Assembly (NCBI RefSeq): GCF_010725725.1
Contig: NZ_AP022599.1
Coordinates: 1,798,001-1,862,000 of the forward strand
DNA length: 64,000 nucleotides
Origin: Mycolicibacterium pulveris
GTDB taxonomy: Bacteria; Actinomycetota; Actinomycetes; Mycobacteriales; Mycobacteriaceae
Reading direction: 5' to 3'
Shown here: piece after piece, positions 1 to 64,000 of the stretch
How positions within the stretch are numbered: the stretch's first letter is position 1
How the letters are laid out: the number at the start of each line of letters is the position of its first letter
The notes under the pieces: generated by a model
What the model saw: the letters and a program-made list of their open reading frames with translations, nothing else
The model's database searches: none
What the model was told of the DNA's origin: nothing
Translations under genes and position numbers: made by a program

Positions 1-1114
1 CAAACCGCGACGCACTCAACCCCGAACGACCCACATACCCATAGGCCAGCCCCGCACCCACCACATACAACTCACCAGCAACCCCCGGCGGCACCGGCGC
101 CAACCACTCATCGAGCACAAAAAACCCAAGATGAGCCAACGGCACCCCGATCGGACTGACCACACTGCCCACATCAGCCACCCCGATCGGCCTAAACGAG
201 GCATGCACCGTCGTCTCGGTGATCCCATACATATTGATCAACCGCGGCCGATCCGGATGAGCCCCCAACCACCCCGACAACCGCTGCGGCTCCAACGCCT
301 CCCCACCAAAGACCACCGCCTCAAGCCCCAACCGCCCACCAACCTCGGGCTCGACCTCCGCAGCAGCCTGCAACGCATAAAACGCCGACGGCGTCTGACT
401 CAACACCGTCACCCGCTCATCAACCAACAACCCCAACAAATCCTGCGGCGAACGCACCACCGCATCCGGGACCACCACCACCTGGCCCCCAAACAACAAC
501 GCCCCCCAGATCTCCCACACCGAAAAATCAAACGCCAACGAATGACACTGCGAAAACACCTGCCCCGACAACCCCATCTGGGCATCCAACGTCTGCAACA
601 ACCGCGTCACACTGCCCTGGGCAACCGCCACCCCCTTGGGCCGACCCGTCGTCCCCGAGGTGTAAATCACATACGCCACCGCATCGGCACCCACCACCGG
701 CAACGACACCGGCTGACCCCACTCGGCATCAGCCACATCCACCACACCCACACCACAACCGGCAAGCCGCTCAGCCAACACCGCCGTGGTCACCACCACC
801 ACCGGAGCCGCATCACCAACCACAAACTCCAACCGCGCCGCCGGCACCGAAGGATCCACCGGCACATACGCCGCCCCCACCTTCAACACCGCCAACATCG
901 CCACCACAGCATCAACCGAGCGCGGCAACAACAACCCCACCCGATCCCCAACACCGACCCCACGACCAACCAACAACCCCGCCAACCGATCCGAGGCCAC
1001 ATCCAACTCGCGATACGTCAGCGACCGACCCTCACACGACACCGCCACCGACCCCGGCACCCGCGACACCTGCGCCCCAAACAACCCCACCATCGACCCA
1101 GACACCGACGCGGG
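1..1114 (-). repeat. Duplicated adenylation-domain segment, copy 1 (intact)
   Basis: It matches 10885-11997 with one substitution and three single-base length differences by eye. It covers A3 of the second NRPS from its N-terminal end leftwards past the window edge. The plus strand is strikingly poor in G (8 G in 901-960 against 17 in 1201-1260), with a sharp change at 1114. Confidence 0.85.
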
Positions 1115-4100
1115 TTGGCCCAACACCGCCTGGTTGCTCCACGCGTCGAGCAGCGCCCGCTCGTCGCTTCCCAGCACGTCGATGGCCGACAGCGACCGGT
1201 CCGAGTCGGTGAGCATCGCCGTCAGTACCCGCTCCAACCGGGCGATCATCGTCTCGACGCTGACGGCGTCGAACACGTCGGTGCGGAATTCGACCTCGCC
1301 CACGATGCCGGTGGGCGTCCCCTCCGCGCTCCACCGCTCGGCCAAGCCGAACGACAGGTCGGTGCGAGCGGTCTTTGTGTCAAGCGGTATTTCGGTGACC
1401 TGGACGTCGCCAAGGGTCAACCCCGCGGAGTCGCTGTTGTCCTCTCGGAGGTTGCGCCAGGACAGCATCACCTGGACCAGCGGGTGATGGGTCAGCGAGC
1501 GGGTCGGATTCAGCCGGTCGACGACGACTTCGAACGGCACATCCTGGTTCTCGTACGCGGCGAGGCTGCGTGCACGCACCTGCGCCAGCAGCTCGGCGAC
1601 GGTGGGATCACCACCGACATCGACCCGCAGCACCAACGTGTTGACGAAGAAGCCCACCAGGTCGTCGAGCGCGGGATCACGCCGCCCGCCGATCGGAAAG
1701 CCCACCGCCACATCAGAACTCGCGCTGAGTTTGGCCAGCAGCACCGCCAGCGCCGCCTGCACCACCATGAAGCTGGTGACGTTGTGTTCGCGGGCCAGCC
1801 GGTCGATCTGCTGCTGCAACTCGGCCGACCACGCGAACGGCACGCGTGCGCCGCGGTAGTCCGCGACCGGCGGGTACGGCCGGTCGGTCGGCAACTGCAG
1901 CCGCTCGGGCATACCGGCCAGCGCTTCCTCCCAGTAGGCCAACTGAGCGGCGATGCGGCTTTCGGTGTCGGCGACGTCGCCGAACTGCGCGCGCTGCCAC
2001 AACGTGTAATCGACGTAGGAGACCGGCAATTCGGCCCAGTCCGGGCCGCGCCCCTCGGCCCGGCTGGCATAGGCGACCCCCAGGTCGCGCACCAACGGCG
2101 CGATCGACAGCCCGTCCGCGGCGATGTGGTGCACCACGGACACCAGCAGGTGTTCATCGTCGGACATGCGGAAAAGCTGTGCCCGCAACGGGATTTCGGT
2201 GGTGAGATCGAACGGTCTCTGCGCGATCTCGTCGAGCGCGTCGTTGCGCCGGCTCTCCGACCAGTCGGTGGCGTCGACGACGGTCCAGCCGAGGTCGACG
2301 TCGGCGGCCGGCACCACCAATTGGCGCGGTGTCCCGTCGGGCGCGACGAACAGCGTCCGCAGACTCTCGTGCCTGCCGACGACATCGGCGAGTGCCGCGC
2401 CCAACGCGTCGGCATCCAGGATCCCGTGCAGGCTCAGCGCCACCGCGATGTTGTAGGTCGCCGACGGGCCTTGAAGCTGCTCGATGAACCACAGTCGGCT
2501 CTGGGCGAAGGACAGCGGCACCTCGGCGGGCCGTTCCGTCGCCTTCAGCGGCTCCAACCGTGCCTCGCCGCTGCCGATGCGCGGCGCGAACTGACCGACG
2601 GTGGGGGCTTCGAACAGCGTCCGCACCGAGACGCCGGCGTCGAAACTGGCGTTGACGGCCGCGACCAGACGCATCGCCAGCAGCGAATCGCCGCCCAAGT
2701 CGAAGAACGACTCGTCCACCCCGACCCGCTCGAGCCCGAGCACGTCGGCGTAGATGCCTGCCAGAATCTCCTCGGTCGGCGTGGTCGGGGCCCGGTATTC
2801 GCCTGCCGTGTATTCCGGCGTCGGCAGGGCCCGCCGGTCGAGTTTGCCGCCGACCCCCAGCGGAAGCTCGTCCAACGCCACCACCGCGGCCGGAACCATG
2901 TACGGGGGCAACCGCTCTGCCAGCGCGACGCGGGCCTTGGCCGGGTCGGCGGTTCCGGTGATGTAGCCCACCAGGCGCTTGTCCCCGGGGCTGTCCTCGC
3001 GGGCGATGACGACCGCCTGGTCCACCCCGTCCAACTCGGCGAGCGCGGCCTGGACTTCGTGCGGCTCGATGCGGTATCCGCGGATCTTGACCTGCTCATC
3101 GGCGCGCCCGAGATACTGCAGTTGTCCGTCGGAACGCCAGCGCACCAAATCCCCGGTCCGGTACATGCGGGCACCGGCCCCGGCGAACGGGCACGCCACG
3201 AACCGCGACCCGGTCAACCCCGACCGGCCGAGATATCCGACGCCCACCCCGCGGCCCGCCACGTACAGTTCGCCGACGACGCCCACGGGTACCGGCCGCA
3301 GCTGCTGGTCGAGGACGAACAGCGCCACCGTCGGTGGCGGCGCACCGATCGGCGCGGCGCCCGAACCCGCCGCCAGCGGGGCGCTCAGCGACGCGTAGAC
3401 AGTGGTCTCGGTGGGGCCGTAGGCGTTGATCACCACCCGTCCCGGCGCCCATTGATCCACCACCTCGGCCGTGCAGGCCTCACCGCCGAGCAGCAGCGCC
3501 GTGGACTCCAGGCCCTCGGGTGAGAGCGCCGCGACCGCCGAGGGGGTCTGGGTGAGCACGTTGACCCGTTCCTTGACCAGCAGGGCGTGGAACTCATCCG
3601 GCGAGGTGACCACCGTCTCGGGCACCACGACCAGCCGCGCGCCGCCGAGCAGGGCAGCCCAGATCTCCCACACCGAGAAGTCGAACGCGTATGAGTGACA
3701 CTGGGTCCACACCTGCTCGGCCGGCAGGTCGGTCGGTGTCGAATCCGCCAGATGCGCCAGGTTGGCGTGGGTGATCGCCACTCCCTTGGGGGTGCCGGTG
3801 GTGCCCGAGGTGTAGATCAGGTAGGCGATGTCGTCGGGAGCCGGTGCCGGCGGCGGGGTGCTCGGCCGGGTTTGGATGGCCGGATCGTTCAGGTCGACGA
3901 CGACGACATCGCGTCCCTCCAGCCGCGGGCGCAGGTCCGCGGTGGTGATGACGGCGACGGGCGCGGCGTCGGTCAGCATGAAGTCCATCCGCGCCGGCGG
4001 CAGTGACGGGTCGATCGCCAGGTAGGCGGCTCCGGTCTTCAGCACTGCCAGCATGGCGACGACGGCTTGGTCCGAGCGTGTCAGCAGCAGCGCGGCACAC

Positions 4101-7100
4101 GATCCGGGGCCGACACCGCGTTCAGAAAGCAAGTGCGCCAGTCGGTTAGCCGCGTCGTCGAGTTCACGGTAGGTCATGGGCTGGCCGCCGAAACTGAGCG
4201 CCACCGCCTCGGGTGCGCGGGCGACCTGCGCGGTGAACAACTCCGGAACCGATACGGCGGTGGGCGCGGGCCGCGACAGCAGAGCCCGGTTGCCCATCTC
4301 GTCGAGCCGAGCATGCTCGGCCTCTTCGAGCACATCCAGGGACGACAGCCGCCGCGCCGGGTCGGAGGTCATCGCCACCAGCATTCGGCGCAACCGTTCC
4401 ATCATCAACTCGATGCTGGCGGTGTCGAACACGTCGGTGCGGAATTCGGCCAGCACCCCGATGCCGGTGGGCTCACCGGCCCTGGTCCAGCTTTCGCTCA
4501 ACGCGAATGCCAGGTCCACTCGGGCGGTGTGGGTGTCGACCGGGATCTGGGTGATCTGCAGATCCCCTAGGGCCAAGGCGATCTCGTCACTGGCTTCCCC
4601 GGGGAGGTTGCGCCAGGACAGCATCACCTGGACCAGCGGGTGATGGGTCAGCGAGCGGGTCGGATTCAGCCGGTCGACGACGACTTCGAACGGCACATCC
4701 TGGTTCTCGTACGCGGCGAGGCTGCGTGCACGCACCTGCGCCAGCAGCTCGGCGACGGTGGGATCACCACCGACATCGACCCGCAGCACCAACGTGTTGA
4801 CGAAGAAGCCCACCAGGTCGTCGAGCGCGGGATCACGCCGCCCGCCGATCGGAAAGCCCACCGCCACATCAGAACTCGCGCTGAGCTTGGCCAGCAGCAC
4901 CGCCAGCGCCGCCTGCACCACCATGAAACTGGTGGCATTGTGTTCGCGGGCCACCTGGGCGATTCGCTGCTGCAGTTCGACGGGCCACAGCGTGGAGATG
5001 CTGGCTCCGCGTTGGTCGGCCACCGGCGGATAGGGCCGGTCGGTCGGCAACTGCAGCCGCTCGGGCATGCCGGCCAGCGCTTCCTCCCAGTAGGCCAACT
5101 GGGACGCGATCAGGCTGTCCTCGTCGTTCAAGTCGCCGAACTGCGCGCGCTGCCACAACGTGTAATCGGCGTACTGCACGGGCAATTCGTCCCACACGGG
5201 ATCGAGCCCGGCGCAGCGACAGACGTAGGCGACACCGAGGTCGTTGACCATCGGGCCCATCGACAGGCCGTCCGCCGCGATGTGGTGCACCACGCACACC
5301 ACCACGTGTTCGTCGGCCGCGACACGGAAGAGCTTTATCTGCAAGGGGATTTCGGTCGCCAGGTCGAACGGGTGGCCCACGACACCGTCGATGGCCTCAT
5401 CCAGCTCGGCTTCAGACCAGGTAGTGGCGTCGACGACGTCCCAGCCGAAGTCGGCCTCGTCGGCGGGCACCACAACTTGCCGCGGAATCCCCTCGGGCGC
5501 CGGGAAGATCGTGCGCAGGCTTTCGTGACGACCCACGACGTCGGCCAGCGCCGCGCCCAGCGCTTCGACGTTCAGGTGTCCTTGCATCCGCAGGCCGACC
5601 GCCATGTTGTAGGTGGGTGACGGCCCCTGCAACTGGTCGAGGAACCACAGCCTGTTCTGGGAGAACGACAGCGGGATCACCGCGGGTCGCTCCATGGCCA
5701 CCAACGGTTCCAGCCGATCGTCGTCGGCGCCGATGCGGGCCGCGAGCTGGGCGATCGACGGCGCCTCGAACAACACGCGCACGGAAAGACCGGCGTCAAG
5801 GGCGGTGTTGACGGCGGTGACCAGACGCATCGCCGTCAACGAGTCGCCGCCCAAGTCAAAGAACGAGTCGTCCACCCCGACCCGCTTGACGTCCAGCACC
5901 TTGGCGTAGATGCCCGCCAGGATTTCCTCGACCGCGGTCGACGGGGCACGGTAGTTCTCGGCGTCCTCGAACTCCGGTGCCGGCAGCGCTCGCCTGTCGA
6001 GTTTTCCGTTGACCGTCAGCGGCAGCGCGTCGATCGCGATGATTGCTGCGGGAACCATGTACTCGGGTAGCCGCTGGGCCATCGCCGCGCGCGCGGCGGC
6101 CACGTCGGCGTTGCCGGTGATGTAGCCGACCAACCGCTTGTCGCCGGGGCGGTCCTCACGCGCGACCACCACAGCCTGCTCGACCCCGTCCAGCTCCGCC
6201 AGCACCGCGCGGACCTCACCCAGCTCGATGCGGAACCCGCGGATCTTGACCTGCTCGTCGGCGCGGCCGACATACCGCAGCTGACCGTCGGCGCCCCACC
6301 ACACCAGATCCCCGGTGCGGTACATCCGCTGACCGGGCGGCCCGAAGGGACACGCCACGAACCGGGACGCCGACAACCCCGGCCGTCGCCAATACCCCAG
6401 GCCCGCTTGTGCGCCGGCCACGTACAGCTCGCCGATCACGCCGACCGGCGCCGGCCGCAGCCACTGGTCCAGCACGAAGAACGCGAGATCGGGCAGCGGA
6501 CCGCCGACGGGGCTGACATCGGCATCGGCGTCGCCCTCGACGATCTCGCGGAACGACGCATGTACCGTCGTTTCGGTGGTGCCGTACAAGTTGAGGAGCC
6601 GCGGCGAACCCGGGTGGTTGTCCAGCCAGGACCGAAGACGTTGGGGCTCAAGCGCTTCCCCGGCGAAGATCACCGCCTGCAGCTTGAGCTGCCTGCTGAG
6701 CTCGGGCTGCAGTGCGTCGGCGGTCTGCAACGCATAGAACGCCGACGGCGTCTGGCTCAAGATGGTGACCTGCTCCTTGGCCAACAGCGCGTGGAAGTCC
6801 TCCGGCCCTCGGGCCACCGCTTCCGGGACCACCACCAAGCGGCCGCCGAACAGCAGTGCGCCCCACATCTCGCACACCGAGACGTCGAAGGCGAGCGAAT
6901 GCCACTGAGACCAAACCTGGCCGGCCAGTTCGATACCGACGTCCATCGCTTCCAGCAGCCGGGTCACGTTGGCATGGGTGATGGCCACGCCCTTGGGAAC
7001 GCCGGTGGTGCCCGAGGTGTAGATCAGGTATGCGAGTTCGTCGGCTGCGGGCTCGGGCAGTGCGGTGTGCGGTTGGGCGCCGATGGCCGGGTCGTCGACG

Positions 7101-8809
7101 TCGATGATGCGCAGGCCCTGATCCGCGAGTCGATCGGCCAGCTCGGGTGTGGTGAGGGCAACCGTCGGCGAGGCGTCGTCGAGCACGAGCTGCATGCGCG
7201 CCGCCGGCGCCGTCGGGTCGATCGGCACATAGGCCGCACCGGTTTTGAGCACGGCCAGGATCGAGGTGATCGCGTCGGCCGAGCGCGGTAACAGCAACGC
7301 GACCCGCTGCCCCGGCCCGACACCCATTCCGGCCAGCAGATGCGCCAACCGGTTGGCCGCCTCGTCGAGCTCGCGATAGGTCAGCGACCGGTCCTCGAAA
7401 GTCAGCGCCGTCGCCTCCGGGGAACGCGCCACCTGCGCGGCGAACAACCCGGGGATCGACGTGGGCGCGGGCGCAGGTTGGCTCAGTACCTCCTGGTTGC
7501 TCCACGCGTCGAGCCGAGCCCGCTCGTCGCGGCCCAGCACGTCGATCGCCGACAGCGGCCGGTCCGGGTCGGCGATCATCGCCGCCAGCACCCGCTCGAA
7601 TCGCTCGATCAGCGTCTGCACATCGGACGCATCGAAGACCTGGGTTTCGTACTCGACGCGAAGACCCAACTCGCTGCCGGGCAGGGCCTGCACCGCCAGC
7701 GGGTAGTGGTTGTATTCGTGGTGAGCGAACCCGGTGACGGCCAGCGCGTCGTCGCCGGGTAGTTTCGCCGCGTCGATCGGATAGTTCTCGTAGACGAAGA
7801 AGGTGTCGAACAGCCGATCTTGACCGGTGACCCGATGGATTTCGCTCAGCGCCAGATGTTGATGGTCAAGCGTCTGGGTGTGGGCGTCGCGCAACTGCTC
7901 GAGAAGACCCGCGGCGGTGGTGCCCGCCGTGATCCTCGCTCGCACCGGCACCGTGTTGATCAGCAGGCCCACCATCGAGTCGGCGCCCAGCACCTCATCC
8001 GGGCGTCCCGAGACCGTGGTGCCGAACGCGACATCGCTCTGGCCGGTCAGCGACGTCAGCACCCGCGCGTAGACGCCCTGTAGCACGGTGCTGACCGTGG
8101 TCTGATGCGAGCGCGCGAACTCACCGAGAGCGGCTGTGGTGTCCTCGGATACGGTGAACGACGCGACGGCCCGCTGCCCCTGTTCCACCTTGCCCGATAG
8201 CCCGACGAGCGTCGGATGTTCGAAGCCGGCCAGCACTTCGGCCCAGGCGGCGCGGGCGGCATCGAGATCGCGTTCGGCCAGCCAGCTGACAAAGCGGCGG
8301 TACGGGGTGGCCGGAGGCAACCGCCGACCGTGATAACTGGCGAACACCTCCCCCAGCAGAATCGGCAGCGACCAGCCGTCGAGCACGATGTGGTGGTTGG
8401 TCAACACGAAGCGGTACTGCTCGGCTCCGGTGCGGACCAACGCCGCCCGGAACGGGGGCTGGTCGGCCAGATCGCACACGGCGGCACGTTCCGCCGCGCA
8501 CAGCGCTGCGAACTGCTCCTCGACGACGTCACTGCCGCCGTCGAACTCGACGTACTGCCACGGCACCACCGGTTCGGTCACCAGGATCTGTACCGGCTCA
8601 GCGAACTGTTGCGAGAACCGGGCCGCTACGTTGGGATGCCGCGACACCACCGTCTGCACGGCCGCGCGGAGTTTGTCCCGATCCAGCCGACCCGTCAGCG
8701 TGACGTCGAGTTGCACGGCGTACGTATCGTCGCCGGCCTGCGCGGCGCTGGCGTGAAACAGCAGCCCCTGCTGCAGCGGGGTCAGCGGCAGTACATCAGC
8801 TATCCGCAT
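1..8809 (-). CDS. Second NRPS (C-A-T-C-A-T-C-A..., partial at left edge)
   Basis: This multimodular peptide synthetase is open at the left edge. The ATG at 8809 overlaps the stop of the upstream NRPS by 14 nt, and the frame is kept to base 2, about 2935 codons. Visible order: C1 (N-terminal [19 protein letters not shown] near residue 140), A1 (YTSGTTG near 600), T1 (GGDSL near 985), C2 (HHIAADG near 1177), A2 (near 1668), T2 (near 2040), C3 (near 2230) and A3 (near 2720, truncated). There is no E domain between T1 and C2 or T2 and C3. Binding-pocket residues read by eye are D-V-C-S-I-A-L-V-H (A1), D-F-W-T-L-G-A-V-Y (A2) and D-F-W-S-V-G-M-V-H (A3). A3 is close to the known Thr code; A2 is perhaps aromatic; A1 is unclear, possibly Ser/Thr. 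By position it corresponds to the Mps proteins of GPL loci, but the module content differs. Confidence 0.9.
1447..1797 (-). repeat. Duplicated C-domain segment, copy in C3
   Basis: 351 bp matching 4603-4953 with four mismatches counted by eye. It encodes the central part of the condensation domain ([20 protein letters not shown] region). Confidence 0.8.
4603..4953 (-). repeat. Duplicated C-domain segment, copy in C2
   Basis: The partner of 1447-1797, exactly 3156 bp away, the distance of one module. The flanking C-domain sequences differ much more, which points to gene conversion rather than a recent module duplication. Confidence 0.8.
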
Positions 8810-11800
8810 ACTGCCGCTGAAGCTCGTCGATTTGTTCTTGGCTGAGACCGGCGACGATGTCGGAGGGGGTCAGTCCGCCGCCGCCGCCGCGCACGTGGGT
8901 GCAGATGCCGGTGAGGGCGTCGAACCACAGTTGGCTGAGCCGGCTGACCTGTGCGTGGTTCAGCACCGACGGCGCCCACGTCCAGATCGCGCACAGGGCG
9001 GGGCCGGTGTCGGTATCGACGGTCCCTGCGTTGAGTGCCAGGGTGTGCGTCAACGGGATGGGCGGTTTGACGCCGGGGCTGACGGTGGCCAAGCCGTCCC
9101 AGCAGATCTGCCACACGTCACCGGAGCCGTCGGCCGTGGCCGCACCTTGGCGGCCCAGGTAGTTGAACGCGATCGGTGGATCGGCTGCGTCGAGGTCGAC
9201 GTTGTCGTTGAGGTAGCGCAGCATCCCGTAGGACAGCCCGTCGGGCAGGGTGCGCAGCTGTTCTTTGGCGGTCTTGATCGCCGCACCCAACGCGGGGTCG
9301 CCGGAGACCACCTGGCTCCAGGTCAGTCCGGCGGCCTGCATGGCGACCGGGTATTTGGCGGTGAACCATCCCACGGTGCGCGACAGGTCGACGTCGGCGC
9401 CCAGCTCTTCGTCTCGGCCGTGTCCCTCCACGTCGATGCAGATCCGCTCGGCACCGGTGCCCAGGAACTCCGCCAGCGCCAACCCGAAGGCGATCAGCAA
9501 GATGTCGTTGATCCCGGTGTGAAACGCCGCGGGCACCTCACCGAGCAGCATCTGGGTGGTCTCGACATCCAGGTTCACCGCCAGGTTCCCCGCGGTGTTC
9601 AAAGTGTCCGTCTCGGGGCTCGCCGGTGACAGCGCCGCGGGGGTCGCCGCGATCTGGCGCCAAGTGTCGGTCTGTGCAACGACTTTGGGGTCGTGGGCGT
9701 GTTCGGCCAGCAGGGTGGCCCAGCGCTGGAACGAGGTGCCGGGTTGAGGCAGTGTGACCGGTTGGCCGGCGCGGTGCTGGGCCCAGGCCAGGTTGAGGTC
9801 CTCCAACAGGATCCGCCACGACACCCCGTCGATCGCCAGGTGATGGACGATCGCCACCAACCGTCCCGTCGACTTGACCCAGAGTGCGCTGACCATCTGC
9901 CCGGCGGCGGGGTTCAACCGCACACCGGCCTGGATCACCGCGTCGTCGGTGAGCACGTCGATGGTGTGTAGGCAGTCGGCGGCGGTGACGGTGCCGGGCT
10001 CGGGCACCGTCAGCGTCCAGCGGCCGGCGGCGTCCTCCTCGACGCGCGCGCGCAGCATCGCGTGCCGATCCAGCAGCGCCTGCAGCATCACCAACACATC
10101 CGCCTCGCTGGTGCCGGAGGGCGCCTGCACCACCACCGTTTGGTTGAAGTAGTCCACGGGGTTGCCCGCGGCCTCTTGGCTTTCGAGCCAGCGGATGATC
10201 GGCGTGGCGATCACGGTGCCGGTACCGTCGTCGGATTCGGCGTCGAGGTCGGTGATGGTGGCGGTGCGGGCCAGGCGGGCCACGGTTTGTTCGGTGAAGA
10301 TGTCACGGGGTCGACACAAGATCCCCCGCGGCGCGGGCACGCGCGACCACCTGCATCGACAAGATACTGTCGCCGCCGAGTTCGAAAAAACGACTCATCC
10401 ACCCCGACCCGGTCCAACCCCAACACCTGGGCATAGATATCGGCCAGGATCTGCTCAACAGCATCACTGGGCGCCCGATAGGACTCCACGTCCTGATACT
10501 CCGGAGCCGGCAACGCCCGCTTGTCCAACTTGCCGTTGACCGTCAACGGCATCGCCTCCACGGCCACCACCGCCGCGGGCACCATATAGTCGGGCAACCG
10601 CTGCGCCAACACCGCACGCACCTCAGCCGCATCAGCATCACCGGTGATATAACCCACCAACCGCTTATCACCAGGACGGTCCTCACGCGCGATCACCTCG
10701 GCCTGAACCACCCCCGCCACCGCAGCCAACGCCGCCTGCACCTCACCGAGCTCGATGCGATACCCACGAATCTTGACCTGCTCATCAGCACGACCCAAAT
10801 ACCGCAACTGCCCCTGGCCATCCCAGGCCACCACATCACCGGTGCGATACATCCGCTGCCCACCGGGCCCGAACGGACACGCCACAAACCGCGACGCACT
10901 CAACCCCGAACGACCCACATACCCATAGGCCAGCCCCGCACCCACCACATACAACTCACCAGCAACCCCCGGCGGCACCGGCGCCAACCACTCATCGAGC
11001 ACAAAAAACCCAAGATGAGCCAACGGCACCCCGATCGGACTGACCACACTGCCCACATCAGCCACCCCGATCGGCCTAAACGAGGCATGCACCGTCGTCT
11101 CGGTGATCCCATACATATTGATCAACCGCGGCCGATCCGGATGAGCCCCAACCACCCGACAACCGCTGCGGCTCCAACGCCTCCCCACCAAAGACCACCG
11201 CCTCAAGCCCCAACCGCCCACCAACCTCGGGCTCGACCTCCGCAGCAGCCTGCAACGCATAAAACGCCGACGGCGTCTGACTCAACACCGTCACCCGCTC
11301 ATCAACCAACAACCCCAACAAATCCTGCGGCGAACGCACCACCGCATCCGGGACCACCACCACCTGGCCCCCAAACAACAACGCCCCCCCAGATCTCCCA
11401 CACCGAAAAATCAAACGCCAACGAATGACACTGCGAAAACACCTGCCCCGACAACCCCATCTGGGCATCCAACGTCTGCAACAACCGCGTCACACTGCCC
11501 TGGGCAACCGCCACCCCCTTGGGCCGACCCGTCGTCCCCGAGGTGTAAATCACATACGCCACCGCATCGGCACCCACCACCGGCAACGACACCGGCTGAC
11601 CCCACTCGGCATCAGCCACATCCACCACACCCACACCACAACCAGCAAGCCGCTCAGCCAACACCGCCGTGGTCACCACCACCACCGGAGCCGCATCACC
11701 AACCACAAACTCCAACCGCGCCGCCGGCACCGAAGGATCCACCGGCACATACGCCGCCCCCACCTTCAACACCGCCAACATCGCCACCACAGCATCAACC

Positions 11801-13368
11801 GAGCGCGGCAACAACAACCCCACCCGATCCCCAACACCGACCCCACGACCAACCAACAACCCCGCCAACCGATCCGAGGCCACATCCAACTCGCGATACG
11901 TCAGCGACCGACCCTCACACGACACCGCCACCGACCCCGGCACCCGCGACACCTGCGCCCCAAACAACCCCACCATCGACCCAGACACCGACGCGGGCGC
12001 CGCAGGCGCGCTCAAGACCTCCCGGTTACCCCACCCCTCGAGCCGAACGCGCTCATCGGTATCCAACACCTCCACCGACGACAACCGCCGACCTGAATCA
12101 GCGACCATCAACCCCAGCACCCGCTCCAAACGCTTGGCGAGTTCGGGGAGGTCGAAACGGGACAACGGCCCACCGCCACCGGATGTGCTGAAGAAGAGTT
12201 GGTCACCGGCGCCGGAGAAGATCAGCCCGAAGTCACCGACTTGACCGGGGTTGGTGAAGGACGCCGATGCCTCCACACCGGCGAAGTCCAGCGTCAGTGC
12301 CGACGGCATGAAGTTGACGCTCACCCGGTGGGCCGGCTGTTCGGTACCGCGGGTTCCGGCTTTGCGTTCGAGGGCGTACACCGGAAACCGCTGATGCTGG
12401 AGGGCTTCTCGGATTCGGGCGTCAACATATGCGCAGAAGTCGGCTACGGTCGAGTCCGGCGCGACCTTCAACACCAGCGGCACGACCCCCGACACCATTC
12501 CGGGGAGTGTCTTGGATTCCGGACGTACTCGCCTGCTGACCGGGAAGTCGAGGACTACCTCTGAATTGGCGCCGCACCAGCCACGCACCAGGAGCGCGCA
12601 CGCAGCGGTGATGACCGATGATCGAGGCAGATTCCACGCCTCGGACAGCTCCTGGATCTGCCGAAGAACAACGGGATCCAATCGCACCGGTGTCGGGGGC
12701 TGATCCGCGTCGTCGTCGTTCGCGGTGGTCTGCGGCAAGCAGGTGGCGTGTTCGGTGTGCGCCGGCAGGTTCTCGGCCCAGTAGGCCTGGTCGACCTCGT
12801 GGTCCGGAGACGCCTCGTAGTCCGATTCGCAGTCAACCAGGTCCTGCAGCGAGCCGAAGAACGCGGGCGGGCACGGGGTGCCGGAAACCATCGCGGCGTA
12901 GACGGTCGCAATCCGATGCGCCAGCAGCGTGATTCCGGTGCCGTCGATGACGATGTGATGAAAGCAGCCGAACAGATAGAACTCGTCGTCCCAGGTCTGG
13001 AAGAGCACGAATTTGAACAGCGGGCCGTCGAGCGGCATCGGCGTGCGTTGGATCTCGCGCGCCATCCGGCGGGCTTCCTGCACCGGATGGCGGGAGTCGG
13101 TCAGATCGTGGAACGCGACGTCGACATCGGGGTCCTCGATCGCCTGTTGCAAGACTTGGCCATCCACCTCGAAGATCGCGGCCCTGGCCGGTTCGGCCTC
13201 CTTCATCACCTGGCGGATGGCCCGTCCCAGCAAGTCACGGTCGATGGCGCCGTCGAACCGCGCCAGCACACCCAACTGCCAGTCGGTGGTGGAGTGGCCG
13301 GTCTCCTGTGCAAGCCAGATGTCGAGTTGTGCGCGCGTCAACTGCAGCGCGTTGCCTTCAAACTTCAT
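8796..13368 (-). CDS. First NRPS, lipoinitiation module (starter C-A-T-E), frameshifted as sequenced
   Basis: This is a single-module synthetase of about 1520 residues. The ATG at 13368 is preceded by GGGGAA. The N-terminal C domain (FHHIVIDG near residue 138) begins the protein without a preceding T domain, as in starter C domains that acylate the first amino acid. The A domain follows at about 12000-10460 with pocket D-F-W-S-V-G-M-V-H (Thr-like). Next come a T domain ([11 protein letters not shown], the form usually paired with epimerization) and an E domain (VHHLAIDG) that ends the protein. The reading frame is broken at 11384-11390 (one extra C), at 11146-11156 (two missing C) and at 10385-10390 (one extra A). 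The net shift is zero, and the intact copy of the A domain at 1-1114 shows the correct bases for the first two sites. These are probably base-calling errors. Confidence 0.85.
10885..11997 (-). repeat. Duplicated adenylation-domain segment, copy 2 (frameshifted)
   Basis: The partner of 1-1114, within the A domain of the first NRPS. The unusual composition extends beyond the repeat on both sides, from about 10390 to about 12140, so this copy sits in a longer foreign-looking block. Three of the base differences from copy 1 are run-length changes in C tracts. Confidence 0.85.
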
Positions 13369-13390
13369 TCGTTCCCCGAACCCAAACGCA

Positions 13391-13621
13391 CTAGTTATCG
13401 GAAGTCCCGCTCGCGGCCAGCCTCTCGCGCAGAGTCTTGGGCCGGATGTCAGGCCAGTTGCGTTCGATGTAGTCAAGACACGACGCGCGGTCCGCTTCGC
13501 CGTACACCACCTGCCAACCGGCAGGCACGTCGGCGAAGGTCGGTCACAGGCTGTGTTGCTCCTCGTTGTTGACCAACACGAAGAAGCTGCCGCTTTCGTC
13601 GTCAAAGGGGTTGCTAGACAC
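13391..13621 (-). pseudogene. mbtH: MbtH-like NRPS accessory protein, in-frame TGA
   Basis: This encodes a 76-residue MbtH-family protein, which binds and activates A domains. It starts at GTG 13621 with GGGAGAG upstream and ends at TAG 13391-13393, 22 nt before the NRPS start. The reading gives SSNPFDDE, then EEQHSL, a stop, PTFADVPAGW and NWPDIRP. Codon 26 is TGA (plus-strand 13544-13546) exactly where the family has the conserved Trp of SLWP. A single C-to-T change at 13544 accounts for it. Everything after the stop is well conserved, so the mutation is recent, or it is a sequencing error. If real, the neighbouring NRPSs would depend on an MbtH from elsewhere, such as a mycobactin locus. 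Confidence 0.85.
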
Positions 13622-13703
13622 CCAGGCTCTCCCGATCAACTAATTGACGCTTCTGCAAGATCTCGTAAACCATACTTCGCAGCCGGAACGCTGTCACGGG
13701 GTT
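13621..13703 (-). repeat. Duplicated promoter block, mbtH copy
   Basis: The block contains ACTAATTGACGCTTCTG (17 identical bases starting near 13639) and, further upstream of mbtH, CTGTCACGGGGTT (13691-13703). Both recur in the same order and at nearly the same spacing at 26201-26285, upstream of the PKS genes. It probably carries the promoter of the mbtH-NRPS operon. The start of mbtH lies 82 nt from the far end of the block. Confidence 0.7.
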
Positions 13704-13988
13704 CGGAGTTAACCCAGTCACGTGCAGTTACGTTTCCGCGGGTTAACTTGCGGTATCGGTCTTTTGAGCGCAACGCTTAGTTTTGCACCCGTTACCGACG
13801 GTAATGCGTAAAAGTCAGCACATTGCATTCAATTTGCTGAAACCGCCAACGGGCGCTTCGCCCCACACCCGCGAGAACCCACGTCTGGATGCCGGCACCA
13901 ACTCCCAGCGCGTCCGGCCGCACGGCCCCGACCGCTCCCACCGTGCGGTGCGGGCGACTTGTGGAAAGGGTTGCGGCCTAATTTATTT
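13622..13988. other. Intergenic region upstream of mbtH-NRPS genes
   Basis: This 367-bp stretch is without a gene, between the methyltransferase stop and the mbtH start, and is more AT-rich than its surroundings. Its mbtH-proximal 80 bp are duplicated upstream of the PKS genes. A copy of the recurring 14-bp element lies at 13645-13658. A separate 13-bp perfect inverted repeat, TTACCGACGGTAA, lies at about 13792-13804. No convincing ORF or RNA gene was seen. Confidence 0.6.
13645..13658. promoter_or_regulatory. Recurring palindromic element, site 1
   Basis: TGACGCTTCTGCAA; the left arm matches TNACG and the right arm is degenerate. It lies 24 nt upstream of the mbtH start codon. Confidence 0.5.
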
Positions 13989-14867
13989 CTAGGAGGACCC
14001 CGCGGTACGTAATTGCGATCGCAATATTCGGTACTCCAACAAGCCCGCCCGTAACTGTTCGTAGATGGCCGACCCGGGTAACGCGAGAAAGTTCGCGACA
14101 CGCGCGTTTCCGTCGCCATAAACCTGCGCCCAGTTGCTGCTCGCTTGGTCGCGTGAGGCCAACACATTAGCGGTGATATCGCGGTCGCTTTCGGTGACAA
14201 AACCCAGCGATGCCAAACGCATCCTGACGTAATCCCAGTCGTCCGGGCTCAGGAAGTCGGTGTGCAAGAACCATGCGCCGGAACGGCAGATTCTGCGTAC
14301 CTCGTTCAGGAACTTCGGCAGGTTTCCATAAGAATGCGACGACTCCACATTCAGGACTGCGTCGCAGAACTCATCAGGCAGGGGCAGATTCAGCGCATCG
14401 CCGACCTTGAAATCGATCGCATGCTTGGCATGAGCCTTATTGCAGAAGGCGATCGCTTCGGAGGACATATCAATGCCGATGACCTCACCGTCGAATTTCT
14501 CCGCCACCAGTGCCGAGTTCCCACCTCGACCGCAACCGATCTCGACAATGGTGCGGTTATTGAGGTCAACGGGACCGACAACCTCCAACACCAGTCGGAC
14601 CGAGTTGGCATTGAAAGTGCCGTCGCGAATATCGAAGACGGACTCGTTGTTCGCATCCGTCGGAAGGTATCCGTAGTTGAGGAAGAACGATGAATCGGCC
14701 ACTCCGACTTCTTCCAGGCGGCGACTGAGCTTGTTGTAGAAGCTGCGCCATCCGCCGGCGGTCGTCGAAAGCAGGTCATCGGCAAGGTACGCCGACATCG
14801 CCACTTGTGAATCGTCCTCGGATTCGACTTGCACCGAAGGTTCGCCAGGACGTTCCATCGCCGTCAT
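13989..14867 (-). CDS. Class I SAM-dependent methyltransferase next to the PKS
   Basis: This 292-residue protein starts at ATG 14867, 28 nt after the PKS stop, with GGAG 9 nt upstream, so it is probably co-transcribed with the PKS. The SAM-binding glycine motif VEIGCGRGGNSALVAEKF is near residue 110, followed by VIGIDMSSEAI, and a post-core VNVESSHSYG. The FFLNYGY stretch before the core resembles the FINWAYEEDP region of Rv2952-type lipid methyltransferases. Methylation of the PKS-derived acyl chain is a reasonable guess from position, but the substrate cannot be read from the sequence. Confidence 0.85.
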   Translation of the reverse strand: MTAMERPGEPSVQVESEDDSQVAMSAYLADDLLSTTAGGWRSFYNKLSRRLEEVGVADSSFFLNYGYLPTDANNESVFDIRDGTFNANSVRLVLEVVGPVDLNNRTIVEIGCGRGGNSALVAEKFDGEVIGIDMSSEAIAFCNKAHAKHAIDFKVGDALNLPLPDEFCDAVLNVESSHSYGNLPKFLNEVRRICRSGAWFLHTDFLSPDDWDYVRMRLASLGFVTESDRDITANVLASRDQASSNWAQVYGDGNARVANFLALPGSAIYEQLRAGLLEYRILRSQLRTAGSS

Positions 14868-14895
14868 AGCACCCAACTCCGCATGGATTCTCCGA

Positions 14896-25910
<11,015 letters not shown>

Positions 25911-25914
<4 letters not shown>

Positions 25915-26003
25915 TTCCGATCACCGCCGGTGAGCGTGTTTTCGCGGTCAGGGTCCACGGCGATGCTCGTCGGTACCCGCTCCATCAGATCTGCGATGGT
26001 CAT
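25911..26003 (-). CDS. 30-codon ORF coupled to the PKS start
   Basis: This is a tiny ORF (N-terminus MTIADLMERVP, C-terminus TGGDRK) whose TGA overlaps the PKS ATG in an ATGA arrangement. Its own start overlaps the stop of another tiny ORF by one base. No family is recognised. It may be a leader that couples translation into the PKS, or a relic of a longer gene. The coupling geometry is visible; any function is unknown. Confidence 0.4.
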
Positions 26004-26107
26004 CACGGGGTCGTCCTCTCTACAGGGGTTTTCCGAAGGGTGTCGGCGCGGGTGAAGGTGTGCGGGCGTGCGCGCATCAGCTGCAGCGCGCTGTCGATAA
26101 GGCCCAT
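26003..26107 (-). CDS. 34-codon ORF upstream of the PKS leader ORF
   Basis: This small ORF begins MGLIDSALQLMRARP with a good ribosome-binding site (GAGG, 5 nt before ATG 26107). Its TGA shares one base with the next ATG (TGATG). It has no recognisable domain. It may be a small leader peptide or a gene remnant; its place in a start-stop chain leading into the PKS is the only positive evidence for translation. Confidence 0.35.
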   Translation of the reverse strand: MGLIDSALQLMRARPHTFTRADTLRKTPVERTTP

Positions 26108-26129
26108 CCGATCCTCGAACCCGGGTGCT

Positions 26130-26201
26130 CTAGTTCCATGTGTCCGCGATGGTCCGCGACAGGCTGCGTGGTTTTTCGTCGGCAAATGGGTAGCTACTCA
26201 A
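26130..26201 (-). pseudogene. Degenerate mbtH remnant upstream of the PKS
   Basis: The region starts at TTG 26201, in the same position within a duplicated promoter block as the GTG of mbtH. It reads SSYPFADE, like the MbtH N-terminus SSNPFDDE, then RSLSRTIADTW, which recalls HSLWPTFADVPAGW after an internal deletion, and stops at TAG 26130-26132. It looks like the collapsed 5' end of a second mbtH. The match is short, so it rests mainly on the colinear upstream similarity. Confidence 0.5.
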
Positions 26202-26285
26202 CCCGGGTCTCTCCAGCTCCACTAATTGACGCTTCTGTCAGAATCTGTAACCTTACTGCTCCGGCGCGGACCCTGTCACGGGGTT
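26201..26285 (-). repeat. Duplicated promoter block, PKS copy
   Basis: This is the counterpart of 13621-13703. It shares the 17-base core starting at 26221 and the 13-base CTGTCACGGGGTT at 26273-26285, with about the same spacing (84 versus 82 nt to the start codon). It probably drives the small ORFs, the PKS and the methyltransferase. Its far end runs into the last codons of the neighbouring glycosyltransferase. Confidence 0.65.
26227..26240. promoter_or_regulatory. Recurring palindromic element, site 2
   Basis: TGACGCTTCTGTCA, a TGAC-N6-GTCA palindrome inside the duplicated promoter block upstream of the PKS genes. Confidence 0.55.
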
Positions 26286-27568
26286 GGCCGCGAACCCTTC
26301 AGCGAATGCCGGCGGCGGTGTGCGAGGTCCTCCAATCGATCGGCGGCGGCCGCTGCGCTCTGCGCCGGCGAGGTGATGCGAGTGGCCAGCTCACGGGCCC
26401 GTGCGACGTACTCCGGCGCGAGGATGCGGCGCAGATCTGCCACCAGGGATTCCTCGGTGGCGGTCGAGAAGCGTCGGGCGGTGCCCACCTTCAGGCGTTT
26501 GACCGCGGCTCCGTAGACCGCGTGAACCATGTCCCAGTAGAGGATCAGCTGAGGAACGCCGGCGCGCATCACAATCGGTGTGGTGCTCGAGCCGCCGTGG
26601 TGCACGACCGCGCGGCAAGCCGGGAAGACGGTCGAGTAGTTCAGCGTGCCGACGACCTTGACGTGATCGAACTCGGGGACATCCGCGAAGTCGGTCCCGG
26701 CGGCGCCGATCAACGCTCGCTCGCCGAGCCGCGCACAGGCTGAGGCGATCATGGCCAACGTGTCGCGCGGGGACTCGACCGGAATGCTGCCGAACCCGAA
26801 GAAGATCGGCGGCGTTCCCGCCGCGATCCATGACGCGACCTCGTCGTCGGCGTCGGTGGACAACTCGAGCGTGAGCGTGCCGACGAAGGGGCGCTGGTCC
26901 GCGAACTCCGACCATTCGGCGGCCAGCCCGGGGAAACAGGCCTCGTCGTAGGCCTGGATCTCCAGCGAGCCGCGTTCGGTGATCCGCCGCGGCGCGGAGC
27001 CTTTCACCGCAGGCAGGCCCAGTTCGCGGCGTTGGGCGTGCTCGACCTTCTTCATCACTCGCCAGGACAGCCACCAGAAGGCGGCCACCGCCGATCGCCG
27101 CATTCTCGCCGGCAGAAACCTCAGGACCTGGGCGTTGGGGCGCAGCGGGAAGTAGTGCAGCGTCGCCAGCGGGATGTCGTAGTACTCGGCGACGTTGGCC
27201 GCAGCGTCCTCGAAGTTGATGCCGGTGAAGATCAGGTCGGCCCCGTCGGCGATCGACCTCAGGGTCGTGCTCATTTCCTGCCAGCCCCGTAGCAGGGGGG
27301 CACCGATCTCGACCCGCGCCCTGATCATCGTCCGGAGCTTCCAGGGGGCGCCGAAGAAGCAGGTCCAAAAGTCGCGGTGGGCGTCGAGGATCGAGCGTGA
27401 GTTCGGGCCGAATCCGACGGCCTTGAGCCCCGCCGCCTCGGCGAAACTCACCAGGTCGGGCGGCACGGCCATCCACACCTCGTGGCCTCGTCCCACAAGT
27501 TCGCGTCCGACGGCGGCATTGGGTTCGACGTCGCCACGACTTCCCCAGCTCGCCAGCACAAATTTCAT
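26276..27568 (-). CDS. GPL-type glycosyltransferase (GT1/GT28 fold)
   Basis: This 430-residue cytosolic enzyme of the Gtf type transfers a sugar from an activated nucleotide donor to the lipopeptide or a growing glycan. The N-terminus MKFVLASWGSRGDVEP is the family signature. The donor-binding region VVHHGGSSTTP is near residue 323, with Ser in place of the usual Gly. The following PDQ motif of its paralogs is replaced by YWDMVHA, so its donor may differ. It lies 15 nt downstream of a methyltransferase gene on the same strand. Confidence 0.9.
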   Translation of the reverse strand: MKFVLASWGSRGDVEPNAAVGRELVGRGHEVWMAVPPDLVSFAEAAGLKAVGFGPNSRSILDAHRDFWTCFFGAPWKLRTMIRARVEIGAPLLRGWQEMSTTLRSIADGADLIFTGINFEDAAANVAEYYDIPLATLHYFPLRPNAQVLRFLPARMRRSAVAAFWWLSWRVMKKVEHAQRRELGLPAVKGSAPRRITERGSLEIQAYDEACFPGLAAEWSEFADQRPFVGTLTLELSTDADDEVASWIAAGTPPIFFGFGSIPVESPRDTLAMIASACARLGERALIGAAGTDFADVPEFDHVKVVGTLNYSTVFPACRAVVHHGGSSTTPIVMRAGVPQLILYWDMVHAVYGAAVKRLKVGTARRFSTATEESLVADLRRILAPEYVARARELATRITSPAQSAAAAADRLEDLAHRRRHSLKGSRPTP

Positions 27569-27583
27569 CGCAGGCCTAGGCCG

Positions 27584-28339
27584 TTACTTCGGGGAGGCGG
27601 TGCTGGCAGCGAGGAATTCGTTCAGATATCGGGCCGGCTTCAGGTTGAGCAGACGTCTGCGGTCGGCCTTGAGGTCTGCGTAGGTGAGCGCCTCGATCTC
27701 CTCCACCGAATACGACAGCGTCGATTCCGGAGACCCCTTCCGGAGGAACCCGACGCCCTGATCGCACTTGAGCACCCCCACCAAGAGATCGGGCCGGGTG
27801 CTGCGCAGTTGGACGATCGCCTTCCACACATCGCCGTTCCAGATCCCGATCAGCAGCGGCCCCTTCTGCTGGGCCATGAACTCCTCCCAGGAATCCGCCC
27901 GGCGACCGGCCAGCTCGAACGGCGGGTTGCAGTCGTGCAGGAAGATGACGCCGTCGTCCTTCAGGTAGCGCACGGTGTTTTCGACGTCGCGCACCACCTG
28001 CTCGTAAGTGTGCAGGCCGTCGATCAGCGCGACGTCCACGGGATGCCGTTCGAGCAGGGCGGTTTCGTTCGCGAAGAAGGCGTCGCTGGTCGTTTCGAAG
28101 TAGCGAGTGACGCGGCCCTTGGCGTCGGCGCGTTCGCGGACGCGGTCGGTGAGCCTGAAGGCCGGGTCGACCGCGATCTTCACATCGGCGCTGATCCGCT
28201 GGAACGCCTGTCCGCGTGAAACGCCGATCTCCAGATAGACAGGCTCCGACCGCATCGCGAGCGCCCGTTGCACGGCCCTGATCCGGTTCATCCCCGGCAG
28301 CGCGTCCGCGAACGCCACCAGCCCGTCGTTGAAGCCCAC
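27584..28339 (-). CDS. Class I SAM-dependent methyltransferase (Methyltransf_24-like)
   Basis: A protein of about 251 residues. YLEIGVSRGQAF forms the SAM-binding loop, DVALIDGLHTYEQV a later acidic motif, and FLHDCNPP follows. A start at GTG 28339 with GGCAGGA upstream is preferred. The longer reading from 28447 would overlap the start of the divergent DUF2505 gene and the intergenic palindromic element. The gene is co-directional with, and just upstream of, a glycosyltransferase, so it may methylate a sugar hydroxyl. The substrate is not readable. Confidence 0.75.
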   Translation of the reverse strand: MGFNDGLVAFADALPGMNRIRAVQRALAMRSEPVYLEIGVSRGQAFQRISADVKIAVDPAFRLTDRVRERADAKGRVTRYFETTSDAFFANETALLERHPVDVALIDGLHTYEQVVRDVENTVRYLKDDGVIFLHDCNPPFELAGRRADSWEEFMAQQKGPLLIGIWNGDVWKAIVQLRSTRPDLLVGVLKCDQGVGFLRKGSPESTLSYSVEEIEALTYADLKADRRRLLNLKPARYLNEFLAASTASPK

Positions 28340-28368
28340 GCGACGATCCTGCCCACAAAGGAATTTAT

Positions 28369-28382
28369 TGACAAGGGGGTAA
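28369..28382. promoter_or_regulatory. Recurring palindromic element, site 3 (weak)
   Basis: TGACAAGGGGGTAA, between the divergent methyltransferase and DUF2505 genes. It fits the pattern loosely. Confidence 0.35.
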
Positions 28383-28438
28383 ATCCGCAGGCTGAAAACT
28401 GTCCGCGTCCGTCTGGGCTGCGGTAAGAATGGTCTGCT

Positions 28439-28945
28439 ATGTCGCATTCCTTCGACATCGTGACCGAATCACCTGTCAGCGTTGAGCAAATCCATGCTGC
28501 GTTCGGCCGCGAGGACTACTGGCAGGCCCGCCTGGCCGACGGCGTCGGGACCACGCTGGATCTGCTTCGCGTCGACGACGACGGCGCGGTGAACGTGAGC
28601 ATCACCCAACACCTGGGTCGCCAGGTGCTGCCGGGCGTGGTCGCCAAAGTGGTTCCCGCGGATCTGAAGCTCCGGTACCGCGAGACCTGGCGGCCCGTCG
28701 GTGACGGCAGCATGCGCGGGGTGGCCGAGGCCTCGGCGTCGGGCGGGTTGGGATCCAGCCGTGCCGAGAACTGGCTGGCCCCGTCCGGCGGCGCGTCGCA
28801 ACTGCGCTCCGCGGTCAGGGTCGATGTCAAGATCCCATTGATGGGACGCCAACTGGAGAAGGCGATCGGCAGCAGCCTGGCCGACAGCATCCCCGCGGTG
28901 CTGCGCTTCACCACCACGTGGATCGAACGCACATGCATGAGCTAG
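28439..28945 (+). CDS. DUF2505-family protein
   Basis: A 168-residue protein beginning MSHSFDIVTESPVSVEQIHAAF, of the actinobacterial DUF2505 family, which probably has an SRPBCC/START-like lipid-binding fold. It has no membrane segment or signal peptide. The 3' end overlaps the start of the following membrane-anchored methyltransferase, so the two are probably co-expressed. Its role in this locus is unknown. The family is also found outside such loci. Confidence 0.8.
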   Translation: MSHSFDIVTESPVSVEQIHAAFGREDYWQARLADGVGTTLDLLRVDDDGAVNVSITQHLGRQVLPGVVAKVVPADLKLRYRETWRPVGDGSMRGVAEASASGGLGSSRAENWLAPSGGASQLRSAVRVDVKIPLMGRQLEKAIGSSLADSIPAVLRFTTTWIERTCMS

Positions 28946-30078
28946 GGCCGGTGCGATCGGCCGCAGAATCGGAAAGCGGGCAGGTGGGCACGGTAAACAG
29001 GCTCGCTGCGGACCGGACCACGATTCACAAGATCTGGAAAGCGTTTCTGGTCGGGATCGCGGTCGCCCTGGCCATCGCCTGCTACTTCGTGCCGGTCCTG
29101 CTCGTGGTGATCGGCGTGGCCATCCTGTCCGTTCTGATCGGGCGACTCGTGTACCGGGCCCGCGGCCGCTATGTCCCGACCCAGTACAGCAAGGACATCA
29201 GCGAATACGACGAGGAATATCGCACCTTCATCGAGAACTCGCTTTCGGACCTGCGCCGGCGCAGGATTCGCGGACACACGCTGCTGTGGGAGGCCTCGCG
29301 CCTGCCCAATCCACATGACGACGGCCGTGACGAGCTCCTGCTCGATCTGGGGGTGTGGATCGGCTGGTCGACCAGGCTGACGTCGGACTTCTGCGGGCGC
29401 AAGGTGTATGGCTTCGACACCTTCGAAGGCCTTGTCGAGGATTGGCTGATCGAAGGTCAACAGCTGATCAAGCGGGGCACCTTCGCACTGTCAGATCCGT
29501 TCGCGAAACGTGTGATGCGCGATACCCGGGTGAGCATGCAGGACGGCAAGCCCGTCGCGCTCGGCCGCCGAGTGGAGTTCATTCGGGGTAGCACCTATGA
29601 CACATTGGAGCCGTTCCTGGCCGACCGGCCGACCGCGCCCATCAGGCTCTTCCACATGGATCTGGATTCCTACGAAAGTTGCCTGCACGCACTGGAGACG
29701 TGCAAGGACCGTTTCGTGGAGGGGTCGATCCTGGTCTTCGACGAATACCTGATCACCAACAGCGAGATGCGGGCGTTCTATGAGTTTCAGAAACGTTACG
29801 GCCTGCAGTGGCGCTACCGGGCGTGGGGTCTGGAGATCTGGGAGATGAACTTCGCGATGGTGACCGCGCGTTGGAAGCGCCTGGTCTACTACCTGGGCAC
29901 CATCGCCCTCTATTGGCTTGATGGCCGCTTTCTGTGGAAGTTCTTCCGGCCGCGGTTCTGGCGGTTTTGGCTGGGCGCCCCGCTCGGCGACATTCTCTTC
30001 TTGCTCGGGGCCGCGGGGCAACGGCAGTCGGTCAGCCTCGAAATCACCGGGCTCGGAAAGCTCGCACGGAATCCTTAG
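28933..30078 (+). CDS. Membrane-anchored TylF-like O-methyltransferase
   Basis: A protein of about 381 residues. A hydrophobic segment pair near residues 35-75 is followed by a TylF/MycF-type catalytic domain. LLLDLGVWIGWST replaces the usual glycine-rich loop, VYGFDTFEGL follows, and MDLDSYES supplies the metal-binding acidic pair, with VFDEYL further on. The C-terminus has further hydrophobic patches. ATG 28933 overlaps the DUF2505 gene; GTG 28918 is an alternative. TylF-family enzymes in GPL loci methylate rhamnose hydroxyls. The membrane anchor is unusual for that group and suggests action on a membrane-bound glycolipid. Confidence 0.75.
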   Translation: MHELGPVRSAAESESGQVGTVNRLAADRTTIHKIWKAFLVGIAVALAIACYFVPVLLVVIGVAILSVLIGRLVYRARGRYVPTQYSKDISEYDEEYRTFIENSLSDLRRRRIRGHTLLWEASRLPNPHDDGRDELLLDLGVWIGWSTRLTSDFCGRKVYGFDTFEGLVEDWLIEGQQLIKRGTFALSDPFAKRVMRDTRVSMQDGKPVALGRRVEFIRGSTYDTLEPFLADRPTAPIRLFHMDLDSYESCLHALETCKDRFVEGSILVFDEYLITNSEMRAFYEFQKRYGLQWRYRAWGLEIWEMNFAMVTARWKRLVYYLGTIALYWLDGRFLWKFFRPRFWRFWLGAPLGDILFLLGAAGQRQSVSLEITGLGKLARNP

Positions 30079-30187
30079 CGCTGTCCTTTTGACTGTTCAA
30101 CTCTGGAGCAGATCCACCGACGACGGCGACGCCGCACCGCGGCGACATGGGGCCTGGGTTGAAACCGCTCTAGCGGGTGCGACCGGG

Positions 30188-30221
30188 TGTAAGAATGCCT
30201 CGACTCAATTGACGTATCCGT
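30188..30221 (+). repeat. Direct repeat, left copy, upstream of AcylT3-SGNH gene
   Basis: 34 bp, of which 29 are identical by eye to 32466-32499. The two copies flank the acyltransferase gene in the same orientation. Each includes one recurring palindromic element. Confidence 0.7.
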
Positions 30222-30223
30222 AG
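30210..30223. promoter_or_regulatory. Recurring palindromic element, site 4
   Basis: TGACGTATCCGTAG, 19 nt upstream of the TTG start of the acyltransferase gene. Confidence 0.45.
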
Positions 30224-30241
30224 AACGCGTAGGCAGGTGTC

Positions 30242-32428
30242 TTGTCCCAGGCAGAACGTCTTGGCGCTACCGAGGCACAGCAGAGTCCGCGCTCCGAACA
30301 GAACCGGTTCCGTCCCGATATCGAGGGCTTGCGTGCCGTCGCGGTGCTGGCCGTTGTCCTCTTCCACGCTGCCCTGCCAGGGTTCGGCGGCGGATACGTC
30401 GGCGTCGACGTGTTCTTCGTCATCTCGGGCTTCTTGATCACCGGGTTGTTGTGGCGTGAGCTGAGCACGACGGGAACCGTGCGGCTTCGCAGCTTCTACG
30501 GCGCACGGGCCCGCCGCTTGCTGCCGGCCTCCGCGGCGGTCGGGGTCGTCACCATGATCGCCTCGGCAATTCTGTTGCCGCCCTTGCAGGTTCGGCCGGC
30601 ACTCAGTGACGGCATCGCCAGCGCGCTGTATGTCAGCAACTACCAGTTCGTGTTGCGAGGCGTCGACTACTTCGCCGACCGCATGTCGCCGTCGCCTTTC
30701 CTTCATTACTGGTCATTGGGTGTCGAGGAGCAGTTCTACCTCGTGTGGGCGCCGATGATCCTCGGCACGGCGTGGCTGGTCCGACTGGTACGCCGCCGCA
30801 CTGGATCAGAGGCGGCTTCCTCACGACGCCCGTATCTGGTGCTCCTCGCGCTGGTCGCGGCGGTTTCGTTCGTGCTGTCGTTTCTCACGACGTACCTGGT
30901 GCCCGCTGCAGCGTTCTATTCGTTGCCGACCCGCGCCTGGCAGCTCGCCGTGGGCGGGCTGATCGCCCTGACGGCGGGCCATTGGCGTCGCGTGAAAGCG
31001 ATACCCGCCGCGATCATGGGCTGGGCGGGGCTGGCCCTGATCCTGTTGGCCTGCACGTCGTTGAGCCCGACCACGTTGTATCCCGGTACCGCCGCCTTGC
31101 TGCCCACCCTGGGGGCCGCGCTGGTGATCGCCGCCGGCTGCGCGCGACCCGATGAGGGCTGCGGGCGCCTGCTTGGCTTGCCGTCGGTGCGCGCCATCGG
31201 CCGCATTTCCTACTCGTGGTACCTGTGGCACTGGCCGGTCCTGGTACTCGCCCCGTTCCTGCTGGGCCACCACCTCAGCCTGCCCGCCCGGTTGGCTGCT
31301 GCGCTGGTGTCCGCCGGGTTGGCGTGGCTCACCCTGCACTACCTCGAAAACCCACTACGGTTCGCTCCCAAGATCCGCACCTCACCCCGGCGCAGTCTCG
31401 GGCTGGGCGCGGCGGCCACCGTGATCGCAGTAGCCGTCGGCGTCGGCCTCCTCAGGGTGGTACCGATCCCGGTCGGCCAGGGCGTACCGGCGAAGCCGGT
31501 CACCCTCACCGCAGCCCTCGTCCCGGCAGGGTCCGACATCAGCGCGTATGACGCGGCGGTGCGGCACACCTTCGCCCAAGCACACGCGGCGGTCGCCGCC
31601 TCGACCGATCTGACGGCCGTTCCCTCGAATCTCACTCCGCCACTGGCCGAGGCGTGGGCCGACAAGGAGGCCATGTTGTTCGACGGCTGCCTGCGCGAAC
31701 CGTTCCAAAGCGGGCAGCCAGAGTGCGCGATGGGCGACACCGCCTCGACGACGACGGTGGCCCTGGTCGGAGATTCCCACGCAGCAATGTGGACCACTGC
31801 ATTTCAGCAAGTGGCCTTCGAGCGGAACTGGCGACTGGAACTACTCGCCAAGGGTGCCTGTCCATTGCTGGACTTACCGTTGACCAGTCCCTTGGGTCGG
31901 CTGGCCGACTATCTGGGTCGCTGTGGAGAGTGGCGCGCGCAGATCCTCGACCGGCTGGAAGCCGATCCCCCTCAACTGGTCGTATTGGGGCTGTGGCGCG
32001 GCTACGGGACAGAGGAGTCGCTGTCGGGGTACCGCGCATACGACACCGCCTGGACCGATGCGTTGACCCACTTGGTGCAACGTCTGCGTGCCACCGGTGC
32101 GCAGGTGCTGGTGCTGGGGCCGATCCCAAGTCCCGGCTTCGTGGTGCCGGTGTGTCTGTCCGGTTACCTCGATGACGTGCCGGCGTGCACGCCGGAGCGG
32201 TCATCGGCGGTCAACGAATCAGGGATCGCCGCGGAGGCCGCGGCCACGACCGCCGGCGACGCACAGTACGGCGACGTGACCGAGTTGTTCTGCACTACCG
32301 ACCTATGCCCGGTCATCGTGGGTAACACCCTGGTCTATTTCGACTCGACGCATACGACGCTGGAGTACGCGAGGCTGCTCGCCCCGGCCGTCGGCGCACT
32401 CGCCGACCGGGCGCTCGCCGATGACTAG
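30242..32428 (+). CDS. AcylT3-SGNH O-acyltransferase (OafA-like), copy 1
   Basis: A 728-residue integral membrane protein. An N-terminal acyltransferase-3 domain of about ten helices carries the catalytic-type LFHAALPGFGGGYVGVDVFF near residue 40. It is followed by a periplasmic SGNH domain with GDSHAAMW near 510 and DSTHTTLEY near 702. Such proteins move acyl groups across the membrane onto sugars. The start is taken as TTG 30242 with AGGCAGG upstream, as no in-frame ATG or GTG fits; the paralog at 45194 also uses TTG. It probably acetylates or acylates a sugar of the glycolipid. Confidence 0.9.
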   Translation: MSQAERLGATEAQQSPRSEQNRFRPDIEGLRAVAVLAVVLFHAALPGFGGGYVGVDVFFVISGFLITGLLWRELSTTGTVRLRSFYGARARRLLPASAAVGVVTMIASAILLPPLQVRPALSDGIASALYVSNYQFVLRGVDYFADRMSPSPFLHYWSLGVEEQFYLVWAPMILGTAWLVRLVRRRTGSEAASSRRPYLVLLALVAAVSFVLSFLTTYLVPAAAFYSLPTRAWQLAVGGLIALTAGHWRRVKAIPAAIMGWAGLALILLACTSLSPTTLYPGTAALLPTLGAALVIAAGCARPDEGCGRLLGLPSVRAIGRISYSWYLWHWPVLVLAPFLLGHHLSLPARLAAALVSAGLAWLTLHYLENPLRFAPKIRTSPRRSLGLGAAATVIAVAVGVGLLRVVPIPVGQGVPAKPVTLTAALVPAGSDISAYDAAVRHTFAQAHAAVAASTDLTAVPSNLTPPLAEAWADKEAMLFDGCLREPFQSGQPECAMGDTASTTTVALVGDSHAAMWTTAFQQVAFERNWRLELLAKGACPLLDLPLTSPLGRLADYLGRCGEWRAQILDRLEADPPQLVVLGLWRGYGTEESLSGYRAYDTAWTDALTHLVQRLRATGAQVLVLGPIPSPGFVVPVCLSGYLDDVPACTPERSSAVNESGIAAEAAATTAGDAQYGDVTELFCTTDLCPVIVGNTLVYFDSTHTTLEYARLLAPAVGALADRALADD

Positions 32429-32465
32429 TTAGATCCCCGAAATGAACGCCTGGTGCGCGCCCGAA

Positions 32466-32499
32466 TGCAAGAATGCTTCGACGAAATTGACGTACCCGT
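32466..32499 (+). repeat. Direct repeat, right copy, upstream of the epimerase gene
   Basis: The partner of 30188-30221 (29 of 34 bases identical). It lies between the acyltransferase stop and the epimerase start. Confidence 0.7.
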
Positions 32500-32501
32500 T
32501 T
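32488..32501. promoter_or_regulatory. Recurring palindromic element, site 5
   Basis: TGACGTACCCGTTT; the left arm is intact and the right arm weak. It lies 75 nt upstream of the epimerase ATG. Confidence 0.4.
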
Positions 32502-32575
32502 ATACCCGAGTGGGTGCTCGTACCGCACCCAGCGCCTTTCGCGCTGGTCACGGTTTCATGACCAGGAGTCTCGAC

Positions 32576-33652
32576 ATGCCGAAGTCTGTCCTCATCACCG
32601 GCGGGGCCGGGTTCATCGGGTCAGCGCTCGCGCGCCGTCTCGTCGAGGACGGTTACGACGTCGGCGTCCTGGACGTTCTGCATCCTCAGGTGCACGGCGC
32701 GCACGCCACTCTCGACCTGCCGGCATCGGTGCGGTTCTTCAGCGGCGATGTCACCCATGCGCCCGACTGCGATGTCGTGCTGCGGCTGTTCAAACCTGCA
32801 CAGGTCGTGCATCTGGCGGCCGAGACCGGCACGGCGCAGTCCCTGTCGGAGGCCAGCCGACACGGCTCGGTCAACGTGGTCGGCACCACCCAGTTGCTCG
32901 ACGCGTTGAGCCGCTGCGGGTACGTACCCGACCAACTGGTACTGGCATCGTCACGGGCCGTCTACGGAGAAGGGGCCTGGCAAGCGGGCTCCCACATCTT
33001 CTATCCGCCGCCGCGCAGCCACGCCCAGCTCGCCGCAGGCAGCTGGGATCCCCCGAGCCCATCGGGCGAGCCCGCCGCGCCACTGGCGAGCAGCGCCGGT
33101 CGAACCGAGCCTCGGCCCACCAACATCTACGCCGCGACCAAGCTGGCCCAGGAGCACATCATGGCCGCCTGGGCGGCAGCCCACGACACCCGGCTCAGCG
33201 TGTTGCGCCTGCAGAACGTCTACGGCCCCGGCCAATCGCTGACGAACTCCTACACCGGAATAGTGGCGCTGTTCGCGCGTCTGGCACGCCAGCAGCAGAT
33301 CTTGGAGGTCTACGAAGACGGCCGCATCGTGCGCGATTTCGTGTACATCGACGACGTGGTCGAGGCGCTGTTCTCGGCGATCGAGGAGCCCGCGGGCCAA
33401 GCACGCTGCGTCGACATCGGTTCGGGTGTTCCCACCACCATCCACGAACTCGCCCGACAACTGGCATCGATCTGCGACGCACCGGAGCCGGTCGTCGTAC
33501 CGAAGTTCCGCGACGGTGACGTTCGCGCCGCCCGCTGCGACACCGAGCAGGCGATGAAGGAACTCAACTGGCGCCCGAAATGGTCGCTCGACGAGGGGAC
33601 GCGGGCGCTGCTGGACTGGATCGGCACACTTGTCCCGAACGGACACCGCTAA
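32576..33652 (+). CDS. NAD(P)-dependent sugar epimerase/dehydratase (extended SDR)
   Basis: A 358-residue extended short-chain dehydrogenase. It has TGGAGFIGS at the N-terminus (cofactor binding), ASSRAVYGEG and YAATKLAQEH near residue 185 (Tyr and Lys of the catalytic pair), and the VYGPGQ and FVYIDDVVEA signatures of nucleotide-sugar epimerases. The start ATG 32576 has AGGAGT upstream. It begins an apparent operon with drrABC. In GPL loci such an enzyme helps make the deoxy sugar of the core (for example 6-deoxytalose from the rhamnose pathway); the exact reaction here is not determined. Confidence 0.85.
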   Translation: MPKSVLITGGAGFIGSALARRLVEDGYDVGVLDVLHPQVHGAHATLDLPASVRFFSGDVTHAPDCDVVLRLFKPAQVVHLAAETGTAQSLSEASRHGSVNVVGTTQLLDALSRCGYVPDQLVLASSRAVYGEGAWQAGSHIFYPPPRSHAQLAAGSWDPPSPSGEPAAPLASSAGRTEPRPTNIYAATKLAQEHIMAAWAAAHDTRLSVLRLQNVYGPGQSLTNSYTGIVALFARLARQQQILEVYEDGRIVRDFVYIDDVVEALFSAIEEPAGQARCVDIGSGVPTTIHELARQLASICDAPEPVVVPKFRDGDVRAARCDTEQAMKELNWRPKWSLDEGTRALLDWIGTLVPNGHR

Positions 33653-33669
33653 CGCTATGGTCAATATCC

Positions 33670-34599
33670 GTGATCGAGCTTGACGGCATAGCCAAGACGT
33701 TCGACGGGACGATACTCGCCCTGCAGGACGTCAGCTTTTCCGTTGCCGCAGGGTCGGTGTGCGCACTGCTCGGCCACAACGGCGCGGGCAAGACGACCAC
33801 GATCAACATCCTGTCCACCTTGATGCGACCCACCTACGGCAAAGCCGTCGTCGCAGGGCACGACGTCGTCAAGGACCCCGCAGGGGTACGCGCATCGATC
33901 GCGACGACGGGCCAGGTCGCCGCCATCGACTGGCAGCTGAGCGGGCGGGAGAACCTGGTGATGTTCAGCCGGTTGCGTGGCATGCGCCGCAAGGCGGCGT
34001 ACGCGCGAGCCGACGCCTTGATCGAACAATTCGATCTGGTCGATGCCGCCGACCGGAACGTGGTCACCTATTCCGGTGGCATGCGGCGCCGCATCGACAT
34101 CGCCGCCGCCCTCGTGGTTCCGCCGAAAGTGCTCTTCCTCGACGAGCCGACGACCGGCCTGGACCCGCGTAGCCGCCGCGGCGTGTGGGACCTGGTGTCG
34201 TCGCTGGCCGCCGAGGGGGTGACGGTGCTGCTCACCACCCAGTATCTCGAGGAAGCCGACGTACTCAGCGATTCGATCGTCGTCATCGACCACGGTCGGG
34301 TCATCGCGACCGGAACCGCCGAGGACCTCAAGAGCCGCGTCGGTATCAGCTACTGCACGGTCAGCCCCGTCAACCCCGCCGACCTGACCAAAGTCCTCGC
34401 CGCGGTGGCAGACCTCGAGGATGCCCAGGCCGACGAGGAGGCCAATACCGTTACAGTGTTGGCGCCCAACGGGATCGGTACGCTCAGCGAGGTGTTCCGT
34501 CGAGTCGACCAGCTTGACGTCGAGCTCGCCGACATCTCACTGCGGAAGCCGTCCCTGGATGAGGTATTCCTACATCTCACAGGCAGTATGACCGCGTGA
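33670..34599 (+). CDS. drrA: DrrA-like ABC exporter ATPase
   Basis: A 309-residue ATP-binding subunit. It has Walker A GHNGAGKTT, signature YSGGMRRR, Walker B VLFLDEPTTGLDPRSRR, and a C-terminal domain after the H-loop (TTQYLEEAD). GTG 33670, 18 nt after the epimerase stop, is the only suitable start. The stop overlaps the drrB GTG. DrrABC systems export lipids such as PDIM in M. tuberculosis and also occur in M. avium GPL clusters; export of the product of this locus is the likely role. Confidence 0.9.
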   Translation: MIELDGIAKTFDGTILALQDVSFSVAAGSVCALLGHNGAGKTTTINILSTLMRPTYGKAVVAGHDVVKDPAGVRASIATTGQVAAIDWQLSGRENLVMFSRLRGMRRKAAYARADALIEQFDLVDAADRNVVTYSGGMRRRIDIAAALVVPPKVLFLDEPTTGLDPRSRRGVWDLVSSLAAEGVTVLLTTQYLEEADVLSDSIVVIDHGRVIATGTAEDLKSRVGISYCTVSPVNPADLTKVLAAVADLEDAQADEEANTVTVLAPNGIGTLSEVFRRVDQLDVELADISLRKPSLDEVFLHLTGSMTA

Positions 34600-35351
34600 C
34601 CGCTGTTGCCGTGCTCACCGAACGCATGGTGCGGGAGACACTGCGCAGCGATCTGCCGTTCGCGGTGTTGGCGCCCGCAGGCATCTTCGTCGTGTTCAAT
34701 CTCGCGCTGCGCAACGTGATCGACACCGGTGGGATCGGCTACCCCCAGTACCTGTTGCCCGTCATCATCGTCCAGGTGACGCTGCTCGGTGCGCTGACAA
34801 CCGTCGACCGTGCTGCCCGAGACCACCAGTCCGAACTGGGTCTTCGGTTCCGCACCATGCCCCTCTCCACGCTGACGCCGCTAACCGCCCGCATGCTGTA
34901 CTGCCTTATCCGCGGCACGATCGCCCTCGTCGTCACGATCGGCATCGGATATGCCTTCGGTTTTCGAATGCTCGGCGGCCCAGGCCATCTCGTGGCCTTC
35001 ACGATTTTTGTGCTGGCGTTGACGCTGGCGCTGTCGCTTGCCGCGGATGCGACCGGGGTGAGCATCTCGGGCGCTGCGATCGGCAGGTCCGGGGGGGCCA
35101 GCCAGGTCCTCCTCGTTCCGCAGATGATGCTCATCATGTTGTCGACGGGGATGGCGCCCGTCGATTCGTTTCCCGAGTGGCTGCACGGGTTCGTTCGATA
35201 CCAACCGGTCTCGCAGGTCACCGACGCCTTGCGGGGACTAGCCGCGGGACAGGTGCCGATGGGCAGCGTGATGAGCAGCGTGGCATGGTGCCTCGGCATG
35301 CTTCTGGTCTTCGGGGTGATCGCGGTGCGAATGCAGAGGCGGACGCTATGA
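34596..35351 (+). CDS. drrB: DrrB-like ABC-2 membrane subunit
   Basis: A 251-residue permease with six hydrophobic segments, an ABC-2 type fold and a conserved C-terminal RYQPVSQVTDALRGL stretch. The GTG start overlaps the drrA stop and its TGA overlaps the drrC ATG, so the three are translationally coupled. It probably forms the export channel with DrrC. Confidence 0.88.
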   Translation: MTAVAVLTERMVRETLRSDLPFAVLAPAGIFVVFNLALRNVIDTGGIGYPQYLLPVIIVQVTLLGALTTVDRAARDHQSELGLRFRTMPLSTLTPLTARMLYCLIRGTIALVVTIGIGYAFGFRMLGGPGHLVAFTIFVLALTLALSLAADATGVSISGAAIGRSGGASQVLLVPQMMLIMLSTGMAPVDSFPEWLHGFVRYQPVSQVTDALRGLAAGQVPMGSVMSSVAWCLGMLLVFGVIAVRMQRRTL

Positions 35352-36148
35352 CCACGGCGACACCCTTGCGAAGCTCGCTGCTCTCCGAAAGCCTGATTTT
35401 CGCGGGACAGCAATTCACCCATTGGCGGCGCGATCCGCTGGTGCCGATCCAAGCGCTGGTGTTTCCGACCTTCCTGCTGATCACCTATTACTTGCTGATC
35501 GGCAAGTCGGTCATGAGAATCACCGGGACGGACAGCCTTTACGGTTTGGTGCCCACCTGTGCGATCGCGGGGGCCTTCTCCGGGGCGATCGCGGTCGGGC
35601 TCACCCTCTCGTTCGAACGGGACATCGGCATGCTCAGCAGGTTGTGGGTGCTGCCCGTGAACCGCGCCAGCGCCCTGACCGGTCGACTCATCGCGGAAGC
35701 CGCGCGGACATTGGTGAGTACTGCCTTGATCACGGCGGTCGGTATCGGGTTGGGGCTTCGTTTCGAGGGCGGCCCGTTGGCCCTGCTCCTCTACCTGCTG
35801 GTGCCGGTGATGGTGGTGCTGGTCTTCGCGATGGCGGTGATCGCAGTCGCGGTACGCGCCAAGGACGGCACCGTGCTTATTTGGCTGGGTCTGCCCGCGA
35901 TCACCGCGGTGTTCGCCAGCTCGGGCTCACCGCCCGTTGAATCGCTGCCCTCGTGGATGTGGCCGCTCATCCGATTCCAACCGATGGATCCGATCGTCGA
36001 GTCGATGCGGACACTTGCTCAAGGCGGCATTCCGTGGTGGCCCCTGCTGTGGGGCGTGGTCTGGACCGTCGGCCTCGGCGCGGTGATCGGGCCGCTGACC
36101 GTCCGCAACTACCGGATAGCCGCCGAGTCGGGCGGGGTCCGCGGTTGA
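35348..36148 (+). CDS. drrC: DrrC-like ABC-2 membrane subunit
   Basis: A 266-residue ABC-2 permease starting at ATG 35348, overlapping the drrB stop as ATGA. It has six hydrophobic segments, a WRRDPLVP entry and an IRFQPMDPIVESMRTL loop typical of DrrB/C. The stop lies one base away from the convergent glycosyltransferase stop, leaving no space for a separate terminator. Confidence 0.88.
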   Translation: MTTATPLRSSLLSESLIFAGQQFTHWRRDPLVPIQALVFPTFLLITYYLLIGKSVMRITGTDSLYGLVPTCAIAGAFSGAIAVGLTLSFERDIGMLSRLWVLPVNRASALTGRLIAEAARTLVSTALITAVGIGLGLRFEGGPLALLLYLLVPVMVVLVFAMAVIAVAVRAKDGTVLIWLGLPAITAVFASSGSPPVESLPSWMWPLIRFQPMDPIVESMRTLAQGGIPWWPLLWGVVWTVGLGAVIGPLTVRNYRIAAESGGVRG

Positions 36149-36149
36149 T

Positions 36150-37430
36150 TCAGCCGCGACGCGAGAGAGCGAAGCGCTCCGCCAGGTCGGCCGCCGCGGC
36201 GACGCTTTCGCCAGGTTTGGTCATCTTGGCCGCGAGCTGTTGGGCACGTGCGACGCAATCGGGGGCGAGGATGGTCCGGAGGTCTGCGACCAGAGTCTCC
36301 TCGGTGGTGGCCGAAAAGCGCCGCCCGGTGCCCACTTTCAGTTTCTTGAGTTGAGCTGCCCAGCAGGCTTGATCGGGCAGCATCCAGAGGATCATCGTCG
36401 GTCGCCCTGAGCGCAGCCCCGCGTTGGTGGTGCCCGAGCCACCGTGGTGAACGATCGCGCGGCACGCCGGAAAGATTTCCGCGTAGTTCACCGCGCCCAC
36501 GATCTTGACGTGCTCGTACCGCGGGACGCTGCCGAAATCCGTCCAGCCCGCACCGATCACCGCCCGCTCGCCGAGCTGGGCGCAGGCGCCCGCGATCATC
36601 GCGATCGTGTCGGCCGCGGCAGAATCGAGCGGCATGCTGCCGAAGCCGAAGAAGATCGGCGGAGACCCTTGGGCGATCCATGACGCGATCTCGGCGTCGT
36701 CATCGGCAGGAAGCTGCATCGTCAGCGCTCCGACGAACGGCCGTTTGGGGATCTGCTGGTCATTCCAAGCGGCCCATTCGTCCGCGAGCCCGGGGTAACA
36801 CACCGCGTCGTAGGCCTGAATTTCCATCGCATCCAGTGCGGCGATTCGCTTCGTCCAGTGACCGGTCGTCTTCGGCAAGCCGAGTGCCATGCGCTCGGCG
36901 TCGTCGTCGGCCTTGTGTCCGCGCCAAGTCAGCCATTCGGTCGCCGCCATTGTCGCGCGGCCCAGACGCGCCGGCAGAAACGGCACGAGAGAACCGTTGG
37001 TGCGAAGCGGGAAATGCTGCAGTGTGGCCAACGCCGTACCGCAACACTCGGCCACGTTGGACGCCACTTCCTCATAGTTCATCCCGGACAGCAGAAGATC
37101 GGCGCCCGTGGACAGCGTCAGCAGTGTCTCTCGAACCTGGTCTCGGCACTGGCTGAGGGGGCTCGCGAAATCGTTGAGCAACCTGTTCAGTTCCCGCAGT
37201 TGCCAGGGTTTGCTGAAGAACAGGTTCCAATAGTGATGGTGCGGCTCGATCACCGCGGCCAGCGGCGGTCCGAATGGGACCGCCTCGGCACCCGCGGATT
37301 CGGCGAAACCGACCAGCTCGGGCCCGACGACCAGGTGGACGGCGTGCCCGCGGCGCACGAGTTCGCGGGCAAGCGCGGCGTAAGGTTCAACTTCGCCGCG
37401 AGTCCCCCAGTTCGCCAACACGAACTTCAT
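36150..37430 (-). CDS. GPL-type glycosyltransferase (GT1/GT28 fold)
   Basis: A 426-residue Gtf paralog with N-terminus MKFVLANWGTRGEVEP, donor site VHHGGSGTTNAG near residue 328, and the intact LPDQACWAAQLKKLKVG segment. The ATG at 37430 shares one base with the stop of the upstream epimerase/decarboxylase gene (TGATG), which argues that this enzyme uses, or acts with, the sugar made by that pair. The donor cannot be assigned from sequence alone. Confidence 0.9.
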   Translation of the reverse strand: MKFVLANWGTRGEVEPYAALARELVRRGHAVHLVVGPELVGFAESAGAEAVPFGPPLAAVIEPHHHYWNLFFSKPWQLRELNRLLNDFASPLSQCRDQVRETLLTLSTGADLLLSGMNYEEVASNVAECCGTALATLQHFPLRTNGSLVPFLPARLGRATMAATEWLTWRGHKADDDAERMALGLPKTTGHWTKRIAALDAMEIQAYDAVCYPGLADEWAAWNDQQIPKRPFVGALTMQLPADDDAEIASWIAQGSPPIFFGFGSMPLDSAAADTIAMIAGACAQLGERAVIGAGWTDFGSVPRYEHVKIVGAVNYAEIFPACRAIVHHGGSGTTNAGLRSGRPTMILWMLPDQACWAAQLKKLKVGTGRRFSATTEETLVADLRTILAPDCVARAQQLAAKMTKPGESVAAAADLAERFALSRRG

Positions 37431-38440
37431 CAGGTGCGCTGACCCTGCCGGTCCCCGGCCTCCTCGAGGTACCACGGGTTGGCCCGTGCCCATTCGATGG
37501 TGCGGCGCAGCCCCTCTTCCAGGTCGACTTGCAGGCGCCACCCCAGCACGCGCTGCGCCTTGGTCGAGTCAGGCACGCGACGGGGGATGTCCTCATAGCG
37601 ATCCCCGTAGCTCACGGCGGTGTCGAAGGCCTCGGTGCTCGACACCGAGTCGACCTTTGCGATCTTGATGGCCAGGTCGACCGCGTCACGCATGGTCGTT
37701 TCGGTCATGCTGCCGATGTTGAACGCCTCACCGATGCCCGCATCGCTGTCCGCGGCGAGCAGGGTGCCTGCCACCGCGTCATCGACATAGGTGAAGCATC
37801 GGGTCTGGTTTCCGCTGTCATACAGCAGCGGCTCACGACCGTTGAGAATGCGGTGAATGCTCTTGGAGATCACGAAGATCGGGTTCTGCCGCGGCCCGTA
37901 TACGTTGAAGAAGCGCACCACCGTGACCGGCAACCCATAGGCGTCGTGCATCGCGAAGACCATGTGCTCGGCCATGGCCTTGCTGGTGCTGTAGCTCCAG
38001 CGCGCGGTCCTCGTCGAACCGACAACGCGGTCGTCATCCTCGGACCACGGTGTGTTCGGGTTCTTGCCGTACACCTCCGACGTGCTGGTGAACACGACGC
38101 GGGCCCCGTGCCGGTGGCTCAACTCCAACACGTTGCGGGTGCCGATCACGCTGACGTCGACGACCCGCAGCGGATCCTCGACATACTTGTTGACACCGAC
38201 GACCGAGGCCAGATGGAACACCTTGTCGACGTCGGGGGTGATGGCCGCTTCCAGGGCGGTTCGGTCGGTGACGTCGCCCTGTACGAATCGGAAATTGGGG
38301 TGCCGGTCGAAGTCGATACTGGTGTCGCGGGTGTTCCTGGCGAAGTCGAAGACCGTGACCGTGTCACCGCGGTTCAGCAACGCGGTGACCAGGTGTGACC
38401 CGACGAAGCCGTAGCCTCCTGTCACCACGACATTGGACAT
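37430..38440 (-). CDS. UDP-glucuronate decarboxylase/epimerase-like SDR
   Basis: A 336-residue extended SDR with TGGYGFVGS at the N-terminus, TSTSEVYGKN, and YSTSKAMAEH (catalytic Tyr/Lys near residue 150), then RFFNVYGPRQ. It sits directly after a UDP-sugar 6-dehydrogenase gene and before a glycosyltransferase on the same strand. The pairing suggests UDP-glucose to UDP-glucuronate and then UDP-xylose, or a 4-epimerised uronate. Distinguishing decarboxylase from epimerase would need alignment of the Arg and Glu that bind the uronate. Confidence 0.8.
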   Translation of the reverse strand: MSNVVVTGGYGFVGSHLVTALLNRGDTVTVFDFARNTRDTSIDFDRHPNFRFVQGDVTDRTALEAAITPDVDKVFHLASVVGVNKYVEDPLRVVDVSVIGTRNVLELSHRHGARVVFTSTSEVYGKNPNTPWSEDDDRVVGSTRTARWSYSTSKAMAEHMVFAMHDAYGLPVTVVRFFNVYGPRQNPIFVISKSIHRILNGREPLLYDSGNQTRCFTYVDDAVAGTLLAADSDAGIGEAFNIGSMTETTMRDAVDLAIKIAKVDSVSSTEAFDTAVSYGDRYEDIPRRVPDSTKAQRVLGWRLQVDLEEGLRRTIEWARANPWYLEEAGDRQGQRT

Positions 38441-38489
38441 GGTCTGCTCTCTCTGTTCGCTGCAGGTGCGGACGCCGCTCGTCGGCCGA

Positions 38490-39872
38490 TTACCGGCCGA
38501 CCCCCTTGTAGACGAAGCCGGCGGCGCGCACGGCCGCGGGGTCGAAGCTGTTCCGTCCGTCCAGGAACACGCATCCGGCGGTGGTCAGGTCGGCCAGCCG
38601 GGTCAGCGGGACCTGATGGAACTGGCGGTGTCCGGCAAGCACCACCAGGGCGTCGGCGTCCTTGACCGCGGATTCGATGTCGGGCGTCAGCGGGATTTTC
38701 GTCACCTCGTGGGCCTCCTCATCGGGAACCCACGGATCGTGGACCGAGAGCTGGCATCCGGATTCTTCGAGCATGGCGATGACGTATTTCGTCGGGGTGA
38801 GGCGGCAATCCCCGGTGTTGTTCTTGAACGCGATGCCCAGCACGGCGATCTTGCTCGCCTCGATCGTCTTGCCCTGTGCGGCGAGGAGTTCGGTGAGCAG
38901 CCCGTAGGTGTAGCCGGGCATGGTGTCGTTGACGGTCCTCGACGTCCGCGGGATGGCCAGGTCCAGCCCGACGGACTCGCCCAGGTGGTTGAGGAACCAT
39001 GGATCCTTGGTCAGGCAGTAGCCGCCGACGCCCATGCTCGGCCGCAAGATGTTGACCGGCCCACCGCCTTTCGGCATGGTGTTGGCCGCCTCGATGACCT
39101 GAAGGGCGTCCATGCCGAGCTTGTCGCAGAGCTTGGCAAGCTCGTTGGCGAGTGCGACGTTGAGGTCCACCCAGAGGTTGTCGGCCAGCTTGACCATCTC
39201 GGCGGTTCGCGGGTCGTCGACGATGACCGAGTCCACTCCGAGGGCGTGTCGCCACAGCGTGGCGCAGGCGCGGGCGCTGCGCTCGTCGACAGCTCCGACC
39301 ACGACGGGGATGGACGTCAGCTCGTGGATGGCTTGGCCTTCGGCGATCCGTTCAGGACAGAACGCCAGCCCGAAATCGACCCCGGCCCGAAGCCCGGAGG
39401 CCTCCTCGAGGATGGGCCGGACAAGGTTTTCGGTGGTGTCGGGCGGCACCGTGCTCTTGAGCACGACGAGATGGCCTTGGCGCAATTGCTCCCCGACGGC
39501 CCGCGCCGCGGCCTTGATGTCGTCGACGATGGGCTCGTAGTCCGGGCCCAGCGGGGTGCCGACGGTCACGATGACGAAGTCGTTGTCGGCGATGGCGCCG
39601 AAGTCCGCGGTCGCGCGAAGCCGTCCCATTCGGACGCTGTTGGCGACAAGCTCGTCGAGCCCCGGCTCCGGCACGGTGGTTTTGCCCAGGTTGATCTCGT
39701 CGACAACGTTCTGCCGCACGTCGATCCCGGTGACCGGCCAACCACGATCGGCCAGCACCGCACCGATCACCGTACCGATGTAGCCGAAGCCCACGATCGC
39801 GATGCCGGACCGCATGCCGCGCACCAAAAGGTCGATCTCAGCGTCGCTCCGTCCGAACGCACCTCTTGCCAT
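38490..39872 (-). CDS. UDP-glucose/UDP-HexNAc 6-dehydrogenase family
   Basis: A 460-residue nucleotide-sugar dehydrogenase. It has an N-terminal NAD site IAIVGFGYIGTVIGAVLA, VGTPLG, KSTVPPDTTENLV, the catalytic-Cys motif GGYCLTKDP near residue 285, and C-terminal IAVLGIAFKNNTGDCR. It oxidises C6 of a UDP-sugar to the uronate. The start is taken at ATG 39872 with GGAGGG upstream; ATG 39815 is possible but lacks a ribosome-binding site. It heads a minus-strand operon with the decarboxylase-like SDR and a glycosyltransferase. Confidence 0.88.
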   Translation of the reverse strand: MARGAFGRSDAEIDLLVRGMRSGIAIVGFGYIGTVIGAVLADRGWPVTGIDVRQNVVDEINLGKTTVPEPGLDELVANSVRMGRLRATADFGAIADNDFVIVTVGTPLGPDYEPIVDDIKAAARAVGEQLRQGHLVVLKSTVPPDTTENLVRPILEEASGLRAGVDFGLAFCPERIAEGQAIHELTSIPVVVGAVDERSARACATLWRHALGVDSVIVDDPRTAEMVKLADNLWVDLNVALANELAKLCDKLGMDALQVIEAANTMPKGGGPVNILRPSMGVGGYCLTKDPWFLNHLGESVGLDLAIPRTSRTVNDTMPGYTYGLLTELLAAQGKTIEASKIAVLGIAFKNNTGDCRLTPTKYVIAMLEESGCQLSVHDPWVPDEEAHEVTKIPLTPDIESAVKDADALVVLAGHRQFHQVPLTRLADLTTAGCVFLDGRNSFDPAAVRAAGFVYKGVGR

Positions 39873-39956
39873 TGCGGTACCAAGCCCTCCAATTGCCGTG
39901 CACGTCCGGTGTGTCAGCGAGCACCCCCCGGTCCCCGCTGACGGGCGCAGTCTAAC

Positions 39957-39970
39957 TAACGCTCGCGTCA
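39957..39970. promoter_or_regulatory. Recurring palindromic element, site 6
   Basis: TAACGCTCGCGTCA, 85 nt upstream of the dehydrogenase start; strong match to TNACG-N4-CGTNA. Confidence 0.55.
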
Positions 39971-40150
39971 ACCACCTGGAAACCCCCGGTTTGGGCGTCA
40001 GGTCCGATACCTCGTCCCTCGGCCGAGCCGGCAGAGTGCAGCCATGGGGTACGCGCAGGTGCCAGGAGCGAGGCATCGGCCGCTGGCGGGTGTGTCTGTG
40101 AACCTCAGCCGCAACGCTGGCCCGCTCGTGCTCGACGGGTGTCGATCCGG

Positions 40151-41419
40151 TTAGCGTCTCGCGCGCAGCCGAGCGAAATCCTCCACCAAATCAGCAGCGG
40201 TCGAGGCACTCTTTGAGGGTCTCGTGATACGCGGAGCGATCTGCCGTGCATGCTTGCGGTACCGAGGAGCAAGGACCCGGCGCAGGCCGGCGTACAGTGA
40301 CTTCTCGGTAGTGGTCGAAAACCGCTGCCCGGCACCGACTTTCAATCGCTTGAGCTGCGCGGCGAAGAACGGCTGATCGGGCAACGTCCAGAGGATCAAT
40401 TGGGGAACCCCCGCGCGTAGACACGCTGCCACGGTGCCCGAACCGCCATGGTGCACGACCGCGCGGCACATCGGGAAGATCGTCGCGTAGTTGACCTGGC
40501 CCACCACCTTGACGTGGTCGAACCGGGGCGCGGATGCGAAGTCGGTTCCGCCCGCACCGACCAGCGCGCGCTCACCCAGCCGCGCACAAGCGGTGGCGAT
40601 CATTTCGACCGTTTCTGCCGGTGAGCCGATCGGAACGCTGCCGAACCCGAAGAAGATCGGCGGCGATCCAGCGGCGATCCACTGCGCCACCTCCTCGTCG
40701 GCGTCGGTCGGCGACTCGAGCGCCAACGCACCTACGAACGGCCGCGTCTCGTTCCATTCCGCCCACTCGACCGCCAACCCGGGAAAGCACACCCGATCGT
40801 AGGCCTGGATCTCCAGCGCACCACGGTCGGCGATGCGCCGCGGAGCGGGCGCGGTGGCCGGATCCAGGCCCAGCTCACGACGCTGCGCGTTCTCGTCATC
40901 CCGCGTCCCGCGCCAGGCCGCCCAGTCGTTCACCGTCATCACCATGCGGCTCACTGGCGGCGGCAGAATCGGCATGAGCTGACCGTGGGCGCGGCACGGA
41001 AAGTAGTGCAACGTGACCAGCGGCAGATCGAGAGCCTCGGCGACGTTGGCGGCGGGCTGTTCGAAAATCAGCCCGGTCAGGAGGACATCTGCCCCATCGG
41101 CGGCCGCCGCCAGCGACGTGGTCATGGCCGCCCAGCAATCGGCGGCGAACTGCTCGGTTTCGCGCGCCATGCTCCGGAGCTCCTTGAGCTTCCAGGGTGT
41201 GCGCGAGTAGCAGGTGAAGTACTTGCGTTGCAGATCCAGGATCGGCGCCGAATCCAGGCCGTAACCAATCGCCTCGAGCCCGGCCGAGGCGGCAAACCCG
41301 ATCAGGTTGGGCGGGACGGCCATGCATACGTCGTGCCCCCGACGCTGCAACTCGCGGCCGACGACGACAGCGGGTTCGACGTCACCGCGCCCGCCATAGC
41401 TCGCCAGCACAAATCTCAT
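40151..41419 (-). CDS. GPL-type glycosyltransferase (GT1/GT28 fold)
   Basis: A 422-residue Gtf paralog with N-terminus MRFVLASYGGRGDVEP, donor site VVHHGGSGTVAACLRAG near residue 323 and TLPDQPFFAAQLKRLKVG intact. It stands alone on the minus strand, divergent from a GMC oxidoreductase gene, with which it shares a 177-bp intergenic region carrying a perfect copy of the palindromic element. Confidence 0.9.
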   Translation of the reverse strand: MRFVLASYGGRGDVEPAVVVGRELQRRGHDVCMAVPPNLIGFAASAGLEAIGYGLDSAPILDLQRKYFTCYSRTPWKLKELRSMARETEQFAADCWAAMTTSLAAAADGADVLLTGLIFEQPAANVAEALDLPLVTLHYFPCRAHGQLMPILPPPVSRMVMTVNDWAAWRGTRDDENAQRRELGLDPATAPAPRRIADRGALEIQAYDRVCFPGLAVEWAEWNETRPFVGALALESPTDADEEVAQWIAAGSPPIFFGFGSVPIGSPAETVEMIATACARLGERALVGAGGTDFASAPRFDHVKVVGQVNYATIFPMCRAVVHHGGSGTVAACLRAGVPQLILWTLPDQPFFAAQLKRLKVGAGQRFSTTTEKSLYAGLRRVLAPRYRKHARQIAPRITRPSKSASTAADLVEDFARLRARR

Positions 41420-41486
41420 CGTCGAATCGGCCTTTCAGTCCGTCTTGCGCGCACCGGCAGGAGCACCGGTCATTATTACCGCTTTT

Positions 41487-41500
41487 TGACGCACTCGTCA
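41487..41500. promoter_or_regulatory. Recurring palindromic element, site 7 (perfect arms)
   Basis: TGACGCACTCGTCA, between the divergent glycosyltransferase (68 nt to its ATG) and GMC oxidoreductase genes. Confidence 0.6.
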
Positions 41501-41596
41501 GCGTTCGTCGTCTGGGCTGCGCCCACGGTTGATAGGCTGCCGAATCGCCCAGACCCGACCCCGCCGAGCTGGGCCATGCCGCTGAGGAGTTCGGTC

Positions 41597-43237
41597 TTGG
41601 TAGACGGCGAGCTGAGTTCGCGCGAAGCCGAGCGCATCGTGTGGGACGCGATCGTCGTGGGCGCCGGCATGGGCGGCGGCATGTTCGGCTACTCGCTGGC
41701 CCGGTCGGGCCGGCGAGTGCTGTTCGTCGAAAAGGGCCGCTCGACGTTGCCCGGCACGCCGGGGACCATCCGGGCCGCCATGCCGGAGCTGGCCGAGCCG
41801 ACGGCGGCTCGATCCCCCGAGGCCTACTACGCCGCGTTGGCGCGGGCCGGCCGCTCGACCGACGAGGTCGAAGACATCAGCGGCCGCTTCCCCAGACGGT
41901 TCGTGCCGTTCATCGGTAGCGGAACCGGGGGATCTTCGGCGCTCTACGGAATGGTCTGCGAACGGTTGTTCGTCGACGACTTCACGCCCCGACAACACTT
42001 CTCCGACCCCGGCGATTCCACGGTCCCGGAAGCGTGGCCGATCACCTACGACCAGATGGCGCCCTGGTATGCCGAGGCGGAGAAGCTGCTACGCGTACGC
42101 GGCCAAGCCGACCCGTTACGGCCGGAGGCCGCTGCGGTGGGATTGCCCGCCGCGCCGCCGTTCTCGGCCGACAACCGGCCGCTGGTCGACCATCTCTCAG
42201 GTCTGGGATTGCATCCCTATCACCTGCCGATGGCCTGCGACTACACCGACGGGTGCGCCACGTGTCAGACCTATCTCTGCGCACGGCCGTGCAAGAACGA
42301 CGCCGCCCGCAACTGCGTGCTGCCTGCCGTGTCGAATCACGGCGCCGGCTTGTTGACGGAGTGCCGGGTGGTGGGCCTGGACGCCGACCGCACCCGGGTC
42401 CGACGGGTGATCTGCGAGCACCCGACGGGTCGCCTGACATTGACGGCGAAGGTGGTGGCGCTGGCCGCGGGTGCGCTGGCCACCCCGGTGCTGCTCCTGG
42501 GCTCCCGCTGCGGCGACTGGCCGCGAGGGTTGGCCAACGGGTCAGACATGGTGGGGCGCAACCTGATGCGCCATCTGCTCGATCCGATCGAGATCTGGCC
42601 GCGGCCCGACAGCACGATCACCGCCGCCAACAAGGAGATCGGCCTCAACGATTTCTACTTCTTCGAGGGCCAGAAGTACGGCACCGTTCAATCCTTCGGT
42701 GCGATACCCCCGATGGAATGGCTCATCAACCGGCCGGGCCCGCGAGGAACGGCCCTACGGCTCATGCTTCCAGCGGTGCGTCACGTTTACGAGAGGTTCT
42801 TCACCGGGGGGCTGATCCTCGCCTCGATGATGGAAGACCTGCCCTATTTGGACAATCGGGTGATGCTGCCGGAGAACCCGAGGCCCGACGGCCGCCAGCG
42901 AATGCGAATTCAATATCGACTGCGCGCTAACGATCTTCGCCGCCACGCGACCTTTCAGCAACTTTTCCAGGAGGCTGTGAAGCCGTTTCGCAAGCGGAGG
43001 TTGGGCAGCGGCAGAGACAACTCCAATATGGGACACGTCTGCGGCACCTGCCGATTCGGCACCGATCCGGCCACCAGCGTGCTGGACCCGCAGAACCGGG
43101 CGCACCAAGTCGAGAACCTCTACGTGGTGGACACGTCGTTCTTCCCCTCCAGTGCGGGCTTGAATCCCAGCCTGACCGTCGCGGCCAATGCCTTGCGGGT
43201 GGCCGCCCATGTGAACGGGACGCACTTCGCCAACTGA
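41597..43237 (+). CDS. GMC-type FAD oxidoreductase, copy 1
   Basis: A protein of about 546 residues. It has FAD-binding VVGAGMGGGMFGYSLA, IGSGTGGSSALYG, and C-terminal GTCRFGTDPATSVLD and GLNPSLTVAANALR (the His/Asn-containing catalytic end of GMC enzymes). A Cys-rich stretch (CATCQTYLC...C...C) lies mid-protein. TTG 41597 is chosen because GAGGAG lies just upstream and the paralog at 56345 aligns there; the upstream ATG 41576 lacks a ribosome-binding site. GMC enzymes oxidise alcohols, including sugar hydroxyls. The likely role is forming a keto sugar for later reduction or epimerization. Confidence 0.85.
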   Translation: MVDGELSSREAERIVWDAIVVGAGMGGGMFGYSLARSGRRVLFVEKGRSTLPGTPGTIRAAMPELAEPTAARSPEAYYAALARAGRSTDEVEDISGRFPRRFVPFIGSGTGGSSALYGMVCERLFVDDFTPRQHFSDPGDSTVPEAWPITYDQMAPWYAEAEKLLRVRGQADPLRPEAAAVGLPAAPPFSADNRPLVDHLSGLGLHPYHLPMACDYTDGCATCQTYLCARPCKNDAARNCVLPAVSNHGAGLLTECRVVGLDADRTRVRRVICEHPTGRLTLTAKVVALAAGALATPVLLLGSRCGDWPRGLANGSDMVGRNLMRHLLDPIEIWPRPDSTITAANKEIGLNDFYFFEGQKYGTVQSFGAIPPMEWLINRPGPRGTALRLMLPAVRHVYERFFTGGLILASMMEDLPYLDNRVMLPENPRPDGRQRMRIQYRLRANDLRRHATFQQLFQEAVKPFRKRRLGSGRDNSNMGHVCGTCRFGTDPATSVLDPQNRAHQVENLYVVDTSFFPSSAGLNPSLTVAANALRVAAHVNGTHFAN

Positions 43238-43238
43238 C

Positions 43239-43258
43239 CCGGTTGAACGGAACCGGTC
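43239..43258 (+). terminator. Possible hairpin after GMC copy 1
   Basis: CCGGTT and AACCGG form a 6-bp stem with a 6-nt loop two bases after the stop codon. There is no T-tract, as is common in mycobacteria. Weak. Confidence 0.25.
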
Positions 43259-43325
43259 ATTCGCGCCGAACCGGGCGGGGCTTGTCTCGGGCGGGCGACC
43301 GCTGGAACAAGGAGCCGGGCTAAAT

Positions 43326-43339
43326 TATCAACATCGTCA
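43326..43339. promoter_or_regulatory. Recurring palindromic element, site 8
   Basis: TATCAACATCGTCA, 33 nt upstream of the methyltransferase start; the right arm is intact. Confidence 0.45.
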
Positions 43340-43371
43340 AAATTTCGGAGAGGAGGAATACTATCCCTGCC

Positions 43372-44223
43372 ATGACACGCCCCTCAACGCCGCGCGCTGA
43401 CGCCGTCAGGCGGTTGATTACCGCGGACGCTGCGCTCGGTCCAGTCGTGCGGAACACCGTCCAAGGCATCAACAAGCGGCTCTATCCGTACTTGACCCGA
43501 CGGGTCGACGACAACGTCTTCTTCCTCAATTGGGGTTACGAAGAAGACCCGGCGATGGCCATCCCGCTGGAGGCCTCGGATGAACCCCACCGATACCCGA
43601 TTCAGCTGTACCACAGCACCGCCACCCAGGCCGGCGGCCTTGCCGGAAAGCAGGTGCTCGAGGTGGGCTGCGGGCATGGCGGCGGCGCCTCGTACCTCGC
43701 TCGCGCGCTAGGCCCGGCCTCCTATGTCGGGTTGGATCTCAACCCGAAGGGGATTGAGTTCTGCCGTCGGAACCATCAGGTGCCCGGCCTGGAGTTCGTC
43801 CAGGGCAACGCCGAGAGCCTGCCGTTTCCAGCGGAGTCGTTCGACGCGGTGATCAACGTCGAATCGTCGCATTGCTACCCACATTTCGACCGGTTCCTCG
43901 GGGAGGTCGAGCGGGTGCTGCGGCGTGGCGGCGCATTTCTGTACACCGACGTCCGACAGCGCTACGAGTGCCCGCGATGGGAAGAGGGGCTGGCCAGCGC
44001 GACCGGACTGCAGCTCGTCTCATGGCGGGAGATCAACACAGAGGTGCTGCGGGGCCTCGATCTCAATCCGACCCCGTGGGGTGGCCAGGTGATGGACAGC
44101 CTGGTGCCGAAATTCATGCGGCGGGTAGCCCGCCAAGGGGCGCCGGTCCGGGAGTCGTGGATCTACCGGAACCTGGAAAACGGGCGGATGTCTTACCGGA
44201 TGTATTACTTCGTCAAGGGCTGA
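43372..44223 (+). CDS. Rv2952/Fmt-type lipid O-methyltransferase
   Basis: A 283-residue class I methyltransferase closely resembling Rv2952 (phthiotriol dimycocerosate methyltransferase) and the GPL fatty-acid methyltransferase Fmt. It has NVFFLNWGYEEDPAM, PLEASDEPHRY, the SAM loop VLEVGCGHGGGASYLARAL, VGLDLNPKGIEFC and SSHCYPHFDRFL. ATG 43372 follows GGAGAGGAGG about 15 nt upstream. It most likely methylates a hydroxyl of the lipid chain, such as the beta-hydroxyl left by a KR-only PKS module. Confidence 0.88.
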   Translation: MTRPSTPRADAVRRLITADAALGPVVRNTVQGINKRLYPYLTRRVDDNVFFLNWGYEEDPAMAIPLEASDEPHRYPIQLYHSTATQAGGLAGKQVLEVGCGHGGGASYLARALGPASYVGLDLNPKGIEFCRRNHQVPGLEFVQGNAESLPFPAESFDAVINVESSHCYPHFDRFLGEVERVLRRGGAFLYTDVRQRYECPRWEEGLASATGLQLVSWREINTEVLRGLDLNPTPWGGQVMDSLVPKFMRRVARQGAPVRESWIYRNLENGRMSYRMYYFVKG

Positions 44224-44351
44224 TCCGGTCCTCGAAGGAAGCCCTGTGCCAGAGCCTCACGAGCCGCATGCTCGCATGGCCACGAGCGAGCTGGGCTAGA
44301 AACCACCGCTACCAATCGCCGCACCGTCCCTGCGTCGAGGATAGGAATCGT

Positions 44352-45113
44352 ATGGCGAGCCAACAACAGTCCGCACCAAAGCGGTCGCCCCTGGCGACCA
44401 AGCTGCGGATTCTGAACCAGATTGCGTTTGACCGACGCAATACCCGCCTATTTTCCCAGCTGTTCTACCGCTCGACTGGGTCAGAGCCTGAAGAGTACGC
44501 CAAGTGGTACTTCAACAATCTGGTGTGGCAGGACACCACCTGGATGGGAATCGAGACGTACAAGTCGCCCTGCGATATGTGGAATTACCAGGAGATCTTG
44601 TTCAGCCTCAAGCCGTCTCTGGTGATCGAGTTCGGCACAGCTTTCGGCGGCTCCGCGATCTACTGGGCCAGCGTGATGAGACAGATCGGCAATCCGTTCA
44701 AGGTGCTCTCGGTCGATATCGACCACAAGTTGCTGAGGCCACAGGCACGGCGTGATCTGGACGTGGAATTCGTCGAAGCATCATCGGCATCACCGGAGGT
44801 TGCCGAACGTATTCGGCAACTCAGAAGCGAGTATCCCGGCAAGGTTTGGGCCATTCTGGACAGCGATCACTCGATGGATCATGTACTCGCCGAAATGAAA
44901 CTCCTGCGACCGTTGCTGTCGAGGGGGGATTATCTCGTGGTTGAGGATTCGCTCCTCAATGGGCACCCGGTCGCGCCTGAATGGGGGCCCGGTCCATACG
45001 AAGCGATCGAAGCGTACGAGAAGGAATTCCCCGACGACTACACGCATGACAGCGCTCGGGAGAACAAGTTCGGCTGGTCGTTTGCGCCGTACGGATTCCT
45101 GATCCGCAACTGA
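44352..45113 (+). CDS. CmcI-type O-methyltransferase (rhamnosyl methyltransferase-like)
   Basis: A 253-residue member of the CmcI/cephalosporin-hydroxylase family, the same family as Rv2959c, which methylates the rhamnose of phenolic glycolipids. It has WQDTTWMGIETYKSP, VIEFGTAFGGSAIYWA (SAM loop), VLSVDID, and AILDSDHSMDHVLAEM with the metal-binding acidic residues. ATG 44352 has AGGA upstream. The likely role is O-methylation of a deoxyhexose on the glycolipid. Confidence 0.85.
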   Translation: MASQQQSAPKRSPLATKLRILNQIAFDRRNTRLFSQLFYRSTGSEPEEYAKWYFNNLVWQDTTWMGIETYKSPCDMWNYQEILFSLKPSLVIEFGTAFGGSAIYWASVMRQIGNPFKVLSVDIDHKLLRPQARRDLDVEFVEASSASPEVAERIRQLRSEYPGKVWAILDSDHSMDHVLAEMKLLRPLLSRGDYLVVEDSLLNGHPVAPEWGPGPYEAIEAYEKEFPDDYTHDSARENKFGWSFAPYGFLIRN

Positions 45114-45193
45114 AGACGGATTGAGACCTCTCTTGACTCGATCGCTGAAAAAGCGCGGCCTCAACAGTCCCCGTCGATATGAAGTAGGCGGCC

Positions 45194-47395
45194 TTGGCTC
45201 CGGCTGACGGCGTCAGCTCTACCCGAGAGCGGGAGGGTCGTGTCTCTGTTCAGAGCGCGTTCCGACCCGACATAGAGGGCTTACGCGCAGTCGCCGTGGT
45301 GGCAGTGGTCGCCTTCCATGCGTCGATCCCCGGCATGGGCGGCGGGTACGTCGGCGTCGACGTCTTCTTCGTCATTTCCGGTTTCCTGATCACCGGGCTC
45401 CTGTGGCGGGAAGTGAGCACCACCGGCTCCGTTCGACTACGTGCGTTCTACGGCGCACGGGCGCGTCGATTGCTGCCGGCCTCCGCCACGGTCGGCGTGA
45501 TCACGATGGCCGCCTCAGCGGTTCTTCTTCCTCCGCTGCAGGCGACATCAGTTCTTTATGACGGCATCTTCAGCGCGCTGTACGTCAGCAACTATCGGTT
45601 CGTGCAGGATGGCGTCAACTACTTCGCCGCCGACGATTACCTATCGCCATCGCCATTTCTGCATTACTGGTCGCTCGGCGTTGAAGAGCAATTTTATTTC
45701 GTATGGGCACCCCTGTTCCTCGGCACGGCATGGCTCGTCCGACTCATGCTCCGAGCGCGGCGCGAGCCAACGCGCCACCGCGTATCAACGCAACGCCCGT
45801 ATGTGGTCACCCTTGCCCTTGTCGCGGCCGTCTCCTTTGGAATCTCGATCGCACTCACCAACGTGGCTCCTGCCGCGGCCTTCTATTCCTTGCCCACTAG
45901 AGCCTGGCAGTTGGCGACCGGGGGTCTGGTGGCCCTGACCATCGTCCGGTGGCAGCGGTTATCCGCGAAGGGCGCCGCCGCCATGGGATGGGCCGGATTG
46001 ACACTGACCCTGCTGGCCTGCACCCTCTTCAGTCCGACCACACCCTTTCCAGGCACCGCAGCATTGCTTCCCACCCTCGGTGCCGCGCTGGTCATCGGGG
46101 CCGGCTGCGCCGCCCCTTCGCAGGGCTGCGGACGCCTGCTGGGCCTTCCGTCGATGCGGGCTGTCGGCCGCATCTCCTACTCGTGGTACTTGTGGCACTG
46201 GCCGGTACTGATCTTCGCTCCGCTTATAGTGGGCCACCCACTGGGGCTGGGCGCTCGAGTGGCGGCCGCTCTGATCTCTGCGGGGCTGGCCTGGCTGACC
46301 CTCCGGTTCATCGAGAACCCACTGCGCTTCAACCCGGACATTCGCGATTCGCCGATGCGCAGCCTAGCCCTCGGAGGTGTCGCCACCGCGATCGCGGTGT
46401 GCGCTGGGCTGGCGCTTATGAAGACCGTTCCTGCTCCATTGGGACGGGGCGCCCCCGCGCCACCGCTGATTATCAAGGCAGCGCACATCCCCGCAGGATC
46501 CGGATCCGGTACGGACGCCTACGAGAGCGTGGTCAGCGAAGCGTTCTCCCAAGTACAGGATGCCGTCGCCGCTTCCGCCGGCCTCGAAGCCGTGCCGTCA
46601 AGCCTGGAACCGCCGCTTGTCAATGCCGCAGCCGAAGACAAAAGTGTGTACCTCAACGGCTGTATGCGCACGTTCTTTCAGACGGGGCACCCTGAATGCG
46701 CTTCGGGCGATACCTCCTCGACCACCACCGTCGCCCTGATCGGCGACTCGCATGCCGCGATGTGGTACCCGGCTTTACAACGGCTGGCCGAGGAGCGGCG
46801 CTGGCGACTTGAGACCTTGGCCAGGGCCGGCTGTCCGATACTGGATCTACCCGTGTACAGCCCTGTGCTGCGTCGGGAGTACACCGAATGCCACCAATGG
46901 CGTGACGACATCATCGCACGGCTACGTGGCGATGCCCCGCGGCTAGTCGTTCTCAGCAATTGGCGCGGTTATGGTTCGTCCGGTTGGGAGTCGGGTTTCG
47001 TTTCCTATGACTCGGCGTGGCTGGACAGCCTGACGCGGACCGTGCAGAGACTGCGTGACAATGGATCACAGGTGCTGGTGCTCGGTCCAATCCCCGACCC
47101 ACAATCAGTGGTTCCCATATGTTTGTCCGGCCACCTCGACGACGCGACCGCATGTGCGCCTTCACGATTGACCGCGGTCAACGCTTCAGGTATCAGTGCG
47201 GAAGCCGCCGCTACCAATGCGGCCGGTGGGCAATATGCCGATCTCACCAACTTGTTTTGCGCCTCGGAACGATGCCCCGTGATCGTCGGCAACACGCTGG
47301 TCTACTTTGACCGGAACCACATGTCGCTCGAGTATTCGCGCGCGTTGGCCCCAGTAATCGGCGCCCTGATCGACCTCGCTTTAGCTCACAAGTGA
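45194..47395 (+). CDS. AcylT3-SGNH O-acyltransferase (OafA-like), copy 2
   Basis: A 733-residue paralog of the protein at 30242, similar throughout. It has FRPDIEGLRAVAVVAVVAFHA at the start of the AcylT3 domain, GDSHAAMW near residue 516 and DRNHMSLEY at the C-terminal end of the SGNH domain. The TTG start (45194) matches that of the paralog. Two such enzymes in one locus suggest acylation of two different sugar positions or two different sugars. It is convergent with a third AcylT3 gene. Confidence 0.9.
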   Translation: MAPADGVSSTREREGRVSVQSAFRPDIEGLRAVAVVAVVAFHASIPGMGGGYVGVDVFFVISGFLITGLLWREVSTTGSVRLRAFYGARARRLLPASATVGVITMAASAVLLPPLQATSVLYDGIFSALYVSNYRFVQDGVNYFAADDYLSPSPFLHYWSLGVEEQFYFVWAPLFLGTAWLVRLMLRARREPTRHRVSTQRPYVVTLALVAAVSFGISIALTNVAPAAAFYSLPTRAWQLATGGLVALTIVRWQRLSAKGAAAMGWAGLTLTLLACTLFSPTTPFPGTAALLPTLGAALVIGAGCAAPSQGCGRLLGLPSMRAVGRISYSWYLWHWPVLIFAPLIVGHPLGLGARVAAALISAGLAWLTLRFIENPLRFNPDIRDSPMRSLALGGVATAIAVCAGLALMKTVPAPLGRGAPAPPLIIKAAHIPAGSGSGTDAYESVVSEAFSQVQDAVAASAGLEAVPSSLEPPLVNAAAEDKSVYLNGCMRTFFQTGHPECASGDTSSTTTVALIGDSHAAMWYPALQRLAEERRWRLETLARAGCPILDLPVYSPVLRREYTECHQWRDDIIARLRGDAPRLVVLSNWRGYGSSGWESGFVSYDSAWLDSLTRTVQRLRDNGSQVLVLGPIPDPQSVVPICLSGHLDDATACAPSRLTAVNASGISAEAAATNAAGGQYADLTNLFCASERCPVIVGNTLVYFDRNHMSLEYSRALAPVIGALIDLALAHK

Positions 47396-47447
47396 TGGCT
47401 GCTGGCGTCGCAGTTGGCGACCACGGCCATGGCACAACCGATACGGC

Positions 47448-48617
47448 TCATTCCAACTGCTCGACCCGTGAAACCTTACGTCTGAGACGCGATTTCAACG
47501 ACATCGCAGGCTTCTCGACAAGGAACCAACTCAAGGCAGCCAACGGCAAGGTGATCGCAGCGGCGATGATCCCGAAGACGGGAGGCGCGAGAAAGCCAAG
47601 CCCGCCGATCACCAGTATTTGCTGCATCGGAAACGCGTAGATATAGACGCCATAGGACAGATCTGTCCGCAGCCGGAATCGGGGGTTGCGAATCAGAGCA
47701 CCCGAAACGACAAGCGCGTACGCCAGCGAGAAGGCGGCAATCCACCGGTAATTCGGCAGCAGACTGGCCACGAGCACGATCGCCACGCTCAGCCCGACGT
47801 AAGACCATCGTGCGGGTATGACGTTGCGGACTTGATAGAGCAACGCACCGGCTAGGAACATGACCGCGAACCGTGCGGCCGCCCCTTGCGCTATCAGCAT
47901 CTGCGTCGCCGCATCCAGGGGAGGGCGCTCGTCGGGGGGTGCTTCGACGATCGCGCTCATTGACGGCAGCCTGGTGGACCAGAGCACCGCCAACGCCAGC
48001 AGCATGGGGATCACCCACCGCCGCCGCAGCAGCCCGGTGATTCCAAGAATTGCAATTGCGATGTAGCACAACGCTTCCCAGTACAGAGTCCAAAGAGAAC
48101 TATCCCATTCTCCCGGCATTGGAACATCCAGCGGCGTTCCAGAGATGTCGCTTTGTTTGATCAGGAGTGCGCAGTTGTTGACGACGTAGCCGATCGGCCC
48201 GGACGACAGCAGCAATTTGCCTGGCGAGCCACCCTGCATCGCGACGCCGATAGGTGCGATGACGAATGCGACAACGATCAGGCATACCCAGAATCCCGGA
48301 AGGATGCGGAGCCCTCGAGCGACGAAATATTCGCGAATCCTAGGTCTTTTGAACCAGCTCCAAGTGATGAGAAATCCGGAAATGGCAAAGAACCCGTCCA
48401 CCCATACATCTCGCATCAGCTGGTGGGCCGGTTCAAACGATATCTGACGACCGGTGACAAGCCAGGAGTGCCACAGTATGACGCCCGTCGCCATCACCAA
48501 TCGCCATGCATTCAGCGCGTTGTTGCGGGGGTCGAATTCGTCTACCAGCGTCCGCTTTCGCCGGCGACTGACGTGTTCGCCTTCGTTGTCACCGATGACC
48601 CTCGGGTCGGCGCTCAA
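47448..48617 (-). CDS. AcylT3-family membrane acyltransferase (no SGNH domain)
   Basis: A protein of about 389 residues with roughly ten hydrophobic segments. WRLVMATGVILWHSWLVTG carries the conserved His, VDGFFAISGFLITWSWFKR follows, and the protein ends soon after the last helix (WFLVEKPAMSLK), so there is no SGNH extension. The start is uncertain: TTG 48617 is proposed, 36 nt after the glycosyltransferase stop, because no ATG lies before the first helix. This is the form of the GPL Atf acetyltransferases. It is probably co-transcribed with the glycosyltransferase upstream. Confidence 0.8.
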   Translation of the reverse strand: MSADPRVIGDNEGEHVSRRRKRTLVDEFDPRNNALNAWRLVMATGVILWHSWLVTGRQISFEPAHQLMRDVWVDGFFAISGFLITWSWFKRPRIREYFVARGLRILPGFWVCLIVVAFVIAPIGVAMQGGSPGKLLLSSGPIGYVVNNCALLIKQSDISGTPLDVPMPGEWDSSLWTLYWEALCYIAIAILGITGLLRRRWVIPMLLALAVLWSTRLPSMSAIVEAPPDERPPLDAATQMLIAQGAAARFAVMFLAGALLYQVRNVIPARWSYVGLSVAIVLVASLLPNYRWIAAFSLAYALVVSGALIRNPRFRLRTDLSYGVYIYAFPMQQILVIGGLGFLAPPVFGIIAAAITLPLAALSWFLVEKPAMSLKSRLRRKVSRVEQLE

Positions 48618-48652
48618 TTCCGAACCCCGTTCACTATGGCCGCCTTCCGCTG

Positions 48653-49927
48653 CTAACAAACACGGCTGGCGTGTACGAAGTTCTCGACGAGGTCGGTGGC
48701 GGTGATAGCGCTGTCTGCCGGCTTCGTCATTTGGGCCGCCAGCGCGCGTGCCCGGTTCCGGTAGTCCGGGGCCAGTATCAGTTGCAGATCCGCAACCAAT
48801 TTCCGCTCCGTAATGGTCGAGAACCGCCGCCCGGTACCAACTTTCAAGCGCTTTAACTGAACGGTTCGCAACCATTGGTCGGGCAGCGTCCAGAGACCCA
48901 CCTGCGGTACTCCGGTACGCAGGCACGCGGCGATGGTCCCGGCACCACTGTGATGGACCACCGCGCGGCAGGCGGGGAAGATCGTTGCGTAGTTCACTTG
49001 GCCCACCACTTTGACGTGTCCCGGACAGGTGGTCGCGCCGAAGTCGGTCGAGCCCGCGCCCACCAATGCCCGCGCACCCAGCTGCTCGCACACTGCGCTG
49101 ATCATCGCGACCGTATCCGTTGGCGATCCAACCGGAACGCTGCCGAAGCCGAAAAAGATCGGCGGCGTTCCCTCGGCGATCCACGACAAGACCTCATCAT
49201 CGGCGTCTGTCGGCGCCTCCAACGTCAGCGTGCCGACGAAGGGGCGTTGCTCGCCCCAATTCGCCCACTCAGCCGCCAGCCCCGGAACCACCACCTCGTC
49301 ATACGCCTGGATTTCCAGGGAGCCACGGTGTGCGATCCTGTGCGGCCAGGGCTTTGTCGCCTTCGGCAGACCCAGCAATCCGCGCTGGATCTCCTCCACT
49401 TGTTTGACCGGACCCGCCCACGAAACCCACTCGTATCCCTTCATGACCGCACGACCCAACGGGGCCGGAATCAGAGGCAGGATCTTGCCGTTGGCGCGGG
49501 TCGGGAAGAAGTGCAGGGTCGCCAGCGGAATGTCGTAGTACTCAGCAACGTTGGCAGAGAACTGCTCGAAACCGAACCCGGCGACGATCGCGTCGGCCCC
49601 CTCCGCTAGGGAGGTGAGAGTCGAGAACGCTTCCTCCGTCCAGCACTGAGTCACGATCCGACCGATATCGCGCCCCAGCCTTTCGAGATCTCTTGATTTC
49701 CAAGGGTGTTGGAAGAAGCACGTCCAGTAGTCGCGTTGCGCGTCCATCATGACCTGCGAGTCCTGACCCCAGGGAATCGCCGTCAGCCCGGCCGCCTCCG
49801 CAAAGGCGATCACGTTAGGCGGGACCGCAATGCTCACGTCGTTGCCCCTTCGCAGCAACTCGCGGCCGACGACGATGGAAGGCTCGACATCGCCGCGAAC
49901 GCCGTGGCATGCGAGCACAACTTTCAT
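48653..49927 (-). CDS. GPL-type glycosyltransferase (GT1/GT28 fold)
   Basis: A 424-residue Gtf paralog with N-terminus MKVVLACHGVRGDVEP. The donor site reads VVHHSGAGTIAACLRTG near residue 325, with Ser replacing the first Gly of HHGG, followed by an intact TLPDQWLRTVQLKRLKVG. It is the first gene of a pair with an AcylT3 acyltransferase, which may modify the sugar this enzyme adds. Confidence 0.9.
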   Translation of the reverse strand: MKVVLACHGVRGDVEPSIVVGRELLRRGNDVSIAVPPNVIAFAEAAGLTAIPWGQDSQVMMDAQRDYWTCFFQHPWKSRDLERLGRDIGRIVTQCWTEEAFSTLTSLAEGADAIVAGFGFEQFSANVAEYYDIPLATLHFFPTRANGKILPLIPAPLGRAVMKGYEWVSWAGPVKQVEEIQRGLLGLPKATKPWPHRIAHRGSLEIQAYDEVVVPGLAAEWANWGEQRPFVGTLTLEAPTDADDEVLSWIAEGTPPIFFGFGSVPVGSPTDTVAMISAVCEQLGARALVGAGSTDFGATTCPGHVKVVGQVNYATIFPACRAVVHHSGAGTIAACLRTGVPQVGLWTLPDQWLRTVQLKRLKVGTGRRFSTITERKLVADLQLILAPDYRNRARALAAQMTKPADSAITATDLVENFVHASRVC

Positions 49928-49993
49928 AGCGGATCAGCCTTTCGCCTCATGCGCGTAGGCAACGCCTGAGCAGGGTCATTATGGCGTCATTTT

Positions 49994-50007
49994 TGACGTT
50001 AGCGTAA
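49994..50007. promoter_or_regulatory. Recurring palindromic element, site 9
   Basis: TGACGTTAGCGTAA, 67 nt upstream of the glycosyltransferase ATG, almost the same spacing as site 7 to its gene. The surrounding 40 bp also resemble sites 7 and 12. Confidence 0.55.
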
Positions 50008-50090
50008 GCGTTGTCAGACGAATCCCGGGCAGGAATCGTGCGGGCCAATCCAGCCCGGCGGCTGACGACATCGCGGCCCATCTCCTGCTT

Positions 50091-51089
50091 TCAACTCGGC
50101 TGCCGGATGGGCAGGCCCGCCGCGCGATAAACGGCGTCGATGACGGACATGTTCTCGACCGCGTCCTCCGGGGTCGTCCGTACCGGTTCCCCGCGCAGCA
50201 CCGCTGAAGCAAAGGTGTCCAGCTGGTAGGAGTAGGTCGCTCGGCGGGGGAAGCGCTCAACGCGCCTGCCGTTGGCGGATCGGATCGACAGCACAGGGAA
50301 AAGGTGGGGTGCAGCGGGGCTGAGCACCCTCAGCCTGCCGGCATCGCCCACCACGCTGGCCGTCGCCCAGAACAGATGCCCCGACCACAGCGCGCAGCGG
50401 AGCCGGCCCGTGTGCCCGGCGGGGTAGCGCAGTTTTGCCGACATCGCGCGGTCGACACGCGGCTTCTGCAGCTTGGCTTGCGCTGACACGACCTGTGGGG
50501 TGGAGCCGCCGAAGGTGCGTGCGATATTGGCGACGTAGCTGCCGGCGTCCATCATCGCGCCACCAGCGAGCTCGTAGTTGTAGCAGTTGGCGTTGAAGGT
50601 CGGCAGCAACACGCAAAGGCTGACGTCGACGTGCTGCAGTGTGCCGAGCTCCCCAGAGGCGATGATCTCCTCTACGCGGCGAGTCAACGGATGGTGACGG
50701 AACTGGATGGCCTCCATCACCACTCGATCGGATTTCGCTGCCAGATCGGCGATTTCGCGGGCTTCGGCGGCATTGGCGGTGAACGGTTTCTCACACAGCA
50801 CGTGCTTGCCCGCGGCGAGGGCCGCCTTGGTCCATTTGCCGTGCATGCTGGTCGGCACCAGCACGTAGATGGCGTCCAGATCAGGATCGTCGACCATCGC
50901 CTCGTAGCTGCCGTATGCCTTTGCGATGCCATACTTGGCCGCGAAGGCCTCCGCGCTCGGAACATCGCGCGACGCGGCAGCCGCGATCACGACCTCGGGG
51001 TTTCCCTTTGCCGGGTTGATGATCGTCGTCGGTGCAAAGCTCGAAGCGCCCAAGATCCCGATCCGTATCGGGCCCGCCTTGTCGGGCAT
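50091..51089 (-). CDS. Gfo/Idh/MocA oxidoreductase, copy 1
   Basis: A 332-residue NAD(P)-dependent dehydrogenase. It has an N-terminal Rossmann start IRIGILGASSFAPTTI, AGKHVLCEKPFTANAAEA near residue 95 (catalytic-type Lys of EKP) and the C-terminal Gfo/Idh barrel half. ATG 51089 has GGAGAG 8 nt upstream. It shares close similarity with two paralogs in the window. Such enzymes reduce keto sugars or oxidise sugar hydroxyls. It lies between a glycosyltransferase and its own paralog. Confidence 0.85.
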   Translation of the reverse strand: MPDKAGPIRIGILGASSFAPTTIINPAKGNPEVVIAAAASRDVPSAEAFAAKYGIAKAYGSYEAMVDDPDLDAIYVLVPTSMHGKWTKAALAAGKHVLCEKPFTANAAEAREIADLAAKSDRVVMEAIQFRHHPLTRRVEEIIASGELGTLQHVDVSLCVLLPTFNANCYNYELAGGAMMDAGSYVANIARTFGGSTPQVVSAQAKLQKPRVDRAMSAKLRYPAGHTGRLRCALWSGHLFWATASVVGDAGRLRVLSPAAPHLFPVLSIRSANGRRVERFPRRATYSYQLDTFASAVLRGEPVRTTPEDAVENMSVIDAVYRAAGLPIRQPS

Positions 51090-51246
51090 GGCTTCACTCT
51101 CCTATGTCAAGCCGTGCAGTCTTGCTGACCGAGTCCGGCTACTGCGACCGGTCCGCCTTACGCGACCCAGAGAGCGCAGATCCCCGGTCGCCGTTGCCGC
51201 CGCCAGCAACGGTCGCGGCCGCGCTAGGCGATACTAGAAGACCTTC

Positions 51247-51260
51247 TAACTACTACGTCA
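51247..51260. promoter_or_regulatory. Recurring palindromic element, site 10
   Basis: TAACTACTACGTCA; it begins 19 nt before site 11, giving a tandem pair about 160 nt upstream of the oxidoreductase start. Confidence 0.45.
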
Positions 51261-51265
51261 GAAAT

Positions 51266-51279
51266 TGACAATATCGTCA
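51266..51279. promoter_or_regulatory. Recurring palindromic element, site 11
   Basis: TGACAATATCGTCA; including flanks, TTGAC-N6-GTCAA is a perfect inverted repeat. It is the second of a tandem pair. Confidence 0.55.
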
Positions 51280-51335
51280 ATAGCGTCGGCGCGGTAGCAG
51301 TGCCGGTCGACATCATGTGACCCGGCATTCCTCCC

Positions 51336-52325
51336 TCAGCATGGCTCGCGAACCGGAAGGCCCGCGGCGCGGTAGATCGAGTCGATGACGGTCATGTTCT
51401 CGACGGCGTCCTCCGGCGTGGTCGGCACCGGCTCGCCCCGCAGAACCGCCGCCGCGAAGGCATCCAGCTGGTAGGCGTAGGTCGGCCGGCGCGGAAATCG
51501 CTCCACCCGATTTCTGCCATCAGCGCGTACCGAGAACCGGTGGAAAACGTGGGGCAAAACCGGGTTGAGGACCCGCAGCTCGCCACGATCACCGACCACG
51601 TTGACGCTTATCCTCAGCAGGTCGGAGGACCACATCGAACAACGAAGCCGGCCGATGTGGCCCTCGGGAAATCGCAACTCGGCCGTCATCGCCCGGTCCA
51701 CCAGGGGATCACGCAATTTGGCGTGCGCCGAAACAACCTCCGGCGTCGAACCGCCGAAGGTCCGCAGCATGTGCACCGCGTAGCAGCCGGCATCCATCGT
51801 CGCGCCCCCGGCCAGTGCGTAGTCGTAGCGGATGTTCGAAAACCGCGGCAGCGGAAAGCAAAATGCGACGTCTACGCGTCGCAGCGTGCCGAGCTCACCG
51901 GCGGCGATGATCTCCTCCGCACGCAGTGCGAAAGGGTGATAGCGATAATGGAATGCCTCCATCACCACCTGATCCGACTTCGCCGCCAGATCGGCGACCT
52001 CGCGGGCTTCAGCCGCATTCGCCGTGAACGGTTTCTCGCACAGCACATGCTTTCCCGCTTCCAGCGCAGCCCGAGTCCATCTGCCGTGCAACCCATTTGG
52101 CAAGGGGATGTACACCGCGTCGACATCCGGATCGGCGATCATCGCCTCGTAGCTGTCATGTACCCGGTTGATCCCGTGCTTGGTGGCGAACTCCTTGGCA
52201 CGTTCGACATCGCGCGCGGCCACCGAGCCCACCACGACGTCGGGGTTGGCCTTCGCCGGGTTGATCAGCGCCGCCGGAGCGATCTGGGCCGCTCCGAGCA
52301 CGCCGATCCGCACCTGTTCTTTCAC
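51336..52325 (-). CDS. Gfo/Idh/MocA oxidoreductase, copy 2
   Basis: A 329-residue paralog of copies 1 and 3, with VRIGVLGAAQIAPAAL, the EKPFTANAAEA motif and EAFHYRYHPFA. GTG 52325 shares one base with the stop of the upstream LCM-type methyltransferase (TAGTG), so the two are translationally coupled. The N-terminal region otherwise reads back into the neighbour, which argues against a longer form. Reduction of a keto sugar is the likely type of reaction. Confidence 0.85.
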   Translation of the reverse strand: MKEQVRIGVLGAAQIAPAALINPAKANPDVVVGSVAARDVERAKEFATKHGINRVHDSYEAMIADPDVDAVYIPLPNGLHGRWTRAALEAGKHVLCEKPFTANAAEAREVADLAAKSDQVVMEAFHYRYHPFALRAEEIIAAGELGTLRRVDVAFCFPLPRFSNIRYDYALAGGATMDAGCYAVHMLRTFGGSTPEVVSAHAKLRDPLVDRAMTAELRFPEGHIGRLRCSMWSSDLLRISVNVVGDRGELRVLNPVLPHVFHRFSVRADGRNRVERFPRRPTYAYQLDAFAAAVLRGEPVPTTPEDAVENMTVIDSIYRAAGLPVREPC

Positions 52326-53200
52326 TAGCCGTCGAACTCCAGCAGCGTCAAGGACGCAATCGTTGGCCAGTTGGCACCAACCCACCACCGCAGCAACCGA
52401 TGGAGCGGCGACACCCGAGTCTTCGACAACAGCGTGTCGAACAACGGTCCGCGGCCGCGCGGCAACCGAACGTCGTGCACCGCACGAACCCCGGGCACAC
52501 TGTCGGCCAACCTTGCGCGCTCACGCCCGGTGAGGCTGAACGGCGTCAGGGGCCAATCTCCACGCAAAATCTTCCACAGCCGTGGACGGCCGGCCAGCAA
52601 CGCCTGCGACTTGGGCGGCAGGTCGAACATCAGCTGCCCCCCGGGGAAGCGGCGTGCACATTCTCCGATCAGGTCCAGGGCCTCACCGGGCTCCAGGTAC
52701 GGCAGTAAGCCTTCGGCGGTGACGAACACGCCGTGCCGAGCATCCACCTGATCCATCCAGGTGAAATCCAATACCGACTGGGCGCATGCCGCCATCCGCG
52801 GCGAAGTCGGTAGCAGCCGCTTCCGTAACTCGATGATCGGCGGCAGGTCCACCGTCAGCCAACGAAATTCATCGCTGTCATCGGCGGCATCGACGCGCCA
52901 GAAGCTGGTCTGCATTCCTTCGCCGAGGGCGACCACGGTGGCCCTGGGGTGGTCCGAAAGATAGGCGTGAGCTGCACGGTCGAATGCCAGCGCACGCAAC
53001 GCAAGGTCTTGGCGGTCGGCGGAAAGCTTGAATTTGCTGAAGTCGTACTCGATCGAGTCGACCACGCTGACGGCCAACGGGTCATCGATGATCGCATCGG
53101 CGCGGCGTGCTTCACTCGCACGGCACCACAACGTCACCAGCGCTGTATCGGGTAGTGGCATGACCTCAGTCATCGAACCGGTGATCTCTGCATAGCTCAT
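52325..53200 (-). CDS. LCM/TcmP-type carboxyl or O-methyltransferase
   Basis: A protein of about 291 residues in the leucine carboxyl methyltransferase family: DTALVTLWCRASEARRADA near the N-terminus, ATVVALGEGMQTSFWRVD (SAM site), WLTVDLPPIIELRKRLL and VFVTAEGLLPYLEP. ATG 53200 with GGAG 5 nt upstream is preferred over GTG 53209. Family members methylate carboxylates or phenolic hydroxyls. Here the free C-terminus of the lipopeptide is one possible target, which is inference only. Confidence 0.8.
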   Translation of the reverse strand: MSYAEITGSMTEVMPLPDTALVTLWCRASEARRADAIIDDPLAVSVVDSIEYDFSKFKLSADRQDLALRALAFDRAAHAYLSDHPRATVVALGEGMQTSFWRVDAADDSDEFRWLTVDLPPIIELRKRLLPTSPRMAACAQSVLDFTWMDQVDARHGVFVTAEGLLPYLEPGEALDLIGECARRFPGGQLMFDLPPKSQALLAGRPRLWKILRGDWPLTPFSLTGRERARLADSVPGVRAVHDVRLPRGRGPLFDTLLSKTRVSPLHRLLRWWVGANWPTIASLTLLEFDG

Positions 53201-53294
53201 CCACTCCACACGCTCAATTCGCCGAGCCTAGGCCGCCAACGTGGCCGTGATGAAGGGTACGTCAAGCACGCGATCGGTAGACCCGTTACGAATC

Positions 53295-54548
53295 ATGGGT
53301 TGTGGGTTGTCACCTAGACTTTGGCCCGTGTGTGCCGCTGGGCTCTGGCGCCGGGTGAGGATCCGGCCTCGCGCGACCAAGGCACCGGCCAACCAGAGTG
53401 CGCGCCCCAGGGTTGTGATGATCTCGAACGTCGCCACTTTCGGCGGCGGCGGAGTCGTCGGATTTCGGGACATGCTGTTGGCGGTGCGAACAAAGCGGCC
53501 GGACGTGGATCTCGTCGCGGTCATCGGACAGAAGGGCGACGTCGCACAGCGCTGCGTCGACGACGGCATTGACACCAAGATCGCCTTGACGCCCTGGTGG
53601 GCCTTCGGCAAATGGTGGCGCTTGCGCGGCATCGAACCGCACGCGCTGATCGGCTGGCTGCCCTACACCGTGTTGCTTCTGCCGGGCATCGCGCAGGCAC
53701 TGGTGTTCTTCATCCGACACCGTCCGACGGTAGTGCTCACCAACACCATGACCGTGCCGTCGCACGCCATCGCCGCCAAGATTCTCGGCATCCCGCATTA
53801 CTGGATGGTCCGCGAATTCGGCCGAGACGACCATGGGCTGTGGTTTCTGTTCGGATATCGCACAACGATCCGCCTGGTCGGCCGGCTTTCGGAATCGGTG
53901 CTCTGCAACTCACACGCCGTCGAGCAGACAATGCTCGCGCTGGACCCCGCGATGACAACACATGTGCTCTACCCGGTCGTGGACACCGCGCTGGGCACAC
54001 CACCGCAGCGGCATCCCCACGAGCGCATGCGCACGATCCTGGTCGGCTACTTCTCTGCGGCCAAGGGACAGCACCTGGCCGTCGAGGCCATTGCCAACGC
54101 CCGAAGCGCCGGTGTCGACATCGAGCTGACACTGGTGGGCGCCGGAAGCCACGAACCACTTCGCCGCCTTGCCCGCCGCCTGGGCGTCGACGACCTGGTG
54201 ACCATCCACCCACCGACGCGCGATCTGGGCCCCTTCTGGGCGGCCGCGCACGTCGGCCTGATGTGCAGCCAGCGTGAAGCATTCGGCCGCGTGACCGTCG
54301 AGGCGATGAGAGCCGGCCTGCCGGTGTGCGGAACCAACTCCGGCGGCACCCCAGAGATCATCAAACCCGGCGTGGGCGGGTTGCTCAGCCCGCCGGGAGA
54401 CGCGCACGCTCTCGCCGTCAACCTGATGACCCTCGAGGCTGACGAAGACCTGCGCCGCAGCCTGGCTATCGGTGCCCTAGAAACGTCGCAACGCTTTGAA
54501 CGCGACCATCACGACAGCGAACTCGTCGCCATCCTCGGCTTGTCTTGA
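53295..54548 (+). CDS. GT4-family glycosyltransferase
   Basis: A protein of about 417 residues with a GT-B fold of the GT4 type: VVMISNVATFGGGGVVGFRD (N-terminal loop), ILVGYFSAAKGQHLAVEAI, then REAFGRVTVEAMRAGLPVCGTNSGGTPEII, the E-x7-E donor site. This is unlike the five Gtf-type enzymes. The start is uncertain (ATG 53295 or GTG 53330). It is divergent from the LCM methyltransferase gene, and its last 40 nt overlap the convergent PE-PPE-domain gene. Confidence 0.85.
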   Translation: MGCGLSPRLWPVCAAGLWRRVRIRPRATKAPANQSARPRVVMISNVATFGGGGVVGFRDMLLAVRTKRPDVDLVAVIGQKGDVAQRCVDDGIDTKIALTPWWAFGKWWRLRGIEPHALIGWLPYTVLLLPGIAQALVFFIRHRPTVVLTNTMTVPSHAIAAKILGIPHYWMVREFGRDDHGLWFLFGYRTTIRLVGRLSESVLCNSHAVEQTMLALDPAMTTHVLYPVVDTALGTPPQRHPHERMRTILVGYFSAAKGQHLAVEAIANARSAGVDIELTLVGAGSHEPLRRLARRLGVDDLVTIHPPTRDLGPFWAAAHVGLMCSQREAFGRVTVEAMRAGLPVCGTNSGGTPEIIKPGVGGLLSPPGDAHALAVNLMTLEADEDLRRSLAIGALETSQRFERDHHDSELVAILGLS

Positions 54549-56134
54549 TCGGCGGCGTCCCGACGGGCACCGCGGTCACCGACGAAGTCCTGATCGGTAT
54601 CCGTCGACTCAGTCGACCTGCCGGCAACGGATGCGGACCGCAAGGCAGGGCTGGGATCGACATCGGTCGTCGACGAGGCCTTCGCATCAGCGTCATCCGG
54701 AAAGGTGTCATCCGCGAAACGTGAGTCGGGAGACCCGGTATTTTCGCTGTCCGATGACGACTCCACCGATTCGGTTTCGTCAGTCGACTCCGTGATCTCC
54801 GCGTCGGCATCGCCCGCCGATTCAGACGACGTCGGCTCCCCGGTGACCATGTCGGCTGCATCGATGGACGCGAATTCCGGGCTGTCCGATGGCAATTCCG
54901 CGGAGGTCGGGCCAACTGGTGGATCCACACTCTCCGCGCCGGCAGTAATGGCGGCAGGTTCGGGAATCTTGAGACCTCCATCCGATCCGCCGACGCCGTA
55001 TGGGCCCGGCCTGAGAGTCCCCAGTGGACGGACTCCGAAGAGCGACTCGATCCCGTTGTCCATGCCGATCGGGACCGCCAGGAGGAGGTTGGTGGCCAGT
55101 TTGATTGGATTCTCGAAGTACAGGACGTCGAACGGGGTCGGTACTCCTGGACTGATGCCGCGGTTGTAGGCCGACTCGATCATCACGCGCAGCACCGGAT
55201 CCCACGAGTCGGCCAGTGCGGGGCCGATGACGGGGATGCTCTGGATCGGCTTCAGCACGGGGAGAATCTCGGATGGGAACAAGTAGAAGCGGGTGTCTCC
55301 GTATTGCCCCTGATCTATCACCCCGGGGTCGTCGAGGCTGTGATCACCGTATGTCGTGTGGAAGAGGAGCACTCCCATGTATGCGTTGACGGTGGCGAGC
55401 AGGTTCAGCGGATTCAATGGAAAATCCGAGAAACCGTCGTACTGAATCACGGCATTCGCCGTGAAGTGCTGAGTGTCAGTCGGAATGGGCATGTTGATCA
55501 GGTCGGCGTCGGGCCAACGTCCGAACAAGAGGAATGTCATCAATCCGGTCGTGTCTCGTGCGCCCAGTCCGCCGTTCGGCCGTGGGGCGCCGATCACCAC
55601 GAACGAGACGTCGGGGCCTTCACCCTCACCGTACTCGGCGGCCAGCCGCGCTTTTTCCAGCATGGCGATGGCGGCGCTCTGCGAATACCCGAAGACCACA
55701 AATGTGTCAGAGGGAGACGGCGCTGTGGACTCCATTTCTGTGTTGTAGTCACAGACGTTGGAGCTGATACAGCTGTGGAGGCTCGCCAATCCTTGGCTGA
55801 TCGACTCAGAAATCGGCAACTGCCCGTAGTTCGGCCAGTCTTGCTCTGGCGTGATGACGGCGACGCTGTTGTATGGCCCTTGGGGGATCCCGGTGGGGAT
55901 CGTTGCCGCCGACGCGGGCGACACGAAGTTGTTGACCGCGTCGTCCATGTACTGCTGCACGTACGGAGCAGTGTCGGGTGGTGTCGACAGTGGGTGTCCT
56001 GTGCCACCCATGATGAGAACGGTGGTACTCGCCAGCGCGACGAAGGCGAATGTCATGGACGCGACGAGAACCACGACCGCGGTCGCCAGGACTGCGGGAA
56101 CGGTCGCCGCAGCGGCACGAAGGGCTACGCGCAT
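54509..56134 (-). CDS. PE-PPE-domain serine hydrolase/acyltransferase
   Basis: A 541-residue protein with an N-terminal membrane or signal segment (residues 8-42) and a PE-PPE (PF08237) alpha/beta hydrolase domain. VVFGYSQSAA places the likely nucleophile Ser at residue 151. A Ser/Asp/Glu/Thr-rich tail of about 150 residues is probably disordered. Chp1/Chp2-type members of this family carry out the last acyl transfers on trehalose lipids outside the cytoplasm, so an acyl-transfer role on the finished glycolipid is plausible. No PE or PPE N-terminal domain is present. Confidence 0.82.
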   Translation of the reverse strand: MRVALRAAAATVPAVLATAVVVLVASMTFAFVALASTTVLIMGGTGHPLSTPPDTAPYVQQYMDDAVNNFVSPASAATIPTGIPQGPYNSVAVITPEQDWPNYGQLPISESISQGLASLHSCISSNVCDYNTEMESTAPSPSDTFVVFGYSQSAAIAMLEKARLAAEYGEGEGPDVSFVVIGAPRPNGGLGARDTTGLMTFLLFGRWPDADLINMPIPTDTQHFTANAVIQYDGFSDFPLNPLNLLATVNAYMGVLLFHTTYGDHSLDDPGVIDQGQYGDTRFYLFPSEILPVLKPIQSIPVIGPALADSWDPVLRVMIESAYNRGISPGVPTPFDVLYFENPIKLATNLLLAVPIGMDNGIESLFGVRPLGTLRPGPYGVGGSDGGLKIPEPAAITAGAESVDPPVGPTSAELPSDSPEFASIDAADMVTGEPTSSESAGDADAEITESTDETESVESSSDSENTGSPDSRFADDTFPDDADAKASSTTDVDPSPALRSASVAGRSTESTDTDQDFVGDRGARRDAADQDKPRMATSSLS

Positions 56135-56209
56135 CCTGAGTTCCCCTAGTCTCAGCGAATCCCCCGCGACTTGCCATCACGCGGAGCAGCGACCATTATG
56201 GCGCATTAT

Positions 56210-56223
56210 TATCGATCGCGTAA
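56210..56223. promoter_or_regulatory. Recurring palindromic element, site 12
   Basis: TATCGATCGCGTAA, between the divergent PE-PPE and GMC copy 2 genes, 76 nt from the PE-PPE start codon. Confidence 0.5.
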
Positions 56224-56344
56224 AATACTCTGTTGCTGCTCCGCCCTCGTGTAGACGTTCGGTCGTTGAGGCTGCCTCGGCGTTGATAGCATCCCGAATC
56301 GCCCAGACCAGGCGAGTGTTGGGCCATCACCCTGAGGAGTGGTT

Positions 56345-57994
56345 GTGCCTGACGGCAACGTGACAGGCCGGGACGCAGAACGCATCGAGTGGGATGTCAT
56401 CGTCGTGGGTGCCGGTATGGGCGGCGGGATGCTCGGGCACCGGCTGGCACGGGCAGGCCGCCGGGTGCTGTTTGTCGAAAAAGGACGCTCCACCCTGCCG
56501 GGGACATCCGGAACGATCCGCTCGGCGATGCCCGAAGTGGCCGAACCACAGGCATCCCGATCCAAGAAGACCTACTACGACACGCTGGCCCGCGCCGGCC
56601 GCAGCACCGACGAGATCACCGATATCAGTGGCCGCTCACCCAAGCGGTTCGTGCCGTTCATCGGCAGTGGAACCGGCGGATCGTCAGCACTCTACGGCAT
56701 GGTCTGCGAACGGTTCTTCGTCGACGATTTCACGCCCCGCCAACACTTCACCGACCCGGGCGAGTCCACGGTGCCGGAGTCCTGGCCGATCTCCTACGAC
56801 CAGCTGGCACCCTGGTATGCCGAGGCGGAGAAGCTGCTTGGGGTGCGCGGCCAACCGGATCCCCTGCGACCGGAGGCAGCGGACGTCGGCCTGCCCCCGG
56901 CCCCGCCCTTTTCCCCCGACAACCAGCCGCTGGTCAACTATCTAGCAGGACGCGGTCTGCATCCTTATCACCTGCCGATGGCCTGTGACTACACCGACGA
57001 CTGCCCGACGTGTCAGGCCTACCTCTGCCCGAAACCGTGCAAGTACGACGGCGCGCGAAGCGGTGTACTGCCCGCCGTCACCGAGCACGGCGCCCACCTG
57101 CTGGCCGAATGTCGGGTCGTGCGGCTCGAGTCAGACCGCAGGCGGGTACAGAGGGTGATCTGTCAGCACCGCTCCGACATGCTCGCGCTCCGAGCCAAGG
57201 TGGTGGTGCTGGCGGCCGGCGCGCTGGCCACTCCGCTGCTGTTGCTCAACTCCCGCGATGGAACTTGGAGCCGTGGGCTGGCCAACGGGTCAGACATGGT
57301 GGGCCGCAACCTGATGCGCCATGTGATGGACTGGATCGCGGTCTGGCCGCAACGCGGGTGGAAGATCACGGCGGAGAACAAAGAAATCGGGTTGAACGAC
57401 TTCTATTTCATGGACGGCGAGAAGTACGGCACGGTGCAGTCCGCCGGTTCGATGTCCTCGCTGGCGCCCCTGGACATGATGATGAACCAACCCGGCTTGG
57501 CGCCAAGCGTGCTGCGCATGACGAGGGCGGCCGCGCGGCCGATCTACAACCAGTTCACCGGTGGCGGACTGGTGCTGGCCGCGATCATGGAGGATCTCCC
57601 GTATTCGGACAATCGCGTCCTGCCCAGCGATCGGCCGAGTGTCGACGGCCGCCAACGCCTGCGACTTCAATACCGCCTGCACCCCAACGAGATCGACCGT
57701 CGCACGGTGTTCTTGCGCCGGCTCAAAGAGGTTCTGCAGCCCTTCCGTACCCTCACGCTGCGCACCGGCGCGAACAACGCGACGCTCGGGCACGTCTGCG
57801 GTACCTGTCGCTTCGGTACGGACCCCGCCACCAGCGTGCTGGACCCGCAGAACCGTGCACATGAAGTGGACAACCTCTATGTGGTTGATGCTTCCTTCTT
57901 CCCGTCCAGCACAGGCCTTAACCCCAGCCTGACCATCGCAGCCAACGCCCTGCGGGTGGCCGAGCACCTCAACACCGCACATTTCGCCACATGA
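56345..57994 (+). CDS. GMC-type FAD oxidoreductase, copy 2
   Basis: A 549-residue paralog of the protein at 41597, similar over its whole length, including the FAD loop VVGAGMGGGMLG, the Cys-rich CPTCQAYLCPKPCK stretch and the C-terminal GTCRFGTDPATSVLD. GTG 56345 with GAGGAG upstream is the chosen start. The similarity continues upstream into the leader (GTTGATAG...CGAATCGCCCAGACC in both), so gene and promoter were duplicated together. It oxidises an alcohol, probably a sugar hydroxyl. It may be co-transcribed with the hydrolase downstream. Confidence 0.87.
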   Translation: MPDGNVTGRDAERIEWDVIVVGAGMGGGMLGHRLARAGRRVLFVEKGRSTLPGTSGTIRSAMPEVAEPQASRSKKTYYDTLARAGRSTDEITDISGRSPKRFVPFIGSGTGGSSALYGMVCERFFVDDFTPRQHFTDPGESTVPESWPISYDQLAPWYAEAEKLLGVRGQPDPLRPEAADVGLPPAPPFSPDNQPLVNYLAGRGLHPYHLPMACDYTDDCPTCQAYLCPKPCKYDGARSGVLPAVTEHGAHLLAECRVVRLESDRRRVQRVICQHRSDMLALRAKVVVLAAGALATPLLLLNSRDGTWSRGLANGSDMVGRNLMRHVMDWIAVWPQRGWKITAENKEIGLNDFYFMDGEKYGTVQSAGSMSSLAPLDMMMNQPGLAPSVLRMTRAAARPIYNQFTGGGLVLAAIMEDLPYSDNRVLPSDRPSVDGRQRLRLQYRLHPNEIDRRTVFLRRLKEVLQPFRTLTLRTGANNATLGHVCGTCRFGTDPATSVLDPQNRAHEVDNLYVVDASFFPSSTGLNPSLTIAANALRVAEHLNTAHFAT

Positions 57995-58042
57995 CCGGAT
58001 CGTCGAAGCAACAACCTCGCGAGCGCCGATAGCATCGAAAAC

Positions 58043-58873
58043 GTGGATCTGTTCGTGCGCGAATCCGGTCCGGTCGATGCGCCAGCCATCGTCTTCCTGC
58101 ACGGCGGGCTCATGAGCGGCTGGACGTGGGCACCCGTGGTCGAACGACTGCCGCGATATCGCTGTCTCGTGCCGGATCTGCCCCAGTACGGCAAGAGCGT
58201 CGACCTGGGACCGTTCGAAATGGCCCGGGCTGCCGACGCGGTTGCTGAGCTCATCCGCACCCGGACCAGCACCGGCAGAGCGCACGTGGTGGGGTTTTCC
58301 CTCGGCGCCCAGGTGGGCCTTCAGTTGCTGGCTACCCAGCCGCAGACGGTCGACCGGGCGGTGTTCACCAGCACCTTCGTCAATACGATGCCCGCGGTGC
58401 ACCTCGCTCGGCGCCTGGCGGGACTTTTCGCCCGCACTACCGTGTTCCGCTGGGCCCTGATCTCCCGCTATTGGGATGCCCACGACGCGGCCCAAAACGA
58501 GGGCTACAGGCGGGACGCGCGTCTCAATTCGGGTAGGCAGTTCGCCCACATTGCCGTGGCATCCGCAGGATTCACCGTCCCCCTGGGACTTGAAAAGGCG
58601 TTCGCGCCTGCACTATTCGTTACCGGTGACAAGGAGTTGCGGCTCCTCCGTCGCTGGGCTGCGGTGCTGACGCGGTCAATGCCCAATGCAGTGGACAGAC
58701 TCGCGGCCGGTATGGGCCACAACTGGCCGCTTCGCAATCCTGATCTCTTCTCCCACGTCGTCGATGCCTGGCTCACCCAGACCGCCCTGCCCGCTGAGAT
58801 CGGGCCGGCGTCGCCGCAGCAACCGGTTGGCGACTACGCCGGCTCCCGGACGGGAAGGCCGGCAGCGCGATAA
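58043..58873 (+). CDS. Alpha/beta hydrolase
   Basis: A 276-residue protein with FLHGGLMSGWTWAPV (oxyanion loop), LVPDLPQYGKS, VVGFSLGAQVGLQ (nucleophile Ser near residue 87) and AGMGHNWP (His near 224). GTG 58043 lies 48 nt after the GMC copy 2 stop. It has no signal peptide. It may remove or transfer an acyl group, or act as an editing thioesterase for the PKS/NRPS. The last 40 nt overlap the convergent oxidoreductase gene. Confidence 0.82.
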   Translation: MDLFVRESGPVDAPAIVFLHGGLMSGWTWAPVVERLPRYRCLVPDLPQYGKSVDLGPFEMARAADAVAELIRTRTSTGRAHVVGFSLGAQVGLQLLATQPQTVDRAVFTSTFVNTMPAVHLARRLAGLFARTTVFRWALISRYWDAHDAAQNEGYRRDARLNSGRQFAHIAVASAGFTVPLGLEKAFAPALFVTGDKELRLLRRWAAVLTRSMPNAVDRLAAGMGHNWPLRNPDLFSHVVDAWLTQTALPAEIGPASPQQPVGDYAGSRTGRPAAR

Positions 58874-59826
58874 ACGGCATCGATGACGGTCATGTTCTCG
58901 ACCGCGGCCGCCGGTGTCGTCTTCACCGGCTCGCCGCGCAGCACCGCCGAGGCGAACGCCTCCAGCTGGTAGTCGTATGTGGTCCGGGGCCGAAAGAAGC
59001 GCTCCACACGTCGGCCGTCCGCGGATCGAACCGAGAACTGTTGGAAAGGGATCACCGGGTGAAGTCGCAGCTCGCCCCTGTCACCGACCACCTTGGCGGT
59101 GTAGTGCGGTGGGGCGCTGGACCACAGCGAACAGCGCAGGCGGCCAGTGTGTCCGTCGGCGAAGCGAACCTCGGCCGTCATCGCCCGATCGATCTTGGGG
59201 TCTCGCAGTTTCGCCTGCGCCGAAACAACTTCCGGGGTGGAACCGCCGAAGGCGCGGAGCATGTCCACCACATAGCTCCCGAGATCCATGAGCGCGCCGC
59301 CGCCAAGAGAGTAGTTGTAGGCATTCGATGAGAACTTCGGTAGCCAGAAGCAGTCAGCGGCCTCGATGCGCTGCAGTGTGCCCAGTTCACCAGAAGCGAT
59401 GATCTGTTCCACACGGGACGCAAAGGGGTGATAGCGGTAGTGAAACGCCTCCATCACCACACGGTCCGACTTCGCGGCCAAGTCGGCGATTTCGCGGGCT
59501 TCAGCCGCATTGGCCGCGAACGGCTTTTCACACAAGACATGCTTACCCGCCTCGAGCGCCGCCCGGGTCCACCTGCCGTGCAGCGCATTCGGCAGCGCAA
59601 TGTAGACCGCGTCCACTTTCGGGTCATCGATGAGCGCCTGGTAGCTACCGTGTGCCCGATCGATGCCGTGCTTGGCGGCGAATCGTTGCGCACGTGAGAG
59701 GTCACGTGCAGCGATGGCGGCGACGACAACCTCGGCATTTTTCTTTGCAGGCTTGACAATTACGGCAGGCGCAACGCGGGCAGCTCCCAGAATGCCGATC
59801 GCTATTGGACTTCCGTTGTCAGGCAT
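58834..59826 (-). CDS. Gfo/Idh/MocA oxidoreductase, copy 3
   Basis: A 330-residue paralog of copies 1 and 2 (IAIGILGAARVAPAVI; AGKHVLCEKPFAANAAEA; EAFHYRYHPFASR). ATG 59826 with AGG upstream is preferred to the ATG 12 codons earlier, which would run almost to the stop of the preceding methyltransferase. It is downstream of the TylF-type methyltransferase on the same strand and lies beside the GMC/hydrolase pair. Reduction of a keto sugar is the probable reaction type. Confidence 0.85.
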   Translation of the reverse strand: MPDNGSPIAIGILGAARVAPAVIVKPAKKNAEVVVAAIAARDLSRAQRFAAKHGIDRAHGSYQALIDDPKVDAVYIALPNALHGRWTRAALEAGKHVLCEKPFAANAAEAREIADLAAKSDRVVMEAFHYRYHPFASRVEQIIASGELGTLQRIEAADCFWLPKFSSNAYNYSLGGGALMDLGSYVVDMLRAFGGSTPEVVSAQAKLRDPKIDRAMTAEVRFADGHTGRLRCSLWSSAPPHYTAKVVGDRGELRLHPVIPFQQFSVRSADGRRVERFFRPRTTYDYQLEAFASAVLRGEPVKTTPAAAVENMTVIDAVYRAAGLPVREPA

Positions 59827-59862
59827 AGGCCTGGTGCCACACCGAAAACAGCTCGACGTCAA

Positions 59863-60675
59863 CTATTTTCGCCAAAATACGCCCGTTCCGTCGATGTCGA
59901 CGATCTCCGCGGATATCCCGTGTTTTTCTCGGTAGTCAGTCACGGCTTTCTCGCACGCCTTCACCGCCAGGTAGTCGTCGACGATGCAGAAACCCCCGGG
60001 CGACAGGCGCGGATACAGCGCATCCAGAGCCTGGATCGTGGATTCATAGAGATCCCCGTCCAGTCGCAACACCGCGATGCGTTCGATCGGGGCGTCGTGC
60101 AGGGTGTCCTTGAACCACCCCGGGAGAAACCGGACTTGGTTGTCCAGCAGCCCGTATCGCTCAAAATTGGCCCTGACATCAGCTTCCGACACCCCTAAGA
60201 TGCCGGCAGCGAACTCGGCCCTGATCCCTTTGTCCGCCTCGTAGTTCTTGGTGTCAGAGCGCGGGACACCTTGAAAGGAGTCGCACAGCCACACGTTGCG
60301 CGTCGTGTCCCCGTACGCCGCCAAGACGGCCCGCATCAAGATGCACGCACCGCCTCGCCATACTCCGGTTTCGACGAGGTCGCCGGGGACGTCTTCGTCC
60401 AAGACCGTTTCCACGCAATGCTGCAGGCTGGTGAGCCTCTTCATGCCGATCATCGTCTCGGCCTCAGGCGGCCAGTCCAGCCCGGCGTCGCGCACATGCT
60501 GGCCCCGCACGCCCGCCCCTCTGAGCATGGGGCCGACCGTGTTGACCGCCTTGAGAAGCAGACGCCGCCGCAGCGGCCAATCTGACGGCATCCGCTCGTG
60601 CATTCCAAACCGGGTCAGGTTGCGTCGAAGCAGATCAAGGTACAACGAGCGCACGTCGTAGTCGGTAACGGTCAA
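59863..60675 (-). CDS. TylF/Rmt-type sugar O-methyltransferase
   Basis: A 270-residue TylF/MycF family enzyme, of the size and type of the rhamnosyl methyltransferases (Rmt, Mtf) in GPL loci. It has RLTSLQHCVETVLDEDVPGDLVETGVW (substrate and SAM region), CDSFQGVP, LRLDGDLYESTIQAL with the metal-binding acidic residues, and CIVDDYLAVKACEKAV. The start ATG 60675 is 47 nt from a palindromic element. It probably methylates a deoxyhexose hydroxyl. Confidence 0.88.
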   Translation of the reverse strand: MTVTDYDVRSLYLDLLRRNLTRFGMHERMPSDWPLRRRLLLKAVNTVGPMLRGAGVRGQHVRDAGLDWPPEAETMIGMKRLTSLQHCVETVLDEDVPGDLVETGVWRGGACILMRAVLAAYGDTTRNVWLCDSFQGVPRSDTKNYEADKGIRAEFAAGILGVSEADVRANFERYGLLDNQVRFLPGWFKDTLHDAPIERIAVLRLDGDLYESTIQALDALYPRLSPGGFCIVDDYLAVKACEKAVTDYREKHGISAEIVDIDGTGVFWRK

Positions 60676-60721
60676 AATCGCTCACTCTCGCACACCAGCA
60701 TTTTCGGCGCTGAGTCTAGAC

Positions 60722-60735
60722 TTACCTTGGCGTCA
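60722..60735. promoter_or_regulatory. Recurring palindromic element, site 13
   Basis: TTACCTTGGCGTCA, 47 nt upstream of the TylF-type methyltransferase; the right arm is intact. Confidence 0.45.
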
Positions 60736-60765
60736 ATTTTTGTCGTTTCCGGCAGAACTCGACTC

Positions 60766-62034
60766 TCAGTCGACCCGCTTGCGGCGGGCGTAATCCTCCA
60801 TCAGATCGGCGGCGGCCGCGACGCTCTCGGCGGGTTTGGTCATTCGTGTCGCGATCTGACGTGCGCGCGCGAGGTATTGCGGTGCCAGGATTCTCCGCAG
60901 GTCGGCGACCAGCGTTTTCTCCGAGGTGGCCGCGAACCGCCGCGAGGTGCCGACCTTCAGGCCCTTGACCGCGGCCCCCCAGATCAACTGCACATCCGCC
61001 ATCCACAGAATCAGCGTCGGGACTCCCGCGCGCAGTCCGGCCGCGGTGGTGCCCGCACCGCCGTGATGCACGACAGCGCGGCAGGCCGGGAAGATCGTCG
61101 CGTAGTTCACCGCACCCACGACCTTGACGTGGTCGAACTGCGGCACGTCGCTGAAGTCGGTCCAGCCGGCGCACACCAGGGCGCGTTCGCCGACCTGTGC
61201 GCAAGCCCCCGCGATCATGGCGATCATGTCGGCGGGTGACTCCACCGGAATGCTGCCGAAGCCAAAACAGATCGGCGGCGGCCCCGCGGCGATCCAGGAC
61301 ATGACGTCCTCATCCGATTCGGTCGGCAATTCCAGCGTCAGCGTGCCGACGAAGGGTCGCTGGCCATCCCATCTCGCCCACTCGGTCGCCAGCCCGGGGA
61401 ACAACACCTCGTCGTATGCCTGGATCTCCAGCAGTTCTCGCTCGGCGATCCGACCCGGTACCGGGCCGGTCGCCCGTGGTAAGCCCAGCTTCCGCCGCTG
61501 CGCGTCGACGACCTTCCGCACGCCGCGCCAGATCAGCCACTCGTACATCTTCATCGCCCAGCGGACCGCAGGCGCGGGCACATTCGGCACGAGCCGGCCG
61601 TTGACGCGCATCGGGAACCACAACACGGTGGCCAACGCGACACCGCAGTACTCCGCGACGTCGAACGCGAGTTCCTCGTAGCTGACGCCGCTGACCAGTA
61701 AGTCGACGCCTTCCGCGACCGTGGCCAAGGTCTTGGTCATCTCTTCCCAAGCCCGGATGCCGGGCTCGCGTGACTCGCGGAGATACTGCTGCAGATCTCG
61801 GACCTTCCAGAAATTGCGGAAGAAGTAGCCCCAGAAGTCGCGCGTGTCCTCCAGCCACGCCTGCGTCTCTGGACCGTAGGAGACCGCCGAAAGGCCGACC
61901 GACTCGGCCGAGCCGATCAGGTCGGGAGGGACGGCCATGAGCACCTCGTGTCCCCGCCGCATCAACTCGCGGCCGACCGCGATGCCCGGCTCGACGTCTC
62001 CGCGAGTTCCGTAGAACGCCAGCACGAACTTCAT
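60766..62034 (-). CDS. GPL-type glycosyltransferase (GT1/GT28 fold)
   Basis: A 422-residue Gtf paralog with N-terminus MKFVLAFYGTRGDVEP and donor site [17 protein letters not shown] near residue 323. The usual LPDQ...AAQ segment is replaced by WMADVQLIWGAAVKGLKVG, as in the enzyme at 26276, so these two may share a donor type. ATG 62034 has GGAG 7 nt upstream; an earlier in-frame ATG seven codons away is less likely. Confidence 0.9.
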   Translation of the reverse strand: MKFVLAFYGTRGDVEPGIAVGRELMRRGHEVLMAVPPDLIGSAESVGLSAVSYGPETQAWLEDTRDFWGYFFRNFWKVRDLQQYLRESREPGIRAWEEMTKTLATVAEGVDLLVSGVSYEELAFDVAEYCGVALATVLWFPMRVNGRLVPNVPAPAVRWAMKMYEWLIWRGVRKVVDAQRRKLGLPRATGPVPGRIAERELLEIQAYDEVLFPGLATEWARWDGQRPFVGTLTLELPTESDEDVMSWIAAGPPPICFGFGSIPVESPADMIAMIAGACAQVGERALVCAGWTDFSDVPQFDHVKVVGAVNYATIFPACRAVVHHGGAGTTAAGLRAGVPTLILWMADVQLIWGAAVKGLKVGTSRRFAATSEKTLVADLRRILAPQYLARARQIATRMTKPAESVAAAADLMEDYARRKRVD

Positions 62035-62177
62035 CGGATACTCCGGCCTCTCCATCCCCGTAAGCGCCGGCCAACCGCCCCAGGCTCAGCGGCCGGACGG
62101 GCTAACCCGGCCAGCACGTTCACCTCGCCGATTGACCGCGGCGCGGACTCCAGATCGCAAAAGCATGTCAGTTACCC

Positions 62178-62191
62178 TGACGCTCGTGTCA
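62178..62191. promoter_or_regulatory. Recurring palindromic element, site 14
   Basis: TGACGCTCGTGTCA, between the divergent glycosyltransferase and condensation-fold acyltransferase genes, 73 nt before the latter's start. Confidence 0.55.
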
Positions 62192-62263
62192 AATAAGGTC
62201 GTTCTGTCGACACCGACGCCGTAGCGGGAGCCGCGCGCGACCCTGTGCCACCGGAGGCCATCT

Positions 62264-63646
62264 GTGACCACTCAGGACCCTGTACGCACATTGACCGGTG
62301 AAACCAGGCCGGACAACCGGCTTGCGCTGATGGACCAGGCGTTCTACGCGGGGCATCGCGCCAGCGGCCAAAAAGAGGTCATGCAGGTGGCGTGGCTCTA
62401 CGACCGCCCCATCGACCTGGATGGGCTGAAGCGGTTTCACCAGATGATGAGCCGTTCGTTGTGGGGCCGGCTGATCGAGCGTTCACCTCTGCCGTTCGGT
62501 CGGTACCGATGGGTCGCAGCTCAGCGCTCGGCGCCCATCGATATCGCTGAGACTCCGCGTCCACGCGCCGAACTCGGCGACTGGTTCGACGAACGCGCAC
62601 AACTGCCCGTCGACCCTGAACAAGGACCCGCCTGGCACGTCGGCGTCCTTCCTCTGACTGACGGCTCCACGGCGATCACCATGATCATCTCTCACTACGT
62701 GCTCGACGGCCTTGGCAGCGTCGTCGAGGTCGCCAAGGCGATCATGGGTCTTGCTCGCGACCACGACTATCCGCCCCCACGGTCACGCAGTCGCTTGCGC
62801 GCGTTGGTTGAGGATGCCGGTCAAGCCGCCCGCGACATGCCCGAGGTCGCGCGGGCTCTCGTCGCCGCGGCCAAAGAGGCCCGGCGTCGTCAAAACGACG
62901 ACACCCGAAAAGCACCGAAGCCGACAACCGTCCGTCGCGGAGGAGATCACCACGTCGTCGTGCCGGGTGTCTGGGTCCTGATCGACTCGGAGGTTTGGGA
63001 TGCGCGCGCGGCGGCCCTTGGCGGGGCGAGCAACACCCTGGCAACCGGATTGGCTGCGAAACTCGGCGAGTATCTGGGTCGTCGGCATCCCGATGATGGC
63101 ACCGTCAAAATGCAGGTCATCGTCAGCGATCGCACCGAGGACGACACACGCGCGGTTGCGGTGTCTTTCGCCCGCACGGGGATCGACCCGACGGAGGTGA
63201 CGAAAGATCTCAGTACCGCCCGCGGCGCGATAAAGGAGGCACTGAAGACCCTTCGGGACACGCCGGACGAAGCATCGCCGCTTCTGCCGTTGACCCCGTT
63301 CACACCGCGACGGACGTGGAAACAGCTGATGGAATGGGCGATGGACGACCCGGACCAGCCGGCGGTCATCTCCAATTTCGGTGACGTCGGCTCGGCGGTG
63401 ACCTGTCCGGACGGCACCCAGTGCCAGGCCGCGTGGGCGCGCGGGACGAACCAGCACATCACCGAGGATCGACTCGAGCGAACCGGCGGTCTGTTGCAGG
63501 TGTTGTTCGGTCGGCTGCCCACGGTCGGCAAGATCTCCATGAGTATTCAGGCCTACCAACCCGGGGGCGTGACCACCAAGGCCGCTCTGCGGGATCTGGT
63601 GGTGAGCACGTTGGCCGAATTCGACCTGGCCGGCGAGATCGACTGA
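62264..63646 (+). CDS. Condensation/WS-DGAT-fold acyltransferase
   Basis: A 460-residue protein of the CoA-dependent acyltransferase superfamily. HYVLDGLG near residue 145 fits the HxxxDG active-site motif, and VISNFGDVGSAV resembles the second conserved block of this fold. GTG 62264 with GGAGG 8 nt upstream is the start. It is not embedded in an NRPS, so it may act as a stand-alone acyltransferase like the PapA proteins of mycobacterial lipid loci, esterifying a sugar or hydroxyl. Overall similarity to a named PapA was not obvious by eye. Confidence 0.7.
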   Translation: MTTQDPVRTLTGETRPDNRLALMDQAFYAGHRASGQKEVMQVAWLYDRPIDLDGLKRFHQMMSRSLWGRLIERSPLPFGRYRWVAAQRSAPIDIAETPRPRAELGDWFDERAQLPVDPEQGPAWHVGVLPLTDGSTAITMIISHYVLDGLGSVVEVAKAIMGLARDHDYPPPRSRSRLRALVEDAGQAARDMPEVARALVAAAKEARRRQNDDTRKAPKPTTVRRGGDHHVVVPGVWVLIDSEVWDARAAALGGASNTLATGLAAKLGEYLGRRHPDDGTVKMQVIVSDRTEDDTRAVAVSFARTGIDPTEVTKDLSTARGAIKEALKTLRDTPDEASPLLPLTPFTPRRTWKQLMEWAMDDPDQPAVISNFGDVGSAVTCPDGTQCQAAWARGTNQHITEDRLERTGGLLQVLFGRLPTVGKISMSIQAYQPGGVTTKAALRDLVVSTLAEFDLAGEID

Positions 63647-63786
63647 CGAGTCGTCTGTTTGAGGGACCACGCCGGAAACGCCGCAGAGCAGGAGGTTTGC
63701 TGATCAGGCCACCGCAACTTCCGCCGCGTGCTCAACAGGGGGAAATCCCCCGGATGCAACACAGGATCATGCATTACCATCCGTCG

Positions 63787-63800
63787 TTACGGAACCGTCA
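63787..63800. promoter_or_regulatory. Recurring palindromic element, site 15
   Basis: TTACGGAACCGTCA, in the leader of the last, partial gene; strong match to TNACG-N4-CGTNA. Confidence 0.5.
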
Positions 63801-63914
63801 ATATGAATACGGCCTACATGGTTAGGTGTTCTCAGAATCGGTCGCGGTGCCAGCGTGGTGCGTCATCCCGTTCGGCAGGCATGGCTTCGGGTGAATCGGC
63901 GGAAAGGGAAAGGA

Positions 63915-64000
63915 ATGGGTGTGGTGGTCGACGGCAGTACCTACGACGTTGAGCCCGCCCGATCCGACGTCGCCGTCGAGGACGGCCCTAGCCAGACTCG
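63915..64000 (+). CDS. Start of an unidentified gene, cut by the window edge
   Basis: ATG 63915 follows GGAAAGGGAAAGGA and stays open to the edge (28 codons, beginning MGVVVDGSTYDVEPARSD). A palindromic element lies about 115 nt upstream, as before other genes of the locus. The product cannot be named from so short a piece. Confidence 0.5.
   Translation, partial: MGVVVDGSTYDVEPARSDVAVEDGPSQT

Follow-up and report, generated by a model that had tools for sequence, protein, structure and literature searches.

The window analysed here, a 64,000-nucleotide stretch of the Mycolicibacterium pulveris genome (NZ_AP022599.1, positions 1,798,001 to 1,862,000), carries a glycopeptidolipid (GPL) cluster with two NRPS genes (mps1-like and mps2-like) and genes for glycosyltransferases, methyltransferases, an acyltransferase and oxidoreductases; a set that we name mmpS-mmpL-mmpL by eye starts at 64098, just outside the window. 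In non-tuberculous mycobacteria, GPLs determine colony type and how the cell interacts with its host. A first-pass annotation had listed fifteen intergenic copies of a 14-bp palindrome and read them as a cluster-wide operator for a dimeric regulator. All fifteen were recovered on re-checking the window. The fuller motif is TTGACG-N4-CGTCAA, 16 bp with 12 informative positions, of which 13 of the 15 sites match 9 to 11 and those at 13645 and 51247 match 8. A further site at 45134, set apart in the annotation as weaker, scores 8/12 and thus equals these two listed sites. The sites are as follows, with matches to the 12 informative positions.

13645..13658, minus strand: operator-like site with the second NRPS (mps2-like) gene downstream; 8/12
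26227..26240, minus strand: operator-like site about 310 nt upstream of the first NRPS (mps1-like) gene; 10/12, and 9/12 before the ortholog in L083 and L088
28369..28382, unstranded: between a divergent methyltransferase gene (minus) and the 28439 ORF (plus); 9/12, kept in L088
30210..30223, plus strand: upstream of the acyltransferase gene 30242-32428; 10/12, kept in L083
32488..32501, plus strand: upstream of the NDP-sugar epimerase/dehydratase gene 32576-33652; 10/12
39957..39970, minus strand: abuts a TAGACT −10-like box, UDP-sugar dehydrogenase gene 38490-39872; 10/12
41487..41500, minus strand: 8 nt before an AATAAT −10-like box, glycosyltransferase gene 40151-41419, with divergent GMC oxidoreductase gene 41576-43237; 11/12
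43326..43339, plus strand: 18 nt before a TACTAT −10-like box, methyltransferase gene 43447-44223; 9/12, kept in L084 and L087
49994..50007, minus strand: 9 nt before a CATAAT −10-like box, glycosyltransferase gene 48653-49927; 10/12
51247..51260, minus strand: proximal member of a tandem pair, Gfo/Idh oxidoreductase gene 50091-51089; 8/12
51266..51279, minus strand: distal member of the tandem pair (Gfo/Idh oxidoreductase), 28 nt before TAGTAT, a register kept in most of the orthologous loci shown; 11/12
56210..56223, unstranded: divergent promoter region of a PE-PPE-domain gene (minus) and a GMC oxidoreductase gene (plus); 9/12, kept in L084
60722..60735, minus strand: 2 nt before a TAGACT −10-like box, TylF-type methyltransferase gene 59863-60675; 9/12
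62178..62191, unstranded: divergent promoter region of glycosyltransferase gene 60766-62034 (minus) and ORF 62264-63646 (plus); 10/12, kept in L085
63787..63800, plus strand: about 300 nt before the mmpS-mmpL-mmpL set; 10/12, kept in L085

Enrichment and conservation of the palindrome

Allowing up to one mismatch, the 14-bp pattern occurs 17 times in 4.3 kb of intergenic DNA in the window (3.97 per kb) and 22 times in 59.7 kb of coding DNA (0.37 per kb), the two being separated by gene calls from our own codon-based script. Over the whole window the 39 matches exceed the 28.3 expected only mildly (3 of 100 shuffles reach 39), which places the signal in the intergenic part. At 10 or more of 12 positions, the 16-mer, which was extended after the window had been seen and therefore makes the window test partly circular, was found 10 times in 4.2 kb of intergenic and 6 times in 59.8 kb of coding DNA of the window, once in the 5.9 kb of intergenic DNA that 80 kb of flanking sequence contains, and once in 26.8 kb of intergenic DNA from sixteen 20-kb stretches placed arbitrarily in the genome. 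The equal density in genes or unrelated intergenic DNA that would have spoken against an operator was thus not seen. At 9 or more of 12 positions, 23 sites have the N4 spacing and 1 to 7 have each of the spacings 0–3 and 5–12; none of 179 motifs with permuted half-sites gave more than 4. The palindrome is genuine and far above chance, with the inverted half-sites, fixed spacing and promoter enrichment over coding and unrelated DNA that characterize the operator of a dimeric regulator. An Rfam scan and a plasmid search returned no match.

The independent test lies in related GPL loci, where sites recur upstream of orthologous genes. Of 29 named related loci, 19 have strong intergenic sites (18 of the 28 that are distinct), as do 8 of 20 additional stretches that were fetched. 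Among 18 promoters of the GT_c glycosyltransferase, column identity is 0.93 in the half-sites, 0.47 in the centre and 0.68 in the flanks; among 11 UDPG_dh promoters the corresponding values are 0.98, 0.64 and 0.68. Half-sites conserved among orthologous promoters around four drifting central bases are expected of an operator bound by a dimer. In L089 the low-scoring 13645 site has a 9/12 counterpart upstream of the same mps2-like gene, from which a 78-aa ORF separates it. The abscessus-like GPL locus holds no strong copy of TTGACG-N4-CGTCAA. The evidence speaks clearly for the cluster-wide operator of the first-pass annotation, since the palindrome is enriched, keeps its exact spacing, varies in the centre while its halves hold, and turns up again in related loci; the TetR- or MarR-like identity that it offered for the regulator is neither supported nor excluded. 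On sequence grounds, the palindrome is almost certainly the operator of a predicted dimeric regulator of the GPL cluster.

Position at promoters and mode of control

A sigma factor reads a directional −35/−10 pair, and the resemblance of TTGACG to TTGACA raises the possibility that the housekeeping sigma factor uses the sites as −35 elements (TTGAC), the inverted second half being coincidence or spacer bias. The annotation had dismissed this for want of a consistent −10 box, which is partly right: the left half does lie near −35 at some promoters (GT_c, GT_d and PE-PPE), 18–19 nt before an AATAAT or CATAAT box, but at others the palindrome abuts the −10 box (UDPG_dh and TylF_c) or sits further upstream. 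Offsets thus vary by promoter class instead of keeping the 16–18 nt and single orientation of a sigma-70 −35 element, and this variation in register argues against a plain −35 element. The signal depends on having both halves at exactly 4 nt (23 sites, with 1–7 at other spacings), and the right half equals or exceeds the left in conservation at GT_c (1.00 and 0.86, respectively) and Gfo_a (0.92 for both) and falls barely short of it at UDPG_dh (0.97 and 1.00). With the motif also near-absent from intergenic DNA elsewhere in the genome, we regard the −35 interpretation as very improbable.

The sites lie over or beside the core promoter, from abutting the −10 box to about 28 nt upstream of it, a placement from which binding would mostly block RNA polymerase. 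We accordingly lean towards a factor that acts by repression, though it may activate, chiefly from the sites lying further upstream. That the factor is instead an activator seems appreciably short of an even chance. The −10 offsets of several promoter classes seem to be spaced about 10 nt apart (8–9, 18–19 and 28), as expected if a protein must face RNA polymerase, and the available sections of a study of GplR1 of M. abscessus describe a strong positive GPL regulator (PMC12455991). Sites abutting the −10 box, as at UDPG_dh and TylF_c, are nevertheless hard to square with ordinary activation, and the TylF_c register, which shifts among orthologs between 2, 8 and 10 nt from the −10 box, suits a blocking protein better.

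A candidate regulator near ileS

Consistent with the annotation's statement that the window holds no regulator gene, Pfam scans of 35 window ORFs, a part of all its ORFs, revealed no DNA-binding family. Our candidate is an unlinked 122-aa protein encoded near ileS (G000:C1:5176016-5176381), at least 2.1 Mb from the cluster. It is probably an XRE-like helix-turn-helix (HTH) protein, some relatives carrying the NCBI name "XRE family transcriptional regulator". Against the candidate, its Pfam HTH matches fall below cut-off (HTH_3, 16.2 bits against 23) and its AlphaFold model is of low confidence (mean pLDDT 48.8). Upstream of the gene lies GTGACG-N4-TGTCAA, a palindrome at the candidate's own promoter as in XRE/HTH_3 operators, which reaches 10/12 in 22 of the 27 ortholog loci, and likewise beside a broken copy of the gene in G172. 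Across 27 aligned loci column identity is 0.96 in the halves, 0.56 in the centre and 0.70 in the flanks. In a whole genome, chance alone would put a few such sites next to regulator genes. Just downstream is encoded a 245-aa protein that resembles a membrane protein.

Of 24 genomes with the candidate, 18 have at least one strong intergenic GPL site (57 sites in 48.7 kb) and of nine without it none has (0 in 20.2 kb), counts that omit G052, G049 and G002 (with the candidate) and G088, G016 and G075 (without), whose regions were not fetched, as well as intergenic runs above 700 nt, and that are not independent of the named loci L001–L029, several of which appear to be records of these very genomes. 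G172, inside the candidate-bearing clade, retains only broken pieces of the gene and has no strong GPL site. Six genomes keep the candidate and have no strong site; three of them (G053, G043 and G156) have 9/12 sites only, and G180, G084 and G056 have none even at that score. Candidate presence requires only two changes on the IleS tree, so its link to the motif rests on one deep split and one recent loss, and the contrast between genomes that have the candidate and those that lack it comes down largely to a single phylogenetic event. A strict A/T-flanked version of the pattern matched nothing in 60 genomes; a looser one matched 31 of 35, with and without the candidate alike, and had no match in the M. 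pulveris genome.

The chances that this 122-aa protein is the GPL-operator factor are about even. Alternatively, the operator is real and its regulator another factor, such as a TetR- or MarR-like protein encoded elsewhere, with the HTH gene a mere target or the bearer of an unrelated look-alike operator; we hold this to be plausible, at somewhat under an even prospect. The genome has 143 TetR_N matches, similar palindromes adjoin genes that look TetR-like by eye in other mycobacteria (for example at L120 and L103), and the correlation between candidate and motif is phylogenetically thin. Few of these TetR_N matches were examined, and none of those few is tied to the cluster. Against this rival, TetR-like genes near matching sites in the M. 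pulveris genome (L035 2554-3216, L056 4247-4855 and L126, with an 8/12 site) were provisionally judged to be local regulators from their neighbours or a better second palindrome, and the promoter of the left-flank TetR-like gene (L031) carries no intergenic site at 9/12. A LysR gene some 16 kb to the left of the cluster was also set aside: a 10/12 site accompanies it in the three closest genomes but in no others, and 20 of 33 genomes, including the motif-bearing G136, G099 and G014, gave no match at E up to 1e-60. As an extra-cluster target we considered a 171-aa secreted-protein gene, whose 10/12 site in three close relatives failed the check: several other genomes, including two that lack the candidate, also keep its left half and centre (CTAACGATYTCG), so the site is probably another element and counts against a wide regulon. 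Other intergenic matches in the genome lie at L068, L123 and L125.

We marginally favour a model in which the GPL cluster is the scattered regulon of a single dimeric transcription factor acting at TTGACG-N4-CGTCAA operators, with the ileS-linked HTH protein as its candidate. Each half-site would take one subunit. The HTH protein would also bind the site copy at its own promoter, and the membrane-like 245-aa protein encoded downstream may tune it.

Comparison with known regulators

In the accessible parts of its description, GplR1 (MAB_1638) of M. abscessus is a TetR-like, unlinked, strong positive regulator of the GPL locus that recognizes a 23-nt inverted repeat (11-1-11, outer TCTGG) and has only two sites in that locus, both in a coding sequence (PMC12455991). 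The system proposed here would resemble it in pairing an unlinked candidate regulator of the cluster with inverted-repeat binding, and differs in placing TTGACG-N4-CGTCAA at many promoters. Although GplR1 controls a GPL locus and binds an inverted repeat, the chance that our sites belong to it is close to negligible. TCTGG-N13-CCAGA has no exact match in the window and two with one mismatch; at up to two mismatches there are 37, where 28.4 would be expected and 7 of 100 shuffles give at least as many, and neither TCTGG nor CCAGA lies within 10 nt of any of the 15 sites. The abscessus-like locus, moreover, lacks a strong copy of our palindrome. The MadR consensus, TCTGTG-N7-GT in the source portion available, does not match the palindrome either. 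In M. smegmatis, the ecf/sap sigma factor pair of the GPL locus is, in the sections accessible, a proposed GPL regulator (PMC1885439), from which a directional −35/−10 arrangement would be expected rather than a palindrome at several registers; by eye, no ecf gene was recognized in the listed flanks of our cluster.

According to the same sections on GplR1, its authors think it likely that few GPL genes are direct targets and that control of the rest runs through other transcription factors, and they name MAB_4891c (PMC12455991). A shared operator with a named candidate makes the question of these other factors directly testable. The patchy distribution of the motif implies rewiring of GPL control circuits from one lineage to another, which the available part of the sap/ecf report (PMC1885439) had raised as a possibility for that pair. 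Tentatively, and with well under an even chance, we propose that in a large mycobacterial clade a two-part envelope switch encoded near ileS, consisting of a tiny XRE-like repressor and its co-encoded membrane protein, governs the GPL cluster as one regulon and takes the place of a GplR1-type circuit, and that loss of the switch went with loss of the operators. Literature searches for the motif string and for XRE family with glycopeptidolipid found no paper.

XRE/HTH_3 repressors with autoregulated palindromes are a general class. The candidate is like them in its small size, its XRE-named relatives and the matching palindrome upstream of its own gene, and unlike them in a Pfam HTH match below cut-off; to our knowledge, control of a large surface-lipid cluster by an XRE/HTH_3 protein would be unusual.

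An intergenic palindrome in a GPL-type locus

The 5.48-Mb M. pulveris genome is a single contig, of which the window spans 1798001–1862000, and the relatives of the window are mycobacterial. Pfam searches on 35 window ORFs returned NRPS domains, glycosyltransferases, methyltransferases, acyltransferases, sugar-nucleotide enzymes, a drr-type ABC transporter and Gfo/Idh enzymes, and an mmpS-mmpL-mmpL set (genes read by eye) starts immediately to the right. Gene content and general knowledge, with comparison to the M. smegmatis locus in the part of PMC1885439 consulted, identify the window as a glycopeptidolipid (GPL)-type locus. Its NRPS genes seem to be split across overlapping frames (an ORF ending at 8809, then 8796–10340, 10211–11260, 11302–13605 and 13989–15011), which may stem from genuine decay, an unusual structure or errors in sequencing.

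The first-pass annotation had listed 15 intergenic palindromes and read them as a cluster-wide operator for a dimeric regulator. All 15 are found in the sequence; against TTGACG-N4-CGTCAA, 13 match at 9–11 of 12 informative positions, and those at 13645 and 51247 at 8. Under this 16-bp consensus, which was extended after inspection of the window and so favours the test there (other loci had no part in choosing it), and with genes delimited by a codon-based caller written for this analysis, the window's 4.2 kb of intergenic DNA holds 23 sites of at least 9/12 and 10 of at least 10/12 (strong sites), versus 62 and 6 in its 59.8 kb of coding DNA and 25 and 1 in 26.8 kb of intergenic DNA from sixteen arbitrarily placed 20-kb genome stretches. 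Half-site gaps other than 4, from 0 to 12, gave 1–7 sites of at least 9/12 each, and 179 permuted half-sites gave at most 4. A perfect 12/12 palindrome also lies at 1226001–1236000 of the same genome, inside a 10-kb stretch of 56% G+C with almost no typical coding sequence by the gene caller, possibly a mobile region.

Conservation and promoter register

The motif also recurs in related loci. Among 29 loci of named genomes taken around one glycosyltransferase (L010 and L011 being identical), 19 carry at least one strong intergenic site and ten carry none (L001–L005, L015, L018, L022, L023 and L029). Eight of 20 additional stretches have one (L083–L085 of G231, L087 of G068, L094, L096, L097 and L101), and 12 have none, including L090–L092 of an inferred abscessus-like genome and the two other G068 stretches, where sites reach 9/12 only.

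In ungapped alignments of orthologous promoters, named here for the gene downstream, column identity in half-sites, centre and flanks is 0.93, 0.47 and 0.68 (20-nt flanks) for 18 GT_c promoters, 0.98, 0.64 and 0.68 for 11 UDPG_dh promoters, and 0.92, 0.75 and 0.65 for 10 Gfo_a rows, two of which come from the window, one being a weak neighbouring match. Choosing rows for containing a site (and, for UDPG_dh and Gfo_a, on other letters too) biases the comparison towards the halves; the informative part is the drop in centre identity. Eight other UDPG_dh promoters keep the right half intact, with the left half off consensus. On sequence grounds, the palindrome is near certain to be a cluster-wide operator, and very likely serves a dimeric regulator.

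Some similar sequences stand apart. A 10/12 match at 53250–53265, absent from the first-pass list and lying between divergent LCM-type and GT4 genes, is probably a different element, since its centre is kept across species along with the halves. In other mycobacteria, similar palindromes adjoin TetR-like genes named by eye (L120:3923, L103:3249 and L117:3955), suggesting that the half-site and spacing may serve more than one regulator family. Outside the GPL cluster, an aaatTGACA(G/C)TAACGTCA site precedes each of two genes (L123:3848 and L123:9625) for similar, very large surface-like proteins.

We measured the offset from the palindrome 3′ end to a −10-like hexamer, itself placed from sequence. 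It is 1 nt in 11 and 8 nt in 8 of 28 UDPG_dh rows, 8 or 9 nt for GT_c (16 counts in 20 rows), 21–22 and 30–31 nt for GMC_a (up to 10 of 19), 18 nt in three of four MT11 rows, 19 nt in 4 of 17 RMNT rows, and 28 nt in seven and 7 nt in six of ten Gfo_a rows. TylF_c differs by species (2, 8 and 10 nt), and most other classes among the 25 listed gave no clear offset. The tandem pair at 51247 and 51266 sits in two of the observed registers. Sites over the core promoter would fit a repressor best, and the apparent steps of roughly 10 nt between several classes' offsets would fit an activator; we lean somewhat towards repression.

A candidate regulator near ileS

Searching the three closest genomes for WTTGAC-N6-GTYA and reading the surroundings of some copies revealed one conserved copy outside the cluster, between an ileS-side gene and a gene for a 122-aa HTH-like protein (5176016–5176381), which is followed by a gene for a 245-aa membrane-protein-like product. 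Some relatives carry the NCBI name XRE family transcriptional regulator; Pfam HTH matches fell below cut-off, a PDB sequence search returned nothing below E 0.85, and the AlphaFold model is poor. Of 39 genomes tested, 27 have an ortholog (E up to 2e-49), that of G002 with stop codons; the other 12 have none, or distant relatives or fragments only. In 22 of the 27 ortholog loci the gene is preceded by a 10/12 palindrome, and one is also present at the broken copy in G172; copies in G014, G052 and G049 score 8–9/12, and in G002 and G140 it was absent among the best two matches. Across 27 aligned upstream regions (G172 and all ortholog loci but G002, 26 in number), GTGACG-N4-TGTCAA shows identity of 0.96 in the halves, 0.56 in the centre (columns 0.33 to 0.89) and 0.70 in the flanks. 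By eye, a GGGAG-N5-TCCC inverted element directly precedes the palindrome in 24 of these 27 (in M. pulveris near 5175900).

In scored GPL regions, strong intergenic sites occur in 18 of 24 genomes with the HTH gene versus none of nine without (Fisher P = 1.3e-4, kinship ignored), amounting to 57 sites in 48.7 kb versus 0 in 20.2 kb, and to 131 versus 10 at 9/12 or better. Mapped on an IleS tree of 29 genomes, the gene's distribution takes two changes to explain, a deep split and a loss in G172, so the association has little statistical independence. Three genomes with the gene have GPL regions lacking sites even at 9/12 (G180, G084 and G056), and three have 9/12 sites only (G053, G043 and G156). 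The rival LysR gene about 16 kb left of the cluster, found in 13 of 33 genomes, has a distribution that does not track the motif. Whether the HTH protein is the regulator we judge about even.

Extending the regulon to a 171-aa secreted-protein gene (L135:5816 and orthologs) failed: the CTAACGATYTCG element upstream of it is shared by several genomes, some carrying the HTH gene and others lacking it.

Comparison with known GPL control

GPL production in M. abscessus depends on the TetR-like protein GplR1, which, in the part of PMC12455991 consulted, binds a 23-nt TCTGG-type inverted repeat; the GPL locus has two such sites, and both fall within a coding sequence. The authors think it likely that the remaining control comes from other factors. 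Scanning the window for TCTGG-N13-CCAGA gave no exact copies; two copies differ at one position, and allowing two mismatches yields no clear excess. No paper came up in literature searches for the TTGACG-N4-CGTCAA string or for XRE together with glycopeptidolipid, and papers beyond those searched may carry the motif. Systems of this kind are familiar; within the literature searched, this particular case appears to be undescribed, as do its regulator and its restriction to certain lineages.
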